NCBI RefSeq assembly: GCF_029626175.1
Contig: NZ_JARUBM010000002.1
Coordinates: 5,473,001 to 5,537,000 of the forward strand
Direction: 5' to 3'
Length of the DNA stretch: 64,000 nt
Source of the DNA: Micromonospora sp. WMMD1082
Lineage (GTDB): Bacteria; Actinomycetota; Actinomycetes; Mycobacteriales; Micromonosporaceae
The notes beneath the pieces were generated by a model. That model was not told where the DNA came from and searched no databases. It was given only the letters and a program-made list of their open reading frames with translations. The translations under genes were made by a program, and so were the position numbers. Within the stretch, counting starts at the first letter, position 1. Every line of letters begins with the position of its first letter. Shown here piece by piece: positions 1-64,000 of the stretch.

Positions 1-287
1 TGCATCCGCGCAAGAAGACCGTCGGCGTACGCATCCCGGCGCACGCGGTCACCCGGGCGCTCCTCGACGCGCTGGGGGAGCCGCTGCTGTCGAGCACCCT
101 GCTGTTGCCCGGCGACGACGAGCCGATGACCCACGGCTGGGAGATCAAGGAACGTCTCGACCACGCGGTCGACGCGGTGGTCGACGCGGGTGACTGCGGC
201 ACCGAACCGACCACTGTGGTCGACTTCTCCGACGGCGAGCCGGAGATCGTCCGCGTCGGCGCCGGCGATCCGGCCCGTTTCGCCTAG
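1..287 (+). CDS. YciO/Sua5/YrdC-family protein (C-terminal part; 5' end outside window)
   Basis: Only the last 94 residues are visible, read in frame from base 3 to a TAG stop. They contain the C-terminal signature of the YciO branch of the Sua5/YrdC family: RKKTVGVRIP, then LLSSTLLLPG, EIKERLDHAVDAVVDAG, the proline-threonine segment EPTTVVDFSD, and a closing VGAGDP. Known members bind double-stranded RNA or make threonylcarbamoyl-AMP for tRNA t6A modification. The YciO branch is less well characterised, so I do not assign the t6A reaction. It is followed by a strong hairpin and so ends its transcription unit. Family confidence is high; exact function is uncertain. Confidence 0.85.
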   Translation, partial: HPRKKTVGVRIPAHAVTRALLDALGEPLLSSTLLLPGDDEPMTHGWEIKERLDHAVDAVVDAGDCGTEPTTVVDFSDGEPEIVRVGAGDPARFA

Positions 288-305
288 GCCCCGTCCTGCC
301 ACGGA

Positions 306-351
306 GGGTGATGGTCCGCCACGCCCCCGTTCCCATGGCGGGCCATCACCC
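306..351 (+). terminator. Hairpin terminator after the YciO-family gene
   Basis: The arms GGGTGATGGTCCGCCA (306-321) and TGGCGGGCCATCACCC (336-351) pair over 16 positions with one G-T pair and a 14-base loop. It begins 18 bases after the stop codon. There is no U-tract, as is common for actinobacterial terminators. Confidence 0.65.
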
Positions 352-454
352 CTGGTGATCTCAGCATGACCGCACCGCCGGCCGGCGAAGTCCAAACGAA
401 TCCGTATGAGGGACACTGTTATCGATTGCTGTCGTCCTTCTTCGGGGGTTGGTC

Positions 455-2845
455 ATGAAGGCTGATGTGTCCGGCGGGCCGGCGGTCGGCCCGCCCGACC
501 CGGGGCCGGCCCACAGTCTCGATGAGCTGGTCGGCTGCCTGCGCGCGCTCAAGCTCTGGGCCGGCGACCCGTCGTACGAGACGATCACCCGGCGGGTCAA
601 CGAGCAGTGGCGGGCCGACGGTCGTCCCGCCGGCGAGCAGGCCCGCCGGGGCACGGTCGTGGACTGCTTCAAGACCGGACGCCGCCGGATCAACGGCGAC
701 CTGGTGCTCGCGGTGGTGCGGGCGCTGCATGACGAGAAGAGCTACCTCGCCCACTGGCGGCAGGCGCTGCGGGTGAGTCTCGCCGAGACGGCGGCGGCTG
801 CGCAGGTGCGGGTGCTCGACCGGCTACCGGGCGATGTGGGCACCTTCATCGGCCGGCAGGTGGAGCTGGATCGCCTGCGGCGGCTGGCCGCCGTGACCGG
901 CGGACCGGATCCGGCGACCCGCGGCGCGGCCGGGCCCGGGTCGGGGCTCTGCGTGCTCGCCGGGATGGCGGGGGTGGGCAAGACCCAACTCGCGGTACAC
1001 GCCGGCCAGCTGCTGGTCGACGAGGGTCGATTCGATACGACGCTCTTCGTCGACCTGCGTGGCTTCCACCCCGATCCGGGGCAGCCCCCGGCCGAGCCGG
1101 CCGCCGTCCTCGACGGCTTCCTACGCCTGCTGGGCATGTCCGGCCACGAGATTCCGTACGGCCTGGCGGAGCGTGCGGCGGCGTTCCGCGAGCGGCTCGC
1201 GGGCCGGCGCGTCCTGATCGTCCTCGACAACGCGGCCGGCGTGGCGCAGGTACGCCCGCTCCTGCCGCGCGTCGCCGGCACCCTGACGCTGGTCACCTCC
1301 CGCCGCCGGCTCGCCGACCTCGACGCGGAGCTGCACCTCGACATCGACCTGTTCACCCCGGACGAGGCGGAGCAACTGCTGATCCGCTCGCTCCCCGGGG
1401 TGGCGGTCGGTGCCGACCCGTCGGCGCATCGGCGGGTCGCGCTGCGCTGCGGGCACCTGCCGTTGGCGCTCAGCGTGGTTGCCGGTCAGATGGCGACGCG
1501 GGCCGGGTGGACGGTGACCGACCACGCCGACCGGCTGGACGAGCGCCACCGCCACCGCCGGCTTGACACCGGTGTGGAGCTGGCGCTGCACCTGTCCTAC
1601 CAGCACCTGCCCGAGCAGCGACAGACGCTGCTGCGGCGGATGGCCGTACACCCGGGCGCGGATCTGGACGAGCACGGCGCGGCCGCCCTGCTCGACACGG
1701 ATGCGGCCACCGCCGCGGCGCACCTGCGCCACCTCGCCGCCGAGTACCTGGTCCAGCAGCCCGTCGCCGGCCGCTACGCGCTGCACGACCTCGTCCGGGC
1801 GTACGCGGGGGAGCGCGGTCGGGACGAGGACCGGCCCGCGGATCGTCACGCCGCCCTGACCCGCCTCCTCGACCACTACCTGCACAGCGCCGCGGCGGCG
1901 ATGGACGCCCTGTACCCGGCCGAGCGGCACCGGCGGCCGCCCCTGCCGGCGCGCTCCCCGGCCGGCCCGCGGCTCGAGAAACCCCGGGCGGCGCTGCGCT
2001 GGCTGGACGCGGAACGCGCGACACTCGTGGCGGTCTGCGTGCACGCGGCCCGGCACGGCTGGCCGCAACACGCGGTGTGGCTGGCCGGCACCCTGTACGC
2101 CTATCTCGACAACGGCGGATATCCGGGCGACGGGATCACCGTGCACACCGAGGCGGAGCGCGCCGCCCGGCTGCTCGGCGACGGCGTCGCCGAGGCCACC
2201 GCCCTGACCAACCTCGCCGTGGTGTGCTGGCAGCTGGGCCGCAATCCGGAGGGGGTCGGGCATCTGGAGCGGGCGCTGCCGCTGTTCCGCGCGGCGGGCG
2301 ACGTTCGTGGTGAGGCCCGGGTGCTGGGCAACCTGGGCGTGCTGTTGATGTCGGTGGGGGAGTGGGAGCGCTGCTGCGGCTACCACGAGTTGGCGCTCGA
2401 CCGTTTCGTGCAGATCGGCGACCGGGTCGGTGAGGCGAACACCCTGACCAACCTCGGCGCCGCCCACGAGCGGCAGGGCCGCCCCGCCGCCGCGATCGAG
2501 CAGAACAGCCGCGCCCTGGTCATCTTCCGCGAGCTGCGGCATCTCGGCGGCGAGGCGACCGCGTTGAACAACCTCGGCGACACCTACGTCACACTGGGCC
2601 GGTTCGCGGACGCCGTCGACTGCTATGAGCCGGCCCTCGCACTCTTCCGGGACATCGGCGAACGGTACGGCGAAACCTGCGTGCTCAACGGGCTCGGTCG
2701 GGCCCTCGCCGGGCAGGGCGCGCGGGACGAGGCGATCGCCCGGCACGCGCAGGCCCTGGCCCTGGCGACGGAGATCGATCGGCCCGAGGAGCAGAACCGC
2801 GCCCGCCGTGCCCTCGCCGAGCTGAGCAGCTCCGCCGGCGACTAG
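455..2845 (+). CDS. NB-ARC ATPase with N-terminal helical/HTH-like region and C-terminal TPRs
   Basis: A 796-residue STAND-type regulator. An N-terminal helical domain (about residues 1-110) resembles the HTH-like N-termini of actinobacterial NB-ARC proteins. It is followed by the NB-ARC module with Walker A GMAGVGKTQ near residue 170, Walker B RVLIVLDN near 252, and a GHLPLAL motif typical of the ARC subdomain. From about residue 565 to the end there are tetratricopeptide repeats of the NLAVVCWQLG / NLGVLLMSVG / NLGAAHERQG kind. ATG 455 is preferred over TTG 449 because GGGGG ends six bases before it. Family knowledge suggests a nucleotide-switched regulator sensing a ligand or partner through the TPRs; the target is unknown. 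It lacks the SARP/BTAD domain of AfsR. Confidence 0.85.
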   Translation: MKADVSGGPAVGPPDPGPAHSLDELVGCLRALKLWAGDPSYETITRRVNEQWRADGRPAGEQARRGTVVDCFKTGRRRINGDLVLAVVRALHDEKSYLAHWRQALRVSLAETAAAAQVRVLDRLPGDVGTFIGRQVELDRLRRLAAVTGGPDPATRGAAGPGSGLCVLAGMAGVGKTQLAVHAGQLLVDEGRFDTTLFVDLRGFHPDPGQPPAEPAAVLDGFLRLLGMSGHEIPYGLAERAAAFRERLAGRRVLIVLDNAAGVAQVRPLLPRVAGTLTLVTSRRRLADLDAELHLDIDLFTPDEAEQLLIRSLPGVAVGADPSAHRRVALRCGHLPLALSVVAGQMATRAGWTVTDHADRLDERHRHRRLDTGVELALHLSYQHLPEQRQTLLRRMAVHPGADLDEHGAAALLDTDAATAAAHLRHLAAEYLVQQPVAGRYALHDLVRAYAGERGRDEDRPADRHAALTRLLDHYLHSAAAAMDALYPAERHRRPPLPARSPAGPRLEKPRAALRWLDAERATLVAVCVHAARHGWPQHAVWLAGTLYAYLDNGGYPGDGITVHTEAERAARLLGDGVAEATALTNLAVVCWQLGRNPEGVGHLERALPLFRAAGDVRGEARVLGNLGVLLMSVGEWERCCGYHELALDRFVQIGDRVGEANTLTNLGAAHERQGRPAAAIEQNSRALVIFRELRHLGGEATALNNLGDTYVTLGRFADAVDCYEPALALFRDIGERYGETCVLNGLGRALAGQGARDEAIARHAQALALATEIDRPEEQNRARRALAELSSSAGD

Positions 2846-2897
2846 ACCGCATCGCGTACGCCCCGGCCGGAGGTCCGCCCGGTGTTAGCGTGCGACG

Positions 2898-3554
2898 GTG
2901 GACGCGCGACCGGCGGCACGGCATGGCACACCCGTCGCCGCTCTGGTGCTCGCCGCCGGAGCGGGCCGGCGCTACGGGCGTCCCAAGGCGCTGGTGGAGT
3001 TCGGCGGCCGGCTGCTCGTGGAACGTGCGGTGGTCACCGCACGGGTCGGCGGCTGCTGTCCGGTGGTGACGGTGCTCGGTGCGGCGGCCGAGGAGGTTCG
3101 TGCCCGCGCCGACCTCGCCGGTGCGATGGTGATCGACAATCCCGAGTGGGCCACCGGGCTGGGCTCCTCGCTGCGGGCCGGTCTCGCCGCGCTCCGGCCG
3201 GCCGGAGCGGTCGCCGCGGTGGTGCTCCTGGTGGACATGCCGGGTGTCACCCCCGAGGCGGTACGCCGGCTGGCCGGGCTCGCCGCCCCGGACGCGCTCG
3301 CCATCGCCGGTTATGGCACCGGGCGTGGTCACCCGGTCCTGCTCGGCCGGGCGCACTGGGCCGGCGTCGCGGCGTCGGCCGCCGGTGACGCGGGTGCCCG
3401 CGGGTACCTGCGGGAGCGGGTGGCGCAGCTGCGGGTCGTACCGTGTGGCGACGTCGCCACCGGCGGCGACGTCGACACCGAGGCCGACCGGGCCAGCTTC
3501 CCGGCCGGCGGCGCCGCGGGCAGCACCGCCTCGTCCGGGGGTACCGGCGGCTGA
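2898..3554 (+). CDS. MobA-like NTP transferase (MocA/MobA family)
   Basis: A 218-residue cytosolic nucleotidyltransferase. The nucleotide-binding signature LAAGAGRRYGRPKAL lies at about residues 16-30. The acidic metal-binding motif VVLLVDMPGV lies near residue 108, and GHPVLLGR follows near 145. These match proteins that attach CMP or GMP to the molybdopterin cofactor, or related nucleotidyltransferases linked to molybdo-hydroxylases. No molybdenum enzyme genes lie next to it, so the substrate is open. It starts at GTG 2898, 52 bases after the NB-ARC gene. The last 20 residues are low-complexity Gly/Ser/Ala. Confidence 0.85.
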   Translation: MDARPAARHGTPVAALVLAAGAGRRYGRPKALVEFGGRLLVERAVVTARVGGCCPVVTVLGAAAEEVRARADLAGAMVIDNPEWATGLGSSLRAGLAALRPAGAVAAVVLLVDMPGVTPEAVRRLAGLAAPDALAIAGYGTGRGHPVLLGRAHWAGVAASAAGDAGARGYLRERVAQLRVVPCGDVATGGDVDTEADRASFPAGGAAGSTASSGGTGG

Positions 3555-3643
3555 CCCGGCAACCGTTCACCTGATTGCGGCCGGTGGGTCCGGGCCCGCA
3601 TGCTCATGCCCATCGGGATGCTGGCGGTGGTTCGGGGGCACGG

Positions 3644-4225
3644 ATGGGCAGGGGCGTCGTCGTGGGCGTCGTCGGCGGGCTGTTCTGCCTGCTGGTGACG
3701 GTCGCGATCGGTGGAGCGCTGATCGCGTACAACCGCCTGGTGCGTCAGCGCAACCAGGTGCGGGCCTCCTGGGCGCAGATCGACGTGCAGCTCAAGCGCC
3801 GGCACGACCTCGTGCCCAACCTGGTGGAGACGGTCAAGGGCTACGCGGTCCACGAGCGCGGCACGCTGGAGGCCGTCGTGGCCGCCCGCAGCGGTGCGAT
3901 CGCCGCGGCGGGCACCGCCGACGTGGCCGACCGGGCCGGCGCCGAGAACGCCCTCACCCGCGCGCTCGGCCGGCTGTTCGCGCTGTCCGAGGCATACCCG
4001 GATCTCAAGGCGAGCGAGAACTTCGCGGTCCTGCAGGGCGAGCTGGCGAGGACGGAGGACCGGATCGCGTACGCGCGGCAGTTCTACAACAGTGCCGTCC
4101 AGACGTTCAACACCACCGTGGAGTCCATTCCCACCAACCTCGTCGCCGGCCTGGGCGGGTTCCGGACGGTGGACTTCTTCGGGGCCCTGGACGGCGAACG
4201 CGCCGCCGTCCAGGTGCGCTTCTGA
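3644..4225 (+). CDS. LemA family membrane protein
   Basis: A 193-residue protein with one N-terminal transmembrane segment (VVVGVVGGLFCLLVTVAIGG) followed by the LemA coiled domain: YNRLVRQRNQVRASWAQIDV, then LKRRHDLVPNLVETVKGYAV, ending with the conserved FYNSAVQTFNT and SIPTNLVA segments. ATG 3644 is chosen because GGGGG ends five bases upstream and the resulting length fits the family; an earlier in-frame start would add a 23-residue non-conserved tail. It is followed nine bases later by a DUF2207-like membrane protein, the common partner of LemA. The biochemical role of LemA proteins is not established. Confidence 0.9.
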   Translation: MGRGVVVGVVGGLFCLLVTVAIGGALIAYNRLVRQRNQVRASWAQIDVQLKRRHDLVPNLVETVKGYAVHERGTLEAVVAARSGAIAAAGTADVADRAGAENALTRALGRLFALSEAYPDLKASENFAVLQGELARTEDRIAYARQFYNSAVQTFNTTVESIPTNLVAGLGGFRTVDFFGALDGERAAVQVRF

Positions 4226-4234
4226 CCGGAGCCG

Positions 4235-5695
4235 ATGATGGACCGTCGCCTGCTGTTCGACGTGGCGGTGGGCGCGGTCGCGCTCGGCGCCTGGTTCCTC
4301 GTCTACGGCATCGTCCGGGTGAGCACCCGACCGTCCCGGCCGGTGCCCGCGCCCGCCACCCCGGAACTCGGCGCCGAACCGCCCGCCCTGGTCAGCCTGC
4401 TGGTCAACCGCTGGTCGGTCACCGAGGACGCGGTCGAGTCGACGCTGCTCGACCTCGCCGCCCGTGGTCACGTCGAGCTGCGTCAGCCGGGCGACGATCC
4501 GATGCAGACCACGCTGCACCTGCCGCCGACCCCGCCCGACGAGGGCAGGCTGCGGCCGTACGAGCGGCGGGTGCTCGACCGGGTACGCGGGCTCGCCGTC
4601 AACGGCGTGCTGCCACTGACCGCACTGACCTTCCGCGACCCGACGCAGGCCAGGGCGTGGAACCGGCGGCTGCGCGCCCAGGTGGTCGCGGATGCCCGGG
4701 CGGCGGGGCTGTCGCGGCGGCGCTTCGGTCCGGCCGTGACCACCCTCCTGGTCGCCCTCGCGGTGGTCGCCGCGGTCGGTGTCGGCCTGGCCGCCCTGCA
4801 CTACGGCATCTGGCACGGTACGGAGGACAACCCCGGCCTGGCCGCCGGCTTCATCACGTTCGCCGCGCTCGCCACGATCGCCGGGGTGTCACCGGGTGAA
4901 CGGGACACGGAACTCGGCCGCCAGACGGCGGCGCGATGGCTCGGCGTCCGGGACTGGCTGCGCGGGCACGAGCAGTTCAACGAGCTGCCGCCGGCCTCGG
5001 TGGCGATCTGGGATCGCTACCTGGGCTACGGCGCCGCCGTCGGCGCGACCCGCCTGACCAGCGCCGTGCTCGACCTCGGCATGGGCGACCGGACGCTGGT
5101 CTGGTCGTCGTACGGCGGCACCTGGCACCGGGTGCGGGTGCGCTACCCGCGCCTGCTGCCGCGCTACGGCCGGACGGTGCCGAGACTCCTGCTGAGCGCG
5201 GTGATCAGCATCGCGGTCGGCGCCTTCCTGCTGCACGTCCTCGGTGGCGCCGTCGACCTGCCACCCGCCACGGCCGACCGGGCCGAGCGGGCGGTGACCC
5301 TCGTGGTCGACGGCGTCGTCGTCCTCGCGGTGTTGGTGCTGGCCTCCGGGGTCTACACACTGGTCCGTGGCCTGACCGACCTGGTCACCGAGCGCAGCAT
5401 CACCGGCGAGGTGCTCTGGGTGCAGGTGTGGCGCACCTCCGCGCAGGGCGAGAACGAGCCGGCCCGGCCGTGGCTGCACTACCTGGCGGTCGACGACGGC
5501 ACCGACGAGCGGACCACCGCCTGGGGGTTGCCCAGCCGGTGGGCGGAGAGCTGCCACGACGGTGACACCGTGACGATCAGGGTGCGCCCCTGGAGTCGCC
5601 GGGTGGTCGGCCTGTCGGTGATCGGGCACGGCCGTTCACGACGGCTGGCGGAGTCGGCCGTCGCCGAACCCGATCCGATGCCACCGGCCGGGTAG
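4235..5695 (+). CDS. DUF2207-like membrane protein, LemA partner
   Basis: A 486-residue membrane protein. It has an N-terminal transmembrane helix (residues 8-26), then a winged-helix-like cytosolic segment typical of the C-terminal part of DUF2207 proteins (LLVNRWSVTEDAVESTLLDL, then ARGHVELRQ). A hairpin of transmembrane helices follows near 170-215, then two more helices around 310-380, with a soluble C-terminal domain. It lacks the N-terminal signal peptide and extracellular domain of full-length DUF2207 proteins, so it is a short version. It starts at ATG 4235, nine bases after lemA, so the two are probably co-transcribed. Function unknown. Confidence 0.7.
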   Translation: MMDRRLLFDVAVGAVALGAWFLVYGIVRVSTRPSRPVPAPATPELGAEPPALVSLLVNRWSVTEDAVESTLLDLAARGHVELRQPGDDPMQTTLHLPPTPPDEGRLRPYERRVLDRVRGLAVNGVLPLTALTFRDPTQARAWNRRLRAQVVADARAAGLSRRRFGPAVTTLLVALAVVAAVGVGLAALHYGIWHGTEDNPGLAAGFITFAALATIAGVSPGERDTELGRQTAARWLGVRDWLRGHEQFNELPPASVAIWDRYLGYGAAVGATRLTSAVLDLGMGDRTLVWSSYGGTWHRVRVRYPRLLPRYGRTVPRLLLSAVISIAVGAFLLHVLGGAVDLPPATADRAERAVTLVVDGVVVLAVLVLASGVYTLVRGLTDLVTERSITGEVLWVQVWRTSAQGENEPARPWLHYLAVDDGTDERTTAWGLPSRWAESCHDGDTVTIRVRPWSRRVVGLSVIGHGRSRRLAESAVAEPDPMPPAG

Positions 5696-5711
5696 GCACC
5701 GGCGTCACCAC

Positions 5712-5742
5712 TTGCGAGTCGGTATCGCGTTCGATGCATAAT
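5712..5742 (+). promoter_or_regulatory. Possible sigma-70-like promoter for the SCO2525-2522 operon
   Basis: TTGCGA at 5712-5717 and CATAAT at 5737-5742 are separated by 19 bases, and the -10 is preceded by TG (TGCATAAT). The site lies in the only intergenic gap before the cassette, 67 bases upstream of the first start codon. The spacer is at the long end of the usual range. Confidence 0.45.
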
Positions 5743-5795
5743 GGCAACGGGCTGAGCGCGTCGGAGCAAGGACCACAGTGATCCGCCGACTTCAA

Positions 5796-5809
5796 TGGAG
5801 GCGCCTCCA
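5796..5809 (+). promoter_or_regulatory. Perfect 14-bp palindrome covering the ribosome binding site
   Basis: TGGAGGCGCCTCCA is a perfect palindrome. It contains the Shine-Dalgarno GGAGG (5797-5801) and ends on the A of the start codon at 5809. It could be a repressor operator, or it could reduce ribosome access by self-pairing of the leader. Confidence 0.5.
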
Positions 5810-6603
5810 TGGCATTGATTCCGGCGGCTGGCACAGGTTGCAGTGGATCCTCGACCTCGCCGCCACGAGCTGAATCCCCGAAACCGGTGAATTCCGAGGT
5901 CGAGTGGGATGGCTTCGACCCTGGCGCCTACGTCGAGCACAACTACTCCCTACTGCGCGCCGATGATCACGAAATTCTCTGTCGGATAAGAGACTTCTTC
6001 GCGGGCGCGAAGATTTCCCACGTGCGCTGTGTCGACGTGGGATCCGGCGCAAACCTTTACCCGGCACTGGCCCTTCTGCCATTCGCGCGGAGCGTGGAAC
6101 TGTGCGAATGGTCCGCGGCGAATGTGGGCTGGTTGCGCGGCCAGATCGACCGCTACGACGAGTGTTGGGACGCGTACTGGCAGGTGTGCGCGGAGCACCC
6201 GGCGTACGCGGCGCTGGCCGATCCGCGGGGCCACCTGGCGCGAGTGGGTCGGGTGGTGCAGCTCAGCGTCTTCGACCTGCCCAGGCATGCCTGGGGAGCC
6301 GGCACGATGTTCTTCGTGGCCTGCTCGATCTCGGCGGACCGGGCGGAATCCGAGCACGCCATCGGCCGGTTCCTCGGCGCGCTGCGGCCCGGTTCACCCT
6401 TTGCCGCGGCGTTCATGCTCGGCTCGAACGGCTACCGCGTCGGCCAGCGCTGGTTCCCGGCCGTGGAACTGCAACGCGCGGAGGTGGTGGCGAGCGTCGC
6501 GGCCGGCGCGTACGACGTGGACATGTACGAGGTGCGGCCCACGCCGTCGCTGCGGGACGGGTATCTGGGCATGCTGTTGGTCACCGGCCGTAGTCGCGGC
6601 TAG
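5809..6603 (+). CDS. SCO2525-family SAM-dependent methyltransferase
   Basis: A 264-residue class I methyltransferase related to the NNMT/PNMT/TEMT group. After a non-conserved 30-residue N-terminus it has FDPGAYVEHNYSLLRADDHE, a SAM-binding glycine motif CVDVGSGANLYPALALLP near residue 75, and an acidic motif VELCEWSAANVGWLR. FFVACSISADRAE marks strand 4, near residue 168. It is the first gene of a five-gene cassette that I recall from Streptomyces coelicolor as SCO2521-SCO2525. ATG 5809 has GGAGG seven bases upstream. The substrate is unknown. Confidence 0.8.
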   Translation: MALIPAAGTGCSGSSTSPPRAESPKPVNSEVEWDGFDPGAYVEHNYSLLRADDHEILCRIRDFFAGAKISHVRCVDVGSGANLYPALALLPFARSVELCEWSAANVGWLRGQIDRYDECWDAYWQVCAEHPAYAALADPRGHLARVGRVVQLSVFDLPRHAWGAGTMFFVACSISADRAESEHAIGRFLGALRPGSPFAAAFMLGSNGYRVGQRWFPAVELQRAEVVASVAAGAYDVDMYEVRPTPSLRDGYLGMLLVTGRSRG

Positions 6604-6810
6604 CGCCGCGCGGATTGCTCGCGGCGGCTCGCCGCGCCACTCCCGACGGGACACTCGACTGTCCGGTTTCCCCGGAACATCTGGTACGCGCGGCCGTTCA
6701 GGCGACGCTCCGACAGGGATACGATGGTGGGTGCACGTCATCGTGGATCATCGTGTGCGGGGCGACATCAGCAGTTCCGTTTCGACGACTACAGCGGACG
6801 GTGGTGAACC

Positions 6811-8652
6811 ATGCGGATGCAGCCGCGCCAGGAGGTCATCGACATCTGGCGGGCGACGGTGCGCAGTTGCTGGCAGAAGGGCGAATGGCACTGGGGCGGC
6901 CGGAGTGGATCCAATTCCATCAGCGACGCGGAGCAACTGCTGACCCTGCTGTTGCCGGCGACCAAGATCCCCGTGCTGGCACTGGACGATCCGGACCGCA
7001 TCGACGAGGAGGTCGTCGAGGCGCTCGGCTCGATCGGCGGTGCGATCGAGATTCCGCGCCGACTGGTCAAGATCATGACTGACTACTTCGTCCGTTACAC
7101 CGACGACAGTGGCGCGCCGACCTTCGGCGGGGGCACCTACCTCACCCCGGTGGAGGGTGGTCCGGATCTCACCGAGGACCAGCGCTCCATGGATGTCGTC
7201 GACTCGTTCGCGGTGTCCGTCACGCTCACCCTGGCCACCATCGGTTTCGCCAAGATCTATCGTCGCTCCACCCAGCGGGCCGACCTGCGGGCCCAGCTGG
7301 ACGAGCTCGAGGAGATGGCCAGCGTGCGGCTCACCGCCGCCATGGTCGGGCTGCTGCGCAGCTTCAGCACCTCCGTCTTCGCCGCCACCGACGAGTTCGG
7401 CATCCGGCTGTGCGACATGGTCAACCAGGACGAGCTGCCGCGCCGCGAGGTCGTGGCCGCGCTGCGCGAGCAGTTGCGGGACACCATGGCGAGCCTGCGC
7501 AACGTCGTGGTCGGATCCGGTCAGGTGACGGAGGATCTGGACAACAGCGAGATGCTCTTCGAGTGCGGCTGGTCGTGGGGGACCATCGCCGGTGCCGACG
7601 AGGTTTCGACGAGCGAGCCGATCGGTCCGCAGCGCGAGGGCGCGGCGGAGAACGCACCCTACCTCTACTTCACCGTCATCGCGGTGGACGCCATCGACGA
7701 TCTCAACTCGGAGCGCACCCGCCTGCTCGGCCTGCTCAACGAGGAACAGCAGCGACTGTTCCGGATCCTGCAACTGCGCTGGGAGCTGACCCGCAGGTAT
7801 TGGGCGGCGGTGGCGACCTTCGGCAACCGGCGTCGATGGCCGATCGAGGACATTCCCTGGCGGACCACCGACGGCGACCGGACCGACTACTACACCCTGC
7901 AGGCCACCTCGCTCGCGGTGAAGGGCCTGGTCGCCAGCGGGCGCGGCGGCGACGAGGAGTTCGGGCGGATCGCGAACGTCCTGGTGGAACTGGCCCAGCG
8001 AGGGCGGATCACCCGGCGTGCCTCGCCCCGGGAGCCCGCGTTGGTCGTGCACGCGCCGGGCAAGCAGGTGACCCTGAACGACGCCACGTCCAAGCCGATC
8101 ATGACGTGGAACGTCAACGAGTTCTCCACGGTGCTGCTCCAGCGGGCGACCACCGTCGCCGGGCTGCTGAACAATGCCCGGCGGCGCAGCGAGCTGCTCG
8201 AACTCGCCGACGAGGTGTGGGAGCATCTCCTGCTGCGTCGCATTCCCGAGGGCCGGCACCGGGGGCTGTGGGATCACGCCGGCGGAGCGTTTCCCGGGCT
8301 GGCGCAGCTGCCCGAGGCGCCCTCGTGGTATCTGACCGAGCGAGTCGTGCAGGCCCTGGTCAACGCCGGTGAGCTGCTCTGGGAGCGGCCGTTCCCCCGG
8401 GCGGGCAGCCTCGCCACGTACGCCCAGAATCTCATCGACGAGGCCGAGTACGTGTTCGACCGCGAGTTGATGAGCGGCACGTTCGCCGGCGAGTCGATGC
8501 AACGCACCATGCGCAGCATCCGGGCCACCCTGCGCCGGGCACAGTCGCTGGTGGACGAGCGGCCGGGCACCGCCGCCGCCCTCGCGAGCACCCTGCTGCT
8601 GTTGCTCAACGACATCACCACCGGCCAACAGAAGGCCAGCGAGGGGATCTGA
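6811..8652 (+). CDS. SCO2524 family protein
   Basis: A 613-residue, largely helical soluble protein with no catalytic motif that I recognise and no membrane segment. It opens with MRMQPRQEVIDIWRATVRSC and has several long amphipathic stretches (for example around residues 150-240 and 300-330). Its position between the methyltransferase and the variant P-loop protein, and its size, match SCO2524 of the conserved cassette. Its stop codon is immediately followed by the next start (TGA-ATG), so translation is likely coupled. Cassette membership is the main evidence; no molecular function can be assigned. Confidence 0.7.
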   Translation: MRMQPRQEVIDIWRATVRSCWQKGEWHWGGRSGSNSISDAEQLLTLLLPATKIPVLALDDPDRIDEEVVEALGSIGGAIEIPRRLVKIMTDYFVRYTDDSGAPTFGGGTYLTPVEGGPDLTEDQRSMDVVDSFAVSVTLTLATIGFAKIYRRSTQRADLRAQLDELEEMASVRLTAAMVGLLRSFSTSVFAATDEFGIRLCDMVNQDELPRREVVAALREQLRDTMASLRNVVVGSGQVTEDLDNSEMLFECGWSWGTIAGADEVSTSEPIGPQREGAAENAPYLYFTVIAVDAIDDLNSERTRLLGLLNEEQQRLFRILQLRWELTRRYWAAVATFGNRRRWPIEDIPWRTTDGDRTDYYTLQATSLAVKGLVASGRGGDEEFGRIANVLVELAQRGRITRRASPREPALVVHAPGKQVTLNDATSKPIMTWNVNEFSTVLLQRATTVAGLLNNARRRSELLELADEVWEHLLLRRIPEGRHRGLWDHAGGAFPGLAQLPEAPSWYLTERVVQALVNAGELLWERPFPRAGSLATYAQNLIDEAEYVFDRELMSGTFAGESMQRTMRSIRATLRRAQSLVDERPGTAAALASTLLLLLNDITTGQQKASEGI

Positions 8653-9582
8653 ATGCTGGTCTTCGTCACGTCGCACAAGGGTGGCACCGGGCGCTCGGTG
8701 ACCGCGGCGAACATTGCCTACCGCAGCGCGCTCTCCGGCCGCTCCACCTGCTACCTGGACTACGACTTCGGCTCGCCGACGGCCGGCATCACGTTCCAGA
8801 TCCCGCAGGCGACCAACGGGATCGAGGGCGCCGGTCCGAACGGCGGCGGCCTGCACCGGTATCTCCGCGGCGAGATCCCGTCGCCGGAGCAGCTGGACGT
8901 GTGGGGCACCTCCGAGCGGGTCAGCCTGCGCCAGCGGCCCACCGGCTCCGGGTCGCTGGTGCTGCTGCCCGGGCAGCGCAACGGCAGCGAGTTCGGCTTC
9001 ACCGACGACATCGGCCGGCGCTGCGCCGAGCTGTTCCTCCGCCTGGAGGAGGAGTTCGACCTGACCCTGGTCGACCTGAGCGCCGGCCGGTCGTACGCCA
9101 GCCAGATCGCGCTGGCGGCCACCGCCAACCGGACGCTGCGCAAGGTGACCGTCCGCTGGCTGGTCTTCCACCGGTGGACCCCGCAGCACGTGATGGCGGC
9201 GGCGGACCTCGCCTTCGAGGCCGGTGGGATCCTGGCCATGGGCAAGGAGTACGGCCACGAACCGGACCGGCTACGCGAGTCGCTGCGGTTCGTGCGGACC
9301 GCGAGGATCGACTCGCGCGGTCCGGAGGTCGGCCACCTCGACCTGGCGCAGCAGGCGTTCCTCCGCAGGTGCGACGCGGAGCTGGCGGAGCTGGCCCGCC
9401 GGCGCGGCACCGGGCGGACGACGCTGCTCGGCACGGTGCCGCTGGATCCGTTGCTGCAGTGGCGCGAGCAGTTGATCTCGGACAATGACGTGCAGACCAA
9501 GATTGCCAATGGCAAGACCGTGGATGCCTTCGTGGAGCTGACCGAGAAGCTCTTCGACGAGACGGCATGGGAGACCGTGTGA
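8653..9582 (+). CDS. SCO2523-family variant P-loop protein (ParA/MinD-like)
   Basis: A 309-residue protein with the SIMIBI/ParA-type fold start MLVFVTSHKGGTGRSV. The deviant Walker A signature lysine (K9) is kept, but the normally invariant lysine before Ser/Thr is arginine (R14). Strand 2 carries the acidic YLDYDFGSPTAG, and FDLTLVDLSAGRS near residue 140 replaces the usual switch II motif. The altered P-loop raises doubt about ATP hydrolysis. Members are known from the SCO2521-2525 cassette. GAGGGG lies before ATG 8653, which directly abuts the previous stop codon. It could act as a spatial or partner-switching ATPase, but this is inference. Confidence 0.8.
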   Translation: MLVFVTSHKGGTGRSVTAANIAYRSALSGRSTCYLDYDFGSPTAGITFQIPQATNGIEGAGPNGGGLHRYLRGEIPSPEQLDVWGTSERVSLRQRPTGSGSLVLLPGQRNGSEFGFTDDIGRRCAELFLRLEEEFDLTLVDLSAGRSYASQIALAATANRTLRKVTVRWLVFHRWTPQHVMAAADLAFEAGGILAMGKEYGHEPDRLRESLRFVRTARIDSRGPEVGHLDLAQQAFLRRCDAELAELARRRGTGRTTLLGTVPLDPLLQWREQLISDNDVQTKIANGKTVDAFVELTEKLFDETAWETV

Positions 9583-10550
9583 TGAGCGTGGATGTCAGGT
9601 TTCAGGAGGCAGCCGCGGTGCGTCGAACGGAGAGCGTGGCGTACTCCCACCTGTCCGTGGAGCTGGGGCACGTCTACGCGGAGGACTTCGGCGACGGATG
9701 CCGGGACCTGCGCCGCAAGTTCGGCCGGATCGCGGACTGGGCCCAGGCGATCCCGGCACTGGCCCGCCGGGGGTTGCGCCCGCACCGGCAACCCAGGATC
9801 AGCACCTGTTTCCTGGTCGACGACTACTTCCACCGGTTCGCCACGCCGCGCGAGGTGATTCCGCAGGTGCAGCAGGCCGCGGCCGAGCACGGCCTGGTGC
9901 TGGACTACGTGGCCCGGGAGTCCAGCTTCGCCCGGCACGACGATGTCGAACTGGCCCGGCTGGTGGTCGACACGCTGGTGGTGGAGCCACCGCGGCACAC
10001 CACCGGGAGCCGCCCGCCACTGAGCGAGTCGGGCTGGCTGTCCAACGGCAAACGCTCGCCGGGCCACGCCGACACGCCCGCGATGACCCTGCCGGTGCCG
10101 TGGTCGCCACCCCTGCAGTCCGGCGATGCCCCGCACTCCATCTTCGTCGACGTCGAGTTGTGGTCCGACGAGCCGGAGCGCCGGGTGTGGGCCTGCGCGC
10201 TGCTTGCCTCGGTCTGGCAGATGACCCGGCTGGGCGTGCTGCGGCACCGGGGCCAGACGATCACCCAGCCGTACCAACTACCCCCCGACGAGCCGCTGCC
10301 CACCGAGTGGGACCGACTGCCGGCGATCGTCCAGCTGAACCCGGACGCCGCGCCGTTCTGCGGGTACCGCACGGTGACCCTGATGGACACCCGGTACCTT
10401 CCGGTCGAGCTGGCCGTGCGGACCATCCTCGGCCAGGTGGCGGTGCCACCAGCGGTGGCACGGCAGGTGGCCAGGCGGGCCGGCAGTGAGGGCCTGGAGC
10501 TGCCCGACGAGCTGGTCGACCGGCTGAGCTACGTCTTCATCGGGGAGTGA
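9582..10550 (+). CDS. SCO2522 family protein
   Basis: A 322-residue soluble protein with no recognised catalytic motif. Conserved-looking stretches are YSHLSVELGHVYAEDF near the N-terminus, RISTCFLVDDYFH near residue 70, and WACALLASVWQMTRLG near 205. The start ATG at 9582 shares its A with the TGA of the P-loop gene (TGATG), a typical coupling arrangement. Its end overlaps the end of the convergent SCO2521-like gene by 14 bases. Assigned from order and size within the cassette; function unknown. Confidence 0.7.
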   Translation: MSVDVRFQEAAAVRRTESVAYSHLSVELGHVYAEDFGDGCRDLRRKFGRIADWAQAIPALARRGLRPHRQPRISTCFLVDDYFHRFATPREVIPQVQQAAAEHGLVLDYVARESSFARHDDVELARLVVDTLVVEPPRHTTGSRPPLSESGWLSNGKRSPGHADTPAMTLPVPWSPPLQSGDAPHSIFVDVELWSDEPERRVWACALLASVWQMTRLGVLRHRGQTITQPYQLPPDEPLPTEWDRLPAIVQLNPDAAPFCGYRTVTLMDTRYLPVELAVRTILGQVAVPPAVARQVARRAGSEGLELPDELVDRLSYVFIGE

Positions 10551-11493
10551 GCTGGTTGACCGCCACCCGGCCGGCCAGGTCGCGCAGGATGCTCATGTTG
10601 CCCACGGTGATCTGATCCCGGATCCAGTTGACCGACGACTGCCACTGCCGACTGAACCCGGGCACCTGCTCCAGCCGGTCCCAGATCGGCCGCAGCCGGG
10701 GGTCGACCCGCGCGCCCGGCAGCCAGAGGTGCAACAGGTGCTCCAGCACCGGCCGCAGTCGCTCGATGTGCTCCTGCGTCGAGCCGGTGCGGGTCACCGC
10801 GGCCTCCACCAGGGCGGAGAGCATGGTGAGCAGCCAGTCGTGCAGGGCAAGATCCTCGCAGAGGCCGGCGACCGCCGCCGGTACGTCCTGCGGGCTCACC
10901 GTGAGTCGTACGGTGCGCAGCGTCGGTGAGTCCACGGCGACGTCGGCGGTGGCCGCCTCGCCCGGCTGCTGATGGATCTGGGCGGTCCACCGGAGCCGGG
11001 TGCGCGCCGCGCGCAGCGGCGGGCGTCGGTCCAGCAGGTCGGACATCTGCACGCCGTCGAGCACCCGCCCGGTGATCGCGTCCAGGTTCAGCACGTCGGC
11101 GGCGTTGCCATGCAGGAAACCCTTGGCCAGATCCTCGGCGTCCAGCTTGCCCACGGTCTCCAGCACGCCCGGGTTGGCCAGATAGTACGACCACGGCCGG
11201 CGGCGCTCCCCGGCCACGACCTGGATGATGGAGGAGGCCTGCACGATCCGGCCGCCGGTGATGACCGCCCGGGTGACCACCGCGCCGACTCCACGCAGCT
11301 GGCGGTTCTTCGCGCTGGGCAGCCAGCAGTCCACACCGGTGCGGACGTCGGGCGACACCGCGTAGAGCGACGGGCGCCGCGAGGTCAACACGGCCTCGCC
11401 CTCGACCAGGCTGAGCACCTCGGCGCTCTGGTCCTGTGCCAACGCCGTGCTGTGCTGTAGCAGGCTGGTGTGCACCTCGCCCACCGTGAGCAT
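10537..11493 (-). CDS. SCO2521 family protein
   Basis: A 318-residue soluble protein on the opposite strand to the other four cassette members, starting MLTVGEVHTSLLQHSTALAQ, with GGAGG four bases before ATG 11493. It has an N-terminal beta-rich half (residues 20-110) and a C-terminal helical half ending DLAGRVAVNQLTPR, with no known catalytic motif. The tail-to-tail 14-base overlap with the SCO2522-like gene means both stop regions are shared. Its promoter must lie in the 214-base gap it shares with the divergent NACHT gene. Function unknown. Confidence 0.7.
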   Translation of the reverse strand: MLTVGEVHTSLLQHSTALAQDQSAEVLSLVEGEAVLTSRRPSLYAVSPDVRTGVDCWLPSAKNRQLRGVGAVVTRAVITGGRIVQASSIIQVVAGERRRPWSYYLANPGVLETVGKLDAEDLAKGFLHGNAADVLNLDAITGRVLDGVQMSDLLDRRPPLRAARTRLRWTAQIHQQPGEAATADVAVDSPTLRTVRLTVSPQDVPAAVAGLCEDLALHDWLLTMLSALVEAAVTRTGSTQEHIERLRPVLEHLLHLWLPGARVDPRLRPIWDRLEQVPGFSRQWQSSVNWIRDQITVGNMSILRDLAGRVAVNQLTPR

Positions 11494-11707
11494 GGTTCCT
11501 CCGCATCGGCACCACGGGAGACACCGCCAGGCGCATGGGCCCGCGGTCGGTGATCGGATCCGAATCCGTCCGCGCCCATCATAGGCCCAACAGTGCGGTG
11601 AGAGCCGATATGTGCCGGGGGTTGCGGACGTTCACGGGGCCGATGGATGTGACGGCGGCTGATATTTTAGGAATGCGGTCGCCAGCCACCCCTGGAGTTT
11701 GCCGTCC
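11494..11707. other. Divergent intergenic region between SCO2521-like and NACHT genes
   Basis: This gap must hold both outward promoters. The stretch TATTTTAGGAATG near 11663 is AT-rich for this genome and could contain the -10 for the rightward gene. I could not define a convincing -35 or operator. Confidence 0.35.
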
Positions 11708-14700
11708 ATGAAGGTCTACATTTCGGCCACCCAACAGGACCTGCTGGAATATCGTGCGGCCGTACACGCGGTGGCGCGGCGCCTGGAGATCGAGGACGTC
11801 GCCATGGAGGCGTACGGTGCCGACGTCCGCCCACCGCTGGAACGCTGCCTGACCGACGTACGCCGCTGCGATCTGTACGTGGGTCTCTTCGCCTGGCGCT
11901 ACGGGTTCCGGCCGCCCGGCCAGGAGTCCTCCATCACCGAGCTGGAGTACCGCGAGGCGCTCGCCGCCGGCAAGCCCTGCCTGATCTTCCTGCTCGCCGA
12001 GGACACGCCGTGGCCGGTGGACATGGTCGACCGCAACGGCGACTGGCAGCAGATCGTGGCGCTGCGGCGGGAGCTGAAGGAACGCCACCTCTGCGCATTC
12101 TTTTCCAGTGTGGACGACCTGTCGGCGAAGGTCACGGTGGCGCTGGCCGACGTGCGCAGCGGCCGGTCGCCGGCGCGCGAGCCCGGCGATCCGGACACGC
12201 ACCTGCCGGAGGCGGCGCGCAGCCAGTACCACAAGCAACTGCGGCTGCGCTACCAGGCGGTGCCGCTGGACGCGGTCTCGCCCCGGCCCACCATCGGTTA
12301 TCTCACCGTCGGGCTGTCCAATGTGTTCGTCGAGCCGAGGGTGCACGAGGACGCCCGACCGGAGATGCCGCTGGCCTGGTGGCGCTGGGCGGGTTCCAGC
12401 CCGAGCGACGACGACGGCGGCGGGCTGCCCGGCGTGGTGGACCCGAGGGACGTGGAGCGGCTCTGGGAGGAGTACGCGGCCAAGGACGCGTCGCCGTTGT
12501 TCGACGTGGTGTGCGACCCGGCCCGGCGGGCGATCGTGCTGCTCGGCGATCCCGGCTCCGGCAAGTCGGCGGCCGCCCGGTATCTCGCGCTGGCGCTGGC
12601 CGGGGTCTGCGAGGAGCCCCGGCTGGCGGCGCTGGACCAGTACCTACCCGTCCTGATCGAGCTGCGGTCGTACGCCGCCCACCGTGGCGACGGCCGGTGC
12701 GACGGCCTGCTGGACTACGTCGGTCACCGTCACCAGCAGGGGCTGGCCGGGATCGACCGGGACGTGCTGGAGGCGTACCTGCGGCAGGGTGGTCAGGCGC
12801 TGTTCCTCTTCGACGGCCTGGACGAGGTGTTCGACCCGGCGCAGCGAGAGGAGATGGCCGCGCAGATCGCCACCTTCGCCAACGAGTACTCCGGGGTGCG
12901 CACGGTGGTCACGTCGCGGGCGGCCGGATACCTGCGGCACACCTTCGCCAACGCCGGCTTCGACCACTTCACCCTGGAGGATCTCGACGACGAGCGGATC
13001 GCCCGGTTCCTCGGCAACTGGTACCGCTACGTGATGCCGACCCCGTCGGTGGAGGCGGACCGGCAACGCCGGCAGATCCTCGACGTGGTGCGCCAGTCCC
13101 GGGCGATGCACGAGATCGCCGGCAATCCGCTGCTGCTGATGCTCATGGCGATCGTCGGCCGGGACCGCCCGCTGCCGCGTAACCGGCGCCGGCTCTACGC
13201 CCACGTCACGGACGTGCTGATCTCCGAATGGGACGTGACCAAGCAACTGCGGGAGAGCCACGGCGACGTGCCACCGCTGGATCCGCAGGCGAAGCTGCGA
13301 CTGTTGCGCCATCTCGCGTTCTGGATGCAGTGCCGGGAGTCCGGGCCGGCCGGAAACTACATCGAAGCGGATGAACTGTCCGGTATCTTCCGGGATCACC
13401 TGGTGGAGTTCTACGGTTTCGAGAACGAGCGCGCGCACGCCATGGCGTACTCGATGATCGACAAACTGCGCCAGCGGAGCTTCATCCTGGAACGGTACGG
13501 GCTGCGGCTGTTCGGCTTCGTACACCGCACGTTCCTGGAGTTCTTCTGTGCCGAGGAGATCGTGGACAGGTTCGATCATGACCCGGACGCCTGGGGGATC
13601 GACCAGCTGCGCGCGCTGTTCCGTGAGCACTGGGCCGATCCGTCCTGGCGGGAGGTGCTGCGGCTGGTGGCGAGCGCGCTGCCCGCCGACGTCGCCAACG
13701 ACCTGGTGACCCTGCTCGCGACCGAGGTCAACCAGCCCTGGCCCCCGCTGAACCTGCCCAGTCCACCGTGGAACCTGGTGCTGGCCGCGCAGTGCGTGGC
13801 GGAGGCGCCCCGGCCGGCCGGGCTGGCCGGCGCGGGCGAGGCGGTGCTGCGCCAGATCGTGCTGCTGGTGGAGCACGGCATCTCCGCCGACGATCCGAAT
13901 CTCGTCGAGCTCACCGAGCAGGAACTGCTCTCCTCGATCCGGGCTCTCGGGCCGCAGTGGCCCGGCCGGGCCGCCTTCCTGCACTGGTACCGCCGCCGTG
14001 GGGTGCGCACCAGTTGGCGCTCCGGCTCCACGTTCGCCACCCGGTCCGCCGCCGTGCTCTCCACCGCCGAGGAACAGCTGGAGGAGGTCCTGGTCCGGGA
14101 ACTCGGCGAGGGGCGCGAGCGGCAGGCGCGGATCACGCTCGTCGCCGGCCTGGCCGAGACGGCCGGCCGGTTGGACACCACCAGCCGCAGTCGCCGGTAC
14201 TGCCGGGATCTGCTGCTCGCCCAGGCGCGGGCGGAGGGCTCGACCGCGGTGCGGCAGGCGGCGGTACGCGCGCTGGTCGCCAGCTTCGGTGCCGCGCCCG
14301 ATCTCGTGGACGTGTTGCGCGAGTTCGCCGGCTCACCCGATCCCGCGGTACGCGCGCTCGCCGTGCAGTCCCTCGGGCGGGTCGAGCTGACCGATGAGGT
14401 CCGAGGGTTGCTGCTGACGCGCGCCGCCGAGGATCGGGACACCGGCGTACGGCGGGCCGCCGCGTCGGTGCTCGCCGCGCGCTGCGCCGACCTGCCGGGC
14501 GTCGCCGAGACGATGCAGCGGCTGCTGGCGGTGGACACCGACCCCGGTGTGGTGCAGTGCGCGCTGCGCTGCCTGCTGACGGTGCCCGAGCAGAGCGAGC
14601 CGGCCCGGGGCCGGGCGCTGTCGCGGATCGGTGGCGACTCCCACGACGAGGTGCGGCGCTGCCTGATCACGGAGCTGCTGCCCGGGAGCCCCGGCGCGGA

Positions 14701-15922
14701 GGGCACCGAGTTGCTGCTCAAGTTGGCCGGTTCGGACAGCTCCGCACGGGTCCGTGCGGTCGCGGTGCAGCGGCTGGTGCAGGTGAGCGACCCGGACGGA
14801 CGGTGCCGGGACCGCCTGGTGGACCGGATCGAGCAGGACGAGGACGCGTCGGTGCGGGCGGCGGCGGTGACGGCGCTGACCGACCGGTACCGCATGGACG
14901 ACACCGGCTGGGCGGTGGCGGCGCAGGCGGCGCGCGCCGACGAGGACGCGACGGTGCGGCTCGCCGCGGTCCGCGCGCTGGCCGAGGCGTACCCGGACCA
15001 CCGCACCGGCGAACTGCTGCTGGAGCGGGCCCGCCAGGACCCCACCGCCAGCGTCCGGCTCGCCGCGGTCGCCCTGATCACCGGCCGGCCGCTGCTCGGG
15101 CACGCCACGCGTGACCTGCTGATCAGCCGCGCCGCCGAGGAACGGGATCCGATCGTCCGGCTGCGGGTCACCCGCAGCCTGGCCCGCCTCGGCGACCCGC
15201 TCGACGTCGCGGTGGGGGAGTGCCTGGCCGAACAGGTCCGCCGGGATCCCGATCCGAACGTGCTGCGCGCGGCGGCGCAGGCGCTGGCCCGGGCCGGCGA
15301 GACCGACGGCCTGGTGGAGACGCTGTCCCGGCGGGCCCGTCGGGACAGCTACGCCGGCATCCGGCTGGCGGCCGTGGAGACCCTCAGCGCGTACGCGAGC
15401 CCCGATGTGGTGACCGACGTGCTGCTGGAGCGGATCGATTCCGACAGCGACCCGGCGGCGTTCGACGCGGCGGTGTGCTGCCTGACCGAGCGTGGTTCGC
15501 CCTCTATGGCGGTGACGCTGCGCCTGATGCGTCGGCTGGCCGATCGGGATCCGGCGATCCGGGCCCGCATCGCCGCCGCACTCGGTGAGCACTTCGGCAG
15601 CGATCCGGAGGTCCGGGTGCTGCTGGTGGGGCTGGTCCGCGACGATCCGGCCCTGGAGGTCCGCCGCCGGGCCGCGGAGCAGCTCGCGGCCAACCTGGCC
15701 GGCCGGACGGGGGTGCGGGAGCTGCTGATGCGGCTGGTGGACGACGAGGACTGGGAGATCCGCCGTACGGCCCTGCTCGCGTTGGCCCGCCACTACGGCG
15801 GGGACACCCGCACCCGGCCGATTCTCGTCCGGCTGGCCCGCCAGCCGGACGCCACGGTACGGGGCCTGGCCGGGCAACTGCTGGCGACGCTGCCCGGGAC
15901 CAGCCCGGACGACTTTCCGTGA
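11708..15922 (+). CDS. DUF4062-NACHT-HEAT STAND NTPase
   Basis: A 1404-residue protein. DUF4062 occupies about residues 1-95 (MKVYISATQQDLLEYRAAV, then RCDLYVGLFAWRYGF and SSITELEYREAL). The NACHT NTPase has Walker A LLGDPGSGKSAAARY near 280 and Walker B ALFLFDGLDEV near 367, with RTVVTSRAAGY as sensor strand and a winged-helix part ending near HRTFLEFFCAEEI at about 615. From about 840 to the end are repeated 30-residue HEAT-like units of the form VRxAAVxAL. ATG 11708 is preferred over TTG 11699 because GGAG sits 11 bases before the ATG but only two before the TTG. DUF4062-STAND proteins are candidates for sensing and immune-type responses; the effector and ligand here are unknown. Confidence 0.88.
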   Translation: MKVYISATQQDLLEYRAAVHAVARRLEIEDVAMEAYGADVRPPLERCLTDVRRCDLYVGLFAWRYGFRPPGQESSITELEYREALAAGKPCLIFLLAEDTPWPVDMVDRNGDWQQIVALRRELKERHLCAFFSSVDDLSAKVTVALADVRSGRSPAREPGDPDTHLPEAARSQYHKQLRLRYQAVPLDAVSPRPTIGYLTVGLSNVFVEPRVHEDARPEMPLAWWRWAGSSPSDDDGGGLPGVVDPRDVERLWEEYAAKDASPLFDVVCDPARRAIVLLGDPGSGKSAAARYLALALAGVCEEPRLAALDQYLPVLIELRSYAAHRGDGRCDGLLDYVGHRHQQGLAGIDRDVLEAYLRQGGQALFLFDGLDEVFDPAQREEMAAQIATFANEYSGVRTVVTSRAAGYLRHTFANAGFDHFTLEDLDDERIARFLGNWYRYVMPTPSVEADRQRRQILDVVRQSRAMHEIAGNPLLLMLMAIVGRDRPLPRNRRRLYAHVTDVLISEWDVTKQLRESHGDVPPLDPQAKLRLLRHLAFWMQCRESGPAGNYIEADELSGIFRDHLVEFYGFENERAHAMAYSMIDKLRQRSFILERYGLRLFGFVHRTFLEFFCAEEIVDRFDHDPDAWGIDQLRALFREHWADPSWREVLRLVASALPADVANDLVTLLATEVNQPWPPLNLPSPPWNLVLAAQCVAEAPRPAGLAGAGEAVLRQIVLLVEHGISADDPNLVELTEQELLSSIRALGPQWPGRAAFLHWYRRRGVRTSWRSGSTFATRSAAVLSTAEEQLEEVLVRELGEGRERQARITLVAGLAETAGRLDTTSRSRRYCRDLLLAQARAEGSTAVRQAAVRALVASFGAAPDLVDVLREFAGSPDPAVRALAVQSLGRVELTDEVRGLLLTRAAEDRDTGVRRAAASVLAARCADLPGVAETMQRLLAVDTDPGVVQCALRCLLTVPEQSEPARGRALSRIGGDSHDEVRRCLITELLPGSPGAEGTELLLKLAGSDSSARVRAVAVQRLVQVSDPDGRCRDRLVDRIEQDEDASVRAAAVTALTDRYRMDDTGWAVAAQAARADEDATVRLAAVRALAEAYPDHRTGELLLERARQDPTASVRLAAVALITGRPLLGHATRDLLISRAAEERDPIVRLRVTRSLARLGDPLDVAVGECLAEQVRRDPDPNVLRAAAQALARAGETDGLVETLSRRARRDSYAGIRLAAVETLSAYASPDVVTDVLLERIDSDSDPAAFDAAVCCLTERGSPSMAVTLRLMRRLADRDPAIRARIAAALGEHFGSDPEVRVLLVGLVRDDPALEVRRRAAEQLAANLAGRTGVRELLMRLVDDEDWEIRRTALLALARHYGGDTRTRPILVRLARQPDATVRGLAGQLLATLPGTSPDDFP

Positions 15923-15945
15923 CCGACCGGCCCGACCTCAGACCG

Positions 15946-16674
15946 TCAGTGGTGGTCGCAGCGGTGGTGGAACAGGACCGGATGCAGCCGGTCCATCAGG
16001 TCCTGCTGGCCCTGCAGCGGCGGGGTGAAGCAGAGCCGGTAGGTCGCGGTGCCGCTGCCGGCGGGTACGGAGACGAGCAGCCCGTACCGGTCGAGCCGCA
16101 GTGGACACGGCAGACAGTCGGCGGGCACGTCGATGCCCGCGATGACCAGTTGCTGCCGCAGGAACGGGTAGAGCTGCGGGCCGTGGTGGTCGACCAGGTC
16201 GACCAGGAACGGCCGCTCCGCCGGCACCACCGGGTCGGGGGCGGCGTGCCGGTAGTGGGCCAGGTTCACCGGTAGCTCGCGCTCCCGGCCGGTCAGTGTG
16301 ACACGCTTCGGTACGACCTCGACGATGACGCTGCCGTGGCCCACGTCGAGCAGGTCGGGGTCCGGGAGGGTGGCGGCGACCGCGTCGGCGGCGGTCCGCG
16401 CGGCGTCCCCGGTCAACGGGGTGGCCCGGCCGCCGACGCGCACCCGGCCCCAGGTCGGTGAGAACGGCAGCGGCGGTTCGTCGGCGATGTGCACGAGGAC
16501 GTTGCGGGCCGTCGTGGTGAGCGGGTCGCCGCGACGGCACAGCAGCAGGATCCGACCGTCGTCGGCGGCGCCGTGCCGCACGCCGGAGACGGTGGGCAGG
16601 TGGCGCGCGACGACGGTGGCGGGCGCGGTGCTGCTGGCGAGGGTACGGGCGATCTCTGCTCGGCTCGGCTGCAT
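15946..16674 (-). CDS. DUF2470 domain protein
   Basis: A 242-residue soluble protein. The C-terminal DUF2470-like part includes HHGPQLYPFLRQQLVIAGI and DCLPCPLRLDRYGLLV. The N-terminal half carries a split-barrel flavin-reductase-like segment (ILLLCRRGDP, then WGRVRVGGRA), as in HugZ-type heme-utilisation proteins. Second gene of a minus-strand pair, 40 bases downstream of its paralogue, with the shared promoter next to an iron box. A role in heme or iron metabolism is therefore plausible but not shown. It converges on the NACHT gene with a 23-base gap and no clear terminator. Confidence 0.7.
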   Translation of the reverse strand: MQPSRAEIARTLASSTAPATVVARHLPTVSGVRHGAADDGRILLLCRRGDPLTTTARNVLVHIADEPPLPFSPTWGRVRVGGRATPLTGDAARTAADAVAATLPDPDLLDVGHGSVIVEVVPKRVTLTGRERELPVNLAHYRHAAPDPVVPAERPFLVDLVDHHGPQLYPFLRQQLVIAGIDVPADCLPCPLRLDRYGLLVSVPAGSGTATYRLCFTPPLQGQQDLMDRLHPVLFHHRCDHH

Positions 16675-16714
16675 GGGGGCTCCGTTCGGGGAGGGCGTGC
16701 CGCGGGGCGGCGGG

Positions 16715-17428
16715 TTACGGGTGGGTGATGGCGCACGCCCGGCAGGACGGGGTGGGGCCGACCAGTCGCGCCAGGTGTTCCGCCGCGTCCTCGGGACCGG
16801 CGAGCGGCGCCGCGAAGGCGATCCGCACGTCCCGGTGGTGGGTGGGCAGCTCCAGGCGCAGCACGATCCCGTGCCGGTCCAGCCGCAGCGGGTGGATCCG
16901 CCGGGCGCCGCCGCGCTGCTCGGCGGGCACGAGGTGGCCCAGCCGGTGGATCGCCTCCGGATGCTGCTCGTGCAGGTGACGCAGCAGGTCGGCCTCGTGC
17001 GGGGCGAGCGGGTCGGGGCGGGCGGCGGCCAGTTCGTCCGGGTCGACGCTGGCGTCGCCGTCGGCGTCGACGAGGTCGGCGGCGGCCAGGTCGAGGACGG
17101 TGGTCAGGTCGTCACCGTCGAGTTCGTCGAGGGTGAGCCAGCCGGTCAGGGTGGCCCGGGCGCGGACCCGGTCGCGTACGGGCAGGGGTGCCAGGTCGGT
17201 CAGCTCGATCAGCGCGGGAGTCTCGCCCACGTCGAACAGGTGTCGGGCCACCTCGGCGCGGGCGGGCAGGGCCATCCGCAGGCGGCCGTCGGCGGCGACG
17301 GTGTGCCGGCCGACCAGGTCCGCGTGGTGGCGGGGCGTACGCAGGGTCAGCGAGTCGGTGACGGCGAGCAGCGTACGCAGCCGCTCGGCCGGGGTGCCGG
17401 TCGTCACCGCCGGGAGTGTCTTGCCCAA
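16715..17428 (-). CDS. DUF2470 domain protein, first gene of iron-box operon
   Basis: A 237-residue paralogue of the downstream gene. It shares RTLLAVTDSLTLRTPRHHA at the N-terminus, RATLTGWLTLDELDG in the middle, and a C-terminal DUF2470 segment LRHLHEQHPEAIHRLGHLV. The start is TTG at 17428, chosen because a perfect GGAGG (17436-17440 on the other strand) lies seven bases upstream; later GTG codons have no such site. The TTAGGTTAG iron box lies 14 bases before the start, so iron-dependent repression is likely. The substrate is unknown; heme or siderophore chemistry is the best guess from HugZ relatives. Confidence 0.7.
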   Translation of the reverse strand: MGKTLPAVTTGTPAERLRTLLAVTDSLTLRTPRHHADLVGRHTVAADGRLRMALPARAEVARHLFDVGETPALIELTDLAPLPVRDRVRARATLTGWLTLDELDGDDLTTVLDLAAADLVDADGDASVDPDELAAARPDPLAPHEADLLRHLHEQHPEAIHRLGHLVPAEQRGGARRIHPLRLDRHGIVLRLELPTHHRDVRIAFAAPLAGPEDAAEHLARLVGPTPSCRACAITHP

Positions 17429-17442
17429 CGTCCCACCTCCGT

Positions 17443-17461
17443 TTAGGTTAGCCTTACCTTA
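17443..17461. promoter_or_regulatory. DtxR/IdeR/DmdR-type iron box
   Basis: TTAGGTTAGCCTTACCTTA matches 16 of 19 positions of the actinobacterial iron-box consensus (TTAGGTTAGGCTAACCTAA, from memory). It lies between the divergent DUF2470 operon and the rpsD paralogue, and could repress both when iron is plentiful. It does not resemble a Zur box. Confidence 0.8.
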
Positions 17462-17475
17462 CTAGAGAGGTGATG

Positions 17476-18084
17476 ATGAACCAGTCCCGTCCTAAGATCA
17501 AGCGGTCCCGCCGCCTCGGCATCCCGCTCACCCCCAAGTGCGTGCGGTACTTCGAGCGGCGGCCCTACCCGCCCGGCGTGCACGGCCGCGCGCGGACCAA
17601 GGAGAGCGACTACAAGGTCCGCCTGCTGGAGAAGCAGCGCCTCAAGGCGCAGTACGACCTGCGGGAGCGGCAGCTGCGCCGGGCGTTCGACCGCGCGGTG
17701 CGCCGCCCGGGCAAGACCGGCGAGGAACTGGTGATCGACCTCGAGACCCGGCTCGACGCGCTCGTCCTGCGCGCCGGCTTCGCCCGCACCATCTACCAGG
17801 CCCGCCAGGCGGTCAGCCACGGACACGTGAACGTCAACGGCCAGCGGGTGGACCGGCCGTCGGCCCGGCTGGTCCCCGGCGACCTGCTGGCCGTACGCGA
17901 GGGCAGCCGCACCAAGACGCCCTTCGTCGTCGCGGCCGCCGGCAGCCACGCCCCGCAGCGCCCCGCCGGGTACCTCGACGTGGACCTGGCCGGGCTGACC
18001 GCCCGGTTGACCCGGCTGCCCCGTCGCGCCGAGGTGCCGGTCATCTGCGACGAGCAACTGGTCGTCGAGTACTACTCCCGCTGA
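17476..18084 (+). CDS. rpsD: 30S ribosomal protein S4, zinc-ligand-free form
   Basis: A 202-residue S4 of the MNQSRPKIKRSRRLG type. The RNA-binding N-terminus has YFERRPYPPGVHGRARTKES. The S4 domain near residues 90-150 has ARTIYQARQAVSHGHVNVNG, and it ends VICDEQLVVEYYSR. Only one N-terminal cysteine is present, so the four-Cys zinc knuckle of some S4 proteins is absent. ATG 17476 follows GAGAGG by five bases; in-frame GTG 17470 and ATG 17473 overlap that site. It stands alone rather than in the usual rpsM-rpsK-rpsD-rpoA operon, so it is probably a second copy. The adjoining iron box suggests conditional expression. Confidence 0.93.
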   Translation: MNQSRPKIKRSRRLGIPLTPKCVRYFERRPYPPGVHGRARTKESDYKVRLLEKQRLKAQYDLRERQLRRAFDRAVRRPGKTGEELVIDLETRLDALVLRAGFARTIYQARQAVSHGHVNVNGQRVDRPSARLVPGDLLAVREGSRTKTPFVVAAAGSHAPQRPAGYLDVDLAGLTARLTRLPRRAEVPVICDEQLVVEYYSR

Positions 18085-18127
18085 GGCCGGCCAGGACGCC
18101 CGCCCGCCGGTGTCGTCGTGCCGCGGA

Positions 18128-18160
18128 GCCCTGACGGTTCCGGTTCGGAACCGTCAGGGC
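18128..18160 (+). terminator. Terminator after rpsD
   Basis: A perfect 14-bp stem, GCCCTGACGGTTCC (18128-18141) with GGAACCGTCAGGGC (18147-18160), closes a five-base loop 43 bases after the rpsD stop. Confidence 0.8.
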
Positions 18161-18185
18161 CGTTGCCGGTCTACGGGAAGCTCGG

Positions 18186-19103
18186 ATGCAACCGAACGGA
18201 CTCCGCCGACGTCCGATCGGCATGAAGATTCGTCGAAGCGGGCGGCTGGCGGTCGTCCCCCTGCTGTTGCTGACTTCCGCGGCCTGTGGCCAGCAGACCG
18301 GTGCCACCGGCTCGGGCGAAGCCGACTCTCCCGAGCGGTCCTACTCCGCCGACGCGGTGGTGTTCCGGATGGACCACACCGGCGGGTTCGTCACGCCGGC
18401 GATGCTGGCCACCCGGCTGCCCGCGATCAGCGTCTACGGCGACGGCCGGGTGATCACGCAGGGCCCCGTGCCCATGATCTATCCCGGCCCGGCGCTGCCC
18501 AACCTCCAGGTGGGCACGATCGGCGCCGCCGAGCTGGAGGAGCTGATCACGGCGGCCCGCGCCGCCGGGGTGGGCGGCGGCGCCGACCTCGGCACGCCGC
18601 CGGTCGCCGACGCGCCGTCGACCCGCTTCACCGTGCTCGGTGACAACGGGGTCGAGCAGCTTGAGGTGTACGCCCTCGCCGAGAGCGGCGGCACGGAGAC
18701 CGGGCTCACCGGCGACCAGCAGGCGGGCCGGGACAGGCTGCGCGAGTTCGCCGACTCGCTGACCGCCGAGTCGGGCCCGCTCGCCGCCGCGCAGGCAAGC
18801 ACGCAGGCGTACGCTCCGACCGCCGTCGCGGCCGTCGCCGAGCCCTGGGTCGCCAACACCGAGGCCGGCGAGCAGCCCGAGGTGGCCTGGCCGGGCCCGA
18901 CGCTGCCCGGCGCCGACCTCGGCACGGACCTCGGGTTGGGCTGTGTCACGGCCACCGGCGAGGAGGCCCGGAAGGTGCTCGCGGTGGCGGCGGACGCGAC
19001 GACGGCGACCCCGTGGACCTCGGCGGGCACGCGCTGGACGGTGACCCTGCGGCCGCTGCTGCCCGACGAGACCGACTGCGGCGACCTCGCGACCAACCGC
19101 TGA
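18186..19103 (+). CDS. Putative secreted lipoprotein
   Basis: A 305-residue protein with a basic n-region, a hydrophobic core VVPLLLL and the lipobox LTSAAC, so it should be lipidated and held on the outer face of the membrane. The mature part has no domain I recognise; it contains VVFRMDHTGGFV, AISVYGDGRVITQG and a C-terminal DCGDLATNR. ATG 18186 follows GGGAAG by five bases; ATG 18222 would give a more usual signal length but has a weak ribosome site. It stands alone between rpsD and a convergent oxidoreductase. Function unknown. Confidence 0.75.
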   Translation: MQPNGLRRRPIGMKIRRSGRLAVVPLLLLTSAACGQQTGATGSGEADSPERSYSADAVVFRMDHTGGFVTPAMLATRLPAISVYGDGRVITQGPVPMIYPGPALPNLQVGTIGAAELEELITAARAAGVGGGADLGTPPVADAPSTRFTVLGDNGVEQLEVYALAESGGTETGLTGDQQAGRDRLREFADSLTAESGPLAAAQASTQAYAPTAVAAVAEPWVANTEAGEQPEVAWPGPTLPGADLGTDLGLGCVTATGEEARKVLAVAADATTATPWTSAGTRWTVTLRPLLPDETDCGDLATNR

Positions 19104-19187
19104 GCCGGCGCGGGCGCTGAGCCCGAGCCGGGGCGGCCTGGCCGCTGCTACCGGCGGTCGGCGGGCCGCCGGTGCTGGCGGGCCGGC

Positions 19188-20069
19188 CTATCGCCCCGGC
19201 GAGAGGTCGGCCAGCCGGCTCACCACCCGCTGCTCGGCCAGCTGCTCGGCGAACTCGACCGGGTGCCGGTCGGGCATCGTCTGCACCTCGGTCACGCCGA
19301 GCGCCGCGTACTCGGCCACCTCGGCGACGAACGCGTCGACGTCGGCCAACGGCGAGCGGGTGGCCAGGACGGTCTTGGTGACGCTGTCGTAGTCGCGGCC
19401 CTCGGTGGCACAGTGTTCCCGCAGCACGTCGAGCTTGCGGGCGACCTCACCCGGGCTGGTGCCGAAGAGGTTGCACAGGTCGGCGTGGCGGGCCACCAGC
19501 CGCAGGGTCTTCTTCTCGCCGCCGCCACCGATCATGATCGGCGGGTGCGGCCGGCTGATCGGTGGCGGCACGTTCAGCGTCTCGGCCAGCTGGTAGTGCC
19601 GGCCCTCGAAACGGCCGTTGTCGTCGCTCCACATCTGCCGGCAGATCCGCAGCGTCTCTTCGAGACGCGCGAAGCGTTCCGCCACCGGAACCACCGGCAC
19701 GCCGAGGCCGCGTTGCTCCCGCTCGTACCACGACGCGCCGATGCCGAGCCGGGCCCGGCCCCCGGAGAGCACGTCGAGCGTCGTGACGATCTTGGCGAGC
19801 AGCCCCGGATGGCGGTACATCACCCCGGTGACCAGCACACCGAGGGTCATCCGCGTCGTCCTCGCCGCCAGGTAACCCAGGGTCGTGTAGGCCTCCAGCA
19901 TCGGCTCCTCGGCCGGCGCCACGCCCTCCATCTGGAAGTAGTGGTCCATCACGGTGAAGGCCGAGAAGCCGGCCTGCTCCGCGATCCGGGCGGTCTCGGC
20001 CAGCGTCGGAGCGATCTCCGCCGGCTCGGCGGGTGTGGAGAAGTTCCAGTAGTGCAGCCCCAGCCTCAT
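19188..20069 (-). CDS. LLM-class F420-dependent oxidoreductase
   Basis: A 293-residue TIM-barrel oxidoreductase of the luciferase-like family. The N-terminus MRLGLHYWNF, then FTVMDHYFQME, the strand TRMTLGVLVTGVMYRHPGLL, the F420/FMN-contact region GGRARLGIGASWYEREQRGLG, and HPPIMIGGGGEKKTLRL follow the family order. Members transfer hydride from or to coenzyme F420 on many substrates; this one's is unknown. GGGAGG lies nine bases before ATG 20069. Divergent from the methyltransferase/Nudix pair. Confidence 0.88.
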   Translation of the reverse strand: MRLGLHYWNFSTPAEPAEIAPTLAETARIAEQAGFSAFTVMDHYFQMEGVAPAEEPMLEAYTTLGYLAARTTRMTLGVLVTGVMYRHPGLLAKIVTTLDVLSGGRARLGIGASWYEREQRGLGVPVVPVAERFARLEETLRICRQMWSDDNGRFEGRHYQLAETLNVPPPISRPHPPIMIGGGGEKKTLRLVARHADLCNLFGTSPGEVARKLDVLREHCATEGRDYDSVTKTVLATRSPLADVDAFVAEVAEYAALGVTEVQTMPDRHPVEFAEQLAEQRVVSRLADLSPGR

Positions 20070-20215
20070 CGCCTGATCCCTCCCGGTCCAATGTCGACAG
20101 GGAGCATTATGGCCGGCGATCGATGCCCGCGCTGGCCCCGACGATGGCCGCTGCCCGTGGTCGAGGCGCGGAATCCGGTCGTTCGGCCACCCGGTGCCAT
20201 GGCACCATCGGCCGG

Positions 20216-20911
20216 GTGAGCCACCCCGCCCAGCCGATGTACGAGCCGTTCGCCGCCGAGTTCGAGGCCCACGCGTACGACAGCGCCTACAACGCCCACT
20301 ACGACCGGCCGGCGGTGCTCGATCTGCTGGGCGACGTCACGGGTGCCCGGGTGCTGGACGCCGGTTGCGGACCGGGTCTGTACGCCGAGGAACTGCTCGC
20401 CCGCGGCGCCGTCGTCACCGCGTTCGACGCCAGCCCGGAGATGGTGCGGCTGGCCGAGCGTCGCCTCGGTACGCGCGCCGACCTGCGGGTGTGGGATCTG
20501 GAGCGACCGCTGACCTGGCTGCCGGACGCGACGCAGGACCTCGTCCTGCTGGCGCTGGTGATCCACCATGTCGACGACCGGCCGGCGGCGCTGGCCGAGC
20601 TGCACCGGGTGTTGCGTCCGGGTGGTCACCTGGTCGTCTCCACCACCCATCCGACCAGCGACTGGCTGCTCACCGGGGGCGGCTACTTCGACCGCGTACC
20701 GGTGGAGGAGGTCTGGCAGACGCGCTGGCGGGTGCGCTACTGGCGGCAGCCGCTTCAGGCGTGGTGCCGGGAGTTCACCGACGCGGGTTTTCTCATCGAG
20801 CGGCTGGTCGAGCCACGGCCGGCCGAGACCATGGCCGCCCGCTATCCCGAGGTCAGCGAGAAGTTGGCGCGGTCTCCCGGGTTCATCGCGTTCCGGCTGC
20901 TCAGACCGTGA
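20216..20911 (+). CDS. Class I SAM-dependent methyltransferase
   Basis: A 231-residue methyltransferase with motif I ARVLDAGCGPGLYAEELL near residue 43, acidic end of strand 2 VTAFDASPEM, and strand 4 DLVLLALVIHHVDD. LHRVLRPGGHLVVSTTHPT follows, as in UbiE/COQ5-like enzymes. GTG 20216 is chosen; ATG 20237 is an alternative. Longer in-frame starts would run into the divergent oxidoreductase gene. Its TGA overlaps the GTG of the following Nudix gene (GTGA). The substrate is unknown. Confidence 0.85.
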   Translation: MSHPAQPMYEPFAAEFEAHAYDSAYNAHYDRPAVLDLLGDVTGARVLDAGCGPGLYAEELLARGAVVTAFDASPEMVRLAERRLGTRADLRVWDLERPLTWLPDATQDLVLLALVIHHVDDRPAALAELHRVLRPGGHLVVSTTHPTSDWLLTGGGYFDRVPVEEVWQTRWRVRYWRQPLQAWCREFTDAGFLIERLVEPRPAETMAARYPEVSEKLARSPGFIAFRLLRP

Positions 20912-21495
20912 CACCGCAGGGGACGCCGGACCCCGGTCGCCGTTACGGTGACCAGGTGGACGAACTCGTGGCGCTGTACGCCGAGGGCGACCTGTCGGGC
21001 AGGGTCACCGGCGCCGCGCCCCGCAGCGTGGTCCGCGCCGGAAACCTGCCGCACGCCGCCACGGCGGTGTTGCTGCGCGACGAGCGGGACCGGGTCTACG
21101 TCCACCGCCGCACCGACACCAAGGATCTCTACCCCGGCCTGCACGACGCCTTCGCCGGAGGCGTCGTCCTCGCCGGGGAGGACCCGTTCGAGGCGGCCGC
21201 CCGGGAGCTCACCGAGGAACTGGGCGTCGCGAACTGCGAGATCCGGCCCTGCCTGCGGTACTGGTACGCCGACGCGTACGCCAGCTACCTGGCGTACGTC
21301 TTCGAGGCCCGTTACGAGGCCCGCCGCTGCGGTCCGGTGGTCCACCAGCCCAGCGAGGTGGCCGCGGGCTGGTGGCTCGACCTCGCGGATCTGGTCACCC
21401 GTCTGGCCGACCCGACCTGGCCCTTCGTGCCGGACGGGCGGGCCACCCTCGACCGCTACCTGCGGCAGGAAGCGGGCCGGGCCGGGTCCGGATGA
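20908..21495 (+). CDS. Nudix hydrolase (isopentenyl-diphosphate isomerase-like branch)
   Basis: A 195-residue protein with a complete Nudix box GGVVLAGEDPFEAAARELTEELGV around residues 90-112. Surrounding motifs (LPHAATAVLLRDERDRVYVH, then RRTDTKDLYPGLHDAFAGG) are like YfcD/IDI-type Nudix proteins, which act on diphosphates. GTG 20908 overlaps the methyltransferase stop by four bases, so the two are co-translated. The substrate cannot be read from the sequence. Confidence 0.85.
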   Translation: MTPQGTPDPGRRYGDQVDELVALYAEGDLSGRVTGAAPRSVVRAGNLPHAATAVLLRDERDRVYVHRRTDTKDLYPGLHDAFAGGVVLAGEDPFEAAARELTEELGVANCEIRPCLRYWYADAYASYLAYVFEARYEARRCGPVVHQPSEVAAGWWLDLADLVTRLADPTWPFVPDGRATLDRYLRQEAGRAGSG

Positions 21496-21579
21496 GGGTG
21501 CGGCCCGGCCGGCGGTGGTCCCGCCGCTGGCTTGGGCGATCGTCCCGATCGCGGCCCGCCGAGCGATGAAGATGGGACG

Positions 21580-22797
21580 ATGTGGCGGATTCTGAGGACG
21601 CGGGTGGAGGTGACCGCGGAGACACACCGGACGACGATGTACGAGATCTTCTTCGATCTGGTGTTCGTCTTCGCGCTGATCCGGGTCACCGAGTACATGA
21701 GTGCGCACGCCTCGCCGTTGACCCTGGTGAAGGGCCTCGTCGTACTCCTGCTGCTGTGGATCTCCTGGCTGACCTACTGCTGGCTCGGCAACCACGCCCG
21801 CGCCGACGTCGGGCTGATCCGGGCCGGCACCACCGCCGCCATGGCCGCCGTCTTCCTCGCCGCCGTGGTCGTCCCGGACATCTGGGAGGCCGCCGCCCTG
21901 CCGCGCCTGGTCCTGCTGCTGTCCTACCTCGTGCTGCGGGTGATCCACCTGGTCCTCTACCACCGCGCGGCGGAGGACGACCAACGTCTGCACCGCACAC
22001 TGCGCATCTACACCCTGATCACCGCGCTGTCCTGGATCCCGCTCGTCCTCGGCGCCGTGCTCGGCGGCTCCGCGCAGCTGCCGCTCTGGACGGCGGCGCT
22101 CGCCATCGACTTCGCCGGCGGGCTGGTCGCCTCCCTGCTGAGCGGGTGGCCGTTGCGGAGTCCACGGCACTTCGTGGAGCGGCACGGCCTCATGGTGATC
22201 ATCGCGCTCGGCGAGACCCTGATCTCGGTCGGTGCCGGGATCGGCACCGAGATGATCCGTGGCCCGGTCCTGCTGGCCGCGCTGTTCGCCCTCGTCATCA
22301 CGGTCTGCCTGTTCCAGCTCTACCGGGTGAACTCGATGGCCGCGGGCGAGGAGCTGATGAGGGAGCCCAGCCCACGGCGGGACCGACTCGCCGTCAACGC
22401 CTACAGCGCCATCCACTTCGCGCTGGTCATCGGGACGATCTACCTGGCGTTCGGGGTACACCAGGCGATTGCCACCCTGGCGCACGACGAGCCCTCGTCC
22501 GCCGCCGGGTCGCGCCTGGCGTGGACCCCGGCGGCCGCGCTGTTCGGCGGCGCCGCCCTGTATCTCGCGGGCCGGGCGACGTTTCTCGGGGTCGCCCTCC
22601 GGTCGGTGCCCCTGGCGCAGCTCCTCGCCCCCGTCGTCGCGTTGGCGCTCGTCCCGGCCGGGCGGTTCCTGCCCGGTTTGTTCACCCTCGCCCTGCTCGC
22701 CGCGTTCCTCGTCGTCCTCGTCGGCTACGAACGTGTCTCCGGTACAGGCCCCGATTCCCATACCGCCGACGAGGTCGCCATGCGCCGGCCGCGGTGA
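21580..22797 (+). CDS. Low-temperature-requirement A (LtrA) family membrane protein
   Basis: A 405-residue polytopic membrane protein with about ten to twelve hydrophobic segments. The family signature TTMYEIFFDLVFVFALIRVT occurs near residue 18, and ERHGLMVIIALGETLISVG near 205. Start ATG 21580 follows GATGGGA; the in-frame upstream start would add 16 polar residues not seen in the family. LtrA was named from a Listeria cold-growth mutant, and its activity remains unproven. It lies downstream of, and probably separate from, the Nudix gene. Confidence 0.85.
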   Translation: MWRILRTRVEVTAETHRTTMYEIFFDLVFVFALIRVTEYMSAHASPLTLVKGLVVLLLLWISWLTYCWLGNHARADVGLIRAGTTAAMAAVFLAAVVVPDIWEAAALPRLVLLLSYLVLRVIHLVLYHRAAEDDQRLHRTLRIYTLITALSWIPLVLGAVLGGSAQLPLWTAALAIDFAGGLVASLLSGWPLRSPRHFVERHGLMVIIALGETLISVGAGIGTEMIRGPVLLAALFALVITVCLFQLYRVNSMAAGEELMREPSPRRDRLAVNAYSAIHFALVIGTIYLAFGVHQAIATLAHDEPSSAAGSRLAWTPAAALFGGAALYLAGRATFLGVALRSVPLAQLLAPVVALALVPAGRFLPGLFTLALLAAFLVVLVGYERVSGTGPDSHTADEVAMRRPR

Positions 22798-22892
22798 GGG
22801 CAATCCTGGACTTGCGGGTCCATTATCGCCGAGCCACAGTGTGCTCCGAGCGGTCCGATCCGGGCCGGTACGCACACGGGGAAGGACCCTTC

Positions 22893-23984
22893 ATGAACCA
22901 CTACTACCTGCTCGGCCGGTCCGGGCTGCGGGTGAGCCGGCTGGCGCTGGGCACGATGAACTTCGGCACCGGCGGGTTCCACGCCGCGTACGGGCGGACG
23001 GAGGCGGAGGCGGAGCCGATCTTCCGGCGGTATCTGGAGGCCGGCGGCAACCTCGTCGACACGGCGGACTTCTACACCGCGGGGGCGAGCGAGCGGATCC
23101 TCGGCCGGCTGATCGCCGCCACCGGTGCGCGGGAGCGGCTGGTGCTGACCAGCAAGTTCACCAACACCGTCGATCCGGTCGACCCGAACGCCAGTGGCAA
23201 CGGTCGCAAGCACATGATCCGGGCGGCCGAGGAGTCGCTACGCCGGCTCGGCACCGACTACCTGGACCTGTACTTGCTGCACACCTGGGATCGGATCACC
23301 CCGGTCGAGGAGGTGGTGCGGACCTTCGACGATCTGGTGCGGGCCGGCAAGATCCGCTATGCCGGACTGTCAGACGTGCCCGCCTGGTACGCGGCGCGGG
23401 CGCAGAGCGTGGCGGAGGCGCACGCGTTGACCCCGATGGTCACCGTTCAGCTGCCGTACTCGCTGGTCACCCGAAGCATCGAGGCGGAGTTCGCGCCGAT
23501 GGCGCAGTCGCTGGGGCTGGGCCTGAGCGCGTGGAGCCCGCTCGGCGGTGGCCTGCTGACCGGCAAGTACCGGCGGACCGCCGAGGGCCTGGCCGGTGCG
23601 GGGCGCCTCGGCGACGGCGGGGCGAACCACCAGCCGGTCGGCGACGCGCAGTGGCGGGTGGTCGAGGCGTTGCGGGGCGTGGCCGGCGAACTGGGCCGCA
23701 GCATGGCGCAGGTGGCGCTGAACTGGGTGGTCACCCAGCCCGCCGTCGGTTCGGCGGTGGTCGGGGCGAGCAACGTCGAGCAGCTCGACGGCAACCTGGC
23801 CGCGCTCGACTTCGAGATCCCGCGCGAGCTGCGCTCCCGGCTCGATGAGGCCAGTACGCCCACCGCCGCACCGCCGTACTCGATGTTCACCCCGGAGTAC
23901 CAGTCCTGGATCGTGAACCCCGGCCTCGGCATCGGCGACAAGCCGGCCGGCTACGCGCCCCCGGTGTTCAACGGCGCCGCCTGA
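22893..23984 (+). CDS. Aldo/keto reductase
   Basis: A 363-residue NAD(P)H-dependent reductase. It keeps the AKR tetrad: Asp and Tyr in GGNLVDTADFYTAGASE, Lys in RLVLTSKFTN, and His in YLDLYLLHTWD. Cofactor-binding segments follow: GLSAWSPLGGGLLTGKYRR and SAVVGASNVEQLDGNL. GAAGGA lies six bases before ATG 22893. The TetR-type gene 73 bases downstream on the same strand may regulate it. It probably reduces an aldehyde or ketone; no specific substrate is indicated. Confidence 0.9.
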   Translation: MNHYYLLGRSGLRVSRLALGTMNFGTGGFHAAYGRTEAEAEPIFRRYLEAGGNLVDTADFYTAGASERILGRLIAATGARERLVLTSKFTNTVDPVDPNASGNGRKHMIRAAEESLRRLGTDYLDLYLLHTWDRITPVEEVVRTFDDLVRAGKIRYAGLSDVPAWYAARAQSVAEAHALTPMVTVQLPYSLVTRSIEAEFAPMAQSLGLGLSAWSPLGGGLLTGKYRRTAEGLAGAGRLGDGGANHQPVGDAQWRVVEALRGVAGELGRSMAQVALNWVVTQPAVGSAVVGASNVEQLDGNLAALDFEIPRELRSRLDEASTPTAAPPYSMFTPEYQSWIVNPGLGIGDKPAGYAPPVFNGAA

Positions 23985-24057
23985 CCGGTGAGCGTGCTCC
24001 GGGCCGGGTGGCCACCTCGCTACGATTGGACCGCGCCGTGACAGACGAGGGGGCGTC

Positions 24058-24660
24058 GTGGCCCGCGAACTGACCCGCAAGGGAGAGGCGACCCGGGCGC
24101 GCATCGTCGCCGGTGCCGCCGCCGAGGTCCGCGAGCGTGGCGTCGACGACGTCCGCCTTGAGGACGTGATGGCCCGCACCGGCACCAGCAAGGGGCAGCT
24201 CTTCCACTACTTCCCACAGGGCAAGGAGGAGTTGCTCCTCGCGGTGGCCCGGCACGAGGCCGACCAGGTCCTCGTCGACCAGCAGCCGATGCTCGACGAC
24301 CTCACGAGTTGGCCAGCCTGGCAGGCATGGCGTGACCGGGTGGTCGAGCGCTACCGGGCACAGGGCTTCCAGTGCCCGCTCAACGGGTTGCTGGGGCCGG
24401 CGGCCCGGCGTTCCCCCGGGGCGCAGGCCGTGGTGACCGGGCTCATGGAGCGTTGGCAGGGACGACTCGTCGTGGGGATCCGGCACCTGCAGGCGGCCGG
24501 CGAGGTCGCCCCGGAGGTGGACGCCGACCGGGCCGCGGCGGCGCTGCTGGCCGGCATCCAGGGCGGTGTGGTGCTGCTGCTGGCCACCGGGCGGACCGAA
24601 CACCTCGAGGCCGCCCTCGACGTGGCGCTCGACGGCCTGCGGGCCGGCACCCGGGTCTGA
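24058..24660 (+). CDS. TetR/AcrR-family transcriptional regulator
   Basis: A 200-residue regulator with an N-terminal HTH (residues 9-55: GEATRARIVAGAAAEVRERG, then VMARTGTSKGQLFHYFPQGK). The helical ligand domain has WQAWRDRVVERYRAQGFQCP and AALLAGIQGGVVLLLATG near the C-terminus, as in TetR_C_6-like members. GTG 24058 follows GAGGGGG. The likely target is the aldo/keto reductase just upstream or its own promoter; no clear operator palindrome was found in the 73-base gap. Confidence 0.88.
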   Translation: MARELTRKGEATRARIVAGAAAEVRERGVDDVRLEDVMARTGTSKGQLFHYFPQGKEELLLAVARHEADQVLVDQQPMLDDLTSWPAWQAWRDRVVERYRAQGFQCPLNGLLGPAARRSPGAQAVVTGLMERWQGRLVVGIRHLQAAGEVAPEVDADRAAAALLAGIQGGVVLLLATGRTEHLEAALDVALDGLRAGTRV

Positions 24661-24668
24661 CCGGTGGT

Positions 24669-24704
24669 GGCCGGGGCGGTCCGCTCCTGCGGCCCGCCCC
24701 GGCC
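24669..24704. terminator. Shared terminator between convergent TetR and peptidase genes
   Basis: A perfect 11-bp stem, GGCCGGGGCGG (24669-24679) and CCGCCCCGGCC (24694-24704), lies in the 68-base gap between two convergent stops. Confidence 0.65.
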
Positions 24705-24728
24705 CGGCACCCGTACGCCGTCGGCAGC

Positions 24729-26612
24729 TCAGAAGCCGAGTGCCCCCCGTCCGCCGACCACCGGCAGGCGCAACTCGCTGTGCTGCGGTGCGACCCGCAG
24801 CCGCGTGCCGCCCAGCGGCAGCAGGGTGTACTCCTGATCACTGGAGAAGATCACCACGCCGATCCGGTGGCCCGCCGGGAAGACGTGGTCCTTGGGTTCC
24901 AAGGTCCACCGGAGGTCGTACCGCCTGCCCTGCGTCAGCGGCACGGTGCGCGACCGGTCCACGCGGTTCTGCGGGTCCATCCAGCCCCGGGTCACGACCG
25001 TCGGCGCGGCGGTCGAGCCGGCCGGGCCGTAGTCGACCAGGTACGCGGTCAGGTTGGCGCCCGGCTTGTTGTCGATCGCGGTCCGCAGCCGCAGCTCGGG
25101 GCGCCCGGAGATGCGCACGTCCCGCGTCAGCGCGGGGGAGCGGTAGACGAGCCGGTGCGGGTTCGCCGCGTCCGGGTCGGCGATCAGGTCGTCCGGGTGG
25201 ATCGTCCGGCCCTCGTCGACGAAGCGCTGCTCGACCGTGCCCTTCGGCGGCCAGCGCGAGGTGAGCGCGCCCGGGGTGGTGGGGCCGGTCGCGGCCAGCC
25301 GCAGCGGCACCTCGCGGGCGCCCGGATCGGGCCAGTTGCGGTACGTGGTGTAGACCTGATCCTCGCGCTGCACCACGGCGGTCGGCTCGTCCATGATCCC
25401 GTTGGGCACGTGCCACAGCCAGTGGTCGAACCAGCGGTTCTCGGTCTGCTTCCACGTCCAGGTGCGGCCGTCGGGCAGGGTCACCGACGCGTTGTTGCCG
25501 GGGCCGCCGTGCCCGCCCTGATGCAGCCAGATCCGGCGCGGGACCCGATGCCGGGTGAGCTCGTCCCACCAGCCGGCGAAGTGCTCGGTCTTCACGTTCC
25601 AGTCGTTGAGGCCGTGCACGAGCAGGACGCTGGCCCGCACCCTCCGCGCGTCGAGGTGGTCGCGGTCCCGCCAGAACCTTGAGTAGTCGCCGGTGACCCG
25701 GTCCTGCCGGGCGGTCAGCTCGGCCATCGCGTCGGCGCAGCGCCCCTCGGCCCGCGCCTGGCCGGCGGTGAACTTGGCCAGAACGTCCACGTCCTCGCCC
25801 TGGTACGTCCCGGGTGCGACGACGAGGCCGTTGGCGCGGTAGTAGTCGTACCAGCTGCTGATGGCGGCGACCGGCACGATGGTCCGCAGCCCCGGGACGC
25901 CGGTGGTGGCGACCTGGTTGGGCAGCGTCCCGTTGTAGGAGACGCCGGTCATCCCGACCGCGCCGGTGGTCCAGTCGGCGGTGACCGGCGCACCGGCCTC
26001 GTCGTACCCCTTCGCCCGCCCGTTCAGCCAGTCGACGACCGCCCGGGTGCCGAGCGTCTCGGCCTGGTCGCCGCTGGTCGGGCAGCCGTCCGAGTCGCCG
26101 GTACCGACGCTCTGGCCGAGCACCACCGCGTACCCCCGTGGCACGTAGTAGTCGTCGAGCGAGCCCGGCAGGTTGGCCTTTGCCACCGCCCGCTGGGCCG
26201 CCACGTCGGACGCCCGCTGGCCGGAACGGCGGGCGATACCGTTCTGCGGCAGCTCGTCCACCAGCACGCTCGGGTACGGCACGTCGTACCAGACGTCCTT
26301 GCGGTACGGGCTGTGCTCGAAGATGACCGGCACCTTGAAGCCCTCGGTGGCGGTCTCGCGGGGCCGGGAGATGTCGATCGCGACCCGGTCGAGGCGACCG
26401 TCGCGGTCGGTGTCCACCGTGGTCTGCACATACACCCGCTCCTCGATCGCGTCGGCGAGCGAGAACACCGGTTGGGTCATGCCGTCGACGACCACGATCC
26501 CCGCCGGGGTGGTCGGTGCGGGTTGGGCGGCGGCGGGTGCCGGTGCCGCGCTCAGTGCCAGTGCGCCGGACAGGCCGGCGCCGAGTAGTGCCAGATGGGG
26601 GGCTCGACGCAC
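24729..26612 (-). CDS. Secreted Xaa-Pro dipeptidyl-peptidase (S15 family)
   Basis: A 627-residue secreted serine peptidase. It has a signal peptide (RR near the start, hydrophobic ALLGAGLSGALALSA, likely cleavage after APAAA). The S15 catalytic domain has the nucleophile motif GMTGVSYNGTLPN near residue 225, where Ser sits in GxSYxG. The Asp/His region includes VLLVHGLNDWNVKTEH and LHQGGHGG. A C-terminal jelly-roll PepX_C domain contains RDVRISGRPELRLRTA and DHVFPAGHRIGVVIFSSD. GTG 26612 follows AAGGAG by seven bases. It should release X-Pro dipeptides outside the cell. Confidence 0.92.
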   Translation of the reverse strand: MRRAPHLALLGAGLSGALALSAAPAPAAAQPAPTTPAGIVVVDGMTQPVFSLADAIEERVYVQTTVDTDRDGRLDRVAIDISRPRETATEGFKVPVIFEHSPYRKDVWYDVPYPSVLVDELPQNGIARRSGQRASDVAAQRAVAKANLPGSLDDYYVPRGYAVVLGQSVGTGDSDGCPTSGDQAETLGTRAVVDWLNGRAKGYDEAGAPVTADWTTGAVGMTGVSYNGTLPNQVATTGVPGLRTIVPVAAISSWYDYYRANGLVVAPGTYQGEDVDVLAKFTAGQARAEGRCADAMAELTARQDRVTGDYSRFWRDRDHLDARRVRASVLLVHGLNDWNVKTEHFAGWWDELTRHRVPRRIWLHQGGHGGPGNNASVTLPDGRTWTWKQTENRWFDHWLWHVPNGIMDEPTAVVQREDQVYTTYRNWPDPGAREVPLRLAATGPTTPGALTSRWPPKGTVEQRFVDEGRTIHPDDLIADPDAANPHRLVYRSPALTRDVRISGRPELRLRTAIDNKPGANLTAYLVDYGPAGSTAAPTVVTRGWMDPQNRVDRSRTVPLTQGRRYDLRWTLEPKDHVFPAGHRIGVVIFSSDQEYTLLPLGGTRLRVAPQHSELRLPVVGGRGALGF

Positions 26613-26742
26613 GCGCGTCTCCTTCGGTCAGGCTGGTGGCCGGAGTCCGCCAGGGACGGAGGAAAGATCCATCGACCACATGCTATGCCCGTTGGCGCTC
26701 GTGCGGTGACCGCCCGGCCGGTTGCGTGCGTGGCGCCGGTCG

Positions 26743-27186
26743 TCAGCCCTGGCCGCTGCCGTTCAGCAGGGCGAGGCCGGTCTCCGGGTCGAACCTCTTG
26801 GTGAGGTTCCCGCCGACCTCGGTGATGATCACCTCAAGGGTGGGCCAGACCTCGCCGCGCAGCAGATGCCCGCCGACCGTCGTGCCGTCCCGGCGGCCGA
26901 GCACGGCGTGCACGTGCAGCGCCGGCTCGCCCTGATCCTCGGCGATGTCCCCGAGCAGGGAGAGCACCTCGACCTGTTCCGGAACGGGAATGCGAAGATA
27001 GTCGCGCGCCTGGCGGTCGAAGTAGCCGACCTCGGCGCGATGGAAGCCACCGACCGCCGTGACCCGGGCCCCCCGTACGCCGGCGCCCTTCGCCACCTCG
27101 TTGACGACGGCGACCGCCTCCTCGCCCTTGTCGACCGCGACCACGATCACCCGGTGGCCACCGTCGGTCAGCTCGATCGTGCGCAT
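26743..27186 (-). CDS. PPC/DUF296 domain protein
   Basis: A 147-residue single-domain PCC/PPC protein. It has VAVVNEVAKGAGVRGARVTA, then FHRAEVGYFDR, and the conserved metal-binding stretch GEPALHVHAVLGRRDGTTVG with HVH histidines, followed by GHLLRGEVWPTLEVIITEVG. Bacterial stand-alone PPC proteins form trimers and bind metal; plant fusions bind AT-rich DNA. ATG 27186 is chosen because GGAGGAGGGG lies just upstream; longer in-frame starts have none. Divergent from the DUF4184 gene. Confidence 0.88.
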   Translation of the reverse strand: MRTIELTDGGHRVIVVAVDKGEEAVAVVNEVAKGAGVRGARVTAVGGFHRAEVGYFDRQARDYLRIPVPEQVEVLSLLGDIAEDQGEPALHVHAVLGRRDGTTVGGHLLRGEVWPTLEVIITEVGGNLTKRFDPETGLALLNGSGQG

Positions 27187-27291
27187 GGCCGGCCCCTCCT
27201 CCCACGACGAACCATCGGCCCGCCTGCCGGTCGGCTTACCCGCTACCCGCCGATCCTCACCGGTCAGCGAAGCTCGGACTAAGCTCCGCGC

Positions 27292-28035
27292 GTGCCACTG
27301 ACCTTTCCCGCACACCCGGCGCCGGTGCTGGCGCTGAAGATGTGGCGGCCACGATGGTGCGACGGCGTCGCGTTGGGCACCGGCGCGGTGGCACCGGACG
27401 TCGTCTACCTGGCGGCCGGACCCAGCGGCGAGAGCTTCGCCGACACCCACTCCTGGCCCGCCCTGTTCTGGTGGTGCCTGCCGGTGGCGCTGGCGTACGC
27501 GGCGGCCTTTCGGTTCTGCGCCGACGGCATCCTGGCCCACCTGCCCGGCGACCGCTGGTTCGGTTGGCGCGGCCACGGCTCGGTGGCCCGGTGGCCGCAC
27601 CGCTGGTGGATCGCGGTCAGCTCGGCGCTCGTCGGCGCGGCGAGCCACCTCGCGTGGGACTGGCTCACGCACACCGACAACTGGCTACGGGTGATGTTCG
27701 GCCTACGGTGGTCCGACGTTACCGACATCGCGTGGTGGACCGTGTCGGATCTGACGAGCACCGTGGTCGGTACCGGGGCGGCGATCGTCCTCGCCGCACG
27801 CCTCGGCAGGCGGAGCATCGTCGGGGGCACGGCGGCGGCCAGCGTACGCCGACCGGTGGTGTTCTGGGTCAGCGCCGCGGTCGTCGCCGTCGCCGGTCTG
27901 GCGGTCGTGCCGCTGCTGCCCGGCGCCGCCCACCTCGCACCGACCGTCGTCCGGGTGCTGCACGTCGTCGGCCTGGCGCTGCTGGCCGGCGGCCTCGCCG
28001 CCCGGATCCGGCCGGCGCCGCGGTGGGCTGCCTAG
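27292..28035 (+). CDS. DUF4184 family membrane protein
   Basis: A 247-residue membrane protein opening LTFPAHPAPVLAL, then GVALGTGAVAPDVVYL, the usual DUF4184 N-terminal signature with conserved His and Asp. It has about five transmembrane helices. Histidines and aspartates lie in the loops: SSALVGAASHLAWDWLTHTD, reminiscent of membrane hydrolases such as YdjM/LexA-regulated proteins. GTG 27292 is the first start. Function unknown. Confidence 0.8.
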   Translation: MPLTFPAHPAPVLALKMWRPRWCDGVALGTGAVAPDVVYLAAGPSGESFADTHSWPALFWWCLPVALAYAAAFRFCADGILAHLPGDRWFGWRGHGSVARWPHRWWIAVSSALVGAASHLAWDWLTHTDNWLRVMFGLRWSDVTDIAWWTVSDLTSTVVGTGAAIVLAARLGRRSIVGGTAAASVRRPVVFWVSAAVVAVAGLAVVPLLPGAAHLAPTVVRVLHVVGLALLAGGLAARIRPAPRWAA

Positions 28036-28063
28036 CCGGGCCCCGGTGCCGGCGGCCGGCCGG

Positions 28064-28538
28064 TCACGGCTTGCGGGCCACGGCACCGTACGCGTCGATG
28101 GCCTGGGCGTCCGGGTCGTTCGGGCGCCACAGCGGGATCGGCACGAGCCCGGGCTCCACCAGCGTCAGCCCGTCGAAGCAGCTGGCGAGCTGCGCCGGAC
28201 TGCGCAGAATGTACGGAACGCCGCCGCTCTGGGCCAGCCGCTCGGCACCCGAGACCACCGCCAGGCTGGTGTCGGTGCCGTCCCACAGCACCAGGTGACT
28301 GCCGGAGGCGGTGGCGTCCATGACCCGCGCCACGATGGAGCGGACCACGTCCAGGTCGGGCTCGTAGCCCAGCACGCCCATGAACATGACGGCGATGGGC
28401 TGGTCGAAGTCCAGCGTCTCCGCCGCCTCCGCGAGGATCTTCTCCGGGTCGTGGTAGTCGGCGGGTACGTAGGTGGTGACCCCCTCGGAGGTCGTGCTCG
28501 ACAGCAGGGCCCGGGCGTGTACGAGCACCATCGGATCG
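28064..28538 (-). pseudogene. SAM methyltransferase (DUF574 type), C-terminal half, cut by the island
   Basis: Only the second half of a DUF574-type SAM methyltransferase remains. It begins at the DPMVLVHARALL segment that follows strand 2 and continues through TTYVPADYHDPEKIL and PIAVMFMGVLGYE to YGAVARKP and a TGA stop. The SAM-binding N-terminal half is 18 kb away at 46,987-47,314. Joining the halves at GATCG gives the canonical RIVYVDNDPMVLVHARALL with no gained or lost codon. The frame runs open upstream to 28615 but encodes island and IS sequence there. Non-functional unless the island excises. Confidence 0.9.
28534..28538. repeat. Left junction direct repeat GATCG
   Basis: GATCG here and at 46,987-46,991 flank the island. 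It is either the duplicated target or the core shared by the element and the methyltransferase gene. Confidence 0.7.
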
Positions 28539-28594
28539 ATAGATGTCGGGTAGTGTGCACATGTGGTTGGGTCCTCTCCTGGAAGGGGAGTGTG

Positions 28595-28602
28595 TCGATT
28601 TC
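28595..28602. repeat. ISL3 target-site duplication, left copy
   Basis: TCGATTTC occurs here and, identically, at 30231-30238 on the other side of the ISL3-family element, the 8-bp duplication expected for this family. Confidence 0.95.
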
Positions 28603-30230
28603 GGCTCTGTCTCACATTCGGTGGTGACCGAAGGTAATCGATGTCGTTGAGGTCATGTGTGCAAGATCGATGATCTGACGAAGATGGTGTTCTCGGGGTT
28701 GTCCCCGCTGGTGATCGATGACGTCACGGACGAGGGCGAGCGGATTCTGGTGCGGGCTCGGACTCCTGAAGCGACGGTGGCGTGTCCGGGCTGCAAGGTG
28801 GTGACGGGCCGGGTGCACGGGTATCACCAGCGGACTCTGGCGGATGTGCCGGTCGATGCCCGGCCGGTGGTGCTGCGGGTACGAGTGCGCCGTCTGGTGT
28901 GCCCGACGCAGGGCTGCCGTCGCACGTTCCGGGAGCAGCTTCCGGGAGTTCTGGAGCGTTACCAGCGTCGCACGTCCCGGTTGATTTCGCAGGTGGCTGC
29001 GGTCGTGCGTCAGCTGGCCGGCCGGGCCGGTGCTCGCCTGATGTCGGTCCTGGCGATGGTCGTCATGTCCCGGCACACTGCCCTGCGGGCGCTGCTGCGT
29101 ATTCCGTTGCCGCAGCGGCGGGTGCCCCGCGTGCTCGGGGTCGACGACTTCGCGTTGTGTCGTCGTCGCCGTTACGCCACCGTCCTGATCGACGCGGTCA
29201 CCCGTGAGCGCATCGATGTGCTGCCCGACCGCAAGGCCCACACGTTGGAGACGTGGCTGTGTGAGCATCCCGGTGTCGAGATAGTGTGCCGGGACTCCTC
29301 CGGCGCCTACGCCGAAGCGGTCCGCCGCGCCCTACCCCAGGCGGTGCAGGTCGCCGATCGCTGGCACCTGTGGCACAACCTCGCCGAAGCCGTCCGCAAA
29401 GAAGTCACCGCACACAGCACGTGCTGGGCCACCACCGGCCTACCGCCCCAGGACGGCATCCGGGCCGTGACCACCCGGCAGCGGTGGCAGCAGGTCCACG
29501 ATCTGCTCGACAAGGGCGTCGGCCTACTCGAATGCGCCCGCCGCCTCAACCTCGGCCTCAACACCATCAAACGCTACGCCCGCATCAGCCAACCCGAACG
29601 TCTGGTCCGCGCACCCCAGTACCGGCCCACCCTCGTCGACCCCTACCGCGCCCACCTACGCCAACGCCGCCAACAGGACCCCGCCGTCGGCGCCACCCAA
29701 CTCCTCGCCGAGATCAGGGAACTGGGCTACACCGGCAGCCTCAACCTGCTCTACCGCTACATCACCCAAGGCCGCGTCGAAGCCGACCGCCCAGCCCTGT
29801 CACCCCGACGCCTCACCCGCTACCTCCTGACCCCACCCGATCAGCTCACAGACCACCAACGGTCGCTCGTCGACGCCCTCACCGCCGCCTGCCCGGAGAT
29901 GACCACGCTGACCGGCTTCATCGGCTCGTTCGCCAGCCTCCTCACACCCGCAGCCGGCAACGACCACCGTCTCGACACATGGATCACCGAGGTCACAACA
30001 ACGGACCTGCCCCACCTACACACCTTCACCCGCGGCCTCGGCCTGGACCGCGACGCCGTCAACGCCGCCCTGACAACCCCCTTCCACAACGGCGGCACCG
30101 AAGGCGTCAACACCAAAACCAAATTGATCAAGCGGCAAATGTACGGACGCGCCGGGTTCGACCTTCTACGACACCGAATCCTGCTCGGCTAACCGGCACC
30201 CTCCGTCACCACCGAATGTGAGACAGAGCC
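28603..30230 (+). mobile_element. ISL3-family insertion sequence, complete (1628 bp)
   Basis: The ends are perfect 26-bp inverted repeats: 28603-28628 begins GGCTCTGTCTCACATTCGGT, and 30205-30230 is its exact reverse complement. An 8-bp target duplication TCGATTTC flanks it. One full-length transposase gene fills the element. The identical ends and duplication suggest recent insertion. The target was the tip of the neighbouring IS256-family element, six bases into its terminal repeat. Confidence 0.97.
28657..30192 (+). CDS. ISL3-family transposase
   Basis: A 511-residue intact transposase. The N-terminal zinc-finger-like part has CPGCKVVTGRVHGYHQRTL and RLVCPTQGCRRTF. The DDE catalytic domain has GVDDFALCRRRRYATVL (first Asp), VADRWHLWHNLAEAV (second Asp) and the Glu in GTEGVNTKTKLIKRQMYGRA near the C-terminus. 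An HTH-like segment follows GVGLLECARRLNLGLNTIKR. It starts at GTG 28657. No frameshift or stop is present, so the element should be able to move. Confidence 0.96.
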   Translation: MCKIDDLTKMVFSGLSPLVIDDVTDEGERILVRARTPEATVACPGCKVVTGRVHGYHQRTLADVPVDARPVVLRVRVRRLVCPTQGCRRTFREQLPGVLERYQRRTSRLISQVAAVVRQLAGRAGARLMSVLAMVVMSRHTALRALLRIPLPQRRVPRVLGVDDFALCRRRRYATVLIDAVTRERIDVLPDRKAHTLETWLCEHPGVEIVCRDSSGAYAEAVRRALPQAVQVADRWHLWHNLAEAVRKEVTAHSTCWATTGLPPQDGIRAVTTRQRWQQVHDLLDKGVGLLECARRLNLGLNTIKRYARISQPERLVRAPQYRPTLVDPYRAHLRQRRQQDPAVGATQLLAEIRELGYTGSLNLLYRYITQGRVEADRPALSPRRLTRYLLTPPDQLTDHQRSLVDALTAACPEMTTLTGFIGSFASLLTPAAGNDHRLDTWITEVTTTDLPHLHTFTRGLGLDRDAVNAALTTPFHNGGTEGVNTKTKLIKRQMYGRAGFDLLRHRILLG

Positions 30231-30238
30231 TCGATTTC
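30205..30238. repeat. ISL3 right inverted repeat plus right target duplication
   Basis: The inverted repeat covers 30205-30230 and the duplicated target TCGATTTC covers 30231-30238. The last six bases of the duplicate are also the first six of the IS256-family terminal repeat. Confidence 0.95.
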
Positions 30239-30269
30239 CGTGTTTGGGCCTGTGGTGTGATCGATGCTG

Positions 30270-31932
30270 TTAGATGGTGATCCGGTCGCCGTAGGCGAGG
30301 ATCAGGGCGTTGAGGGTCTTGGCCCAACCGTAGACCCTGCCGGTGATGCTCCCGCCGCCTCTACGTTTCTGCTGGACGACGAGGTAGAGGACCTTCATCG
30401 CGGCCTGCTCGGTCGGGAAGTGCCCGCGCCTGCGGGCGGCCTGCCGGAACCGGGCGTTCAAACTTTCGATGATGTTGGTGGTGTAGAGGACTTTGCGGAC
30501 CTCGTGGTCGTAGTTCAGGAACGGCACGAACTGTGGCCAGGAGGTCCGCCAGAGCCGGATGACGGCGGGGTACTGGTCACCGAACTGCGTGGCGAACTCC
30601 TCGAAGCGGGCCTCGGCGGCGGCGACGGTGGGGGCGGTGTAGATGTCCCGCAGTGCGGGGGTGATCTTCTGCCAGTCCTTGCGATTCGTGTACCGCAGGC
30701 TGGCCCGCACCAAGTGGACGACGCACTGCTGGTGCACCGCGAGGGGCCAGACCTGCTCGATGGCGTCGGTCATGCCCTTCAGCCCGTCGGAGCAGACCAT
30801 GAACACGTCCTCGACGCCTCGGTTACGTAGTTCGGTGAGGTAGCTGTCGGGGTACAGGTTCAAGTGCACAGGCGCGTACGGCTGAATGTGCAGAGTTTGC
30901 CGTACCCGCGGATCCCAGAAGATCATTCAGGCCATCGACGTTCATCGAGCGCGACCGCTGACCCCGTTTCATGCAGTCCATCTGCGGCGTGGAGCGTGTC
31001 CGCATGGACAAGCTCGCCTGATCCGCCCGAGAGCCGGTGAGCCTGTTGCGGCAAATCGAGACCAAGCCGACCCGCACCGCAGCCGCGCAGCGGCGAGGAG
31101 GGGAAGCGGCGCGGTAGCGCCTTTCTGGGCCACGCGGTTGCGACGGACAGGCACTGCGTCTGCCGCATCCTCGATCTTGAGCAGCGACCTTTGCAAGATC
31201 AGCCGTACGTAGCTCTGCACTCCAACGAGTACCCCGACAGTAGCCGGCCCACTGTTTGGCGCCTTCACCGCCGGTGCCGGCCCACATACCGAGCACGTCG
31301 CGTTCCCCGTCGAGGCTGATGCCGACCACGACGTAGACGGGCCGGTTCGCGACCTGCCCCTGGCGGATCTTCATCACCAGGGCGTCGATGAACACCACCG
31401 GATAGATCCGGTCCAGCGGCCGCTGCCGCCACGCCTCCATCTCGGCCAGGACACTGTCGGTGACCCGGCTGATCAACTCCCGGGACACATCGGCCTCATA
31501 CACATCCGCCAGATGCGCCGAGATCTCCCCGGTCGTTAACCCTTTCGCATACAGCGACAGGATCGCCTCGTTGAACCCGTCCAACCGGCGAACATGCTTG
31601 GGCACGATCTGCGGGGTGAACGATCCGGCCCGATCCCGCGGCACCTGGATCCGCACCGGCCCGACATCGGTCTGCATCGTCTTGGTTCCGTGACCATTAC
31701 GCACGTTGGCCCGCCGGCCGGTCGCCTCGTCGACACCGGCCTCGTCGAGATGCGCATCCAGCTCCGCATCCAACGCTGATTCGAGCACGGTACGAGTGAT
31801 CCCCGCCAGGAGCCCACCCGGCCCCACCAGAGACACCCCGTCGGCCTTGGCCCGCTCCACCAACTGCTGAGCGAACTCCACCTCCGCCGCCGACGGCTCC
31901 GGAAGCTGAACAGCGTTCTTCTTGACTGCCAT
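30270..31932 (-). pseudogene. IS256-family transposase interrupted by a 397-bp insert
   Basis: The N-terminal part (31932 to 31241) runs from MAVKKNAVQLPEPS through VFIDALVMKIRQG (first Asp) to GEGAKQWAGY. The C-terminal part (30843 to 30270) resumes LTELRNRGVEDVF, with MVCSDGLKGM (second Asp) and TTNIIESLNARFR (Glu). Removing 30844-31240 with one TAG copy restores KQWAGYLTELRN in frame. The ATG at 31932 has GGGAAGGA seven bases upstream. With the insert the reading frame runs into unrelated sequence, so no active transposase is made. Confidence 0.9.
30844..31240. mobile_element. 397-bp MITE-like element with 42-bp imperfect terminal inverted repeats
   Basis: The left end 30844-30885 and the complement of the right end 31199-31240 match at 34 of 42 positions. 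Both begin CTGTCGGGGTAC and end GTACGGCTGA. The trinucleotide TAG directly precedes the left end and directly follows the right end, consistent with a 3-bp target duplication. Excision restores the IS256 transposase frame exactly. No credible gene lies inside. It is probably a non-autonomous element mobilised by an unknown transposase; I cannot name the parent family. Confidence 0.85.
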
Positions 31933-32071
31933 GACGTGGTCCTTCCCGGACAGGATCAACGTCCTGTCCAACGGACCACACCCAGGTCAAACACGGAAAT
32001 CTACGCAGTCCCGTGCAGTCCCATCCCTTCCAAACCTGGGGCTTCGGTCTGGGGACCCGCTAGCGGGAACC

Positions 32072-33094
32072 TCAGCTCGCTGGTTGTCGAGGCTGCGGAG
32101 GGGACATCCGGTTTGGCAGCAGGAGTGCTGCGGCGAGGGGAGTTTGCTGATAGAGGACTTCTCGGCCGCGGCGTTGTGCGGTGACGAGTCCTGCGTCGCG
32201 GAGGACGGTGAGGTGTTGCGAGACGGTGGCGGGTGCCAGGCCGATTCGTTGGGCGAGGCTGTTGGTGGTGCTGGGGATGTGGGTCTCGGCCAGCACGGAG
32301 GCGCGTCCGGTGCCGAGGAGTCGAGTGATTGCTGAGTTTTGTATGGATCGTTCCCAGAGTCGTCCTACGCCGAGCATCGGGTAGACGAGGGCTGGTGGTG
32401 CGGTCGAGCTGCTGTCGGTGGGGCCGATGCCGAGGTTGGGCCAGCCGAAGGCGGTCGGGACGAGAACGAGTCCACGGCCGCGTAGGTCGACGGTGTTGGG
32501 GTTCAGCCCGGTGAGGTGCAGTGCGTCGTGGTGCCATTCGGCTCGTGGGTGCAGGTTCGCGAAGAGTCCTTCCATGCCGGCGTCGGCCAGGTGCCGGGCT
32601 CGGGTGGTGATGTCCGCGTCGAGCAGGCCCCGAATCTGATCCCATCTGGGGGCGATCAGGGTCTGCCAGGCCAGGCGTTGTTGCGCAGCAAGCATGTCGC
32701 GGGTCTTCGCGGGGTCGTCGGTGAGGGCTCGGCGCAGATCTGCCGGTATCGCACGCCGGTCGAGGCGACGGATATGCGCAGTGATTTCTGCGGCGACAGT
32801 GCGGGGATCGGTCGCCTGGACCTGGGCGAGGTCGTCGTCAATAGTGGTCAGCGGGCTGGTCGGGGTAGGCCAGAGGAAATCCGGCCCGTATCCCTTCGTG
32901 GGCGTGGCGAGGTTCAGCAGCTTCAGGTCGACCTCGGCGGCGACGGGTTGGATGTCGCGTAGCCATGGCAGGTACCAGCCGTGGCGACGTGGGTCCTTGA
33001 GCACCAGCAGCGCCGACATGGTTTCCTGCAGCGGCGATATCGCGAATCGGCACCTGGCCGCGTCACCGGGACCGAACCTCAACACAAGCGTCAC
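32072..33094 (-). CDS. ArsR-type HTH regulator with DUF5937 N-terminal domain
   Basis: A 340-residue regulator. The first two-thirds form a DUF5937-like domain (LRFGPGDAARCRFAISPLQE, then DPRRHGWYLPWL and WHHDALHLTG). A C-terminal winged helix follows: NSLAQRIGLAPATVSQHLTV, LRDAGLVTAQRRGREVLYQQ, near residues 265-320. The start is GTG 33094. It is divergent from an MFS exporter with an 80-base gap, the standard arrangement of a local repressor and its exporter. Ligand unknown. Confidence 0.88.
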   Translation of the reverse strand: MTLVLRFGPGDAARCRFAISPLQETMSALLVLKDPRRHGWYLPWLRDIQPVAAEVDLKLLNLATPTKGYGPDFLWPTPTSPLTTIDDDLAQVQATDPRTVAAEITAHIRRLDRRAIPADLRRALTDDPAKTRDMLAAQQRLAWQTLIAPRWDQIRGLLDADITTRARHLADAGMEGLFANLHPRAEWHHDALHLTGLNPNTVDLRGRGLVLVPTAFGWPNLGIGPTDSSSTAPPALVYPMLGVGRLWERSIQNSAITRLLGTGRASVLAETHIPSTTNSLAQRIGLAPATVSQHLTVLRDAGLVTAQRRGREVLYQQTPLAAALLLPNRMSPPQPRQPAS

Positions 33095-33173
33095 GCGACC
33101 ACGATGACACGCGCCGATTCGGCGTGCGCCGAATCGGCGCGGCCGGGACGGCGGTAGCGCAATCCTGACGGCC

Positions 33174-34424
33174 ATGACGCAAGTGACACCGCCTGTCGCG
33201 GAGCCTGCCCCCCGAGCCCGCCTGCTGCGCGGGAACCCTGCCTTCCGCGTGCTGTGCATGTCGCGGGCGGTGTCGTTCATCGGCGACGGGATCACGCTGA
33301 CGGCGCTCGTGCTTCTCGTCGCTCCACGCGACGGGTCGGCCGGCGTAGGCATGCTCCTGCTGGCGAACGCTTTACCGCGCTTCGGTGGGACGCTGGCCGG
33401 AGTGCTCGCCGACCGAATCCAGACCCGCCGGTTGATGGTGGCCTGCGATCTGGCCCAAGCACTGGTCATCGCCACAATCGCCGTCACCTTGCCGCCATTG
33501 CCGGTACTGGTCCCGCTCGTCGCGATCGCCGGCGTTGTGGCCACGATCCGGAATCCGGCCGGGCGCAGCCTGATCCCGGTCCTGGTCGCCCCGTCCGACC
33601 GCACTGCGGCAAACGCCCTGTTCGGGATGTCCCGCACCCTGCAACTGGCCATCGGCCCCGCCCTGGGCGGCCTGCTCACAACCGGGCCCGGCGGACTCCA
33701 CACCGCCCTGGCAATCGACGCCGCGACCTTCCTCGCCTCCGCGCTGCTACTCACCCGGCTCCCCGCCATCACACCCGCCCGCGACCCCAACGCAACCACC
33801 GGCATCTGGGCTGATGCCGCAGCCGGTATCCACTACGTCGCGACGCACCGGCGTGTCCGCATCCTCGTCCTCACCCTGTTCGTCGTGGTGGCCTTCGCCG
33901 CCGTGGACAACGTGGCCCTGGTGTTCCTCACCAGCGATGACCTCGACGCCGGACCCGCCGCGTATGGCTTAGCGGCCAGCGCGTTCGGCGCAGGAATGCT
34001 GCTGGCATCCCTCGCGTGTATCCGACTCGCCCGCGGCCGTTCGCCCGCGGCGCTGCTGATCGTCGCGATCGCGGCCACGGGAATAGGCATTCTGGTCACA
34101 GGCGCAGCACCCGTTCTCGCCGTCGTCATGGCGGCACAACTGATCGCTGGCGCGGGCAACGCCGTGGAGAACATCGGCTATGACACGATCATTCAGAATC
34201 TTGTGCCCCGCCCGTTCCTGGGCCGGGTCTTCGGCACCCTCGGAACCGCCGCCCAACTGGGAGCCGGCCTCGCCTACGCAGCCGCCGGACTGCTGGTCGA
34301 CCTCGTCGGCGCGCGTACCACCTTCATGCTCGCCGGCATCGGCACACTAGCTGTCCTACCCATCCTCATCCACACATTGCGTGACAAAGCGCCCCACGAT
34401 GCCACGGTGTCCGTTGACCGTTGA
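33174..34424 (+). CDS. MFS transporter (MefA/drug-exporter type)
   Basis: A 416-residue major facilitator with twelve predicted helices. The cytoplasmic loop 2-3 motif appears as GTLAGVLADRIQTRRLMV near residue 70, and NPAGRSLIPVLV near 130 marks the helix 4-5 loop of the macrolide-efflux/TMR subfamily. ENIGYDTIIQNLVPRPFLGR near 325 is typical of the same group. ATG 33174 is used. It probably exports a small hydrophobic molecule under control of the divergent ArsR-type regulator. It could serve self-resistance to a product made nearby, but that is speculation. Confidence 0.88.
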   Translation: MTQVTPPVAEPAPRARLLRGNPAFRVLCMSRAVSFIGDGITLTALVLLVAPRDGSAGVGMLLLANALPRFGGTLAGVLADRIQTRRLMVACDLAQALVIATIAVTLPPLPVLVPLVAIAGVVATIRNPAGRSLIPVLVAPSDRTAANALFGMSRTLQLAIGPALGGLLTTGPGGLHTALAIDAATFLASALLLTRLPAITPARDPNATTGIWADAAAGIHYVATHRRVRILVLTLFVVVAFAAVDNVALVFLTSDDLDAGPAAYGLAASAFGAGMLLASLACIRLARGRSPAALLIVAIAATGIGILVTGAAPVLAVVMAAQLIAGAGNAVENIGYDTIIQNLVPRPFLGRVFGTLGTAAQLGAGLAYAAAGLLVDLVGARTTFMLAGIGTLAVLPILIHTLRDKAPHDATVSVDR

Positions 34425-34582
34425 TTTATGAATCGACCAGACGCCCTTATCTGCTCATCGCGAGCTATTCGTCCAAACAGTTTCGACGGTGGCAACATAT
34501 TAAGCGAACACACTCTACTTGACACTGAGGCGTGTCGATGCTACGTTCATTTCTCTGCCCGCGAAAGTGAGGGGAACGTGAG

Positions 34583-34747
34583 ATGGCGCAAACCGATCTT
34601 CTGGAACGCAACGACCGAGCGGCAGCAGCGATGAACGCGATGCTTACGCAGGAGGCGCCAGTCGCAGTCGTGGAGTCGGTAGACATCCTTTCGGCGAGCG
34701 ACAACGAAGCGGTCAGCTTCACCTCTGGGTGGGAAACCGAGGGCTGA
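34583..34747 (+). CDS. 54-residue acidic peptide, possible RiPP precursor
   Basis: A small gene with a strong ribosome site (GAGGGGAA, 34569-34576) before ATG 34583. The peptide starts MAQTDLLERNDRAAAAMNAM, continues with EAPVAVVESVDILSASDNEA and ends VSFTSGWETEG. It has no Cys, no signal peptide and no transmembrane segment. A helical N-terminal half followed by a Ser/Thr/Asp-rich tail resembles leader-core organisation. It is followed by a 20-bp hairpin and then a metallopeptidase-like gene and a methyltransferase gene. The precursor role is inferred from size and context; it could also be an unrelated small protein. Confidence 0.55.
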   Translation: MAQTDLLERNDRAAAAMNAMLTQEAPVAVVESVDILSASDNEAVSFTSGWETEG

Positions 34748-34761
34748 GTCTGCCGAGTGCG

Positions 34762-34806
34762 TTATTGGCACCCCGTGCGGATCTTGTCCGCACGGGGTGC
34801 CAATAA
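34762..34806 (+). terminator. Perfect 20-bp hairpin between the small peptide gene and the metallopeptidase gene
   Basis: TTATTGGCACCCCGTGCGGA (34762-34781) pairs perfectly with 34787-34806 around the loop TCTTG. It starts 15 bases after the peptide stop. Such partial terminators often keep precursor mRNA more abundant than the downstream enzyme mRNA. Confidence 0.85.
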
Positions 34807-34861
34807 GTAGCAAGTCCAGCCCTTGCGGTACTCGATTCCGAATCATCGGGAGACTCTCGGC

Positions 34862-36022
34862 ATGAGCACTAGCGCGTCGGTTGATAATGGCTTGATTGAG
34901 CAAGGTGGGCCAGACGAGCACGTCTGGCAAGGCGTCTCACTAATGCTTGATCAGTATCTTCGCGTCAGACACGATGATCAGGTGCTCGTTCTTTATGCAC
35001 GCAACGCGCGACGGCCTGCTGCTTGGGTCGCCGCCGAGCTAAATATCCGTGAAGTTCCTACGGTTCTCATGGATCTGGATACGCTCTCCGACGCGACGAT
35101 CACGACCTTCGCGGACAAGCTCAGAAAATCGCTTGATCCAAAGAAGATAGCCGCCCGCCTTCTAGTCCTCTGTATCGAGTATGACGTCGTTACGCCTTCG
35201 CCGTGGATCCGTCGAGCCCTAGAACCGTTCTCTGACGCCAAGATCGAGACGTTCCGGACGATCATGACCGGCGAAGAGTTTTTCAGGCAGGGCGTTACGA
35301 CACCACCGGGCACTCTGAACAACATCAACGCTGGGCTCCTACAGGTACTGAGATCCGCCGAGAAATTCAAGGTCAGGACAACCTCGGGATCCGAACTGGA
35401 CATCACCCTCGACCCCAGCCGCTATCGCTGGGTGAGTAACCGTGGAATCCCGCGAGAGGGAGCCTTCGTGCTTCTCCCGGCCGGCGAAGTAGCCACCTTT
35501 CCCGCCCATATTAGCGGCAGGTTCGTCGCGGACGGCGCATTCAACTCCACTGCACATACGAAGCTTGACGCAAGACTCGAAAATCATCCTGTGACGTTCG
35601 AGATCGAGAATGGCGTCATGATGAACTATCATTGCGAAAATGCATCGGTAAGAAAGCTGATCGAGCGATGCTTGCGCCTTCCCAACGCGGACCGGGTCGG
35701 CGAGCTTGGTTTCGGCACCAACATCGGGATTCAGCAGTTCATTCCGTTGAACTCTCACTTGAATGAGAGATTCCCGGGCCTCCATATTGGCTTCGGTCAG
35801 AGTAATCAGGTAAAGGGCCAGCTTTACTCCTGTGACGTGCACATAGACTTTATCGCATCCGACTGCACGATCGAGATCCAAGGCAATCCTCCGCTCAACA
35901 GCAAAGAGTTCAAAAACCTTACAGGCCAGCACCCAGCGATTGAAGCAGGCGTGTTCGACGAGGACCTTGATGGCGACTGCTGTGGTCTCTTTTCCGCTTA
36001 TGACAGTACGCAGTGCCAGTAA
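34862..36022 (+). CDS. M29 aminopeptidase-like metalloprotein
   Basis: A 386-residue protein matching the M29 (aminopeptidase T) / NicX-like fold. The N-terminal domain has YLRVRHDDQVLVLYARNAR. The C-terminal metal domain keeps the expected ligands in order: Glu in LLPAGEVATFPA (about residue 218), Glu in VGELGFGTNIG (about 281), His in GLHIGFGQ (about 309), and His/Asp in SCDVHIDFIA (about 333). ATG 34862 follows GGGAG. Codon use is lower in GC than surrounding genes, a sign of transfer. It could process the small peptide upstream or act on a small aromatic compound. Confidence 0.65.
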   Translation: MSTSASVDNGLIEQGGPDEHVWQGVSLMLDQYLRVRHDDQVLVLYARNARRPAAWVAAELNIREVPTVLMDLDTLSDATITTFADKLRKSLDPKKIAARLLVLCIEYDVVTPSPWIRRALEPFSDAKIETFRTIMTGEEFFRQGVTTPPGTLNNINAGLLQVLRSAEKFKVRTTSGSELDITLDPSRYRWVSNRGIPREGAFVLLPAGEVATFPAHISGRFVADGAFNSTAHTKLDARLENHPVTFEIENGVMMNYHCENASVRKLIERCLRLPNADRVGELGFGTNIGIQQFIPLNSHLNERFPGLHIGFGQSNQVKGQLYSCDVHIDFIASDCTIEIQGNPPLNSKEFKNLTGQHPAIEAGVFDEDLDGDCCGLFSAYDSTQCQ

Positions 36023-36219
36023 CTATGGGCCCGGTCTGCACAGCGCAGCATCCATGGCCCCCGACTGTTGACTACTCTTCCGCATTGCGGGGGGCTGCTA
36101 TGGACCGCGACTTCCGTCGGCGCAACTTCGCTAACCACCAGCGCGCGACGGTCGCGGTGCGCGCGGAAACAACTTCCGTCACGCCATTGATCACGAGCAA
36201 ATTTCCCGGGTGTGCAATC

Positions 36220-36903
36220 ATGACAAATTTCGCAGGTTCCATGACGCCCGACGGCTGCCCGGTGGAGCTTTACGCGCTCCTTCCCGCAGGCACCGCCCCG
36301 CAGTTGATCCACGAAGCAATTCCCCCTGAGGCGAGCATTCTCGAGCTAGGAGCAGGTGCGGGAAGAATCACCCACCCTCTCCTGAAGTTGGGGCACAAGG
36401 TTGTTGCGGTCGACGAGTCCGCCGCGATGTTGGCTCATATCAAAGGAGCCGAGACCGTCGAATCACGCATCGAGGACCTCGATCTAAAACGCCAATTCGA
36501 CGTCGTTCTGCTCATGTCACACTTGATCGAGAAGCCGGACATCGATCAGGCCCGAGCATTCCTGAAGACCTGCCGTTCACACGTGTCCGATGAGGGGCAA
36601 GTGCTGATTCAGCGAGATCCACCCGATCGGGATTACGCCGCAGAGCCGCCGTTCAGAAGGGTCATGGCAGAAGGCTGCGCCATTAGCATGCATGACCTGG
36701 ACCGAATTGGTCCCAATCTGCTTTCTTTCACTATCGAATACCAGATCGGCGACTCAGTATGGCGACAGTCGGTTATTAACAGGCGGCTTGACGACAAGTC
36801 CCTGAAGCGTGAACTCTATATGGCGGGTATGGAACTTGCCGGATTTCTCACGCCGAATCGGTCATGGGTTCAAGCCAGGCCCATAGGGGCTATTCGAAGG
36901 TGA
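36220..36903 (+). CDS. Class I SAM-dependent methyltransferase in the peptide unit
   Basis: A 227-residue methyltransferase. After MTNFAGSMTPDGCPVELYAL it has motif I ASILELGAGAGRITHPLL near residue 37, VVAVDESAAMLAHI, and strand 4 FDVVLLMSHLI. SHVSDEGQVLIQRDPPD and a C-terminal beta strand region follow. ATG 36220 is chosen to fit the family start; in-frame ATG 36100 (with GGGGGG five bases upstream) is a serious alternative that would add 40 residues. GC content is again below the chromosomal level. Substrate unknown; the neighbouring small peptide is a candidate. Confidence 0.7.
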   Translation: MTNFAGSMTPDGCPVELYALLPAGTAPQLIHEAIPPEASILELGAGAGRITHPLLKLGHKVVAVDESAAMLAHIKGAETVESRIEDLDLKRQFDVVLLMSHLIEKPDIDQARAFLKTCRSHVSDEGQVLIQRDPPDRDYAAEPPFRRVMAEGCAISMHDLDRIGPNLLSFTIEYQIGDSVWRQSVINRRLDDKSLKRELYMAGMELAGFLTPNRSWVQARPIGAIRR

Positions 36904-37344
36904 GCGGAGTTACGTCGCTGAAGCCGAGCCGCTCGCAGCTCATTCCTTCTCATCCGGGTGTCTAATATGGCAAGCCGTTTCTTGAGATGTTGCTGGAGAG
37001 GGCCGGGTAGACGAGGTGCGACCACCACGTGTCCGTCCGTCTGCTGCGGACAGAATTTCAGATCTGACGGTGGTCGCGTGCCAAGTGCTATTTAAAGCCG
37101 TGAGCGACTGCGGCGCGGCGCGCTGCTGTCGAATAATGCCGATGGACTCCGCTTGTTCGAGCGGAGTGGTCTGGCGCATGTCCCGGGTCGATATAGCCGT
37201 CGTTTGTAGATCATCAGCGCGGAATCGGTTGCATAGTAGGGGAGGCGGCGTTCGCCTCGGCCCGGCAATTCGAAGATGCGGCGTCGAGGCCGAGCGCTGC
37301 CTGGCAGCGCCACCACCACACCGCGACACCCGCGCCCATCGCGG
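36904..37344. other. 441-bp non-coding region with several short inverted repeats
   Basis: I see no convincing gene. Inverted repeats include GCGACCACC (37018-37026) with GGTGGTCGC (37069-37077) and ACTCCGCT (37146-37153) with AGCGGAGT (37160-37167). These could be terminators for the convergent operons ending here, or an RNA. The GC content is mixed and the area may hold degraded sequence. Confidence 0.4.
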
Positions 37345-37794
37345 CTATGCCCAGCCGCTCAGCGCGAACGGCGCACCATCGCGGAACGCGCGCACACACG
37401 CGGCGGTGTACGGGTAGGTGTTCGATGGCAGCATGTCAGCCGGGAACCACTCGATCTTCGCGCACTTGTGTGGCTCGGCGTTGACCGGCTCCCCGTGTCG
37501 GGCCGGGTCGAACGCCACCGCGAACGCGAGCCCGACGCGGGAGAGCCCGGCCGTGTTGCGGTGGTGCACGGTGGTGACCATCCGTGGTTCGGCGAGGTCG
37601 AGCCGTACGCCGATCTCCTCGCATGTCTCACGGACCACACCGCTAACCGCGTCCTCGCTGCGCTCCAGCTTGCCGGACGGCAGGTTCCATTGCCCGTCGG
37701 CGTAGCCGGTGCCTTGCCGCAGCGCCAACAGGACATGATCGGCGTGGGTGAGCAGCAGCAGTACGTCAACCGGGTGCGTGGGTGAGGCGGTCAC
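37345..37794 (-). CDS. Nudix hydrolase
   Basis: A 149-residue protein with a full Nudix box GKLERSEDAVSGVVRETCEEIGV at about residues 47-69, preceded by GTGYADGQWNLPSG. A C-terminal ECKI-like segment KCAKIEWFPADMLPSNTYPY follows. GTG 37794 lies 11 bases after the kinase stop. This fits the MutT/NUDT branch acting on nucleoside di- or triphosphates. Last gene of a minus-strand group with a radical SAM enzyme and a P-loop kinase, so it may remove or mature a modified nucleotide; that is inference. Confidence 0.85.
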   Translation of the reverse strand: MTASPTHPVDVLLLLTHADHVLLALRQGTGYADGQWNLPSGKLERSEDAVSGVVRETCEEIGVRLDLAEPRMVTTVHHRNTAGLSRVGLAFAVAFDPARHGEPVNAEPHKCAKIEWFPADMLPSNTYPYTAACVRAFRDGAPFALSGWA

Positions 37795-37805
37795 GCCCGC
37801 AGAGG

Positions 37806-38417
37806 CTAGCCGGTCGCCCCGGCAAGCAGCGGATCGACTCGCAGGATGATCCATGCCACGCGCCCGGCGGTGTCCAGCCCGGCGGGCAGGTCAACCAGCG
37901 GCAATCCGACATCGGCGCAGGTGGCGCGGACCGCCTCGGCGGTTTCGGCTTGCAGGTGGGCGACCTTGGCCCGCATCGGGTCGGCTGGGTGGTCGAAGCG
38001 GTCCGGCAGGTAGAACACCGCATCGTAGGAGGCAGGCGCCCACGCAGCACAGAGGCCCGACATCGCCTCCAGCACGGCCGCGTCGGTGCCACCTGGTTCG
38101 GGGGCCAGGACCATCCGCGCATACGCGAGCACGTTGACCACCGTCTTGTCGCAGATCAACAGGGCGTGGTGGCGGGCTGCGCGGAGTGTGGCGGACAGTT
38201 GCGCGGCGAATAGGTCGACCTCGCACGCCAGGTCGAAGCCGCCCTTGCCGTGGATGACGGTTTCCTCGATGAAGGGGCTCGTGCGGGCCGGTTCCGGGGC
38301 GCAGTCGACAAGCACCCCGCGTTGCCGGTAGTGCGCGGTCAGCGCGTGCACGAGGGTGGTCTTGCCGGATGCGTGGGTGCCCTCGATGCCGACCAGCACG
38401 CAGCCGCGCACGCTCAC
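37806..38417 (-). CDS. P-loop kinase-like ATPase (AAA_28 / thymidylate-kinase-like)
   Basis: A 203-residue protein with Walker A GIEGTHASGKTTLVHAL at residues 10-26. CAPEPARTSPFIEET resembles the base-side loop of thymidylate kinases, and ALLICDKTVVNVLAY near residue 88 places an Asp-Lys where kinases have a catalytic DR motif. SYDAVFYLPDRFDHP near 130 fits the LID region. ATG 38417 overlaps the stop of the upstream nuclease-like gene (ATGA). It probably phosphorylates a nucleotide or related cofactor. Confidence 0.75.
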   Translation of the reverse strand: MSVRGCVLVGIEGTHASGKTTLVHALTAHYRQRGVLVDCAPEPARTSPFIEETVIHGKGGFDLACEVDLFAAQLSATLRAARHHALLICDKTVVNVLAYARMVLAPEPGGTDAAVLEAMSGLCAAWAPASYDAVFYLPDRFDHPADPMRAKVAHLQAETAEAVRATCADVGLPLVDLPAGLDTAGRVAWIILRVDPLLAGATG

Positions 38418-39208
38418 CGCGCCGCCCGCCGTCGCGTGAGTAGTTCACGGAACGTCGGATGGTCGAGCCAGGCGACCCTGCCCGCCCACTGCGCGGCGAG
38501 GTTCGCGTTCACGTTCAGCGGCGCCCGCCAGGTCAGGTGCCCGGCCGCGCGCAGCGCCACGTACGCCGCCGACAGGCTGTGCCGCAGGTTGAGCACGGTA
38601 ACCCGCTCGCGCGCCTCGGTATCGCCGCGCTCCAGCCAGTCCCGGTGCAGCGCCGTCATCGACTTGCGGGCCAACTCCGGTTGCGTCACGTCAAGACGCA
38701 GTTCGCCACACACGTCCACAAGGCGCCGCGACGCGCCGGACAGGACGTGCCCGGCGTCAAACCGGGTGTCGACCACCCGGCGGGCCGGGTCCGCGCGTCG
38801 CTCGTGCCAGGCCCGCCGCGCGGCCGGCACCGCCGCCGGCACCGCGTCCCCGGCGTTCGCGGCCAGCACCGCCAGGTCACTGCACAGTTGGTGCCCGACG
38901 ATCAGGTCAGCGGAGGCGACTGCCGCGCCGATGTCGGCCGCTGCCGCCTCCACCAGTTCCGGCCGCTCCTCGTCGTGGTCGAGGTAGACGCTGGTGGACC
39001 AGAACGGCATTCCGCCGGCCAGCCGGACTGGTTGGTCCGACGCGGGGACGGCGAGCCACACGATCGAGTAACAGAAGGCTCGGTTGCCGTTCTTGATGCG
39101 GTAGTTCTTGCTCCACTCGACGTCGACCGACGCGACGAGCCGGGCATCTGTCGGACGTGCTGGCGTTGTTCCTGGCCCGCCGAGGTCGCTGATCACCTGC
39201 ACTGCCAT
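38414..39208 (-). CDS. Unknown protein with possible 3'-5' exonuclease (DnaQ-like) fold
   Basis: A 264-residue protein. ARLVASVDVEWSKNYRIKNG has the D-x-E pattern of exonuclease motif I. ADLIVGHQLCSDLAVLAAN resembles motif II (GHN...D), followed by RRVVDTRFDAGH. The C-terminal NLRHSLSAAYVALRAAGHL lies where motif III would be but lacks a clear catalytic Asp. The ribonuclease-H-like fold is thus plausible, catalysis uncertain. It overlaps the kinase gene by four bases. A strong hairpin separates it from the gene upstream, so it may be transcribed separately or at a lower level. Confidence 0.5.
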   Translation of the reverse strand: MAVQVISDLGGPGTTPARPTDARLVASVDVEWSKNYRIKNGNRAFCYSIVWLAVPASDQPVRLAGGMPFWSTSVYLDHDEERPELVEAAAADIGAAVASADLIVGHQLCSDLAVLAANAGDAVPAAVPAARRAWHERRADPARRVVDTRFDAGHVLSGASRRLVDVCGELRLDVTQPELARKSMTALHRDWLERGDTEARERVTVLNLRHSLSAAYVALRAAGHLTWRAPLNVNANLAAQWAGRVAWLDHPTFRELLTRRRAAR

Positions 39209-39243
39209 AGCCCTTCCGGAAGCCTCTTGCCTCTGATTGATGC

Positions 39244-39289
39244 CGGTGGTCGTCGCCCGCCCTGGGATCGGAGCGGGCGACGGCCACCG
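39244..39289 (-). terminator. 17-bp intercistronic hairpin
   Basis: CGGTGGTCGTCGCCCGC (39244-39260) pairs with GCGGGCGACGGCCACCG (39273-39289) with one G-T mismatch. It lies between two genes of the same minus-strand group and could attenuate or end the upstream transcript. Confidence 0.65.
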
Positions 39290-39302
39290 ACCCTAGCGCC
39301 GC

Positions 39303-40076
39303 TCAGCCCTGGGCAGGGGTGAGCACGGCGTCCGTGTTGGCGGGCGAGGCGACCGTGCCGCCGGGCGGGCAGCAGGCCGTGTCGGTGTCGGTGGCGAGGA
39401 CATCCCACGCGGCCCGGTCGATCGCGTCGGCGACGCGAAAGGTGCCCTCCCAGGTGTAACGGTCGGTGTGCACGGCAGCCGTCAGGCCGACTGCCAGACA
39501 ACGGGCCAGGGCGCGGCGGGCGACATCGGCCGCGCACGCCGGGCAGGTGGGCACCGGCTCCGGGACCGGTTCCAGCGGCATGTTCAGGTCCGCCCCGGTC
39601 GCGCTGGCTTCCGAGGCCGTGTCGACCATGACCGCTACGCCGCGTTGCTTGACCGCCCGGTTCGCCCAGGCGGACAGCACCTCGGCCGCCCCGCGCAGTG
39701 GCACCCCGGAGAGGATGTTCATGCGGGTCAGGTCGTCACTGAGGCGGTGTCCGGCCAGGATGACCCCTAGTCGGCGGGCACCGGTCAACTCCCGGTCAGT
39801 CAGCCTGAGCAGGTCCGGTACCTCTGCCGCATCCTCGATCACGACCGTGCGGAACCCGATCGACAGCGTGTCATCGGCGATCAGATGCGCCGCGCCGTGC
39901 TTGCGGACCCGCAGGTACACCGCCGCCGAGGCGACCGGCAACCCTGCATCCTCCGGTCGGCCGGTCCATTCCAGCGTGAAGGCGGTGAGCATGTCCCAAT
40001 GCTGGCCGAAGGGGCGCTGCTCGGCCCCGAACGGTGTTTCCGGCCATTGCAGGTTGGTGAACTCACGCACGGGCAT
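39303..40076 (-). CDS. Unknown protein, distant fold relative of the nuclease-like neighbour
   Basis: A 257-residue protein without a recognised family. Its order of segments echoes the downstream nuclease-like protein: MLTAFTLEWTGR, then RLGVILAGHRLSDDLTRMN, then VAVMVDTASEAS, compared with DVEW, GHQLCSDL and VVDTRFD. PTCPACAADVARRALARC near residue 180 adds a CxxC. The start overlaps the radical SAM gene by 14 bases (40063-40076), so the two are translated together. This may be a degenerate RNase-H-like partner; the relation needs structural comparison. Confidence 0.45.
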   Translation of the reverse strand: MPVREFTNLQWPETPFGAEQRPFGQHWDMLTAFTLEWTGRPEDAGLPVASAAVYLRVRKHGAAHLIADDTLSIGFRTVVIEDAAEVPDLLRLTDRELTGARRLGVILAGHRLSDDLTRMNILSGVPLRGAAEVLSAWANRAVKQRGVAVMVDTASEASATGADLNMPLEPVPEPVPTCPACAADVARRALARCLAVGLTAAVHTDRYTWEGTFRVADAIDRAAWDVLATDTDTACCPPGGTVASPANTDAVLTPAQG

Positions 40077-41070
40077 GCCCTTCTGCGGGTGGGGCGGTGC
40101 CGGCGTTGGCGGCCGTGCGGATGCTCTTGCCGAGGTACTTGGCGAAGTGGTTTCGCTTGAACCGGTAGCGCTTCCAGATCTCCGTCACCGGCTCGGTGAG
40201 CACGTTGCCGAGGGGTTCCAGCAGGTCCGGAGCGTCGTACACGGGCCACGCGCTGGCCTTGCCGGTCACTTCCACGAGGATCATGTGACCCTCGGTTTCC
40301 GGCGTCCAGCAGGTCATGCGCAGCGCGGGCCGCCAGTCGTGCATCGACCGCGCCTCCATGAGCCGGTCGAACGCCCGCCCCGCCTCATCGATGCTGATGA
40401 ACTCGTTTGCCTCCAACCCGAGGGCGTTGCCCTTACGCAGCGGCAGGATCAGCTTCAGCTTGCCCGCGCCGATCACGTCGGCGATCTGGTACGTGAACGG
40501 AAGCGCGTGCAGCGTCGAGCGGTACACAACCGCCGACAACGACAGCGACAACCCCGCGTCCATAAACGCCCGCACCCCGGACATCACCTGGTCGTAGTCA
40601 CCACGCACCCGGTTGGTCGTGGCGCGTGGCCCCTCCAACCCGACGTTGACAAACGCCACCTTGCCCACCATCGACTTCGCGTGCTGCAACCCTCGGGTGG
40701 CGTTCGTCGGGATACCAAGGATGAAGTCCTGGCTGTACATGTCCACGATCTCGCCGAAGTCCCTGCGCAGCAACGGCTCCCCGCCGGACAGGAACACCCG
40801 GCCCACACCGGCCAGGTTGGCGCGGATCGTGTCCAACTCCGCCAACGTCGGGTCGGGAAGCTGCAACGTCTCCGAGCAGAACGAGCAGTCGAAGTTGCAC
40901 CGCTTGGTGATCTGAAGAATGACCGACAGCGGCACCGTCGCCGCCTCGGTAAGCTCCTCGATGCTCGCCGTGCCGGTCACGGCGAAGTGGTGCCCGGCGG
41001 TGAACGCCACCGGCCCGGTCGCCTGCGGAGGCGACGCGGGAGGGACGGTTGGCATACCCAGCATGGTCAT
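40063..41070 (-). CDS. Radical SAM protein
   Basis: A 335-residue radical SAM enzyme. The [4Fe-4S] motif is QITKRCNFDCSFCSETLQLP (CxxxCxxC) near residue 57. The SAM-binding GGE motif appears as RVFLSGGEPLLRRDFGEI near 95. The C-terminal part carries MTCWTPETEGHMILVEV and LGNVLTEPVTEIW, a SPASM/twitch-like position but without the cysteine cluster, so no auxiliary cluster is expected. ATG 41070 is preceded by AGGGAG. The overlapping gene, P-loop kinase and Nudix hydrolase suggest nucleotide or peptide modification; the substrate is unknown. Confidence 0.88.
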   Translation of the reverse strand: MTMLGMPTVPPASPPQATGPVAFTAGHHFAVTGTASIEELTEAATVPLSVILQITKRCNFDCSFCSETLQLPDPTLAELDTIRANLAGVGRVFLSGGEPLLRRDFGEIVDMYSQDFILGIPTNATRGLQHAKSMVGKVAFVNVGLEGPRATTNRVRGDYDQVMSGVRAFMDAGLSLSLSAVVYRSTLHALPFTYQIADVIGAGKLKLILPLRKGNALGLEANEFISIDEAGRAFDRLMEARSMHDWRPALRMTCWTPETEGHMILVEVTGKASAWPVYDAPDLLEPLGNVLTEPVTEIWKRYRFKRNHFAKYLGKSIRTAANAGTAPPAEGHARA

Positions 41071-41285
41071 GGTCAATGTCTCCCTTGCTCCAAGGGTGGT
41101 CGGGACAGCGCCCGACCGGACCGCAAAAGGCGTGAGTCGATCGGCGAGAAAGTCACATCCGTTGCCGCGCACGAGACACCGCGACTCCCGGGGGGCCTCG
41201 CTCCCGGGGCACCGGGCGTCCCGGCTCCCGGCTCACCGCCGGCCCCGCGCTTCCTCGCGCCGCCCCGGCCAGTGCCCACGCGCGC

Positions 41286-41687
41286 TCATGCATCGCATCG
41301 GGGTGTGCGCCGTGGCGGATCATCGTGCTCCCGCTCGTATAGCCAGCCCTCGGCGTCCAACGGCGCAAGACGCCCGCCGACCGCGTAGCCGACGTGCTCC
41401 GGTTGCGCCGGCCCGTGGTCCTGTTCGGTCGCCGGAACGGGGCCGGGTTGCCGTGCCTGATCGGCTACCGGTCCGGCGGGTGTGGGGAGAGCGCGTCGGC
41501 TGTCATACCAGTGGGGGTCTTCCCCGGCCGCCGCGATGACCGATGCGGCGAACGCCCGCACAGGGCACGGGGTCGGTCTGCCGCATCTCGCGCACGCCTC
41601 GGCCGTGGTGCCGTAGTGACGCTGGTACAGCTCGATCGCGGTGACGTGGGTCAGGGTGCCGCGCAGACTGGGAATCGGTCGATGCAT
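41286..41687 (-). CDS. Hypothetical protein with a Cys cluster
   Basis: A 133-residue protein: VTAIELYQRHYGTTAEACAR leads into a CxxCxxxxxC cluster (CARCGRPTPC, residues 32-41), then a Pro-rich disordered tail. AGAGGGG precedes ATG 41687. The cluster could bind zinc. Proteins of this type often accompany XRE-regulated genes on actinobacterial elements; this is from general memory. No function assigned. The 215 bases to the radical SAM gene hold no clear gene. Confidence 0.55.
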   Translation of the reverse strand: MHRPIPSLRGTLTHVTAIELYQRHYGTTAEACARCGRPTPCPVRAFAASVIAAAGEDPHWYDSRRALPTPAGPVADQARQPGPVPATEQDHGPAQPEHVGYAVGGRLAPLDAEGWLYEREHDDPPRRTPRCDA

Positions 41688-41720
41688 TGCGGTCCCCTCT
41701 TCCGTCTCGGCCCGTGGTGG

Positions 41721-42494
41721 TCAGGGTGTCGGTGGTGTCTGGTCCTCGTGAGCCATCGACGTGCCGGTGGACCTACCTGCCTTTGGTCGGTCGTCCTGGC
41801 GGTGAGGAGGGTCGTGAGGGTTGTCGAGAAGTAGCCGGAAGCGGGCCTTGGAGTCGGTGTCGGCGAGGGTGAGGGCTTGGTCCAACACCGACTGCGCCGC
41901 GAGCGTCGGGGTTGCGGGGGTGGTCCGGTGCTCCCAGGCAGTGATGGCTGCCGGGGTCAGGCCGAGGTGTTCGGCGAACGCGCGCACGCTCATCCGTAGT
42001 GCTTCGCGCAAGGCGTGGATCTCGCGTCTGGTCCACCGGCCGACAACGGTCGGCCCGCACCCTTCGCACTGAGTTGGGGAGGCGGTACAGGTTGAGGTGA
42101 GTGGCGCCGGCTGCGTAGTGGGCAACTGGCGTTCCTGGTCGCGGGCCAGTTCGGTCTGGGCGTGGAAGTCGCGCATGAGTGCGTGTGCCTGGTCGTAGAC
42201 GGCCAGCAGTGCTCCGTGTGCGCCGAGGGTGGCGTCCGCGTTTTGCCAGAAGCGGCGGGTGGTGTTGTCTCGGCCGCTCTCGACGTTGGCGATTTGGCTG
42301 CGGGAGTAGAGGATGCGTGCGGCGAGGTCGACCTGTGTCAGCCCGGCGGCGGTGCGCCAGTGGGCCAGGTGTCGGCCGAGGTCCTTGCGCGCGTCAGCCA
42401 CCTGAGCGGGGGTGATTCCGCCCGCCGTGCTGATTCGGCGCGGTGCGGTCGGAATGTGCCGACGCTGGGGCCGTGTAGGCGGTGTAGGGGTCAT
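41721..42494 (-). CDS. Double-HTH XRE-family regulator
   Basis: A 257-residue regulator with two helix-turn-helix domains. The first (about 35-90) has HWRTAAGLTQVDLAARILYS, SRSQIANVESGR. The second (about 155-205) has EIHALREALRMSVRAFAEHL, GLTPAAITAWEHR. Between them is a CEGCG motif. ATG 42494 overlaps the upstream regulator's TGA (ATGA). Two HTHs in one chain could allow binding of paired half-sites without a dimer. It probably regulates the downstream radical SAM group or the whole island segment. Confidence 0.8.
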   Translation of the reverse strand: MTPTPPTRPQRRHIPTAPRRISTAGGITPAQVADARKDLGRHLAHWRTAAGLTQVDLAARILYSRSQIANVESGRDNTTRRFWQNADATLGAHGALLAVYDQAHALMRDFHAQTELARDQERQLPTTQPAPLTSTCTASPTQCEGCGPTVVGRWTRREIHALREALRMSVRAFAEHLGLTPAAITAWEHRTTPATPTLAAQSVLDQALTLADTDSKARFRLLLDNPHDPPHRQDDRPKAGRSTGTSMAHEDQTPPTP

Positions 42495-43165
42495 CGTGAC
42501 TGCCCCCGCTGCACGATCGAGTACACCCGGGCTCCACCGGCCACCAACGGCGCATCGCCCACGGCCGAAGTGACTTCCGCAGACACGGCATCAGCGGGGT
42601 CGATCAGCACTCGGACCCGCCCGGCCACGATCGCGACATGGCCGGGCGGCACGGCGTCGTGGCACACGACGGTGGCCGCAGCCTTCCCGTGCACGCTGAT
42701 CTGCACCATCGCCGTTTCCGTAGTCATGGCCAACGGCTCGCCGACATTCGGCCCCGCAAGGGTGGCTGCTGGAGGCAGGGCGACAGTCGCCAGCGTCGCC
42801 GGGCCGACATCGGATACCGCCACCGGAGATGGCTCCAGGAGTGGGGGCGGCTCGGCGGAAGCGACGTCGGGATCGTCGGCGTGGCCCTGGATGATGAAGA
42901 AGCCGAGTTCGGCGTCCGTGGCCTTGTCCAACACCGCGCGCAGCGCTGTTCGGTAGTGCGCGGACGGCCAGCGGGTCTGGCCGCGCTCCAGGTTGCCGAT
43001 GTAGTGGCCCGCGATGGCGAAGCGTCGACCGAAGTGCTCGTACAGGTAGGCGTTGACCGCGTCGGCCAACTCCTGGCGTGACAACGGCCGACCCGAGCCC
43101 GTGGGAGACCGCAGTGCCAGTCGTGCTGCCCGCAGCAACTCGTTCGGTCCCGGTTGATACGCCAT
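42491..43165 (-). CDS. XRE-like HTH regulator
   Basis: A 224-residue protein with an N-terminal HTH (residues 25-75: GRPLSRQELADAVNAYLYEH, GHYIGNLERGQTRWPSAHYR). A Pro/Ala-rich linker and a C-terminal beta-rich segment follow, GHVAIVAGRVRVLIDPADAV. GARVYSIVQRGQSR ends the protein. The start is ATG 43165. It overlaps the double-HTH gene by four bases, so the two regulators are made together. Ligand and target unknown. Confidence 0.75.
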   Translation of the reverse strand: MAYQPGPNELLRAARLALRSPTGSGRPLSRQELADAVNAYLYEHFGRRFAIAGHYIGNLERGQTRWPSAHYRTALRAVLDKATDAELGFFIIQGHADDPDVASAEPPPLLEPSPVAVSDVGPATLATVALPPAATLAGPNVGEPLAMTTETAMVQISVHGKAAATVVCHDAVPPGHVAIVAGRVRVLIDPADAVSAEVTSAVGDAPLVAGGARVYSIVQRGQSR

Positions 43166-43341
43166 GAAGGATGTTCCGTTCCTTGTTCGGTGATTGTTGG
43201 GGCAGAAGCGACGGACGGGCGGGTGGTTCGACGGGTGCGACGACCGTGCGAAGCTGGACCTCGGCCCCGACCTACCCAGGGTTTCTGTGCGCTGGGCGCA
43301 ACCCGCGACTTCGGTGCTCGGCAGCCGTCACGGTCGGCATG

Positions 43342-43593
43342 TCAGCTCGCCGTCCTCGTTGACAGCCAACCGAAGTCACCCTGCTTGGTGCCCATCAGTT
43401 CCGGCCGTGTCGCGCCCGGCTGTCGTCGGGGCAGCCGCGCCGACAGCAGGAACACCTTGGCTGCCGCTTCGTGCTTCGCGCACGGTCCGAGTACCTTGCA
43501 CGCCACACATAGCCCGTCACCGCTGGACACCGCGTGTCGGTCCAACATCGCTTGCGCATGGTCGATCTGCTGACCGCCGTGATAGGTAGCCAT
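43342..43593 (-). CDS. Small Cys-containing protein
   Basis: An 83-residue protein with a CxxCxxxxxC cluster (CVACKVLGPC, residues 29-38) after HAQAMLDRHAVSSGDGL. The cluster has the same spacing as the one in the 133-residue protein at 41286-41687. The start ATG 43593 lies one base after the TGA of the 45-residue gene. Possibly a zinc-binding accessory. Function unknown. Confidence 0.55.
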   Translation of the reverse strand: MATYHGGQQIDHAQAMLDRHAVSSGDGLCVACKVLGPCAKHEAAAKVFLLSARLPRRQPGATRPELMGTKQGDFGWLSTRTAS

Positions 43594-43594
43594 G

Positions 43595-43732
43595 TCACGA
43601 GCCCTCGTGCTCGTGGCGGGGCAGGCGAATCTGACCATCGATCGGCCCCACCTGTATGAGCAGCCTGCCGGTGCTGTGCTTGCAGGCAGGCCCGTGGACC
43701 TCGGTCACGTCGCTGACCATGAACGTGATCAT
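43595..43732 (-). CDS. Small 45-residue protein
   Basis: Starts MITFMVSDVTEVHGPACKHS and ends PRHEHEGS, with a single cysteine flanked by histidine. Its ATG overlaps the stop of the upstream 47-residue gene (ATGA), and its stop is one base from the next ATG. The coupling on both sides is the main support. Function unknown. Confidence 0.5.
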   Translation of the reverse strand: MITFMVSDVTEVHGPACKHSTGRLLIQVGPIDGQIRLPRHEHEGS

Positions 43733-43872
43733 CGGCGGTGCCCGGCAATCTTGTGGAGAAGATCGCTGGTCGTCGCGCCGCAGCGCGGACACCACCGACT
43801 CTTGACCTTGAATGACCAGAGCCCTGCGAGGTAGCCCGCCAGCAACGCGGCGAGCGTGGCTCCGAGCAACAT
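43729..43872 (-). CDS. Small 47-residue membrane protein with a CxxC
   Basis: The sequence opens MLLGATLAALLAGYLAGLW, one transmembrane helix, then SFKVKSRWCPRCGATTSDLL with a half zinc ribbon, and ends HKIAGHRR. First gene of the minus-strand group. The next two genes are linked by a 4-base overlap and a 1-base gap. The promoter should lie in 43,873-44,132 with the divergent XRE gene. Function unknown. Confidence 0.5.
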   Translation of the reverse strand: MLLGATLAALLAGYLAGLWSFKVKSRWCPRCGATTSDLLHKIAGHRR

Positions 43873-44034
43873 GCAGCATCAACCCCCTTCGCAGATCAGG
43901 GGGCCAGAGCGGACGGGCTTGCAGCTGAACCGCCCCGGCCTGCCGTCTGGGCCAGATCAAGACAAGTCTGCGTGAAACGCCCAACTGTGCCGTGAGAGCC
44001 CAACGGGATCAGGATGGCACGCACATCCGTAGGA

Positions 44035-44063
44035 TACAAGTTTGTGGATCACGCAAACTTGTA
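44035..44063. promoter_or_regulatory. Palindromic operator between divergent island operons
   Basis: TACAAGTTTG (44035-44044) and CAAACTTGTA (44054-44063) are perfect 10-base inverted arms with a nine-base spacer. ACAAGTTTG-type half-sites are, from memory, seen upstream of XRE/DUF397 loci. The site could control both the rightward XRE-DUF397 pair and the leftward small-protein operon. Confidence 0.75.
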
Positions 44064-44132
44064 GGACACAGAACCGGGGATCGGGACCAGTCATGATCAC
44101 CTGGTTGCACCCCACCGATCGTGTAGCGGACG

Positions 44133-44996
44133 ATGGACAGCGTGACGACGAGGCATGGGCCTACGCTGCGTGCGCAGTGGTTGGGTCAGCAGATCAAAGA
44201 AATCCGCGAAGGTGCCGGAATCACCCTGAAGCAGGCGGGCGAGTATCTGGAGCGTGACCCGTCGACCGTGAGCCGGTTCGAGTCAGCCGAGTACCCCATC
44301 CGGCGTGCCGATCTACTCGCCCTGCTGGACTTCTACTCGGTCAGCGACCAACGACGCCGCGCGGGACTGCTGACCTTGCGGGAGGAGGTGTGGCAGAAGG
44401 GCTGGTGGGACGGCTTCGCCGATGCGGTGGATCGACGGTTCATCGACTACGTGTGGCTGGAGTCCCGCGCCCAGGCGATCCACTCGTTCGATGGCACCCT
44501 CCTGCCTGGCTTGCTCCAGACCAGTCCGTACGCCGAGGCGGCGATTCGTGCAGCCGATCCGGACCTTGGAGACGAGCAGGTCATGCGGGCGGTTGAGCTT
44601 CGGATCATGCGTCAGCAAGTGCTCACCGGCGACGAGCCGACGCAGCTTCACGCGATCCTCGATGAGGCCCTGTTGCTGCGCACGGCCCTCAAGCCCGAGG
44701 CGATGCGTGATCAGCTTCGACACCTCAGCGAGTGCGCCCACAGGCCGAACATCGAGATCCGGGTACTACCATTCAAAGCGGGTGCACACGCCAGCCCGGC
44801 GGGCGCGTTCAAGGTGTTCACGATGGTGGAGCCGTACCCCGATGTCGCGTACACCGAGACGCTCGGCGGCGCGATCTACGTCGAGACCCCAGGCGCTGAG
44901 CGGTTCGTCCAGACGTACGATCGGTTGCAGCGTGTGACCTTGACACCGGAAGAGTCAGCCGAGCGCATCTCGGCAGCGACAGAGGAGATAACGTGA
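44133..44996 (+). CDS. XRE-family regulator with DUF5753 domain
   Basis: A 287-residue regulator. The N-terminal HTH is LGQQIKEIREGAGITLKQAG, EYLERDPSTVSRFESAEY (residues 17-55). The DUF5753 domain has EVWQKGWWDGFADAVDRRFI near 88, LLPGLLQTSPYAEAAIRA near 122, and MVEPYPDVAYTETLGGAIYV near 233. ATG 44133; GTG 44142 is possible. Its stop overlaps the DUF397 start by four bases. Such pairs act as regulator and small partner in actinomycete development and silent clusters (WhiJ/AbaA-like). Confidence 0.9.
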   Translation: MDSVTTRHGPTLRAQWLGQQIKEIREGAGITLKQAGEYLERDPSTVSRFESAEYPIRRADLLALLDFYSVSDQRRRAGLLTLREEVWQKGWWDGFADAVDRRFIDYVWLESRAQAIHSFDGTLLPGLLQTSPYAEAAIRAADPDLGDEQVMRAVELRIMRQQVLTGDEPTQLHAILDEALLLRTALKPEAMRDQLRHLSECAHRPNIEIRVLPFKAGAHASPAGAFKVFTMVEPYPDVAYTETLGGAIYVETPGAERFVQTYDRLQRVTLTPEESAERISAATEEIT

Positions 44997-45238
44997 AGGC
45001 AGCAGAGACGCACGCGCCGGGCCGTCCGGACCTAGCGGGCGTCGCCTGGCACATCAGCACCAAGAGTGACAACGGTGGCGCGAGCTGCGTCGAGGCTGGG
45101 CCGCTCGCCGATGGAAGCGGGCGAGTCGCCGTGCGGCACAGCCACCACCCCGACGGCTCCGTGATCATTTACACCCGGGCCGAGTGGGAAGCATTCGTTG
45201 GCGGGGTCCGCGAGGGCGAGTTCGACTTCTTCGACTAG
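44993..45238 (+). CDS. DUF397 domain protein
   Basis: An 81-residue protein with the DUF397 core VAWHISTKSDNGGASCVEAG, VAVRHSHHPDGSVIIYTRAE and WEAFVGGVREGEFDF. GTG 44993 lies in the GTGA overlap with the DUF5753 regulator. Known DUF397 partners modulate or counteract the adjacent XRE protein. Confidence 0.92.
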   Translation: MKAAETHAPGRPDLAGVAWHISTKSDNGGASCVEAGPLADGSGRVAVRHSHHPDGSVIIYTRAEWEAFVGGVREGEFDFFD

Positions 45239-45360
45239 GCACACGCCGTGACCGGCTGAGACGACAGGACGGACGGGCGACTCCCATCGCATAGGGGGTC
45301 GCTGTTTGCTATCTACCTGCTGCTACCAACAGTTATGTCGTCGTCGCAAGAGCATCAAGG

Positions 45361-45397
45361 CAAGTGGGGTACCCCTGATCCAGGGGTACCCCACTTG
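45361..45397. terminator. Bidirectional terminator
   Basis: CAAGTGGGGTACCCCTG (45361-45377) and CAGGGGTACCCCACTTG (45381-45397) form a perfect 17-bp stem with a three-base loop in the 318-base gap between convergent genes. The rest of the gap has no gene that I can support. Confidence 0.85.
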
Positions 45398-45556
45398 ATC
45401 GATGTCTCACGGTCGGCTGGAGGTTATCCGGGAGGTCTCGGCGAGCGAACTCCCCGCCGCCGACGGGCCGCCCGCATCATCAGCTCCGGTCCGGAACAGG
45501 TGCGGACACCCGCCGACATTCGGTCGACGAAGGTTGACCCCGCCCCACTACTCCGC

Positions 45557-46387
45557 TCAGGGTCCTTCCTTCGTGTTCCTGGTCGCTCCTGCGGGCTGGC
45601 CGTTGACGCCGGAAGTCAACGGAACCTGCTCTGCCCTCAGAGCTTTCAGCAGCAGTGACGCGCGTTCGTTGGATACGCCGAGCCCGTTGTCGCGCATCGC
45701 GTCGACCAACCGGTCACGTGACAGGGGACGTCCCGTAGCCGCAAGCGCCGCGCGAGCCGCCCGTGCGGCCGGAAGCAGGTGCGCCACCGGACGCACGTCC
45801 AACGGCGCGGGGGCGGACGCCGTGTCGCTCGACCGCCCCGGCATGGACCCGGTGCCCTCTGCCGTCCTTCCGGTCGCGGACGGGCCTTGGAGCCCGATCA
45901 AGTCGTCCGCGGCCGGACCGGCGAGCGGTCCGCTGTCCGGGCCAGTCTGCGGGACCGTCCCGGGGACGACAGGACGATCGGCGGCCGTCCGCTGATCGTC
46001 TTCGCCGTGGTCGATCATGCTGAACAGCAGCTTGACCGAGACGAGCATCGACAGCGCCGGCCAGCCGGCCAGGACTTTGCCGATCACGCTGTCACCGCCG
46101 ACCGCGACGTTCGCGGCCAGGCTCGCGGCGGTGCCGACCACCAACGCGACCCACGGCAACCAACCCGTCCGCCGTCCCGCACGCCGCTGCACCACCATGT
46201 ACAACGCGGCGACGATCTCCAACCCGTCCACACTGATCGGGAACGCGAACGCCTTCCACCCATCCTGATCGTGTTCGGTCGCCAACTCGTGCATGTGCGC
46301 GAACGAGATCGTTCCCGCGACGACGGCCAACCCGGCGACGAACACCACGGTCACGGCCGTCAAGATCCGATCCGTACGGCTCCTCAC
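45557..46387 (-). CDS. DUF2637 membrane protein (Spd-like)
   Basis: A 276-residue protein with four transmembrane segments in the first 150 residues (ILTAVTVVFVAGLAVVAGTI, FPISVDGLEIVAALYMVV, LPWVALVVGTAASLAANVAV, VLAGWPALSMLVSVKLLFSM). The conserved SVDGLE lies in helix 2. The C-terminal half is cytosolic, with an HTH-like SRDRLVDAMRDNGLGVSNER. GTG 46387 overlaps the previous stop (GTGA). DUF2637 proteins are typical of actinobacterial integrative elements and plasmids, where Spd proteins help intramycelial spread; no transfer gene accompanies it here. Confidence 0.85.
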   Translation of the reverse strand: MRSRTDRILTAVTVVFVAGLAVVAGTISFAHMHELATEHDQDGWKAFAFPISVDGLEIVAALYMVVQRRAGRRTGWLPWVALVVGTAASLAANVAVGGDSVIGKVLAGWPALSMLVSVKLLFSMIDHGEDDQRTAADRPVVPGTVPQTGPDSGPLAGPAADDLIGLQGPSATGRTAEGTGSMPGRSSDTASAPAPLDVRPVAHLLPAARAARAALAATGRPLSRDRLVDAMRDNGLGVSNERASLLLKALRAEQVPLTSGVNGQPAGATRNTKEGP

Positions 46388-46758
46388 CACGACCACCCAC
46401 CATCGGCCTCGGCCTCGGTCGTGAGCAGCCGCAGCGCGGACAACACCTGGGATGCGTCCTGCGCCGCCATCGCGATCTCGGTATCGCCGTGCCGGATACG
46501 CAGGTAGGTGTCGCACGGCCACGGAGCGACAGCCTGCGTCAGAAACGCCTCGCCGGCCTGCGGCGAGAGGGCGATCACCGTGGTCAGGTCGAGGCGGATC
46601 GGCGCTGACCGGTGCTCACCGCTCCGAAACCCGTCAGCCTGACTCGCCGGATCGGCCGTACACCGCGAACGGTCACACCAGGCGGGATGACGCGGCTCGG
46701 CTGGGGTGCGGCGGCCCGCCGGCGTGGGTTGGCCTTCTGAACGCTGCGACCAACTCAT
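46384..46758 (-). CDS. DUF6907-like protein
   Basis: A 124-residue protein with HPAWCDRSRCTAD near residue 25 and a C-terminal alpha/beta part CDTYLRIRHGDTEIAMAAQD. This fits the DUF6907-like proteins that sit beside DUF2637 genes on actinobacterial elements; the family label is from memory. ATG 46758 follows GGAGG. Last island gene before the right junction, co-translated with the DUF2637 gene. Function unknown. Confidence 0.55.
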   Translation of the reverse strand: MSWSQRSEGQPTPAGRRTPAEPRHPAWCDRSRCTADPASQADGFRSGEHRSAPIRLDLTTVIALSPQAGEAFLTQAVAPWPCDTYLRIRHGDTEIAMAAQDASQVLSALRLLTTEAEADGGWSW

Positions 46759-46875
46759 CGGGCCACCTCCTCAAGGGAGGAAGGTGCCGCAGACGGTACG
46801 AACGCGGCGGCGACCGGGTCCACGATTCCTGGTCGTGTTGGGCCGCCACCGCCAACCGGTACCCAATCAAAACGG

Positions 46876-46903
46876 ACTACATGTGACGAAAATAGGGTGT
46901 CAA
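46876..46903 (-). promoter_or_regulatory. Possible promoter for the DUF6907-DUF2637 pair
   Basis: On the minus strand a perfect TTGACA (46898-46903) is followed after 16 bases by TGTAGT (46876-46881), 118 bases upstream of ATG 46758. It lies in the AT-richer last 230 bases of the island, which otherwise carry no gene. Confidence 0.4.
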
Positions 46904-46986
46904 ATGCCGGTATAGGGCTTGCCGGCCCTAGCCATGCATGGCAACTAGACGGTGAACGTTCGGGTGTGAACAACGCGGCTTGATAT

Positions 46987-47314
46987 GATCGTTGTCCACG
47001 TAGACGATCCGTGCCTCGGGCGCGACGCTCTGGGCGACCTCGTGAGTGTTCTGCATGGTGGGCAGGCCGGTGCCGATGTCCAGGAACTGCCGGATGCCCG
47101 CCTCGGCGGCCAGGTGGCGCACGGCACGGATGAGGAACCGGCGGGAGTGCCGCGCCATGAGGACGATCTCCGGGTAGACCTCGGCCACGGCGTCGCCGGC
47201 CGCCCGGTCGGACTGGAAGTTGTCCTTGCCGCCCATCCAGTAGTTCCAGATCCGCGCGGCGTGCGGCACCTCGGGCTGGAGCTTCGCGGTGAGTTCGGCA
47301 TCCGGGCTGGCCAT
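46987..47314 (-). pseudogene. SAM methyltransferase (DUF574 type), N-terminal half, cut by the island
   Basis: ATG 47314 opens MASPDAELTAKLQPEVPHAA. The DUF574 signature ARIWNYWMGGKDNFQSDRAA follows, with motif I RQFLDIGTGLPTMQNTHEVA and strand 2 EARIVYVDND, where the native sequence stops. Translation runs on through island DNA to a TGA at 46928, giving a 128-residue chimera that lacks half the fold. The matching C-terminal half is at 28,064-28,538. Both halves keep good codon structure, so the interruption looks recent. Confidence 0.92.
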
Positions 47315-47424
47315 GCCTGACTCCTATCGGAGGGGTCGGTGGGTCTAGATCGACATCGTACCCACGGCACGTCCACTGTCGACGACCTAGCGCCGGTTGC
47401 CGGCACTTGTCAGGCTGTCTGGTC

Positions 47425-47976
47425 ATGGACGCTGTCGCCACGCAGTTGCCCGCGCTACTCGGTGTGCTCGTCGGTACCGTCGGCACGATCGTCGCCACGT
47501 CGCTCGCCGACCGGTCACGATGGCGGCGGAACCAGACAGTGCGCTGGGACGAGCGCCGGCTCGACGCGTACGCCGAGTTCGCCCGGGCGCTCAAGGAGGT
47601 GCACACGATCGCCGGCCGGTTGATCGGCGGCTACCGCGATCGGGACGCCGAACTCGCCGCGCTGGCCGAGGCCGACTTCCGGCACACGCTCGCCTGGGAG
47701 AACGTCCTGCTGCTCGGCGACGGGCCCGCGGTGACCGCGGCGCGGGCGTGGCGGGACGCGGTGTGGGACATCGAGCGCCTCGCCCGCGACCGGTCGACCG
47801 ACCACCAGCTGCCGGACCTGCTGCACCGGGCCAACGAGGCACGGGACCGCTTCTACGACGCGGCGCGCGGCGGCCTCGGGGTCGGTGGGGGGTCGGTGGC
47901 CCAGGCCGCCCTGCTGGTGAGCAGGATCAGGCCCGAGCCCCGTGCCCCGCACGCCGGCACTGCTACCGACCACTGA
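47425..47976 (+). CDS. Membrane-anchored protein of unknown function
   Basis: A 183-residue protein with one N-terminal transmembrane segment (LPALLGVLVGTVGTIVATSL) followed by a basic DRSRWRRNQTVRWDERRLDA. A helical cytosolic domain follows (AYAEFARALKEVHTIAGRLI, then TAARAWRDAVWDIERLARDR). The pattern is common in short actinobacterial proteins of unknown role. ATG 47425 is preferred over TTG 47407. It is the first intact chromosomal gene right of the island. Confidence 0.7.
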   Translation: MDAVATQLPALLGVLVGTVGTIVATSLADRSRWRRNQTVRWDERRLDAYAEFARALKEVHTIAGRLIGGYRDRDAELAALAEADFRHTLAWENVLLLGDGPAVTAARAWRDAVWDIERLARDRSTDHQLPDLLHRANEARDRFYDAARGGLGVGGGSVAQAALLVSRIRPEPRAPHAGTATDH

Positions 47977-48043
47977 CCCGACCGGCTCAGATCGGGTGGG
48001 CGGGTTCGTCGGCTCGGGTCTGGTGGGCGGCGGGCTCGTCGGC

Positions 48044-48787
48044 TCAGGGCTGGTGGGCGGGCTCGTCGAGGATGGCGCTGAAGCGCTCCTCGGCCAGGTC
48101 GAGCTGTTCGAGGATGTGTTGTTTCACGGGCGCGGACAGGGGAGTGTCGGCGCGGGTGACCAGGTCGCGGTACACCGGCACCAGCGGACGGTACTTGCGG
48201 GCCGAGGACTCGACCTTCGGGCCGACAGAGTGGATCACCCCGACGCCGTTGTCGGTGAAGTCGGAAACCTTGATCACCCGGGCCCACGGTTCCCGTTCGA
48301 GGCTGGCGGCGACGTGCTCGTGGTACTGCTGGTGGCGGTCCCGATCCGGATCCCACGGCGGGTTGGTGACCGCCGCGACCAGGCGCGCCACCCGGGGACC
48401 GAACCGATCGGCGAGCACGGCCAGAGCTGCGGCGGTTGGGTCGGCGGCGAGCGGGTCGCCGGCGGGCGGGTCGGCGGCCAACTCGGCGGGGTGGTCCTCG
48501 ACGGCGTCGTGCAGCAGGCCGGCGACGATCACGTCGATGTCGCGTACCTGGTAGTGGTGCATCATCCGGATCGCCACCCGGAGCAGGTGGTTGAGGTAGG
48601 GCTCCCGGGACCGCCGGTCGTCGCGGTGCAACCGGGCGGCCAGGTCCAGCGCCTCGTCGAGGCGGCGCCGGTCGTCGGCGTCGAACGTCTCGCTCTCCAG
48701 CCGGAACCGCTCCCGCAGGCCGGCCTCGCCGTGCATCTCGGTGATCGCGTGCATCGGCATGGTGGCCAGGTACGGCGGCAACTCCAT
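48044..48787 (-). CDS. HD-domain hydrolase, RelA/SpoT (MESH1)-like
   Basis: A 247-residue protein with the HD metal site in order: His in REPYLNHLLRVAI (about residue 67), HD in VIVAGLLHDAVEDHP (about 92), and Asp in WARVIKVSDFTDN (about 170). The VED after HD and the late SDxxxN are the pattern of (p)ppGpp hydrolases. No synthetase or TGS domain is present, so it is a small alarmone-hydrolase candidate. ATG 48787. Convergent with the upstream membrane protein gene. Confidence 0.75.
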   Translation of the reverse strand: MELPPYLATMPMHAITEMHGEAGLRERFRLESETFDADDRRRLDEALDLAARLHRDDRRSREPYLNHLLRVAIRMMHHYQVRDIDVIVAGLLHDAVEDHPAELAADPPAGDPLAADPTAAALAVLADRFGPRVARLVAAVTNPPWDPDRDRHQQYHEHVAASLEREPWARVIKVSDFTDNGVGVIHSVGPKVESSARKYRPLVPVYRDLVTRADTPLSAPVKQHILEQLDLAEERFSAILDEPAHQP

Positions 48788-49134
48788 GCGTCTCTTATAT
48801 CCGATCTCCCCCACCTTCCGGTGGACCGGCGCTGCCCGCCGCCGTCGGCGGCTGAGAGGATCTGCCCAAGCTGGACGGCACTGTCGTCCTGGTGGCCGAC
48901 AACGAGTGGATCGCCCTCCCCAGCCCTCTGCTCCCTGAGCGTGGCACTGTGGCTGCTCGACACGCCGGCGCGTGAACAGCCACACCGCCACGTTGAGACA
49001 CACACCTCAAGGGACCAGGGCGCGCCATAGCAGATCGTGGTGGGCGATGGGGATTGTCCACAGCGGGCCTGTCGTCCACAGGTGTGGCGCTTCGCCGTTG
49101 TGGGACCTTGGCGCTGGGCGGCACGGTCGGTGGC

Positions 49135-50076
49135 ATGGACGCAGTGTTGGCGGAACTCGTGGAGCGCGGCCACGGCCTGGTGACCCGATCCGTCGTCGAG
49201 CAGGTCGTGCCGGAGTGGATCCTGCAACGGGCGTGCACCGACGGTGATCTGGTGCGGGTGCTCCCCGAGGTGTTCGCGGCAGCGCACCTGCTCGACGATC
49301 GGAGCGTCCCGCCGCTCACCCGGATCGGCCCGGCTCTCGGCCGTCGTGCGGTCTCCGCCTGGGTACGCGGGCGCGGCGCGCTCAGCCACCTCACCGCCCT
49401 CGATATCTGGGGGCTGCGCCGACAGCTGCCCGGGGAACTGCTGCACGTGAGCACGCCAGCCGCCAGCGGCCTGCGGAACCGGCCCGGAGTGCGGGTCCAC
49501 CGGCGCCGTCGCCTCACCCTCGGCCCACCGTCGGTGGTGGTACGACGAGGGCTGCCGGTGACCAACATCGAGCGGGCCCTCGTCGACTCCTGGCCGATGC
49601 TTTCCCTGGGCGAGCAGCGAGCGCCGATGATCAGGGCGGTCAACGATCGGCTGACCACCCCGGGGCGGTTGCGGGCGGCGCTCGACGGCACGGCGAGGCT
49701 GGCTGACCGAGTCGCGCTGCGTACGCTGCTGACCCGGCTCGCCGAGGGCTGCCGCAGTCCGTTGGAGATCTGGGGGCACGAGCGGGTCTTCACCGGCCCC
49801 GGAATGCCGGCGTTCCAGCGGCAGGCGCGCATCACGATCGGGCACCGCACCATCTACCTCGACCTGTTCGCCGAGCCGGAACGCGTCAACATCGAACTCG
49901 ACGGCGCCACCACCCATGGCGACCCCCGCCAGCGCGAGATCGACCTGCGCCGCGATGCGCAACTGGCTACCGTCGGCATTTTGGTCGTCCGTTTCGCCCA
50001 TCGTCGGCTCGTGCGCGAGCCGGAGGTCGTACGCCAAGAAACCCTCGCCATCCTGGCCAGCCGCCGACCCCGGTGA
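49135..50076 (+). CDS. AbiEi-like HTH plus DUF559 endonuclease-like protein
   Basis: A 313-residue protein. The N-terminal part (GLVTRSVVEQVVPEWILQRA, then LVRVLPEVFAAA and LSHLTALDIWGL) resembles the AbiEi antitoxin-like HTH and linker. The C-terminal part has ITIGHRTIYLDLFAEPERVN, IELDGATTHGDPRQREIDLR, RDAQLATVGILVVRF, a DUF559/Vsr-like nuclease core with acidic D, E-x-D and downstream D. ATG 49135 follows GGTGGC weakly. Such single proteins are frequent in actinobacteria; no toxin partner (AbiEii) is adjacent. Catalytic activity is untested. Confidence 0.7.
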   Translation: MDAVLAELVERGHGLVTRSVVEQVVPEWILQRACTDGDLVRVLPEVFAAAHLLDDRSVPPLTRIGPALGRRAVSAWVRGRGALSHLTALDIWGLRRQLPGELLHVSTPAASGLRNRPGVRVHRRRRLTLGPPSVVVRRGLPVTNIERALVDSWPMLSLGEQRAPMIRAVNDRLTTPGRLRAALDGTARLADRVALRTLLTRLAEGCRSPLEIWGHERVFTGPGMPAFQRQARITIGHRTIYLDLFAEPERVNIELDGATTHGDPRQREIDLRRDAQLATVGILVVRFAHRRLVREPEVVRQETLAILASRRPR

Positions 50077-50180
50077 TCCCCAGAACGACGCACTCGTAAT
50101 GCGTAGGGAGATCGGAACAGGCGTGAGTGGTCTTATGCTCTACCCGACCCTCCAGACGGGTGGACGAGGAGAGGCGGCGC

Positions 50181-51206
50181 GTGACTGTCGGGTACCGGAT
50201 GGCCAGATCTCGACGCCTCCTGCTGCCGCTTGTCGTCGCCGTTGTTGTCGGCGCCGTGGGCATGCTCGGCGTGTGGCTGCTGCGCGACGGCCCGCGATCC
50301 GAGGGCCGTCCCGTGTGGCTGGTGTTCACCTCCGTCGCGGCGCAGGTCTCCGTGCAGGGCAGGCAGGAGGAACGCTGCGTTGAGGCGGTGGCGCTGGGCG
50401 AGTGCCTGCCCGTCATCCGGGTCTTGCAGGAGCCGGATGAGCCGCTGCGCGCGATCTCGCTGACCGGGGTCGTCTCGACCGGGGTGGTGCTGCTGTACTG
50501 GGGCTGCCGAGAGGGGGCCGGTGTCGAGGTCTGCACACCGCTGCCGCAGGGGCCGGAGGACGTGGTGTGCGTGACCACGTCCAGCCTGGAAGACGTGACC
50601 GGGAAAGCGACCTGCGCCGAGTTCAGCAAGCCGGTACCCGGAGCGGCTGACCGCACCGAGGTGGTCACGTTCGCGCCGGTGGACGCCGACGGCGCCGCGG
50701 CTGACGGTTACCGCGTCACCGACGCCGGTGAGAGATACAAACTGGACGATTGCTCGCCCGCGTACGCCGCCACCGCGCCGGACATCGTGTCGTGCTTTCC
50801 GTTCGCGCTCGGCGCGCACGCCTGCTGGGTCGAGGCGAGCCGCGAGACGGTGCTCTGCGGAATGCCGGGCAGCAACGAGCTGCGCCGGCATGCGGTGCGG
50901 AAGAAACCGGGCCGGATCGAGCCACCCGCGGAAGATCAGCGCCAGCCTCTGGTGATCGAGCTTCGAGACGGCACGAGGTGCACGATGCGGTGGGGCGGCC
51001 CGCACCCGCCGCTGCCTGATCAGCTCACCGCCCGCTATCACTGCGGGGACCATGGCATTCTCGTGCAGCGGCTGGAGGCGCCACTGTGGGTCGAGGCCGA
51101 CCCGTTCTGGACGGTGGAGATTCTTCGGCTTGCCGATGTGCAGCAGGGCGACGCCGCGCCGCTCCGGCACGAGGTCGCGTTTCTGCACTACGCGGGCCGC
51201 CCGTAG
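50181..51206 (+). CDS. Membrane-anchored extracellular protein, unknown
   Basis: A 341-residue protein with a basic start and one transmembrane helix (RRLLLPLVVAVVVGAVGMLG). The extracellular part contains eleven cysteines, likely disulfide-bonded (for example RCVEAVALGECLPV, WGCREGAGVEVCTPL, CSPAYAATAPDIVSCFPF). No known domain is recognised. GTG 50181 has GGAG upstream. It ends nine bases before the end of a convergent membrane-anchored gene, and the pair may work on the same surface process. Confidence 0.65.
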   Translation: MTVGYRMARSRRLLLPLVVAVVVGAVGMLGVWLLRDGPRSEGRPVWLVFTSVAAQVSVQGRQEERCVEAVALGECLPVIRVLQEPDEPLRAISLTGVVSTGVVLLYWGCREGAGVEVCTPLPQGPEDVVCVTTSSLEDVTGKATCAEFSKPVPGAADRTEVVTFAPVDADGAAADGYRVTDAGERYKLDDCSPAYAATAPDIVSCFPFALGAHACWVEASRETVLCGMPGSNELRRHAVRKKPGRIEPPAEDQRQPLVIELRDGTRCTMRWGGPHPPLPDQLTARYHCGDHGILVQRLEAPLWVEADPFWTVEILRLADVQQGDAAPLRHEVAFLHYAGRP

Positions 51207-51214
51207 CGCGTGGG

Positions 51215-52069
51215 CTACTTCAGCTCAATGATCTTCGGATTGAGGCCCCGATCCGTGCTGTACCGCGCGCCGTACTTCGGCACCGCCAGCCAGCCGATCG
51301 TGCGCAGCGCCTCACCCGATCCCAGGTCTACGACCATCGTCTCCTGGCGGCCGTCCTGGGTCACCTCCAGCACCAGTTCCCACTCGTACAGCACCGGTCG
51401 ATTGGTCGCGCCGATGACCTCGAAGACCAGCGGCTCCCCCTCCGCTGCGAACCGGTTCTCCACGTCGGTGAAGTGCCGGCGGGTCGGATTCCCCCGCTCG
51501 TCCACGGTGACGGCGTTCTTGTCCGCCGAGTCCAGGTCGAGGTAGACCACGTCGACCGGCCCGCCGCCCTCTGGCGGAATGTTGAACAGCGTGCCGTCGG
51601 GCGCGGGCCGCTCTCCCCGCACCACGGCCCGCATGGAGTCGATGTGCACGGGCTGCTTCCGGTTACCGGTGAGGGTGACCCGGTAGCGCGACACGGAGAC
51701 GCACTCCGGGCTGCAATTCTCGCCGACCCGCATGCCGCCGAGTGAGGTCATGGCCTCGCTGGTCACCGCGTGCTGCTGCTCAAGACTGGGAGTGGGCTGC
51801 CCGGGCTGCTGGTGGTAGAACGAGAACGCCTCGACCGGCAGCTTCTCCGGGAACACCCACCGCGCGCCGTCGTCGGCCTCGTGGTATGCCTCCCGGACGC
51901 TGACGTGGAACGGTGCCTCGCCCAGCACCAGCGGGTCGGTCGCGCCCTCCTCACGTTGCTTGAGCAACGGCGTGAACGCGTACGTTAAGGACACGCCGAT
52001 GAGCGCCAGGAGCACGCCGAGCGCGAGGGCGTTGAAGGTCTGCCGTCGAGTGGAAAACTCATTGCTCAC
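51215..52069 (-). CDS. Membrane-anchored extracellular protein, unknown
   Basis: A 284-residue protein: a cytosolic MSNEFSTRRQT, one transmembrane helix (FNALALGVLLALIGVSLTYA), then a beta-rich extracellular domain with one Cys pair (GENCSPECVSVSRYRVTLTG). It has a conserved-looking DVVYLDLDSADKNAVTV and ends LNPKIIELK. ATG 52069. No family recognised. It is convergent to the preceding gene with eight bases between them. Confidence 0.6.
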   Translation of the reverse strand: MSNEFSTRRQTFNALALGVLLALIGVSLTYAFTPLLKQREEGATDPLVLGEAPFHVSVREAYHEADDGARWVFPEKLPVEAFSFYHQQPGQPTPSLEQQHAVTSEAMTSLGGMRVGENCSPECVSVSRYRVTLTGNRKQPVHIDSMRAVVRGERPAPDGTLFNIPPEGGGPVDVVYLDLDSADKNAVTVDERGNPTRRHFTDVENRFAAEGEPLVFEVIGATNRPVLYEWELVLEVTQDGRQETMVVDLGSGEALRTIGWLAVPKYGARYSTDRGLNPKIIELK

Positions 52070-52214
52070 GCCGCCGTGACCCCCTGTCGGAGAGCTTCTC
52101 GCTACATCAATACCACCGGTTGGCGACCCGCCACGCTAGTGGCGAGGCTGGCGGACGTCCCGGCCGCCACGACGTACTCAAGGAGCCTGTCCGGTTCGCC
52201 TGTCTGTGCTGCGT

Positions 52215-55005
52215 TCATCGTGGTGCGATGCGGGCGGCGAGGTCGAGGGCGGCTCGGATCGGGTCGTCGGCCCAGCGGCTGGCGAACACGTCGTACAGGT
52301 GCCAGCCGGCGCGGGTGAGGGTGCGCTGCCGTTCCAGGTGGGCGGCGACCCCGTCCGGGTGCACCGCGCAGAGCAGCCCGACCGCGTCCGCGTCGTCGCC
52401 GACGCACAGGTCGACCCGCCACCGGCCGACGGGGTAGCCGGGCCGGACCGCCAGCCCGATCCGGGCCAACTCGACGGCGAGCGCGCGCGACCACGGGTCC
52501 GGCCCGGCGGCGTCCGGCTCGGGCCCGGGCGGCGGCTGGTCGGCGTACCGGAGGTAGTCGCCGACGATGCCCTCGGGGGCGCGCAGCGAGGTGACCACCG
52601 TGAGATGCCTCCGGGCCCGGGTGACCAGGACGTTGAACAGATTCGGCTCGGCCAGGAAGCGGTGCCGGGCCGGCGGGTCGCCGTCGACCAGCCCGAGTGA
52701 GGCGATCACCACGTCGGCCTCGCTGCCCTGGAACGCGTGCACCGTTCCCGTGCGCAGGGCCAGCCGTTCGATCTCGTCAACGTCGTACGCCGACAGTAGC
52801 GCCGCCTCCACCGCGTCCGCCTGCGCCCGGAACGGGCTGATCACCGCGACGCCGCCCGGGGGTGGTTGGGCCGCCAACGCGCGGACCAGGTCGAGTACCG
52901 CGTCCACCTCGGCCTGGTTGACGCCGTCGACCACGACGGCGTCGGCGACCGGCACCACGTCGATGGCGTCGGTCCGCTCGTTGCGCGGATGCCGGGTGAC
53001 CAGCATCAGCCGGCCGTCGTAGAACCGCCGCGCGGAGAACCCGATCAGATGCGGGGTGGACCGGTAGTGCTCACCGAGCCAGGTGACCGGCGCGGCTCCG
53101 GCGGCCACGTCGAAGGCGCTGGACCGCCGGACGTCGAGCCGGTCGGCGTAGCGCTCCAGGCCGTGCCGGCGCAGCGCGGCGGCCACGTCCACGTCGGCGA
53201 CGAAGGACACGAACCGCAGCTGTCGTGGATCACCGGCGACCAGCGCGTGTCGTGCCCGGGCGAGCACCGGGGCGGCCCGCAGCTGGTCGATGTGCGCCGC
53301 CTCGTCGAGTATCACCAGGTCGAACATGCCGGCCACCGGCGGCAACAGGTCCTCGACGTCGGCCACCGTGCCGACCCACAGGGGCAGGGCCCGCACCAGG
53401 GCGTCGGCGTTCAGCCCGGCGAGCAGTTCCCGGCGGCGGTTGCGCCCGGCCCGCAGGGCGGTGCCCAGACCGTTGGCGGCCCGCCGGGCCGGCGCCGTCC
53501 ACCGGCGCGCGCTGGTGGCCTGGTGCCGCAGGGCGGTGCCGACCGCGTCGGCGAGTGCGGTGTCCGCCTCGGCCAGCCCGCGCCAGGCGGCCGTCAGGTC
53601 CGTACCGCCGCTGGTTGGACAGTCGCGCGGCGGCGCGCACGGTGTCCGCGGCGTCCACCGCGGCCCGCAGCCGTTCCATCGGTACGCCGGGGGCGGCGCC
53701 GGTCAGCCGTCGGAGCCGCCGGGCGGCGTGCGCGCGCCGCAGGCTCCGCCACCAGCCGTCCCCGTCGCGACTCGCGCCGTCCAGGGCGGCGCGGATCGCG
53801 GCCAGGTCGGCGCCCGGCTCGAACACCGCCGGAGCATCGTGGCTCAGGGCGGGCAGCAGCGGCTGCCAGCCGGGTAGGGCGGCGGCGAGTCGTTCCAGTT
53901 CCAGGGTCGCCACGATCCCGGCCCGAACGGCGCTGACGCGGTCCCGGGCGGCCGCCACGGCGGCGGCGTCCGCGCGCAGCCGTGCGTCGTCCACGCCGGC
54001 TGGCACCCCGCCGGTCAGGTCGGCGGCGATGGCTCCGCGCCGCTCGGCGTCGCCGAAGAGCACCGGGGGCGGCCCGGGGTGCCGGCGCAGCAACTCGCCC
54101 AGCACCTCAGCGGCGTGTACCGACTGGGTCGCCACCAGCACCGACCCGCCCCGGCCCACGGCGTCCAGCGCGGCGGCGACCAGGGCATGGCTCTTGCCGT
54201 TGCCCGGCGCGCCGGAGACCACCACCACGGGTTCGGTCCGGACCCGTCGGACCACCTCGCGTTGTGCGTCGTTCAGCGGCAGCGGCGACAGGACGTCGTC
54301 GGTCCCGCCGTTGACGGGGTCGCCCGTGGCGTCGGCCGTGGGGTCGGCCGTGGTGCCGCTCGTGCCGAGGTAGAGCCGGCTCAGCGCCGTGTCCGGCAGT
54401 CCGGGACGGCCCGCCCAGCCGCGCAGGGTGTCCCGGAACCGGCCGGCGGACACGTCGCGGCTGACGAAGATCGCGGCGGCGGCGACGGCGGTGAGGACGG
54501 TGTCGTCGACGCTGCGGGGCGGCCGCGGTACGACCGCGTCCACCGTCAGCCCGGCGGCCTCGGCCGCCGTGGTTATCCACCCGGCGGTGTCGGTCGCGGT
54601 CAGCCAGCCGGGTCCGGCGAGCCCCGGCGCGGCCTCCAGTCGGGCGGCGAGGTCCCGGTCCTCGATCAGCGGGGTCAGTTCGAGGTCTCCGGCGGGTTCG
54701 ACCCAGTAGCCGCGACGGTGCCGCTCCAGGCGCACCGGCTGGGCCAGCAGCGGCAGGCGGATCCGCCGCCGGGCGCCGTCCACGTCCGCCCCGCCGACCA
54801 GGAAGACCAGGCCACGGCGGAGGATGCGCTCGTCACGGTGCAGCGCGTCCAGTGCCGCCAGACGGTCCAGCCGGGCTCCGCGCGGGCCTCGGTCCGGCTC
54901 GGAGAGCCAGACCAGTGGTCGCCCGGTCCCGGAGACGTCGAAGATCCGCTCGGCGCCGGCCGGAGCCAGGTCGGCGAGCGCGGTGAGAATGGCCGCCGCG
55001 TGCAT
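52215..55005 (-). pseudogene. SF1 (DNA2/Upf1-like) helicase with C-terminal nuclease-like domain, frameshifted
   Basis: In the first frame (55005 to about 53615): an N-terminal domain, then Walker A VVVVSGAPGNGKSHALVAAA near residue 250, preceded by PLPLNDAQREVVRRVRTEP. In the second frame (about 53615 to 52215): Walker B FDLVILDEAAHID, motif III ALVAGDPRQLRFV, motif V TVHAFQGSEADVVIASL, motif VI FNVLVTRARRHLTVV. A restriction-endonuclease-like C-terminus WRVDLCVGDDADAVGLLCAV follows. Frame changes once near 53611-53620, where dropping one C in AACCAG would join the halves. This is either a true mutation or a sequencing error. Confidence 0.85.
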
Positions 55006-55262
55006 CGCCCGCAGATTCTGCCGTACGACGGCGAGGCCGAACGCGGGCCCACGTTCCGTGGCCGGCCCGGCCGGCCCCGGCCGGCGATCGGTACCTGCCC
55101 GGCACCCCCTTGCTCTGCTTCACTGGACGCATCGCTTCCGGGGCGCTGCCGGTGCGTGGGTTGAAGCAGAGCAAAGGGCGTACAGCGGGAGGTGGGTGGG
55201 CCGTCAGGGCTGACGGTCCCACCCACGGGTCCGGCGTCGGCGGGTACGCCGGCGCACAGCCG
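55006..55262. other. Intergenic region with long inverted repeat
   Basis: CCCCTTGCTCTGCTTCA (55106-55122) and TGAAGCAGAGCAAAGGG (55162-55178) pair at 16 of 17 positions around a 39-base interior that contains a further ACGCA/TGCGT pairing. It lies between the helicase start and the pectate lyase stop. It may be the lyase terminator or a dispersed repeat. Confidence 0.6.
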
Positions 55263-56834
55263 CTAGCTGGCGTACGTCTCGAACTCGGCGACCCTCGGCG
55301 TGCCGGTCGAGCTGGTGATGTCGAAGGTGACCTTGCGCAGCGAGGTTGCCGCGAAGGTGATGACGCCGGCGCCGGTGCCGGAGGCCAGGACGGCGCCGTT
55401 GTCGTGGTTGAGGACCCGCCAGTTCCGGATGTTGCCGGTGGCGCCGGAGGCCTCACGGATGTTGATCCTGGACACGGTGGTGGCGGAACCCCACTTGATC
55501 GAGATCTGGCCGGTCGCGCCGCTCGGTGACCAGGCGGTGTTCATGTTGCCGTCGCGCACGTCGCCGTAGCTGGTGCCGCTGGCCTTGCTGGAGCCGTCGG
55601 AGTCGGCACCGATGCTCAGGTTGGTGCCGCTGGGCTGGCTCGGCGTCGGCGTGGGGTTGCTGGTCGGCGGGGGAGTGGTGGGGTTCGGCGGCGGCGTGGT
55701 GCTGGTCGGTCCGGCGGTCGGGCTCTGCGGCGTGCAGTTGCCGTTCGAGGTGCGGATGCCCCGGTTGGCGCCGGCCGTCTGGCTGACGATGCTCGGCACG
55801 CAGCTGGCCGCGTCGAGGCTGTACGAGTACGGGATGCTGACGCTGGTGTTCGACTGCGGGTTGGGGCCGGCCGGGTTGGTGTCGCCGCTGCGGGACGACC
55901 AGGTCACGTTGTCGAAGATGTTGCCGTTGACCTGCCAGTAGCCGGCCTGGTTGGTGTAGAAGGTGCCCAGCACGTCCTTGGAGTTCTGGAAGTAGTTGTT
56001 GTCCACCCTGGCCTGTGCACCGGCCCGGGAGTTGATGCCGGACTCGTTGAGCCGTACGTAGTGGTTGTTGTAGATGTGCGCGACGCCGCCGCGCAGCAGG
56101 GGCGCGCGGGAGTCGATGTTCTCGTACAGGTTGTGGTGGAACGTGACGTAGCCGTTCGACAGGTCGCTCTCGCTGGACCCGATGAGCCCGCCACGGCCGG
56201 AGTTGCGCAGGATGCTGTAGGACAGCGTGACGTACTGGGTGTTGTTCTTCAGGTCGAAGAGACCGTCGAACCCCTGCGATTCACCACCGGAGGCCAGCAG
56301 CGTGACGTGGTCGACCCAGACGTTGCGGACGTTGGCCTCCATGCCGATGGCGTCGCCGCCGTTGGACGTGGGCGAGCCCGACTTCTTGACGTTCCGGACG
56401 GTCACGTTCTGAATGATGATGTTGCTGGCCTCGCGGATGTGGATGCCGATCTGGTCGAAGATCGCCCCGTTGCCGACGCCGAGGATCGTGACGTTGCTGA
56501 TCTGCTTGAGTTCGATCACGTCGGCGGCGGTGTTGCAGCTCGACCCCGACACCTTGGTGGTGTTGCCGTGGTTGATGGTTCCCTCGACCTGGATGATGAT
56601 CGGGGTGCTGCTGCTGGCCCGGCCGCAGAGGGCGGCGTGGATCTGGGTTCCGGTGGTGGCGCGTACGGTCTGCCCGCCCGTACCGCCGGTGGTGCCACCG
56701 TTGCGGGTCGCGAAGCCGGTGGCGCTGCCGACCGCTGCCGACGCCTGCGGTGTCGTCAGGGCCACGCATACCGCGGCTCCCATGGCGGTGGCGGCCAGCC
56801 CGGCCAGGAGTCGCAGTGCGACTGGTCGTCTCAT
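55263..56834 (-). CDS. Secreted PL1 pectate lyase with C-terminal F5/8-type carbohydrate-binding domain
   Basis: A 523-residue exported enzyme. The signal peptide ends near TPQASA-AV (about residue 33). The parallel beta-helix PL1 domain (about 35-340) has SNVTILGVGNGAIFDQIGIH, NVWVDHVTLLASGG with the calcium Asp, FDLKNNTQYVTLSYSIL, and the catalytic-arginine region SRAPLLRGGVAHIYNNHYVR. A Pro/Thr/Ser linker (about 365-395) joins a discoidin-like domain (VRDGNMNTAWSPSGATGQIS, VSRINIREASGATGNIRNWR). It should cleave de-esterified pectin by beta-elimination outside the cell. It follows the other lyase by 66 bases. Confidence 0.93.
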   Translation of the reverse strand: MRRPVALRLLAGLAATAMGAAVCVALTTPQASAAVGSATGFATRNGGTTGGTGGQTVRATTGTQIHAALCGRASSSTPIIIQVEGTINHGNTTKVSGSSCNTAADVIELKQISNVTILGVGNGAIFDQIGIHIREASNIIIQNVTVRNVKKSGSPTSNGGDAIGMEANVRNVWVDHVTLLASGGESQGFDGLFDLKNNTQYVTLSYSILRNSGRGGLIGSSESDLSNGYVTFHHNLYENIDSRAPLLRGGVAHIYNNHYVRLNESGINSRAGAQARVDNNYFQNSKDVLGTFYTNQAGYWQVNGNIFDNVTWSSRSGDTNPAGPNPQSNTSVSIPYSYSLDAASCVPSIVSQTAGANRGIRTSNGNCTPQSPTAGPTSTTPPPNPTTPPPTSNPTPTPSQPSGTNLSIGADSDGSSKASGTSYGDVRDGNMNTAWSPSGATGQISIKWGSATTVSRINIREASGATGNIRNWRVLNHDNGAVLASGTGAGVITFAATSLRKVTFDITSSTGTPRVAEFETYAS

Positions 56835-56900
56835 CCTCGTCTCACCTTCCTTGTTATCGGTGGTGGTGCTGCGATGCCGTGATGGGGTTTCCGGCCGGGG

Positions 56901-58301
56901 CTACAGCGGCAGGCGGTCGGCGCCGGCGAGCGGGCCGACCACGAGCGGCACCAGCGGCGCGGGTAGCACCGGCCCGTGGCGCAGCGTCGGCGTCCAACCG
57001 GCGTCGGGGCTCAGATCCGGGTCGTGTACGGCGTTGTAGGCGGCCACCAGGTCCACCGGGCGGGGCAGCCCGCCGGCCGGGTCGACCCAGTTGCCCCGGG
57101 TGGTGATGGCGGTGCCGTCCCAGTCGTAGAGCAGGTCGGCGGCGCTGATGCCGGTGCCGAGCACGAAGTGGTTGTTCTCCGCGTACACGGCGGACTGCAC
57201 GCCGACGCCGATGGCGTACTCGAAGCCGTCGCCGCCGAGCCGGTAGGCGTTGTTGTAGACGTCCACCCGGCCGAAGCGGACCCGGGGCAGCCGCTGGAGC
57301 CCGCCGTCGAAGAGGTTGTGGTGCAGGGTGACGTCGAGCCGGCCGACGTCGGGGCCGACGGTGTTGGACGAGCCGATCAGCATCAGCTTGTCCCGGCCGA
57401 CGAACCGGTTCCAGGAGGCGGTGACCAGGCTGGCGGTGTGGGTGATGTCCAGCGAGCCGTCGTGCACCTGGTAGGGGCGCCCGAAGTAGGTCGGCTGGGC
57501 GCTGTCGGGGTTGTCGCCGTCGGTGAACGTGTTGTGGTCGATCCAGACGTTCTCGCTGCGCCGCACCGAGACCTGGTCGTACTGCGAGTTCCAGTTGCCG
57601 GTCTCGCCGTCGGTGGGGGACCACGCCGGGAAGCAGTCCCGGGCGTCGTCGAAGGTGATGTTGCGGACGATGACGTTCGGGGCCCGGTCGATCATCAGGG
57701 TGAGGCCGGTCAGCCGCGCCCCGCGCAGCCCGACGAGGGTCGTGTTCGGGCCGACGTTGATCTGGGTCTGCCGGGTCTGGTTGGTCACCGACCGCACCCG
57801 GGCCTCCTCCACCGGCCCGCTCGGTGCCACCCGGCCCCACACCGCCGGGTCGTACGCGGCCAGGTAGGTCTCCAGGGAGTACCCGGGGTCGGCGAGGTCG
57901 GTGCAGTCGAGCAGCCGGCCGTCCGCGTCCTCGAACCCGTCGATGGTGCCGGTGACGTACACGATCTTCGGGGTGGAGTTCGTCGCGTTGGTGGCGTTGT
58001 CGCCACCGAGCGCGGTGACCAGTTCGGTGCGGCTGCTGACCACGTGGACCTGGTCGGTCGCGGCGGTGGAGCCGCCGGTGGTGCCGGGTCCGGCCGCGGC
58101 CCAGCCGTCGCGGGCGGGCAGCGCCTGCCGGCCGAGCTGGCGGGCCAGGGGTGACAGCGCCGCCGCGCCGCCGGGCGCGGGGCGGGGCCCGGACAGGGCG
58201 ACCGCGCCGCCGTCGCCGGCCGGTGGGTGTGCCACCGCCGGGGTGGGTGCGACGGTCAGGGTGAGAGTGATCAATGCCGCGCCGGCGGCGAGTCTGCGCA
58301 T
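56901..58301 (-). CDS. Secreted PL1 pectate lyase, single domain
   Basis: A 466-residue exported enzyme; signal peptide MRRLAAGAALITLTLTVAPT with cleavage near AVA-HP. The PL1 beta-helix carries NTTLVGLRGARLTGLTLMID, ENVWIDHNTFTDGDNPDSAQ, HDGSLDITHTASLVTASWNR with calcium-site Asp, and LIGSSNT. The catalytic-arginine strand is LQRLPRVRFGRVDVYNNAYR. Only about 60 N-terminal residues are non-catalytic and no binding module is attached, unlike its downstream neighbour. It probably shares the promoter region at 58,302-58,517 with that neighbour. Confidence 0.92.
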   Translation of the reverse strand: MRRLAAGAALITLTLTVAPTPAVAHPPAGDGGAVALSGPRPAPGGAAALSPLARQLGRQALPARDGWAAAGPGTTGGSTAATDQVHVVSSRTELVTALGGDNATNATNSTPKIVYVTGTIDGFEDADGRLLDCTDLADPGYSLETYLAAYDPAVWGRVAPSGPVEEARVRSVTNQTRQTQINVGPNTTLVGLRGARLTGLTLMIDRAPNVIVRNITFDDARDCFPAWSPTDGETGNWNSQYDQVSVRRSENVWIDHNTFTDGDNPDSAQPTYFGRPYQVHDGSLDITHTASLVTASWNRFVGRDKLMLIGSSNTVGPDVGRLDVTLHHNLFDGGLQRLPRVRFGRVDVYNNAYRLGGDGFEYAIGVGVQSAVYAENNHFVLGTGISAADLLYDWDGTAITTRGNWVDPAGGLPRPVDLVAAYNAVHDPDLSPDAGWTPTLRHGPVLPAPLVPLVVGPLAGADRLPL

Positions 58302-58517
58302 CGGCTCGTCCCGCTCCTTCGTCGTTGTTTCGTATTAGTGACGAAGGTTACGGTTATGTTTTTATGGCGGTCAATATGTATCATGTGCAGCTTTGTTGCA
58401 GTAATTACTTTCGGCCGGGATCGCCCCGACGTGTACCGGTCGGGAAGCTGCTGGTCATCGCGTTGACCTCGACCCTGGCGGGATCGGGTATTTGTAGGTC
58501 CGTTGCGGTGCTGCCTC
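58302..58517 (-). promoter_or_regulatory. AT-rich promoter region of the pectate lyase genes
   Basis: This 216-base stretch is distinctly AT-rich. On the minus strand TTGACC (58366-58371) followed by CATAAAAACATAACCGTAACC could form a promoter. AGTAATTACT (58400-58409) is a perfect palindrome and a candidate operator for a pectin-responsive repressor. No gene is present. Confidence 0.5.
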
Positions 58518-59741
58518 CTATTCCGGCCCGGCCAGAACGGCCCGCCATGGTGGCACCGCCCAGGACACGCCGAGTTCCGACGGCAGTGCGCCCTGCTCGG
58601 CGACCCGGCGCAGCACCTCGTTGATGCCCCGCACCCGCAGCACCCGCTGCGGGCCGTCGCCGACGGCGTCGACCAGCCCGCCGCCGAGCAGCGTCGGTGC
58701 GGGCGCCGCCTGCAGGGCGGTCAGCACGGCGGTGAAGGGTGCGGTGCGGGCCAGCGGTGCGATCAGTGGCACCCCGGGAGCGGCCCGGTGGGCGAGCAGG
58801 TTCTCCAGCAGCCCGCGCCGGCCGGGCACCTCGCGGGCAGCCGTCTCGCCGGGCAGCAGCAACCGGTCGGACGGGTATTCCAGGACCGCCCGCCCGGCGT
58901 CGCCGGTGACCCGCACCTCCCCGGCGAGGAAGTCCTCCCCGGCGAGGGTCACCGCCGCCACGATCGGTGGACCGTGCCGCGGTCGTACCCGCAGCATGGC
59001 GGTGTCGTCGACCTCGATCGGCCGCACCCGGTACCGCTCCACCTCGATGCTGACCGGCGCCACCGGCCCGCCGCCGACGGCCTCGGCGATCGCCAGGCAC
59101 TGCATCACCGCGTGGGCCAGGGGGTTGGCCAGCGCGCCGTCGAGCACCGGCCGGCCGTCGACGGTACGCCGGCCGGCCCAGGGCGCGCGGGCGTAGTAGG
59201 CGTCCGGGCGCTGCCACGCGGCCAGCGTGGCGATGCCGCTCACCGCGCCCACCCGGCCGGCCGACATCGCGTCGGTCAGCGCGGTCAGCGCCGCCGAGCC
59301 GAGCGCCTGGAAGCCGACCTGCGCCACCCGACCGGTGCGGGCCAGCGCCCCGGCCAGCTCCTCGTGCTCGGCGGTGCAGAGCACCGGCGGCTTCTCCAGC
59401 AGCACGTCGGCGCCGGCGATCACCGCGTCCCGGGCGATCGGCAGGTGGGTGTGCGGCGGGGTGCAGATGACCACCACGTCCGGTGTGACCTCGGCGAGCA
59501 TCGCCCGGTAATCGGTGAAGGTCGGGGTGCCGGCCGGCACCGGGGCCGCCGGCTCCTGCTCGATCGGCCGGGTGTCCACCAGCGCGGCCAGGCGCAGCTG
59601 CCCGGCGTCGTGCAGCCCGCCGATCACGCGCCGGTGCCACCGCCCGTGCCCGTTGGCGCCGACCAGCGCCACCCGCGGAACGTTAACAGGGGGCCCCTCC
59701 GCTACCTCAGGCGTCAGTAGCGGGCCCGTCCTCTCGCTCAT
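58518..59741 (-). CDS. Gfo/Idh/MocA-family oxidoreductase
   Basis: A 407-residue NAD(P)-dependent dehydrogenase. The Rossmann start VPRVALVGANGHGRWHRRVI follows a poorly conserved N-terminus. TPDVVVICTPPHTHLPIARD and the family motif ADVLLEKPPVLCTAEH carry the EKP lysine. QVGFQALGSAALTALT and the C-terminal half follow. ATG 59741 overlaps the upstream oxidoreductase stop (ATGA). Positioned last in the uronate operon, it probably oxidises a sugar or sugar-acid from pectin or related glycans; the substrate is unknown. Its N-terminal coding part includes a GGGGCCCCCTGTTAACG segment. Confidence 0.88.
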   Translation of the reverse strand: MSERTGPLLTPEVAEGPPVNVPRVALVGANGHGRWHRRVIGGLHDAGQLRLAALVDTRPIEQEPAAPVPAGTPTFTDYRAMLAEVTPDVVVICTPPHTHLPIARDAVIAGADVLLEKPPVLCTAEHEELAGALARTGRVAQVGFQALGSAALTALTDAMSAGRVGAVSGIATLAAWQRPDAYYARAPWAGRRTVDGRPVLDGALANPLAHAVMQCLAIAEAVGGGPVAPVSIEVERYRVRPIEVDDTAMLRVRPRHGPPIVAAVTLAGEDFLAGEVRVTGDAGRAVLEYPSDRLLLPGETAAREVPGRRGLLENLLAHRAAPGVPLIAPLARTAPFTAVLTALQAAPAPTLLGGGLVDAVGDGPQRVLRVRGINEVLRRVAEQGALPSELGVSWAVPPWRAVLAGPE

Positions 59742-61222
59742 GTCGCACCGGCCAGGGTGGCGGGGACGCCGTGCTGGTGCAGGTCGGTGAGCCAGGCGAC
59801 CACGTCGGCGCGGACCTGCGGGTCGGCGGCCACCTCGGGCGGGACGACCTCGTCGAGCGCGAGCATCGCGTCGACGGCGCCGGTGGGGGTCCGCGGCGCG
59901 GCGGCCAGTGCCGCCCGGATCCGTTCCGCGAGGGGGTCGTCGAGCGGCAGCGACCGGCCGTCGTCGGCGGTGCCCTGGGCGAACCGGATCCAGGCGGCGA
60001 CGACCAGTGCGGCCCACCGGGCGCTACGGCCGGCCGCGCGCAGGTCGGCGATGGTGTGCAGGATCCGCTGCGGCAGCTTCTGCGAGCCGTCCATCGCCAC
60101 CTGGAGGGTGCGGTGCCGGATTGCCGGGTTGGCGAAGCGTTCCAGCACCTGCTCGCCGTAGTCGACCACGTCGACCCCGTCGGGCGGGGCGAAGCTGGCC
60201 GCGACGTCCTCGGCGATCAGCCGGCGCAGCACGGTGGTCAGGTGCGGCAGCGCGAGGGTCTCCGCGATCGTCTCGCAGCCGGCCAGGGCGCCGAGGTACG
60301 CGATGGCCGAGTGCACCCCGTTGAGGCCGCGCAACTTCAGCCGCTCCCAGGGGCCGGCGTCGGCGCAGAGCACCGCCCCGGCGTCATCCCAGGCGGGCCG
60401 GCCACCGGGGAAGTCGTCCTCGATGACCCACTGGGTGTACGGCTCGGCCGCCACCGCCGCGAGATCCGCGACGCCGAGCGCCCGGCGGGCCGCCGCCAGG
60501 GTCTCCGGGGTGCTGGCCGGGACGATCCGGTCCACCATGGTGCCGGGGAAGCCGACCTGCGCCCCGACCCAGTCGAGGATCGGTTGCGGCGTGCCCGCGT
60601 ACGCCAGGGACTGGGTCACCAGGCCGCGCAGCCGGCGGCCGTTGGCGGGCAGGTTGTCGCAGCTGACCAGGGCGATCGGCCCGGCGTCGGCGGCGGCCCG
60701 GGCCAGCAGGCCACGGACCAGCAGCCCCGGCACGGTGGCCGGTGGCCGGTCGCTGGTCAGGTCGGCGACCAGCGCCGGATCCGGGCGCAGCGCGCCGCCC
60801 GCCGGGTCGAGTTGGTACGCCTTCTCGGTCACCGTCAGCGTGACCACCCGGATCGCCGGGTCGGCCAGCAGGGCCACCACCGCCAGCGGGTCGGCCGTGG
60901 CCAGTCGCACCCCGGCCAGCGCGCCGATCACCCGGGTGTGCGAGTCGGCGGCGGAGAGCGTGCTGACGCTGAAGAGGTTGTCCTGCGCGGCGAGGGTGTC
61001 GACCACGTCGGCGTTGCGCGGGGCCACGCCGACGATGCCCCAGTCGCCGCCGGCCAGGCCGATCGCCCGCTCGGTGTAGACCGCCTGGTGGGCGCGGTGG
61101 AACGCGCCGAGCCCGAGGTGGACCACGCCGGCGGGCACCGCGCCCGGGCGGACCAGTGGCCGGGCCTCGACCGGCAGCCGGCGCAGCGCGCCGAGGCCCA
61201 GCCGGGACGCGCCCACGGTCAC
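59738..61222 (-). CDS. Mannitol dehydrogenase family protein (UxaB/UxuB/MtlD-like)
   Basis: A 494-residue NAD-dependent long-chain polyol dehydrogenase. The N-terminal Rossmann segment is AGVVHLGLGAFHRAHQAVYT, and GIVGVAPRNADVVD follows. VTLTVTEKAYQLD is the family TVTEKGY-type motif, SCDNLPANGRRLRGL and CGTMVDRI-like PGTMVDRIVPAS follow, and the catalytic lysine lies in KLRGLNGVHSAIAYLG. GTG 61222 overlaps the dehydratase stop (GTGA). In this context fructuronate/tagaturonate reduction is likely; mannitol oxidation is the alternative. Confidence 0.88.
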   Translation of the reverse strand: MTVGASRLGLGALRRLPVEARPLVRPGAVPAGVVHLGLGAFHRAHQAVYTERAIGLAGGDWGIVGVAPRNADVVDTLAAQDNLFSVSTLSAADSHTRVIGALAGVRLATADPLAVVALLADPAIRVVTLTVTEKAYQLDPAGGALRPDPALVADLTSDRPPATVPGLLVRGLLARAAADAGPIALVSCDNLPANGRRLRGLVTQSLAYAGTPQPILDWVGAQVGFPGTMVDRIVPASTPETLAAARRALGVADLAAVAAEPYTQWVIEDDFPGGRPAWDDAGAVLCADAGPWERLKLRGLNGVHSAIAYLGALAGCETIAETLALPHLTTVLRRLIAEDVAASFAPPDGVDVVDYGEQVLERFANPAIRHRTLQVAMDGSQKLPQRILHTIADLRAAGRSARWAALVVAAWIRFAQGTADDGRSLPLDDPLAERIRAALAAAPRTPTGAVDAMLALDEVVPPEVAADPQVRADVVAWLTDLHQHGVPATLAGAT

Positions 61223-62523
61223 CGCCACGCCGGGCCGTCCGGGAAACGGAAGGTGGCGATCGACTCGGGGTGCATGGTGGCGCTGTAGCCGGGTGCGGTC
61301 GGCAGCAGGTAGCGCCCGTCGCGGGTGCGTACCGGGTCGACGAAGTGCTCGTGCAGGTGGTCCACGTACTCCACCATCCGTCCCTCCAGACTGGTGCCCA
61401 CCCGCAGGTAGTCGAAGATCGCCAGGTGCTGCACGTACTCGCAGAGGCCGACGCCCCCGGCGTGCGGGCAGACCGGCACGCCGAACTCCGCGGCCATCAG
61501 GATCTCGGCGAGGATCTCGTTGACCCCGCCCACCCGGCAGGCGTCGATCTGCATGACGCCGATCGCCTCGGCCTGCAACAGCTGCTTGAAGATGACTTTG
61601 TTGGCGGCGACCTCGCCGGTGGCGACCCGGCACCGCCCGCCGGTCAGCTCGGCCATCGCGCGGGCGATGCGGGCATGGCCGAGCACGTCGTCGGCGTGCG
61701 TCGGCTCCTCGATCCAGTACGGGTCGACCTCGGCGAGGGCGGTCATGTTGGTGATCGCCTCGTCGACGTCCCACACCTGGTTGGCGTCCATCATCAGCAG
61801 CGCGTCCGGGCCGATCTCCGCCCGGATGATCCGGGCGCGGCGCAGGTCGTCGGCGGGCGGGCCGCCGACCTTCATCTTCATCGCCCGCCAGCCCGCCGCG
61901 TACGCGGCGCGGGTCAGGGACCGCACCTTGTCGTCGGGATAGCCGAGCCAGCCGACCGAGGTGGTGTACGAGGGGAAGCCGTCGCGCTCCAGCACCGCGA
62001 GCCGGTCGGCGAGCCCGTCGCGTCCCTTGTCGAGGATCGCGGCGGCCTGGTCGGGGGTGAGCGCGTCGGTGATGTGCCGGAAGTCGACGTTGGCCACCAG
62101 TTCCTCGGTGGACAGCTCGGCCAGATAGCGCCACATCGGCTTGCCGGCCAGCTTGGCCCGCAGATCCCACACCGCGTTGACCAGCGCGCCGGTGGCCATG
62201 TGGATGACCCCCTTCTCCGGGCCCAGCCAGCGCAGCTGCACGTCGGCGACGAGGGAGCGCCAGAAGGCCACCGGCTCGGCGGCGATCTCGTCGATCGTAC
62301 GGCCGGTCACGTGGTGTTGCAGGGCGCGTACCGCGGCGCAGGTGATCTCGTTGCCGCGGCCGTTGGTGAAGGTGAACCCCGCGCCGGTGGGCCCGCCGTC
62401 GGTGCTCAGCTCCACGTAGGTGGCCGAGTAGTCACCGCGGTTGATCGCGTCGGAGCCGTCGCCGCTGGCGGCGGTCGGGAACCGCACGTCGTGCACGGTG
62501 ACCCCGGTGATGGTAACCGTCAC
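61219..62523 (-). CDS. L-fuconate dehydratase-type enolase
   Basis: A 434-residue enolase-superfamily dehydratase. It carries AGWRAMKMKVGGPPADDLRR (the KxK base), LLMMDANQVWDVDEAITNMT (first metal Asp), YWIEEPTHADDVLGHARIAR (metal Glu), RVATGEVAANKVIFKQLLQA (metal Glu) and VPVCPHAGGVGLCEYVQHLA (acid/base His). This set and the QIDACRVGGVNE segment match fuconate dehydratases (ENOSF1 type) closely. GTG 62523 follows AAAGGG by seven bases. It converts a sugar acid to its 2-keto-3-deoxy form. Confidence 0.93.
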   Translation of the reverse strand: MTVTITGVTVHDVRFPTAASGDGSDAINRGDYSATYVELSTDGGPTGAGFTFTNGRGNEITCAAVRALQHHVTGRTIDEIAAEPVAFWRSLVADVQLRWLGPEKGVIHMATGALVNAVWDLRAKLAGKPMWRYLAELSTEELVANVDFRHITDALTPDQAAAILDKGRDGLADRLAVLERDGFPSYTTSVGWLGYPDDKVRSLTRAAYAAGWRAMKMKVGGPPADDLRRARIIRAEIGPDALLMMDANQVWDVDEAITNMTALAEVDPYWIEEPTHADDVLGHARIARAMAELTGGRCRVATGEVAANKVIFKQLLQAEAIGVMQIDACRVGGVNEILAEILMAAEFGVPVCPHAGGVGLCEYVQHLAIFDYLRVGTSLEGRMVEYVDHLHEHFVDPVRTRDGRYLLPTAPGYSATMHPESIATFRFPDGPAWR

Positions 62524-62578
62524 TGAGCTGCCCTTTCGTTCGCGACTGCGGTGCTCCGCTGCGCTGCGCTCCTCGCGC

Positions 62579-64000
62579 TCACCGTGCCTCCCCGAACTTG
62601 AAGACCTGCTTCGGCAGCCGGTACGCGAGGTCGACGACGGTCTCGGCCGCCTCGTCCATGGGCAACCGGTGCTCGGCGACCAGCCGGGCCAGGAAGCCGG
62701 CGTCGATGCGGCGCGCCACGTCGTGGCGGACCGGGATGGAGCAGAACGCCCGGGTGTCGTCGACGAACCCGGCGGTGTTGTAGAAGCCGGCCGTCTCGGT
62801 GACCGTCTCGCGGAACCGGCGCAGCACCTCGGGGGAGTCCAGGAACCACCAGGGCGCGCCGAGCAGCAGGGCGGCGTATCCGCCGGCCAGCGGCGCCAGT
62901 TCCCGGGTGAAGGTGTCCTCGTCGAGGGTGTAGAGCACCACCCGCAGCCGGGGATCGTTGCCGTACGCGTCCAGCAGCGGGGCGAGGGCGTGCACGTACT
63001 CGGTGACCTGCGGGATGTCGCCGCCGACGTCGCGGCCGTGCCGGGCGTGCAGCCACCGGTTGTGGTTGCGCACCGCGCCCGGGTGCAGCTGCATGACCAG
63101 GCCGTCGTCGAGCGACATCCGGGCGAACTCCACCAGCATGTGGGCGCGGAACGCCTCGGCGTCGCCGGGCTCCGCCGCGCCCCGGCGGAGCCGGTCGAAC
63201 AGCGTCGCCGCGCCGGCGCCCAGGTCGAGGGTGCGGGCGGTGGGGTGGCCGTGGTCGGAGGAGGTGGCACCCGCGCCGATGAACGCGGCCCGGCGCGAGC
63301 GCAGGGCGGCCAGGTAGCCGGCGTACGTACCGGTGTCCTCCCCGGCGATCTCGCCGAGCCGGTCGACATTGTCCGACCAGCCCTCGAAGTCCGGGTCCAC
63401 CACGTTGTCCGGGCGGAACGTGGTGACCACCCGCCCGCCCGGACCGCCCCAGCCGTCGGCGGCGAGCTTGGCGTGCCGGCCCAGGTCGTCCAGGGGGGAC
63501 TCGGTGGTGGCGAGCACCTCGATGTTGAACCGCTCGAACAGCGCCCGGGGCCGGAAGTCGGGCTCGGCGAGCCGGGCGGCCAGCGCGTCGTACACCTCGT
63601 CGGCGGTCTGCCGGGTGAGTCGGGTGTCGACGCCGAACACCTCGGTGAAGGTCTGCTCCAGCCACAGCCGCGACGGGGTGCCCCGGAACAGGTGCCAGTG
63701 GTCGGCGAAGCGGCGCCAGATCCGCCGCCCGTCGGTCTCCACCGGGCTGCCGTCGTGGCTGGGCACGCCCAGCTCGCCCGGGGCGACGCCCTGGCTGAGC
63801 AGCATCCGGGTCACGTAGTGGTCGGGCACGATGAGCAACTGGGACGGGTCGGGGAACGGCTGGTCCTCGGCCAGCATCGCCGGGTCGACGTGCCCGTGCG
63901 GTGAGATGATGGGCAGCTGCGCCACCAGCGCGTACAACTCCCGGGCCAGCGCGCGTTGGCCCGGCTCGGCGGGGAGGAGCAGGTCGGGTCGGGTCGAGGT
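62579..64000 (-). CDS. uxaC: Uronate (glucuronate/galacturonate) isomerase, 5' end outside window
   Basis: The visible 473 residues lack only a short N-terminus. They include the metal motif LPIISPHGHVDPAML with two His, LIVPDHYVTRMLLSQGV, and FNIEVLATTESPLDDL. VMQLHPGAVRNHNRWL carries the His and Arg of the active site. The C-terminal PWWFLDSPEVLRRFRETVTE and FKFGEAR follow. UxaC interconverts glucuronate with fructuronate, or galacturonate with tagaturonate, the first step after pectin breakdown. The stop lies 55 bases before the dehydratase start. In-frame codons continue to the window edge, so the true start lies beyond 64000. Confidence 0.95.
   Translation of the reverse strand, partial: TSTRPDLLLPAEPGQRALARELYALVAQLPIISPHGHVDPAMLAEDQPFPDPSQLLIVPDHYVTRMLLSQGVAPGELGVPSHDGSPVETDGRRIWRRFADHWHLFRGTPSRLWLEQTFTEVFGVDTRLTRQTADEVYDALAARLAEPDFRPRALFERFNIEVLATTESPLDDLGRHAKLAADGWGGPGGRVVTTFRPDNVVDPDFEGWSDNVDRLGEIAGEDTGTYAGYLAALRSRRAAFIGAGATSSDHGHPTARTLDLGAGAATLFDRLRRGAAEPGDAEAFRAHMLVEFARMSLDDGLVMQLHPGAVRNHNRWLHARHGRDVGGDIPQVTEYVHALAPLLDAYGNDPRLRVVLYTLDEDTFTRELAPLAGGYAALLLGAPWWFLDSPEVLRRFRETVTETAGFYNTAGFVDDTRAFCSIPVRHDVARRIDAGFLARLVAEHRLPMDEAAETVVDLAYRLPKQVFKFGEAR

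Follow-up and report, generated by a model that had tools for sequence, protein, structure and literature searches.

An integrase-less island in a PF04672 methyltransferase gene of Micromonospora is very probably the relic of an element inserted by a large serine recombinase

Integrative elements and prophages that depend on large serine recombinases (LSRs) include Bxb1 and phiC31, which insert into protein-coding genes and have the recombinase gene at one end of the element. Work on both systems, as cited in PMC3783163, ties the orientation of integration to the central dinucleotide. In the actinomycete integrative and conjugative elements (AICEs), as covered in PMC3218068, serine integrases are present in 19 of 144 elements, whereas most rely on tyrosine integrases and are located in tRNA genes; elements without tra or rep are described there as remnants, and NUDIX and XRE genes are reported among the AICE genes.

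Here we analyse a window of 64,000 nucleotides from Micromonospora sp. WMMD1082 (contig NZ_JARUBM010000002.1, positions 5,473,001 to 5,537,000), in which an island of 18,453 bp (28537-46989) lies between the two parts of a methyltransferase gene. Both parts read in the same direction on the minus strand, with the N-terminal half on the right and the C-terminal half on the left. The gene and the att sites are arranged as follows:

28064-28534, minus strand: C-terminal part of the split PF04672 methyltransferase gene (ORF reading, joined-frame reconstruction, Pfam)
28505-28566, plus strand: attL, made up of the attB half-site (28505-28534), the putative crossover AT (28535-28536) and the attP half-site (28537-28566), with GTCGGGTAGTGTGCACA at 28545; the exact cut is a prediction
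46958-47019, plus strand: attR, made up of the attP half-site ending in TTGATATG, the putative crossover AT (46988-46989) and the attB half-site
46990-47314, minus strand: N-terminal part of the split PF04672 methyltransferase gene, with its ATG at 47314 (joined-frame reconstruction, Pfam)

The pentanucleotide GATCG occurs at 28534-28538 and again at 46987-46991, and joining the halves at it yields a single open frame (...IVYVDNDPMVLVHARALLSS...) in which every codon is retained and none is added. The joined product (265 aa) matches PF04672 (Methyltransf_19) over positions 4-268 of the 268 in the profile (E 3.7e-94, Pfam), which bears out the claim of the initial annotation that one methyltransferase gene had been split by the island, its frame being restored at GATCG. 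The comparison with related genomes proposed there as a check gave the same answer. When the joined 928-bp stretch was compared by BLAST with 160 genomes of the genus, our own included, every one of the 160 gave a match of some kind, related methyltransferase genes being widespread; among the matches listed, 50 of the 160 carry an uninterrupted gene, covered by one match through the joint at 83-90% identity, so the split arrangement is not due to chance. The joint was read in 30 of these 50 copies (GGGTCGT in 29, GGATCGT in one), and the predicted empty site is therefore present in relatives, up to G/A at the crossover. Among the matches listed, the remaining genomes of the genus stay at or below 78% identity, except for the window's own genome and a congener (G144), in both of which the gene is split.

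In G144 the methyltransferase is interrupted at the same place, its halves lying 103 kb apart, its flanks colinear with those of the window and its junctions having only GGTC in common. About 55 bp beyond the left junction begins the gene for a 485-aa serine recombinase with the LSR layout and a PF00239 resolvase domain (E 2e-14). The left tip of our island is homologous to that of G144 (alignment 28055-28570), and so is the right tip, from 46948 onward. A 17-mer from the left tip, GTCGGGTAGTNTGCACA, has five exact matches, in four of the 354 genomes of the family: four are at recombinase genes of G144, G545 and G573, and the fifth is the window itself, while the reversed pattern, used as a control, gave zero among the matches listed for these 354 genomes. 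The left tip of the window thus appears, from its sequence, to be the attP arm of this LSR family.

For the comparison of att sites 12 sequences were viewed, ten of which have both ends (L113 and L119 do not); with the window this makes 11 elements, all but one of which (L126) lie in PF04672 genes. In these elements attP is an imperfect palindrome, with a mean inverted-repeat identity of 0.64 at the dinucleotide against 0.10-0.35 at 12 other axes, a peak that is partly circular, as the dinucleotide had been placed at the palindrome axis of G144 before symmetry was scored. With the axis preset in this way, attP does form an inverted repeat about a short crossover common to attL and attR, and the independent point is that the palindrome axis lies inside the stretch common to attL and attR. 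The window's own palindrome (0.50) is tied for the weakest of the 11, and attB is not symmetric about the dinucleotide (0.28, against up to 0.41 at other axes). The crossover in the window would be the AT at 28535-28536 / 46988-46989, inside the common GATCG, which would then consist of this AT flanked by a G and a CG that are present in both attB and attP. The centre dinucleotide of attL equals that of attR in 10 of the 11 complete elements; the exception, L120 (GT / AT), may represent a mismatched event or a silent mutation.

Relatives of the G144 recombinase were found at 12 loci in Paractinoplanes, Nonomuraea, Actinomadura, Pseudofrankia, Frankia, Asanoa, Actinoplanes and one metagenome assembly. 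Broken down by genome set, the genus has one carrier among 160 genomes, the family four among 354, the Actinomadura order eight among 345 and the Frankia family nine among 35; an order-wide sample gave 0 of 397 in a search run without a positive control, the phage and plasmid collections yielded no relatives, and zero of the 126 IMG/VR stretches that matched a pattern encode one. Among 8000 protein database candidates scored, 481 are relatives at E 1e-60. PF00239 is present in seven of seven family recombinases and Zn_ribbon_recom in five of the seven (E up to 1, best 5.6e-5), and PF07508 had no match in the recombinases scanned. Against solved structures, phmmer with the recombinase alone gave nothing at 1e-3; the recombinase profile weakly matched the TP901-1 integrase, another solved integrase and TnpX (E 0.0017-0.01).

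The locus survey comprised 31 entries, reduced to 24 distinct loci after removal of repeats (L077, L078 and L082-L088 were omitted as repeats or end pieces). Fifteen of the 24 directly adjoin a PF04672 gene that is split at the shared motif, the attP arm lying in between; insertion at one attB is thus recurrent and site-specific in these 15 loci plus the window. The other nine have no directly abutting split methyltransferase bearing the motif: at L100 the C-terminal half lies 259 bp off and the motif is absent; L072, L097 and L099 have the attP arm with no methyltransferase match beside it; L107-L109 have neither arm nor methyltransferase by the test used; and the integrases of L081 and L094 are broken or partial. 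At L081 an N-terminal half lies 1.4-1.7 kb upstream and a C-terminal half 7.7-8.1 kb downstream, so this locus too may be an insertion in a PF04672-type gene. In one Pseudofrankia genome (G674) three insertions are present, each next to a methyltransferase copy of its own (L074, L095, L096). LSR elements with both ends span 6.5-14.5 kb, apart from that of G144 (103 kb). Gene content was looked into for three of them: L116 encodes a coupling-protein-like ATPase, L071 has a Replic_Relax gene, and in L122 a 724-aa protein matched no Pfam family.

The island itself had been described as lacking an integrase, and this stands: there is none among its 20 ORFs scanned with Pfam, and tblastn of the G144 recombinase against the window found nothing significant (best E 1.1). 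Nor did the window's genome yield a recombinase of the family, at E 1e-20 or by profile at 1e-40. Since an LSR gene adjoining one att site is present in the relatives and was not found in the window, we file the element as a relic. Its left end has the following structure:

28567-28584, plus strand: likely remnant of the leader before the lost integrase gene (aligned with the leaders of relatives; short and loosely aligned)
28585-32012: IS256-family element with ends GGGGAGTGTGTCGATTTCCGTG and GGAAATCTACGCAGTCCC, interrupted by an ISL3-family element and a 395-bp insert
28603-30230, plus strand: ISL3-family element in the left terminus of the IS256 element, with the inverted repeat GGCTCTGTCTCACATTCGG and an 8-bp duplication, TCGATTTC, at 28595-28602 / 30231-30238

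The left end of the IS256 element (at about 28585) is backed by one other copy in the genome and its right end (at about 32012) by two. It starts approximately where relatives have the ribosome-binding site and start of the integrase gene. The lack of a target duplication in its flanks suggests that a deletion began at the IS256 element. ISL3 sequence is also found at a terminus in two other IS256 copies of the same genome.

The island has a GC content of 0.661, lower than that of its two flanks (0.725 and 0.726), and no tRNA gene was found in the window. Beyond the IS elements the island contains:

32072-34424: ORF matching ArsR/DUF5937 (minus strand) overlapping an MFS transporter ORF (plus strand), probable cargo (Pfam)
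34823-36903, plus strand: two low-GC ORFs, one without a family match and one methyltransferase, probable cargo (GC, Pfam)
37345-41172, minus strand: ORFs for NUDIX, an AAA_28 kinase-like protein, two unknowns and a radical SAM protein, a probable cargo operon (Pfam)
41502-46870: backbone, with an XRE regulator, an unknown ORF, XRE/DUF5753, DUF397 and DUF2637 (Pfam, comparison)

The backbone (about 41.5-46.7 kb) is found in part also in a third genome of the genus (G025), which has an intact methyltransferase gene. There the right tip lies inside an ABC-F-like gene, as read from the translated flank, and about 64 bp of that gene are gone at the left junction: this is another damaged copy, at another site. 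Part of the backbone also has a second place in the window's own genome, at 7.317-7.322 Mb (68-79% identity), adjoining PCMT and ATP-grasp genes, neighbours reminiscent of graspetide clusters. The island ORFs have almost nothing in common with the LSR-bearing elements: three have counterparts in G144 and one, of unknown function, has a counterpart in L071. Integration module and backbone thus seem to have been recombined.

Taken together, these data make it very probable that the island is the integrase-stripped relic of an integrative element that an LSR inserted into the PF04672 gene. The IS structure, the att arms, the empty site in relatives, the repeated use of the site and the recombinase that relatives have at that end are all read from sequence; from these we infer the following order of events: the recombinase would have opened its own attP at the central dinucleotide (AT here) and attB inside the codon for the second Asp of YVDND(P), and strand exchange after this 2-bp cut would have produced attL and attR with no host bases lost; an IS256-family element would then have landed at the integrase leader, the integrase gene would have been lost by a deletion beside it, and ISL3 would have inserted into the IS256 end later. 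As no family integrase was found in the genome, the element would be stranded and the methyltransferase would stay broken. The att arms and the short leader suggest what the lost integrase was. The initial annotation had listed, among its options, a remnant that lost its integration module to the IS elements at the left end, and this one is favoured by the retained attL arm, the position of IS256 at the expected integrase ribosome-binding site and the lack of a detectable integrase. Its option of a novel element type is not supported, since relatives have a serine recombinase at exactly this end and insert at the same codon, and since the length common to the two ends is not fixed at 5 bp.

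Other histories have to be weighed against an LSR relic. A non-autonomous element with the attP arms of the family, which lacked an integrase gene from the start and was integrated by a recombinase supplied in trans, would account for the lack of any trace of recombinase coding sequence in the window and for a gene content unlike that of the LSR-bearing elements; we consider it highly unlikely, however, because the left tip runs past attP into integrase-leader-like sequence and halts at IS256 without a target duplication, which argues for loss, and because each of the other four occurrences of this tip in the family's genomes is accompanied by a recombinase gene. That the two ends have 5 bp in common and form imperfect inverted repeats could recall a DDE cut-and-paste transposon which duplicated GATCG and lost its transposase, much like the Tn-like 5-bp-duplicating unit suggested at the outset, but this reading is barely credible. 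Such a transposon makes a duplication of constant length at varied sites, whereas here the common stretch varies (GGTC in G144), for which reason a 5-bp target duplication was rejected, and the relatives target one codon of one gene family, with a serine recombinase beside the end; moreover, the only transposases among the 20 ORFs scanned are those of ISL3 and IS256. Finally, nothing was found in favour of two separate ancestral genes or of a rearrangement mimicking an insertion; both run against the fifty uninterrupted copies in the genus (among the matches listed; joint read in 30) and the colinear flanks of G144, and the empty sites already refute them.

The family also bears on integration polarity. 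Counting the window, the integrase end lies at the C-terminal half in 11 insertions and at the N-terminal half in 5; GT centres go with the C-half in nine of nine cases and AC centres with the N-half in three of three, and the four AT centres (window included) divide two and two. We rejected this association as proof of the dinucleotide rule, the junction dinucleotide being also that of attB and the association thus partly built in: since attB supplies the same letters, the natural pattern fits the rule and does not by itself prove it. The informative points are the existence of both orientations and the agreement between attL and attR centres. A tree of 18 recombinases, two of whose rows are only 42% filled, puts the number of changes required for N-side insertion at three. 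Well-supported branches force all three, though these could consist of a single gain plus two losses; in 35 of 500 label shuffles no more changes were required. A tentative proposal, on balance doubtful, is that a single serine-recombinase lineage uses the conserved YVDND codons of PF04672 genes as multi-copy landing pads and has switched polarity repeatedly via its attP centre (GT, palindromic AT or AC), the wobble base of the host Asp codon deciding which elements land and which way round, and the window (AT) representing an orientation-neutral form. The family is in any case a natural data set on the evolution of integration polarity, and recombinases with such clear att sites could serve as integration tools for actinomycetes.

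How, then, does the locus compare with known systems? Among the matches listed for the open-licence PMC papers, PF04672/DUF574 genes were not found as a serine-integrase target, and the two papers that mention DUF574 do not, judging by title, concern integration. The LSR atlas of Durrant et al. 2022 (PMC10083194) groups site-specific LSRs by disrupted gene family, as is done here; its main text does not contain the word methyltransferase, and the present family may be in its supplements. A possible earlier sighting of a methyltransferase target in Frankia elements is the gene MT_19, a putative SAM-dependent methyltransferase, target or cargo, in the legend of the Frankia element maps of PMC3218068. 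With the AICEs the island has in common its actinobacterial host, its site-specific chromosomal integration and its NUDIX and XRE genes, and two of its relatives have a coupling-protein-like (L116) or Replic_Relax (L071) gene; the set of Int, Rep and FtsK/Tra is not found among the 20 island ORFs by Pfam. As in A118 (PMC3783163), attP is pseudo-palindromic and the crossover would be at the central dinucleotide. The element is not of a new type, and an apparently integrase-less 5-bp island becomes a relic with known ends, attB and attP and a likely mode of inactivation. It very probably belongs with the LSR-integrated elements and prophages of the A118, Bxb1 and phiC31 type, whose insertion into a protein-coding gene it shares and whose recombinase gene at one end recurs in the window's relatives; it differs from them in that its integrase is absent, that it entered at a motif found across paralogous methyltransferases, and that the relatives occur in both orientations.

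Insertions related to the island of the window are present in the congeners G025 and G144. In G144, in which the same methyltransferase gene is split and a serine recombinase adjoins the junction, the insertion occupies the following interval:

C4:2367303-2470203, insertion of 103 kb

This size contrasts with the 6.5-14.5 kb seen in its relatives, and a further methyltransferase match lies within the insertion (18.1-18.9 kb of the reversed stretch); the G144 element may be nested. G025 carries, inside an ABC-F-like gene (C1:4.2316 Mb; L064), a 9-kb relic whose right tip is the same as that of the window island, and ~64 bp of the host gene are absent at its left junction.

At other loci of the LSR family: (i) L118 has a second attR-like arm (position 14309), ~1.8 kb inward of its right end, which possibly represents a tandem or earlier element. 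(ii) L081 has a broken integrase of this family with the methyltransferase N-half on one side and the C-half on the other, neither of them directly abutting it.

Within the island itself, two ORFs with no assigned role lie in a stretch of lowered GC, 0.56-0.60 (window 34500-37000), which was perhaps acquired separately and later. The same genome harbours a sister of the island backbone (L137, 4035-12301), which is adjoined by RiPP-like PCMT and ATP-grasp genes; no att tips of the LSR family were found at L137 within the 20 kb fetched.

Three IS256 copies of this genome (L129, L131 and window 28585-30238) carry ISL3 sequence at one terminus, as if ISL3 preferred that IS256 end. The IS256 transposase gene in the window is also interrupted:

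window 30845-31239, 395-bp insert within the IS256 transposase gene

The insert has 11-bp ends (TGTCGGGGTAC / GTACCCCGACA), is bordered on either side by GTAGC and folds better than 100/100 shuffles (z -4.4); it is a MITE-like element.
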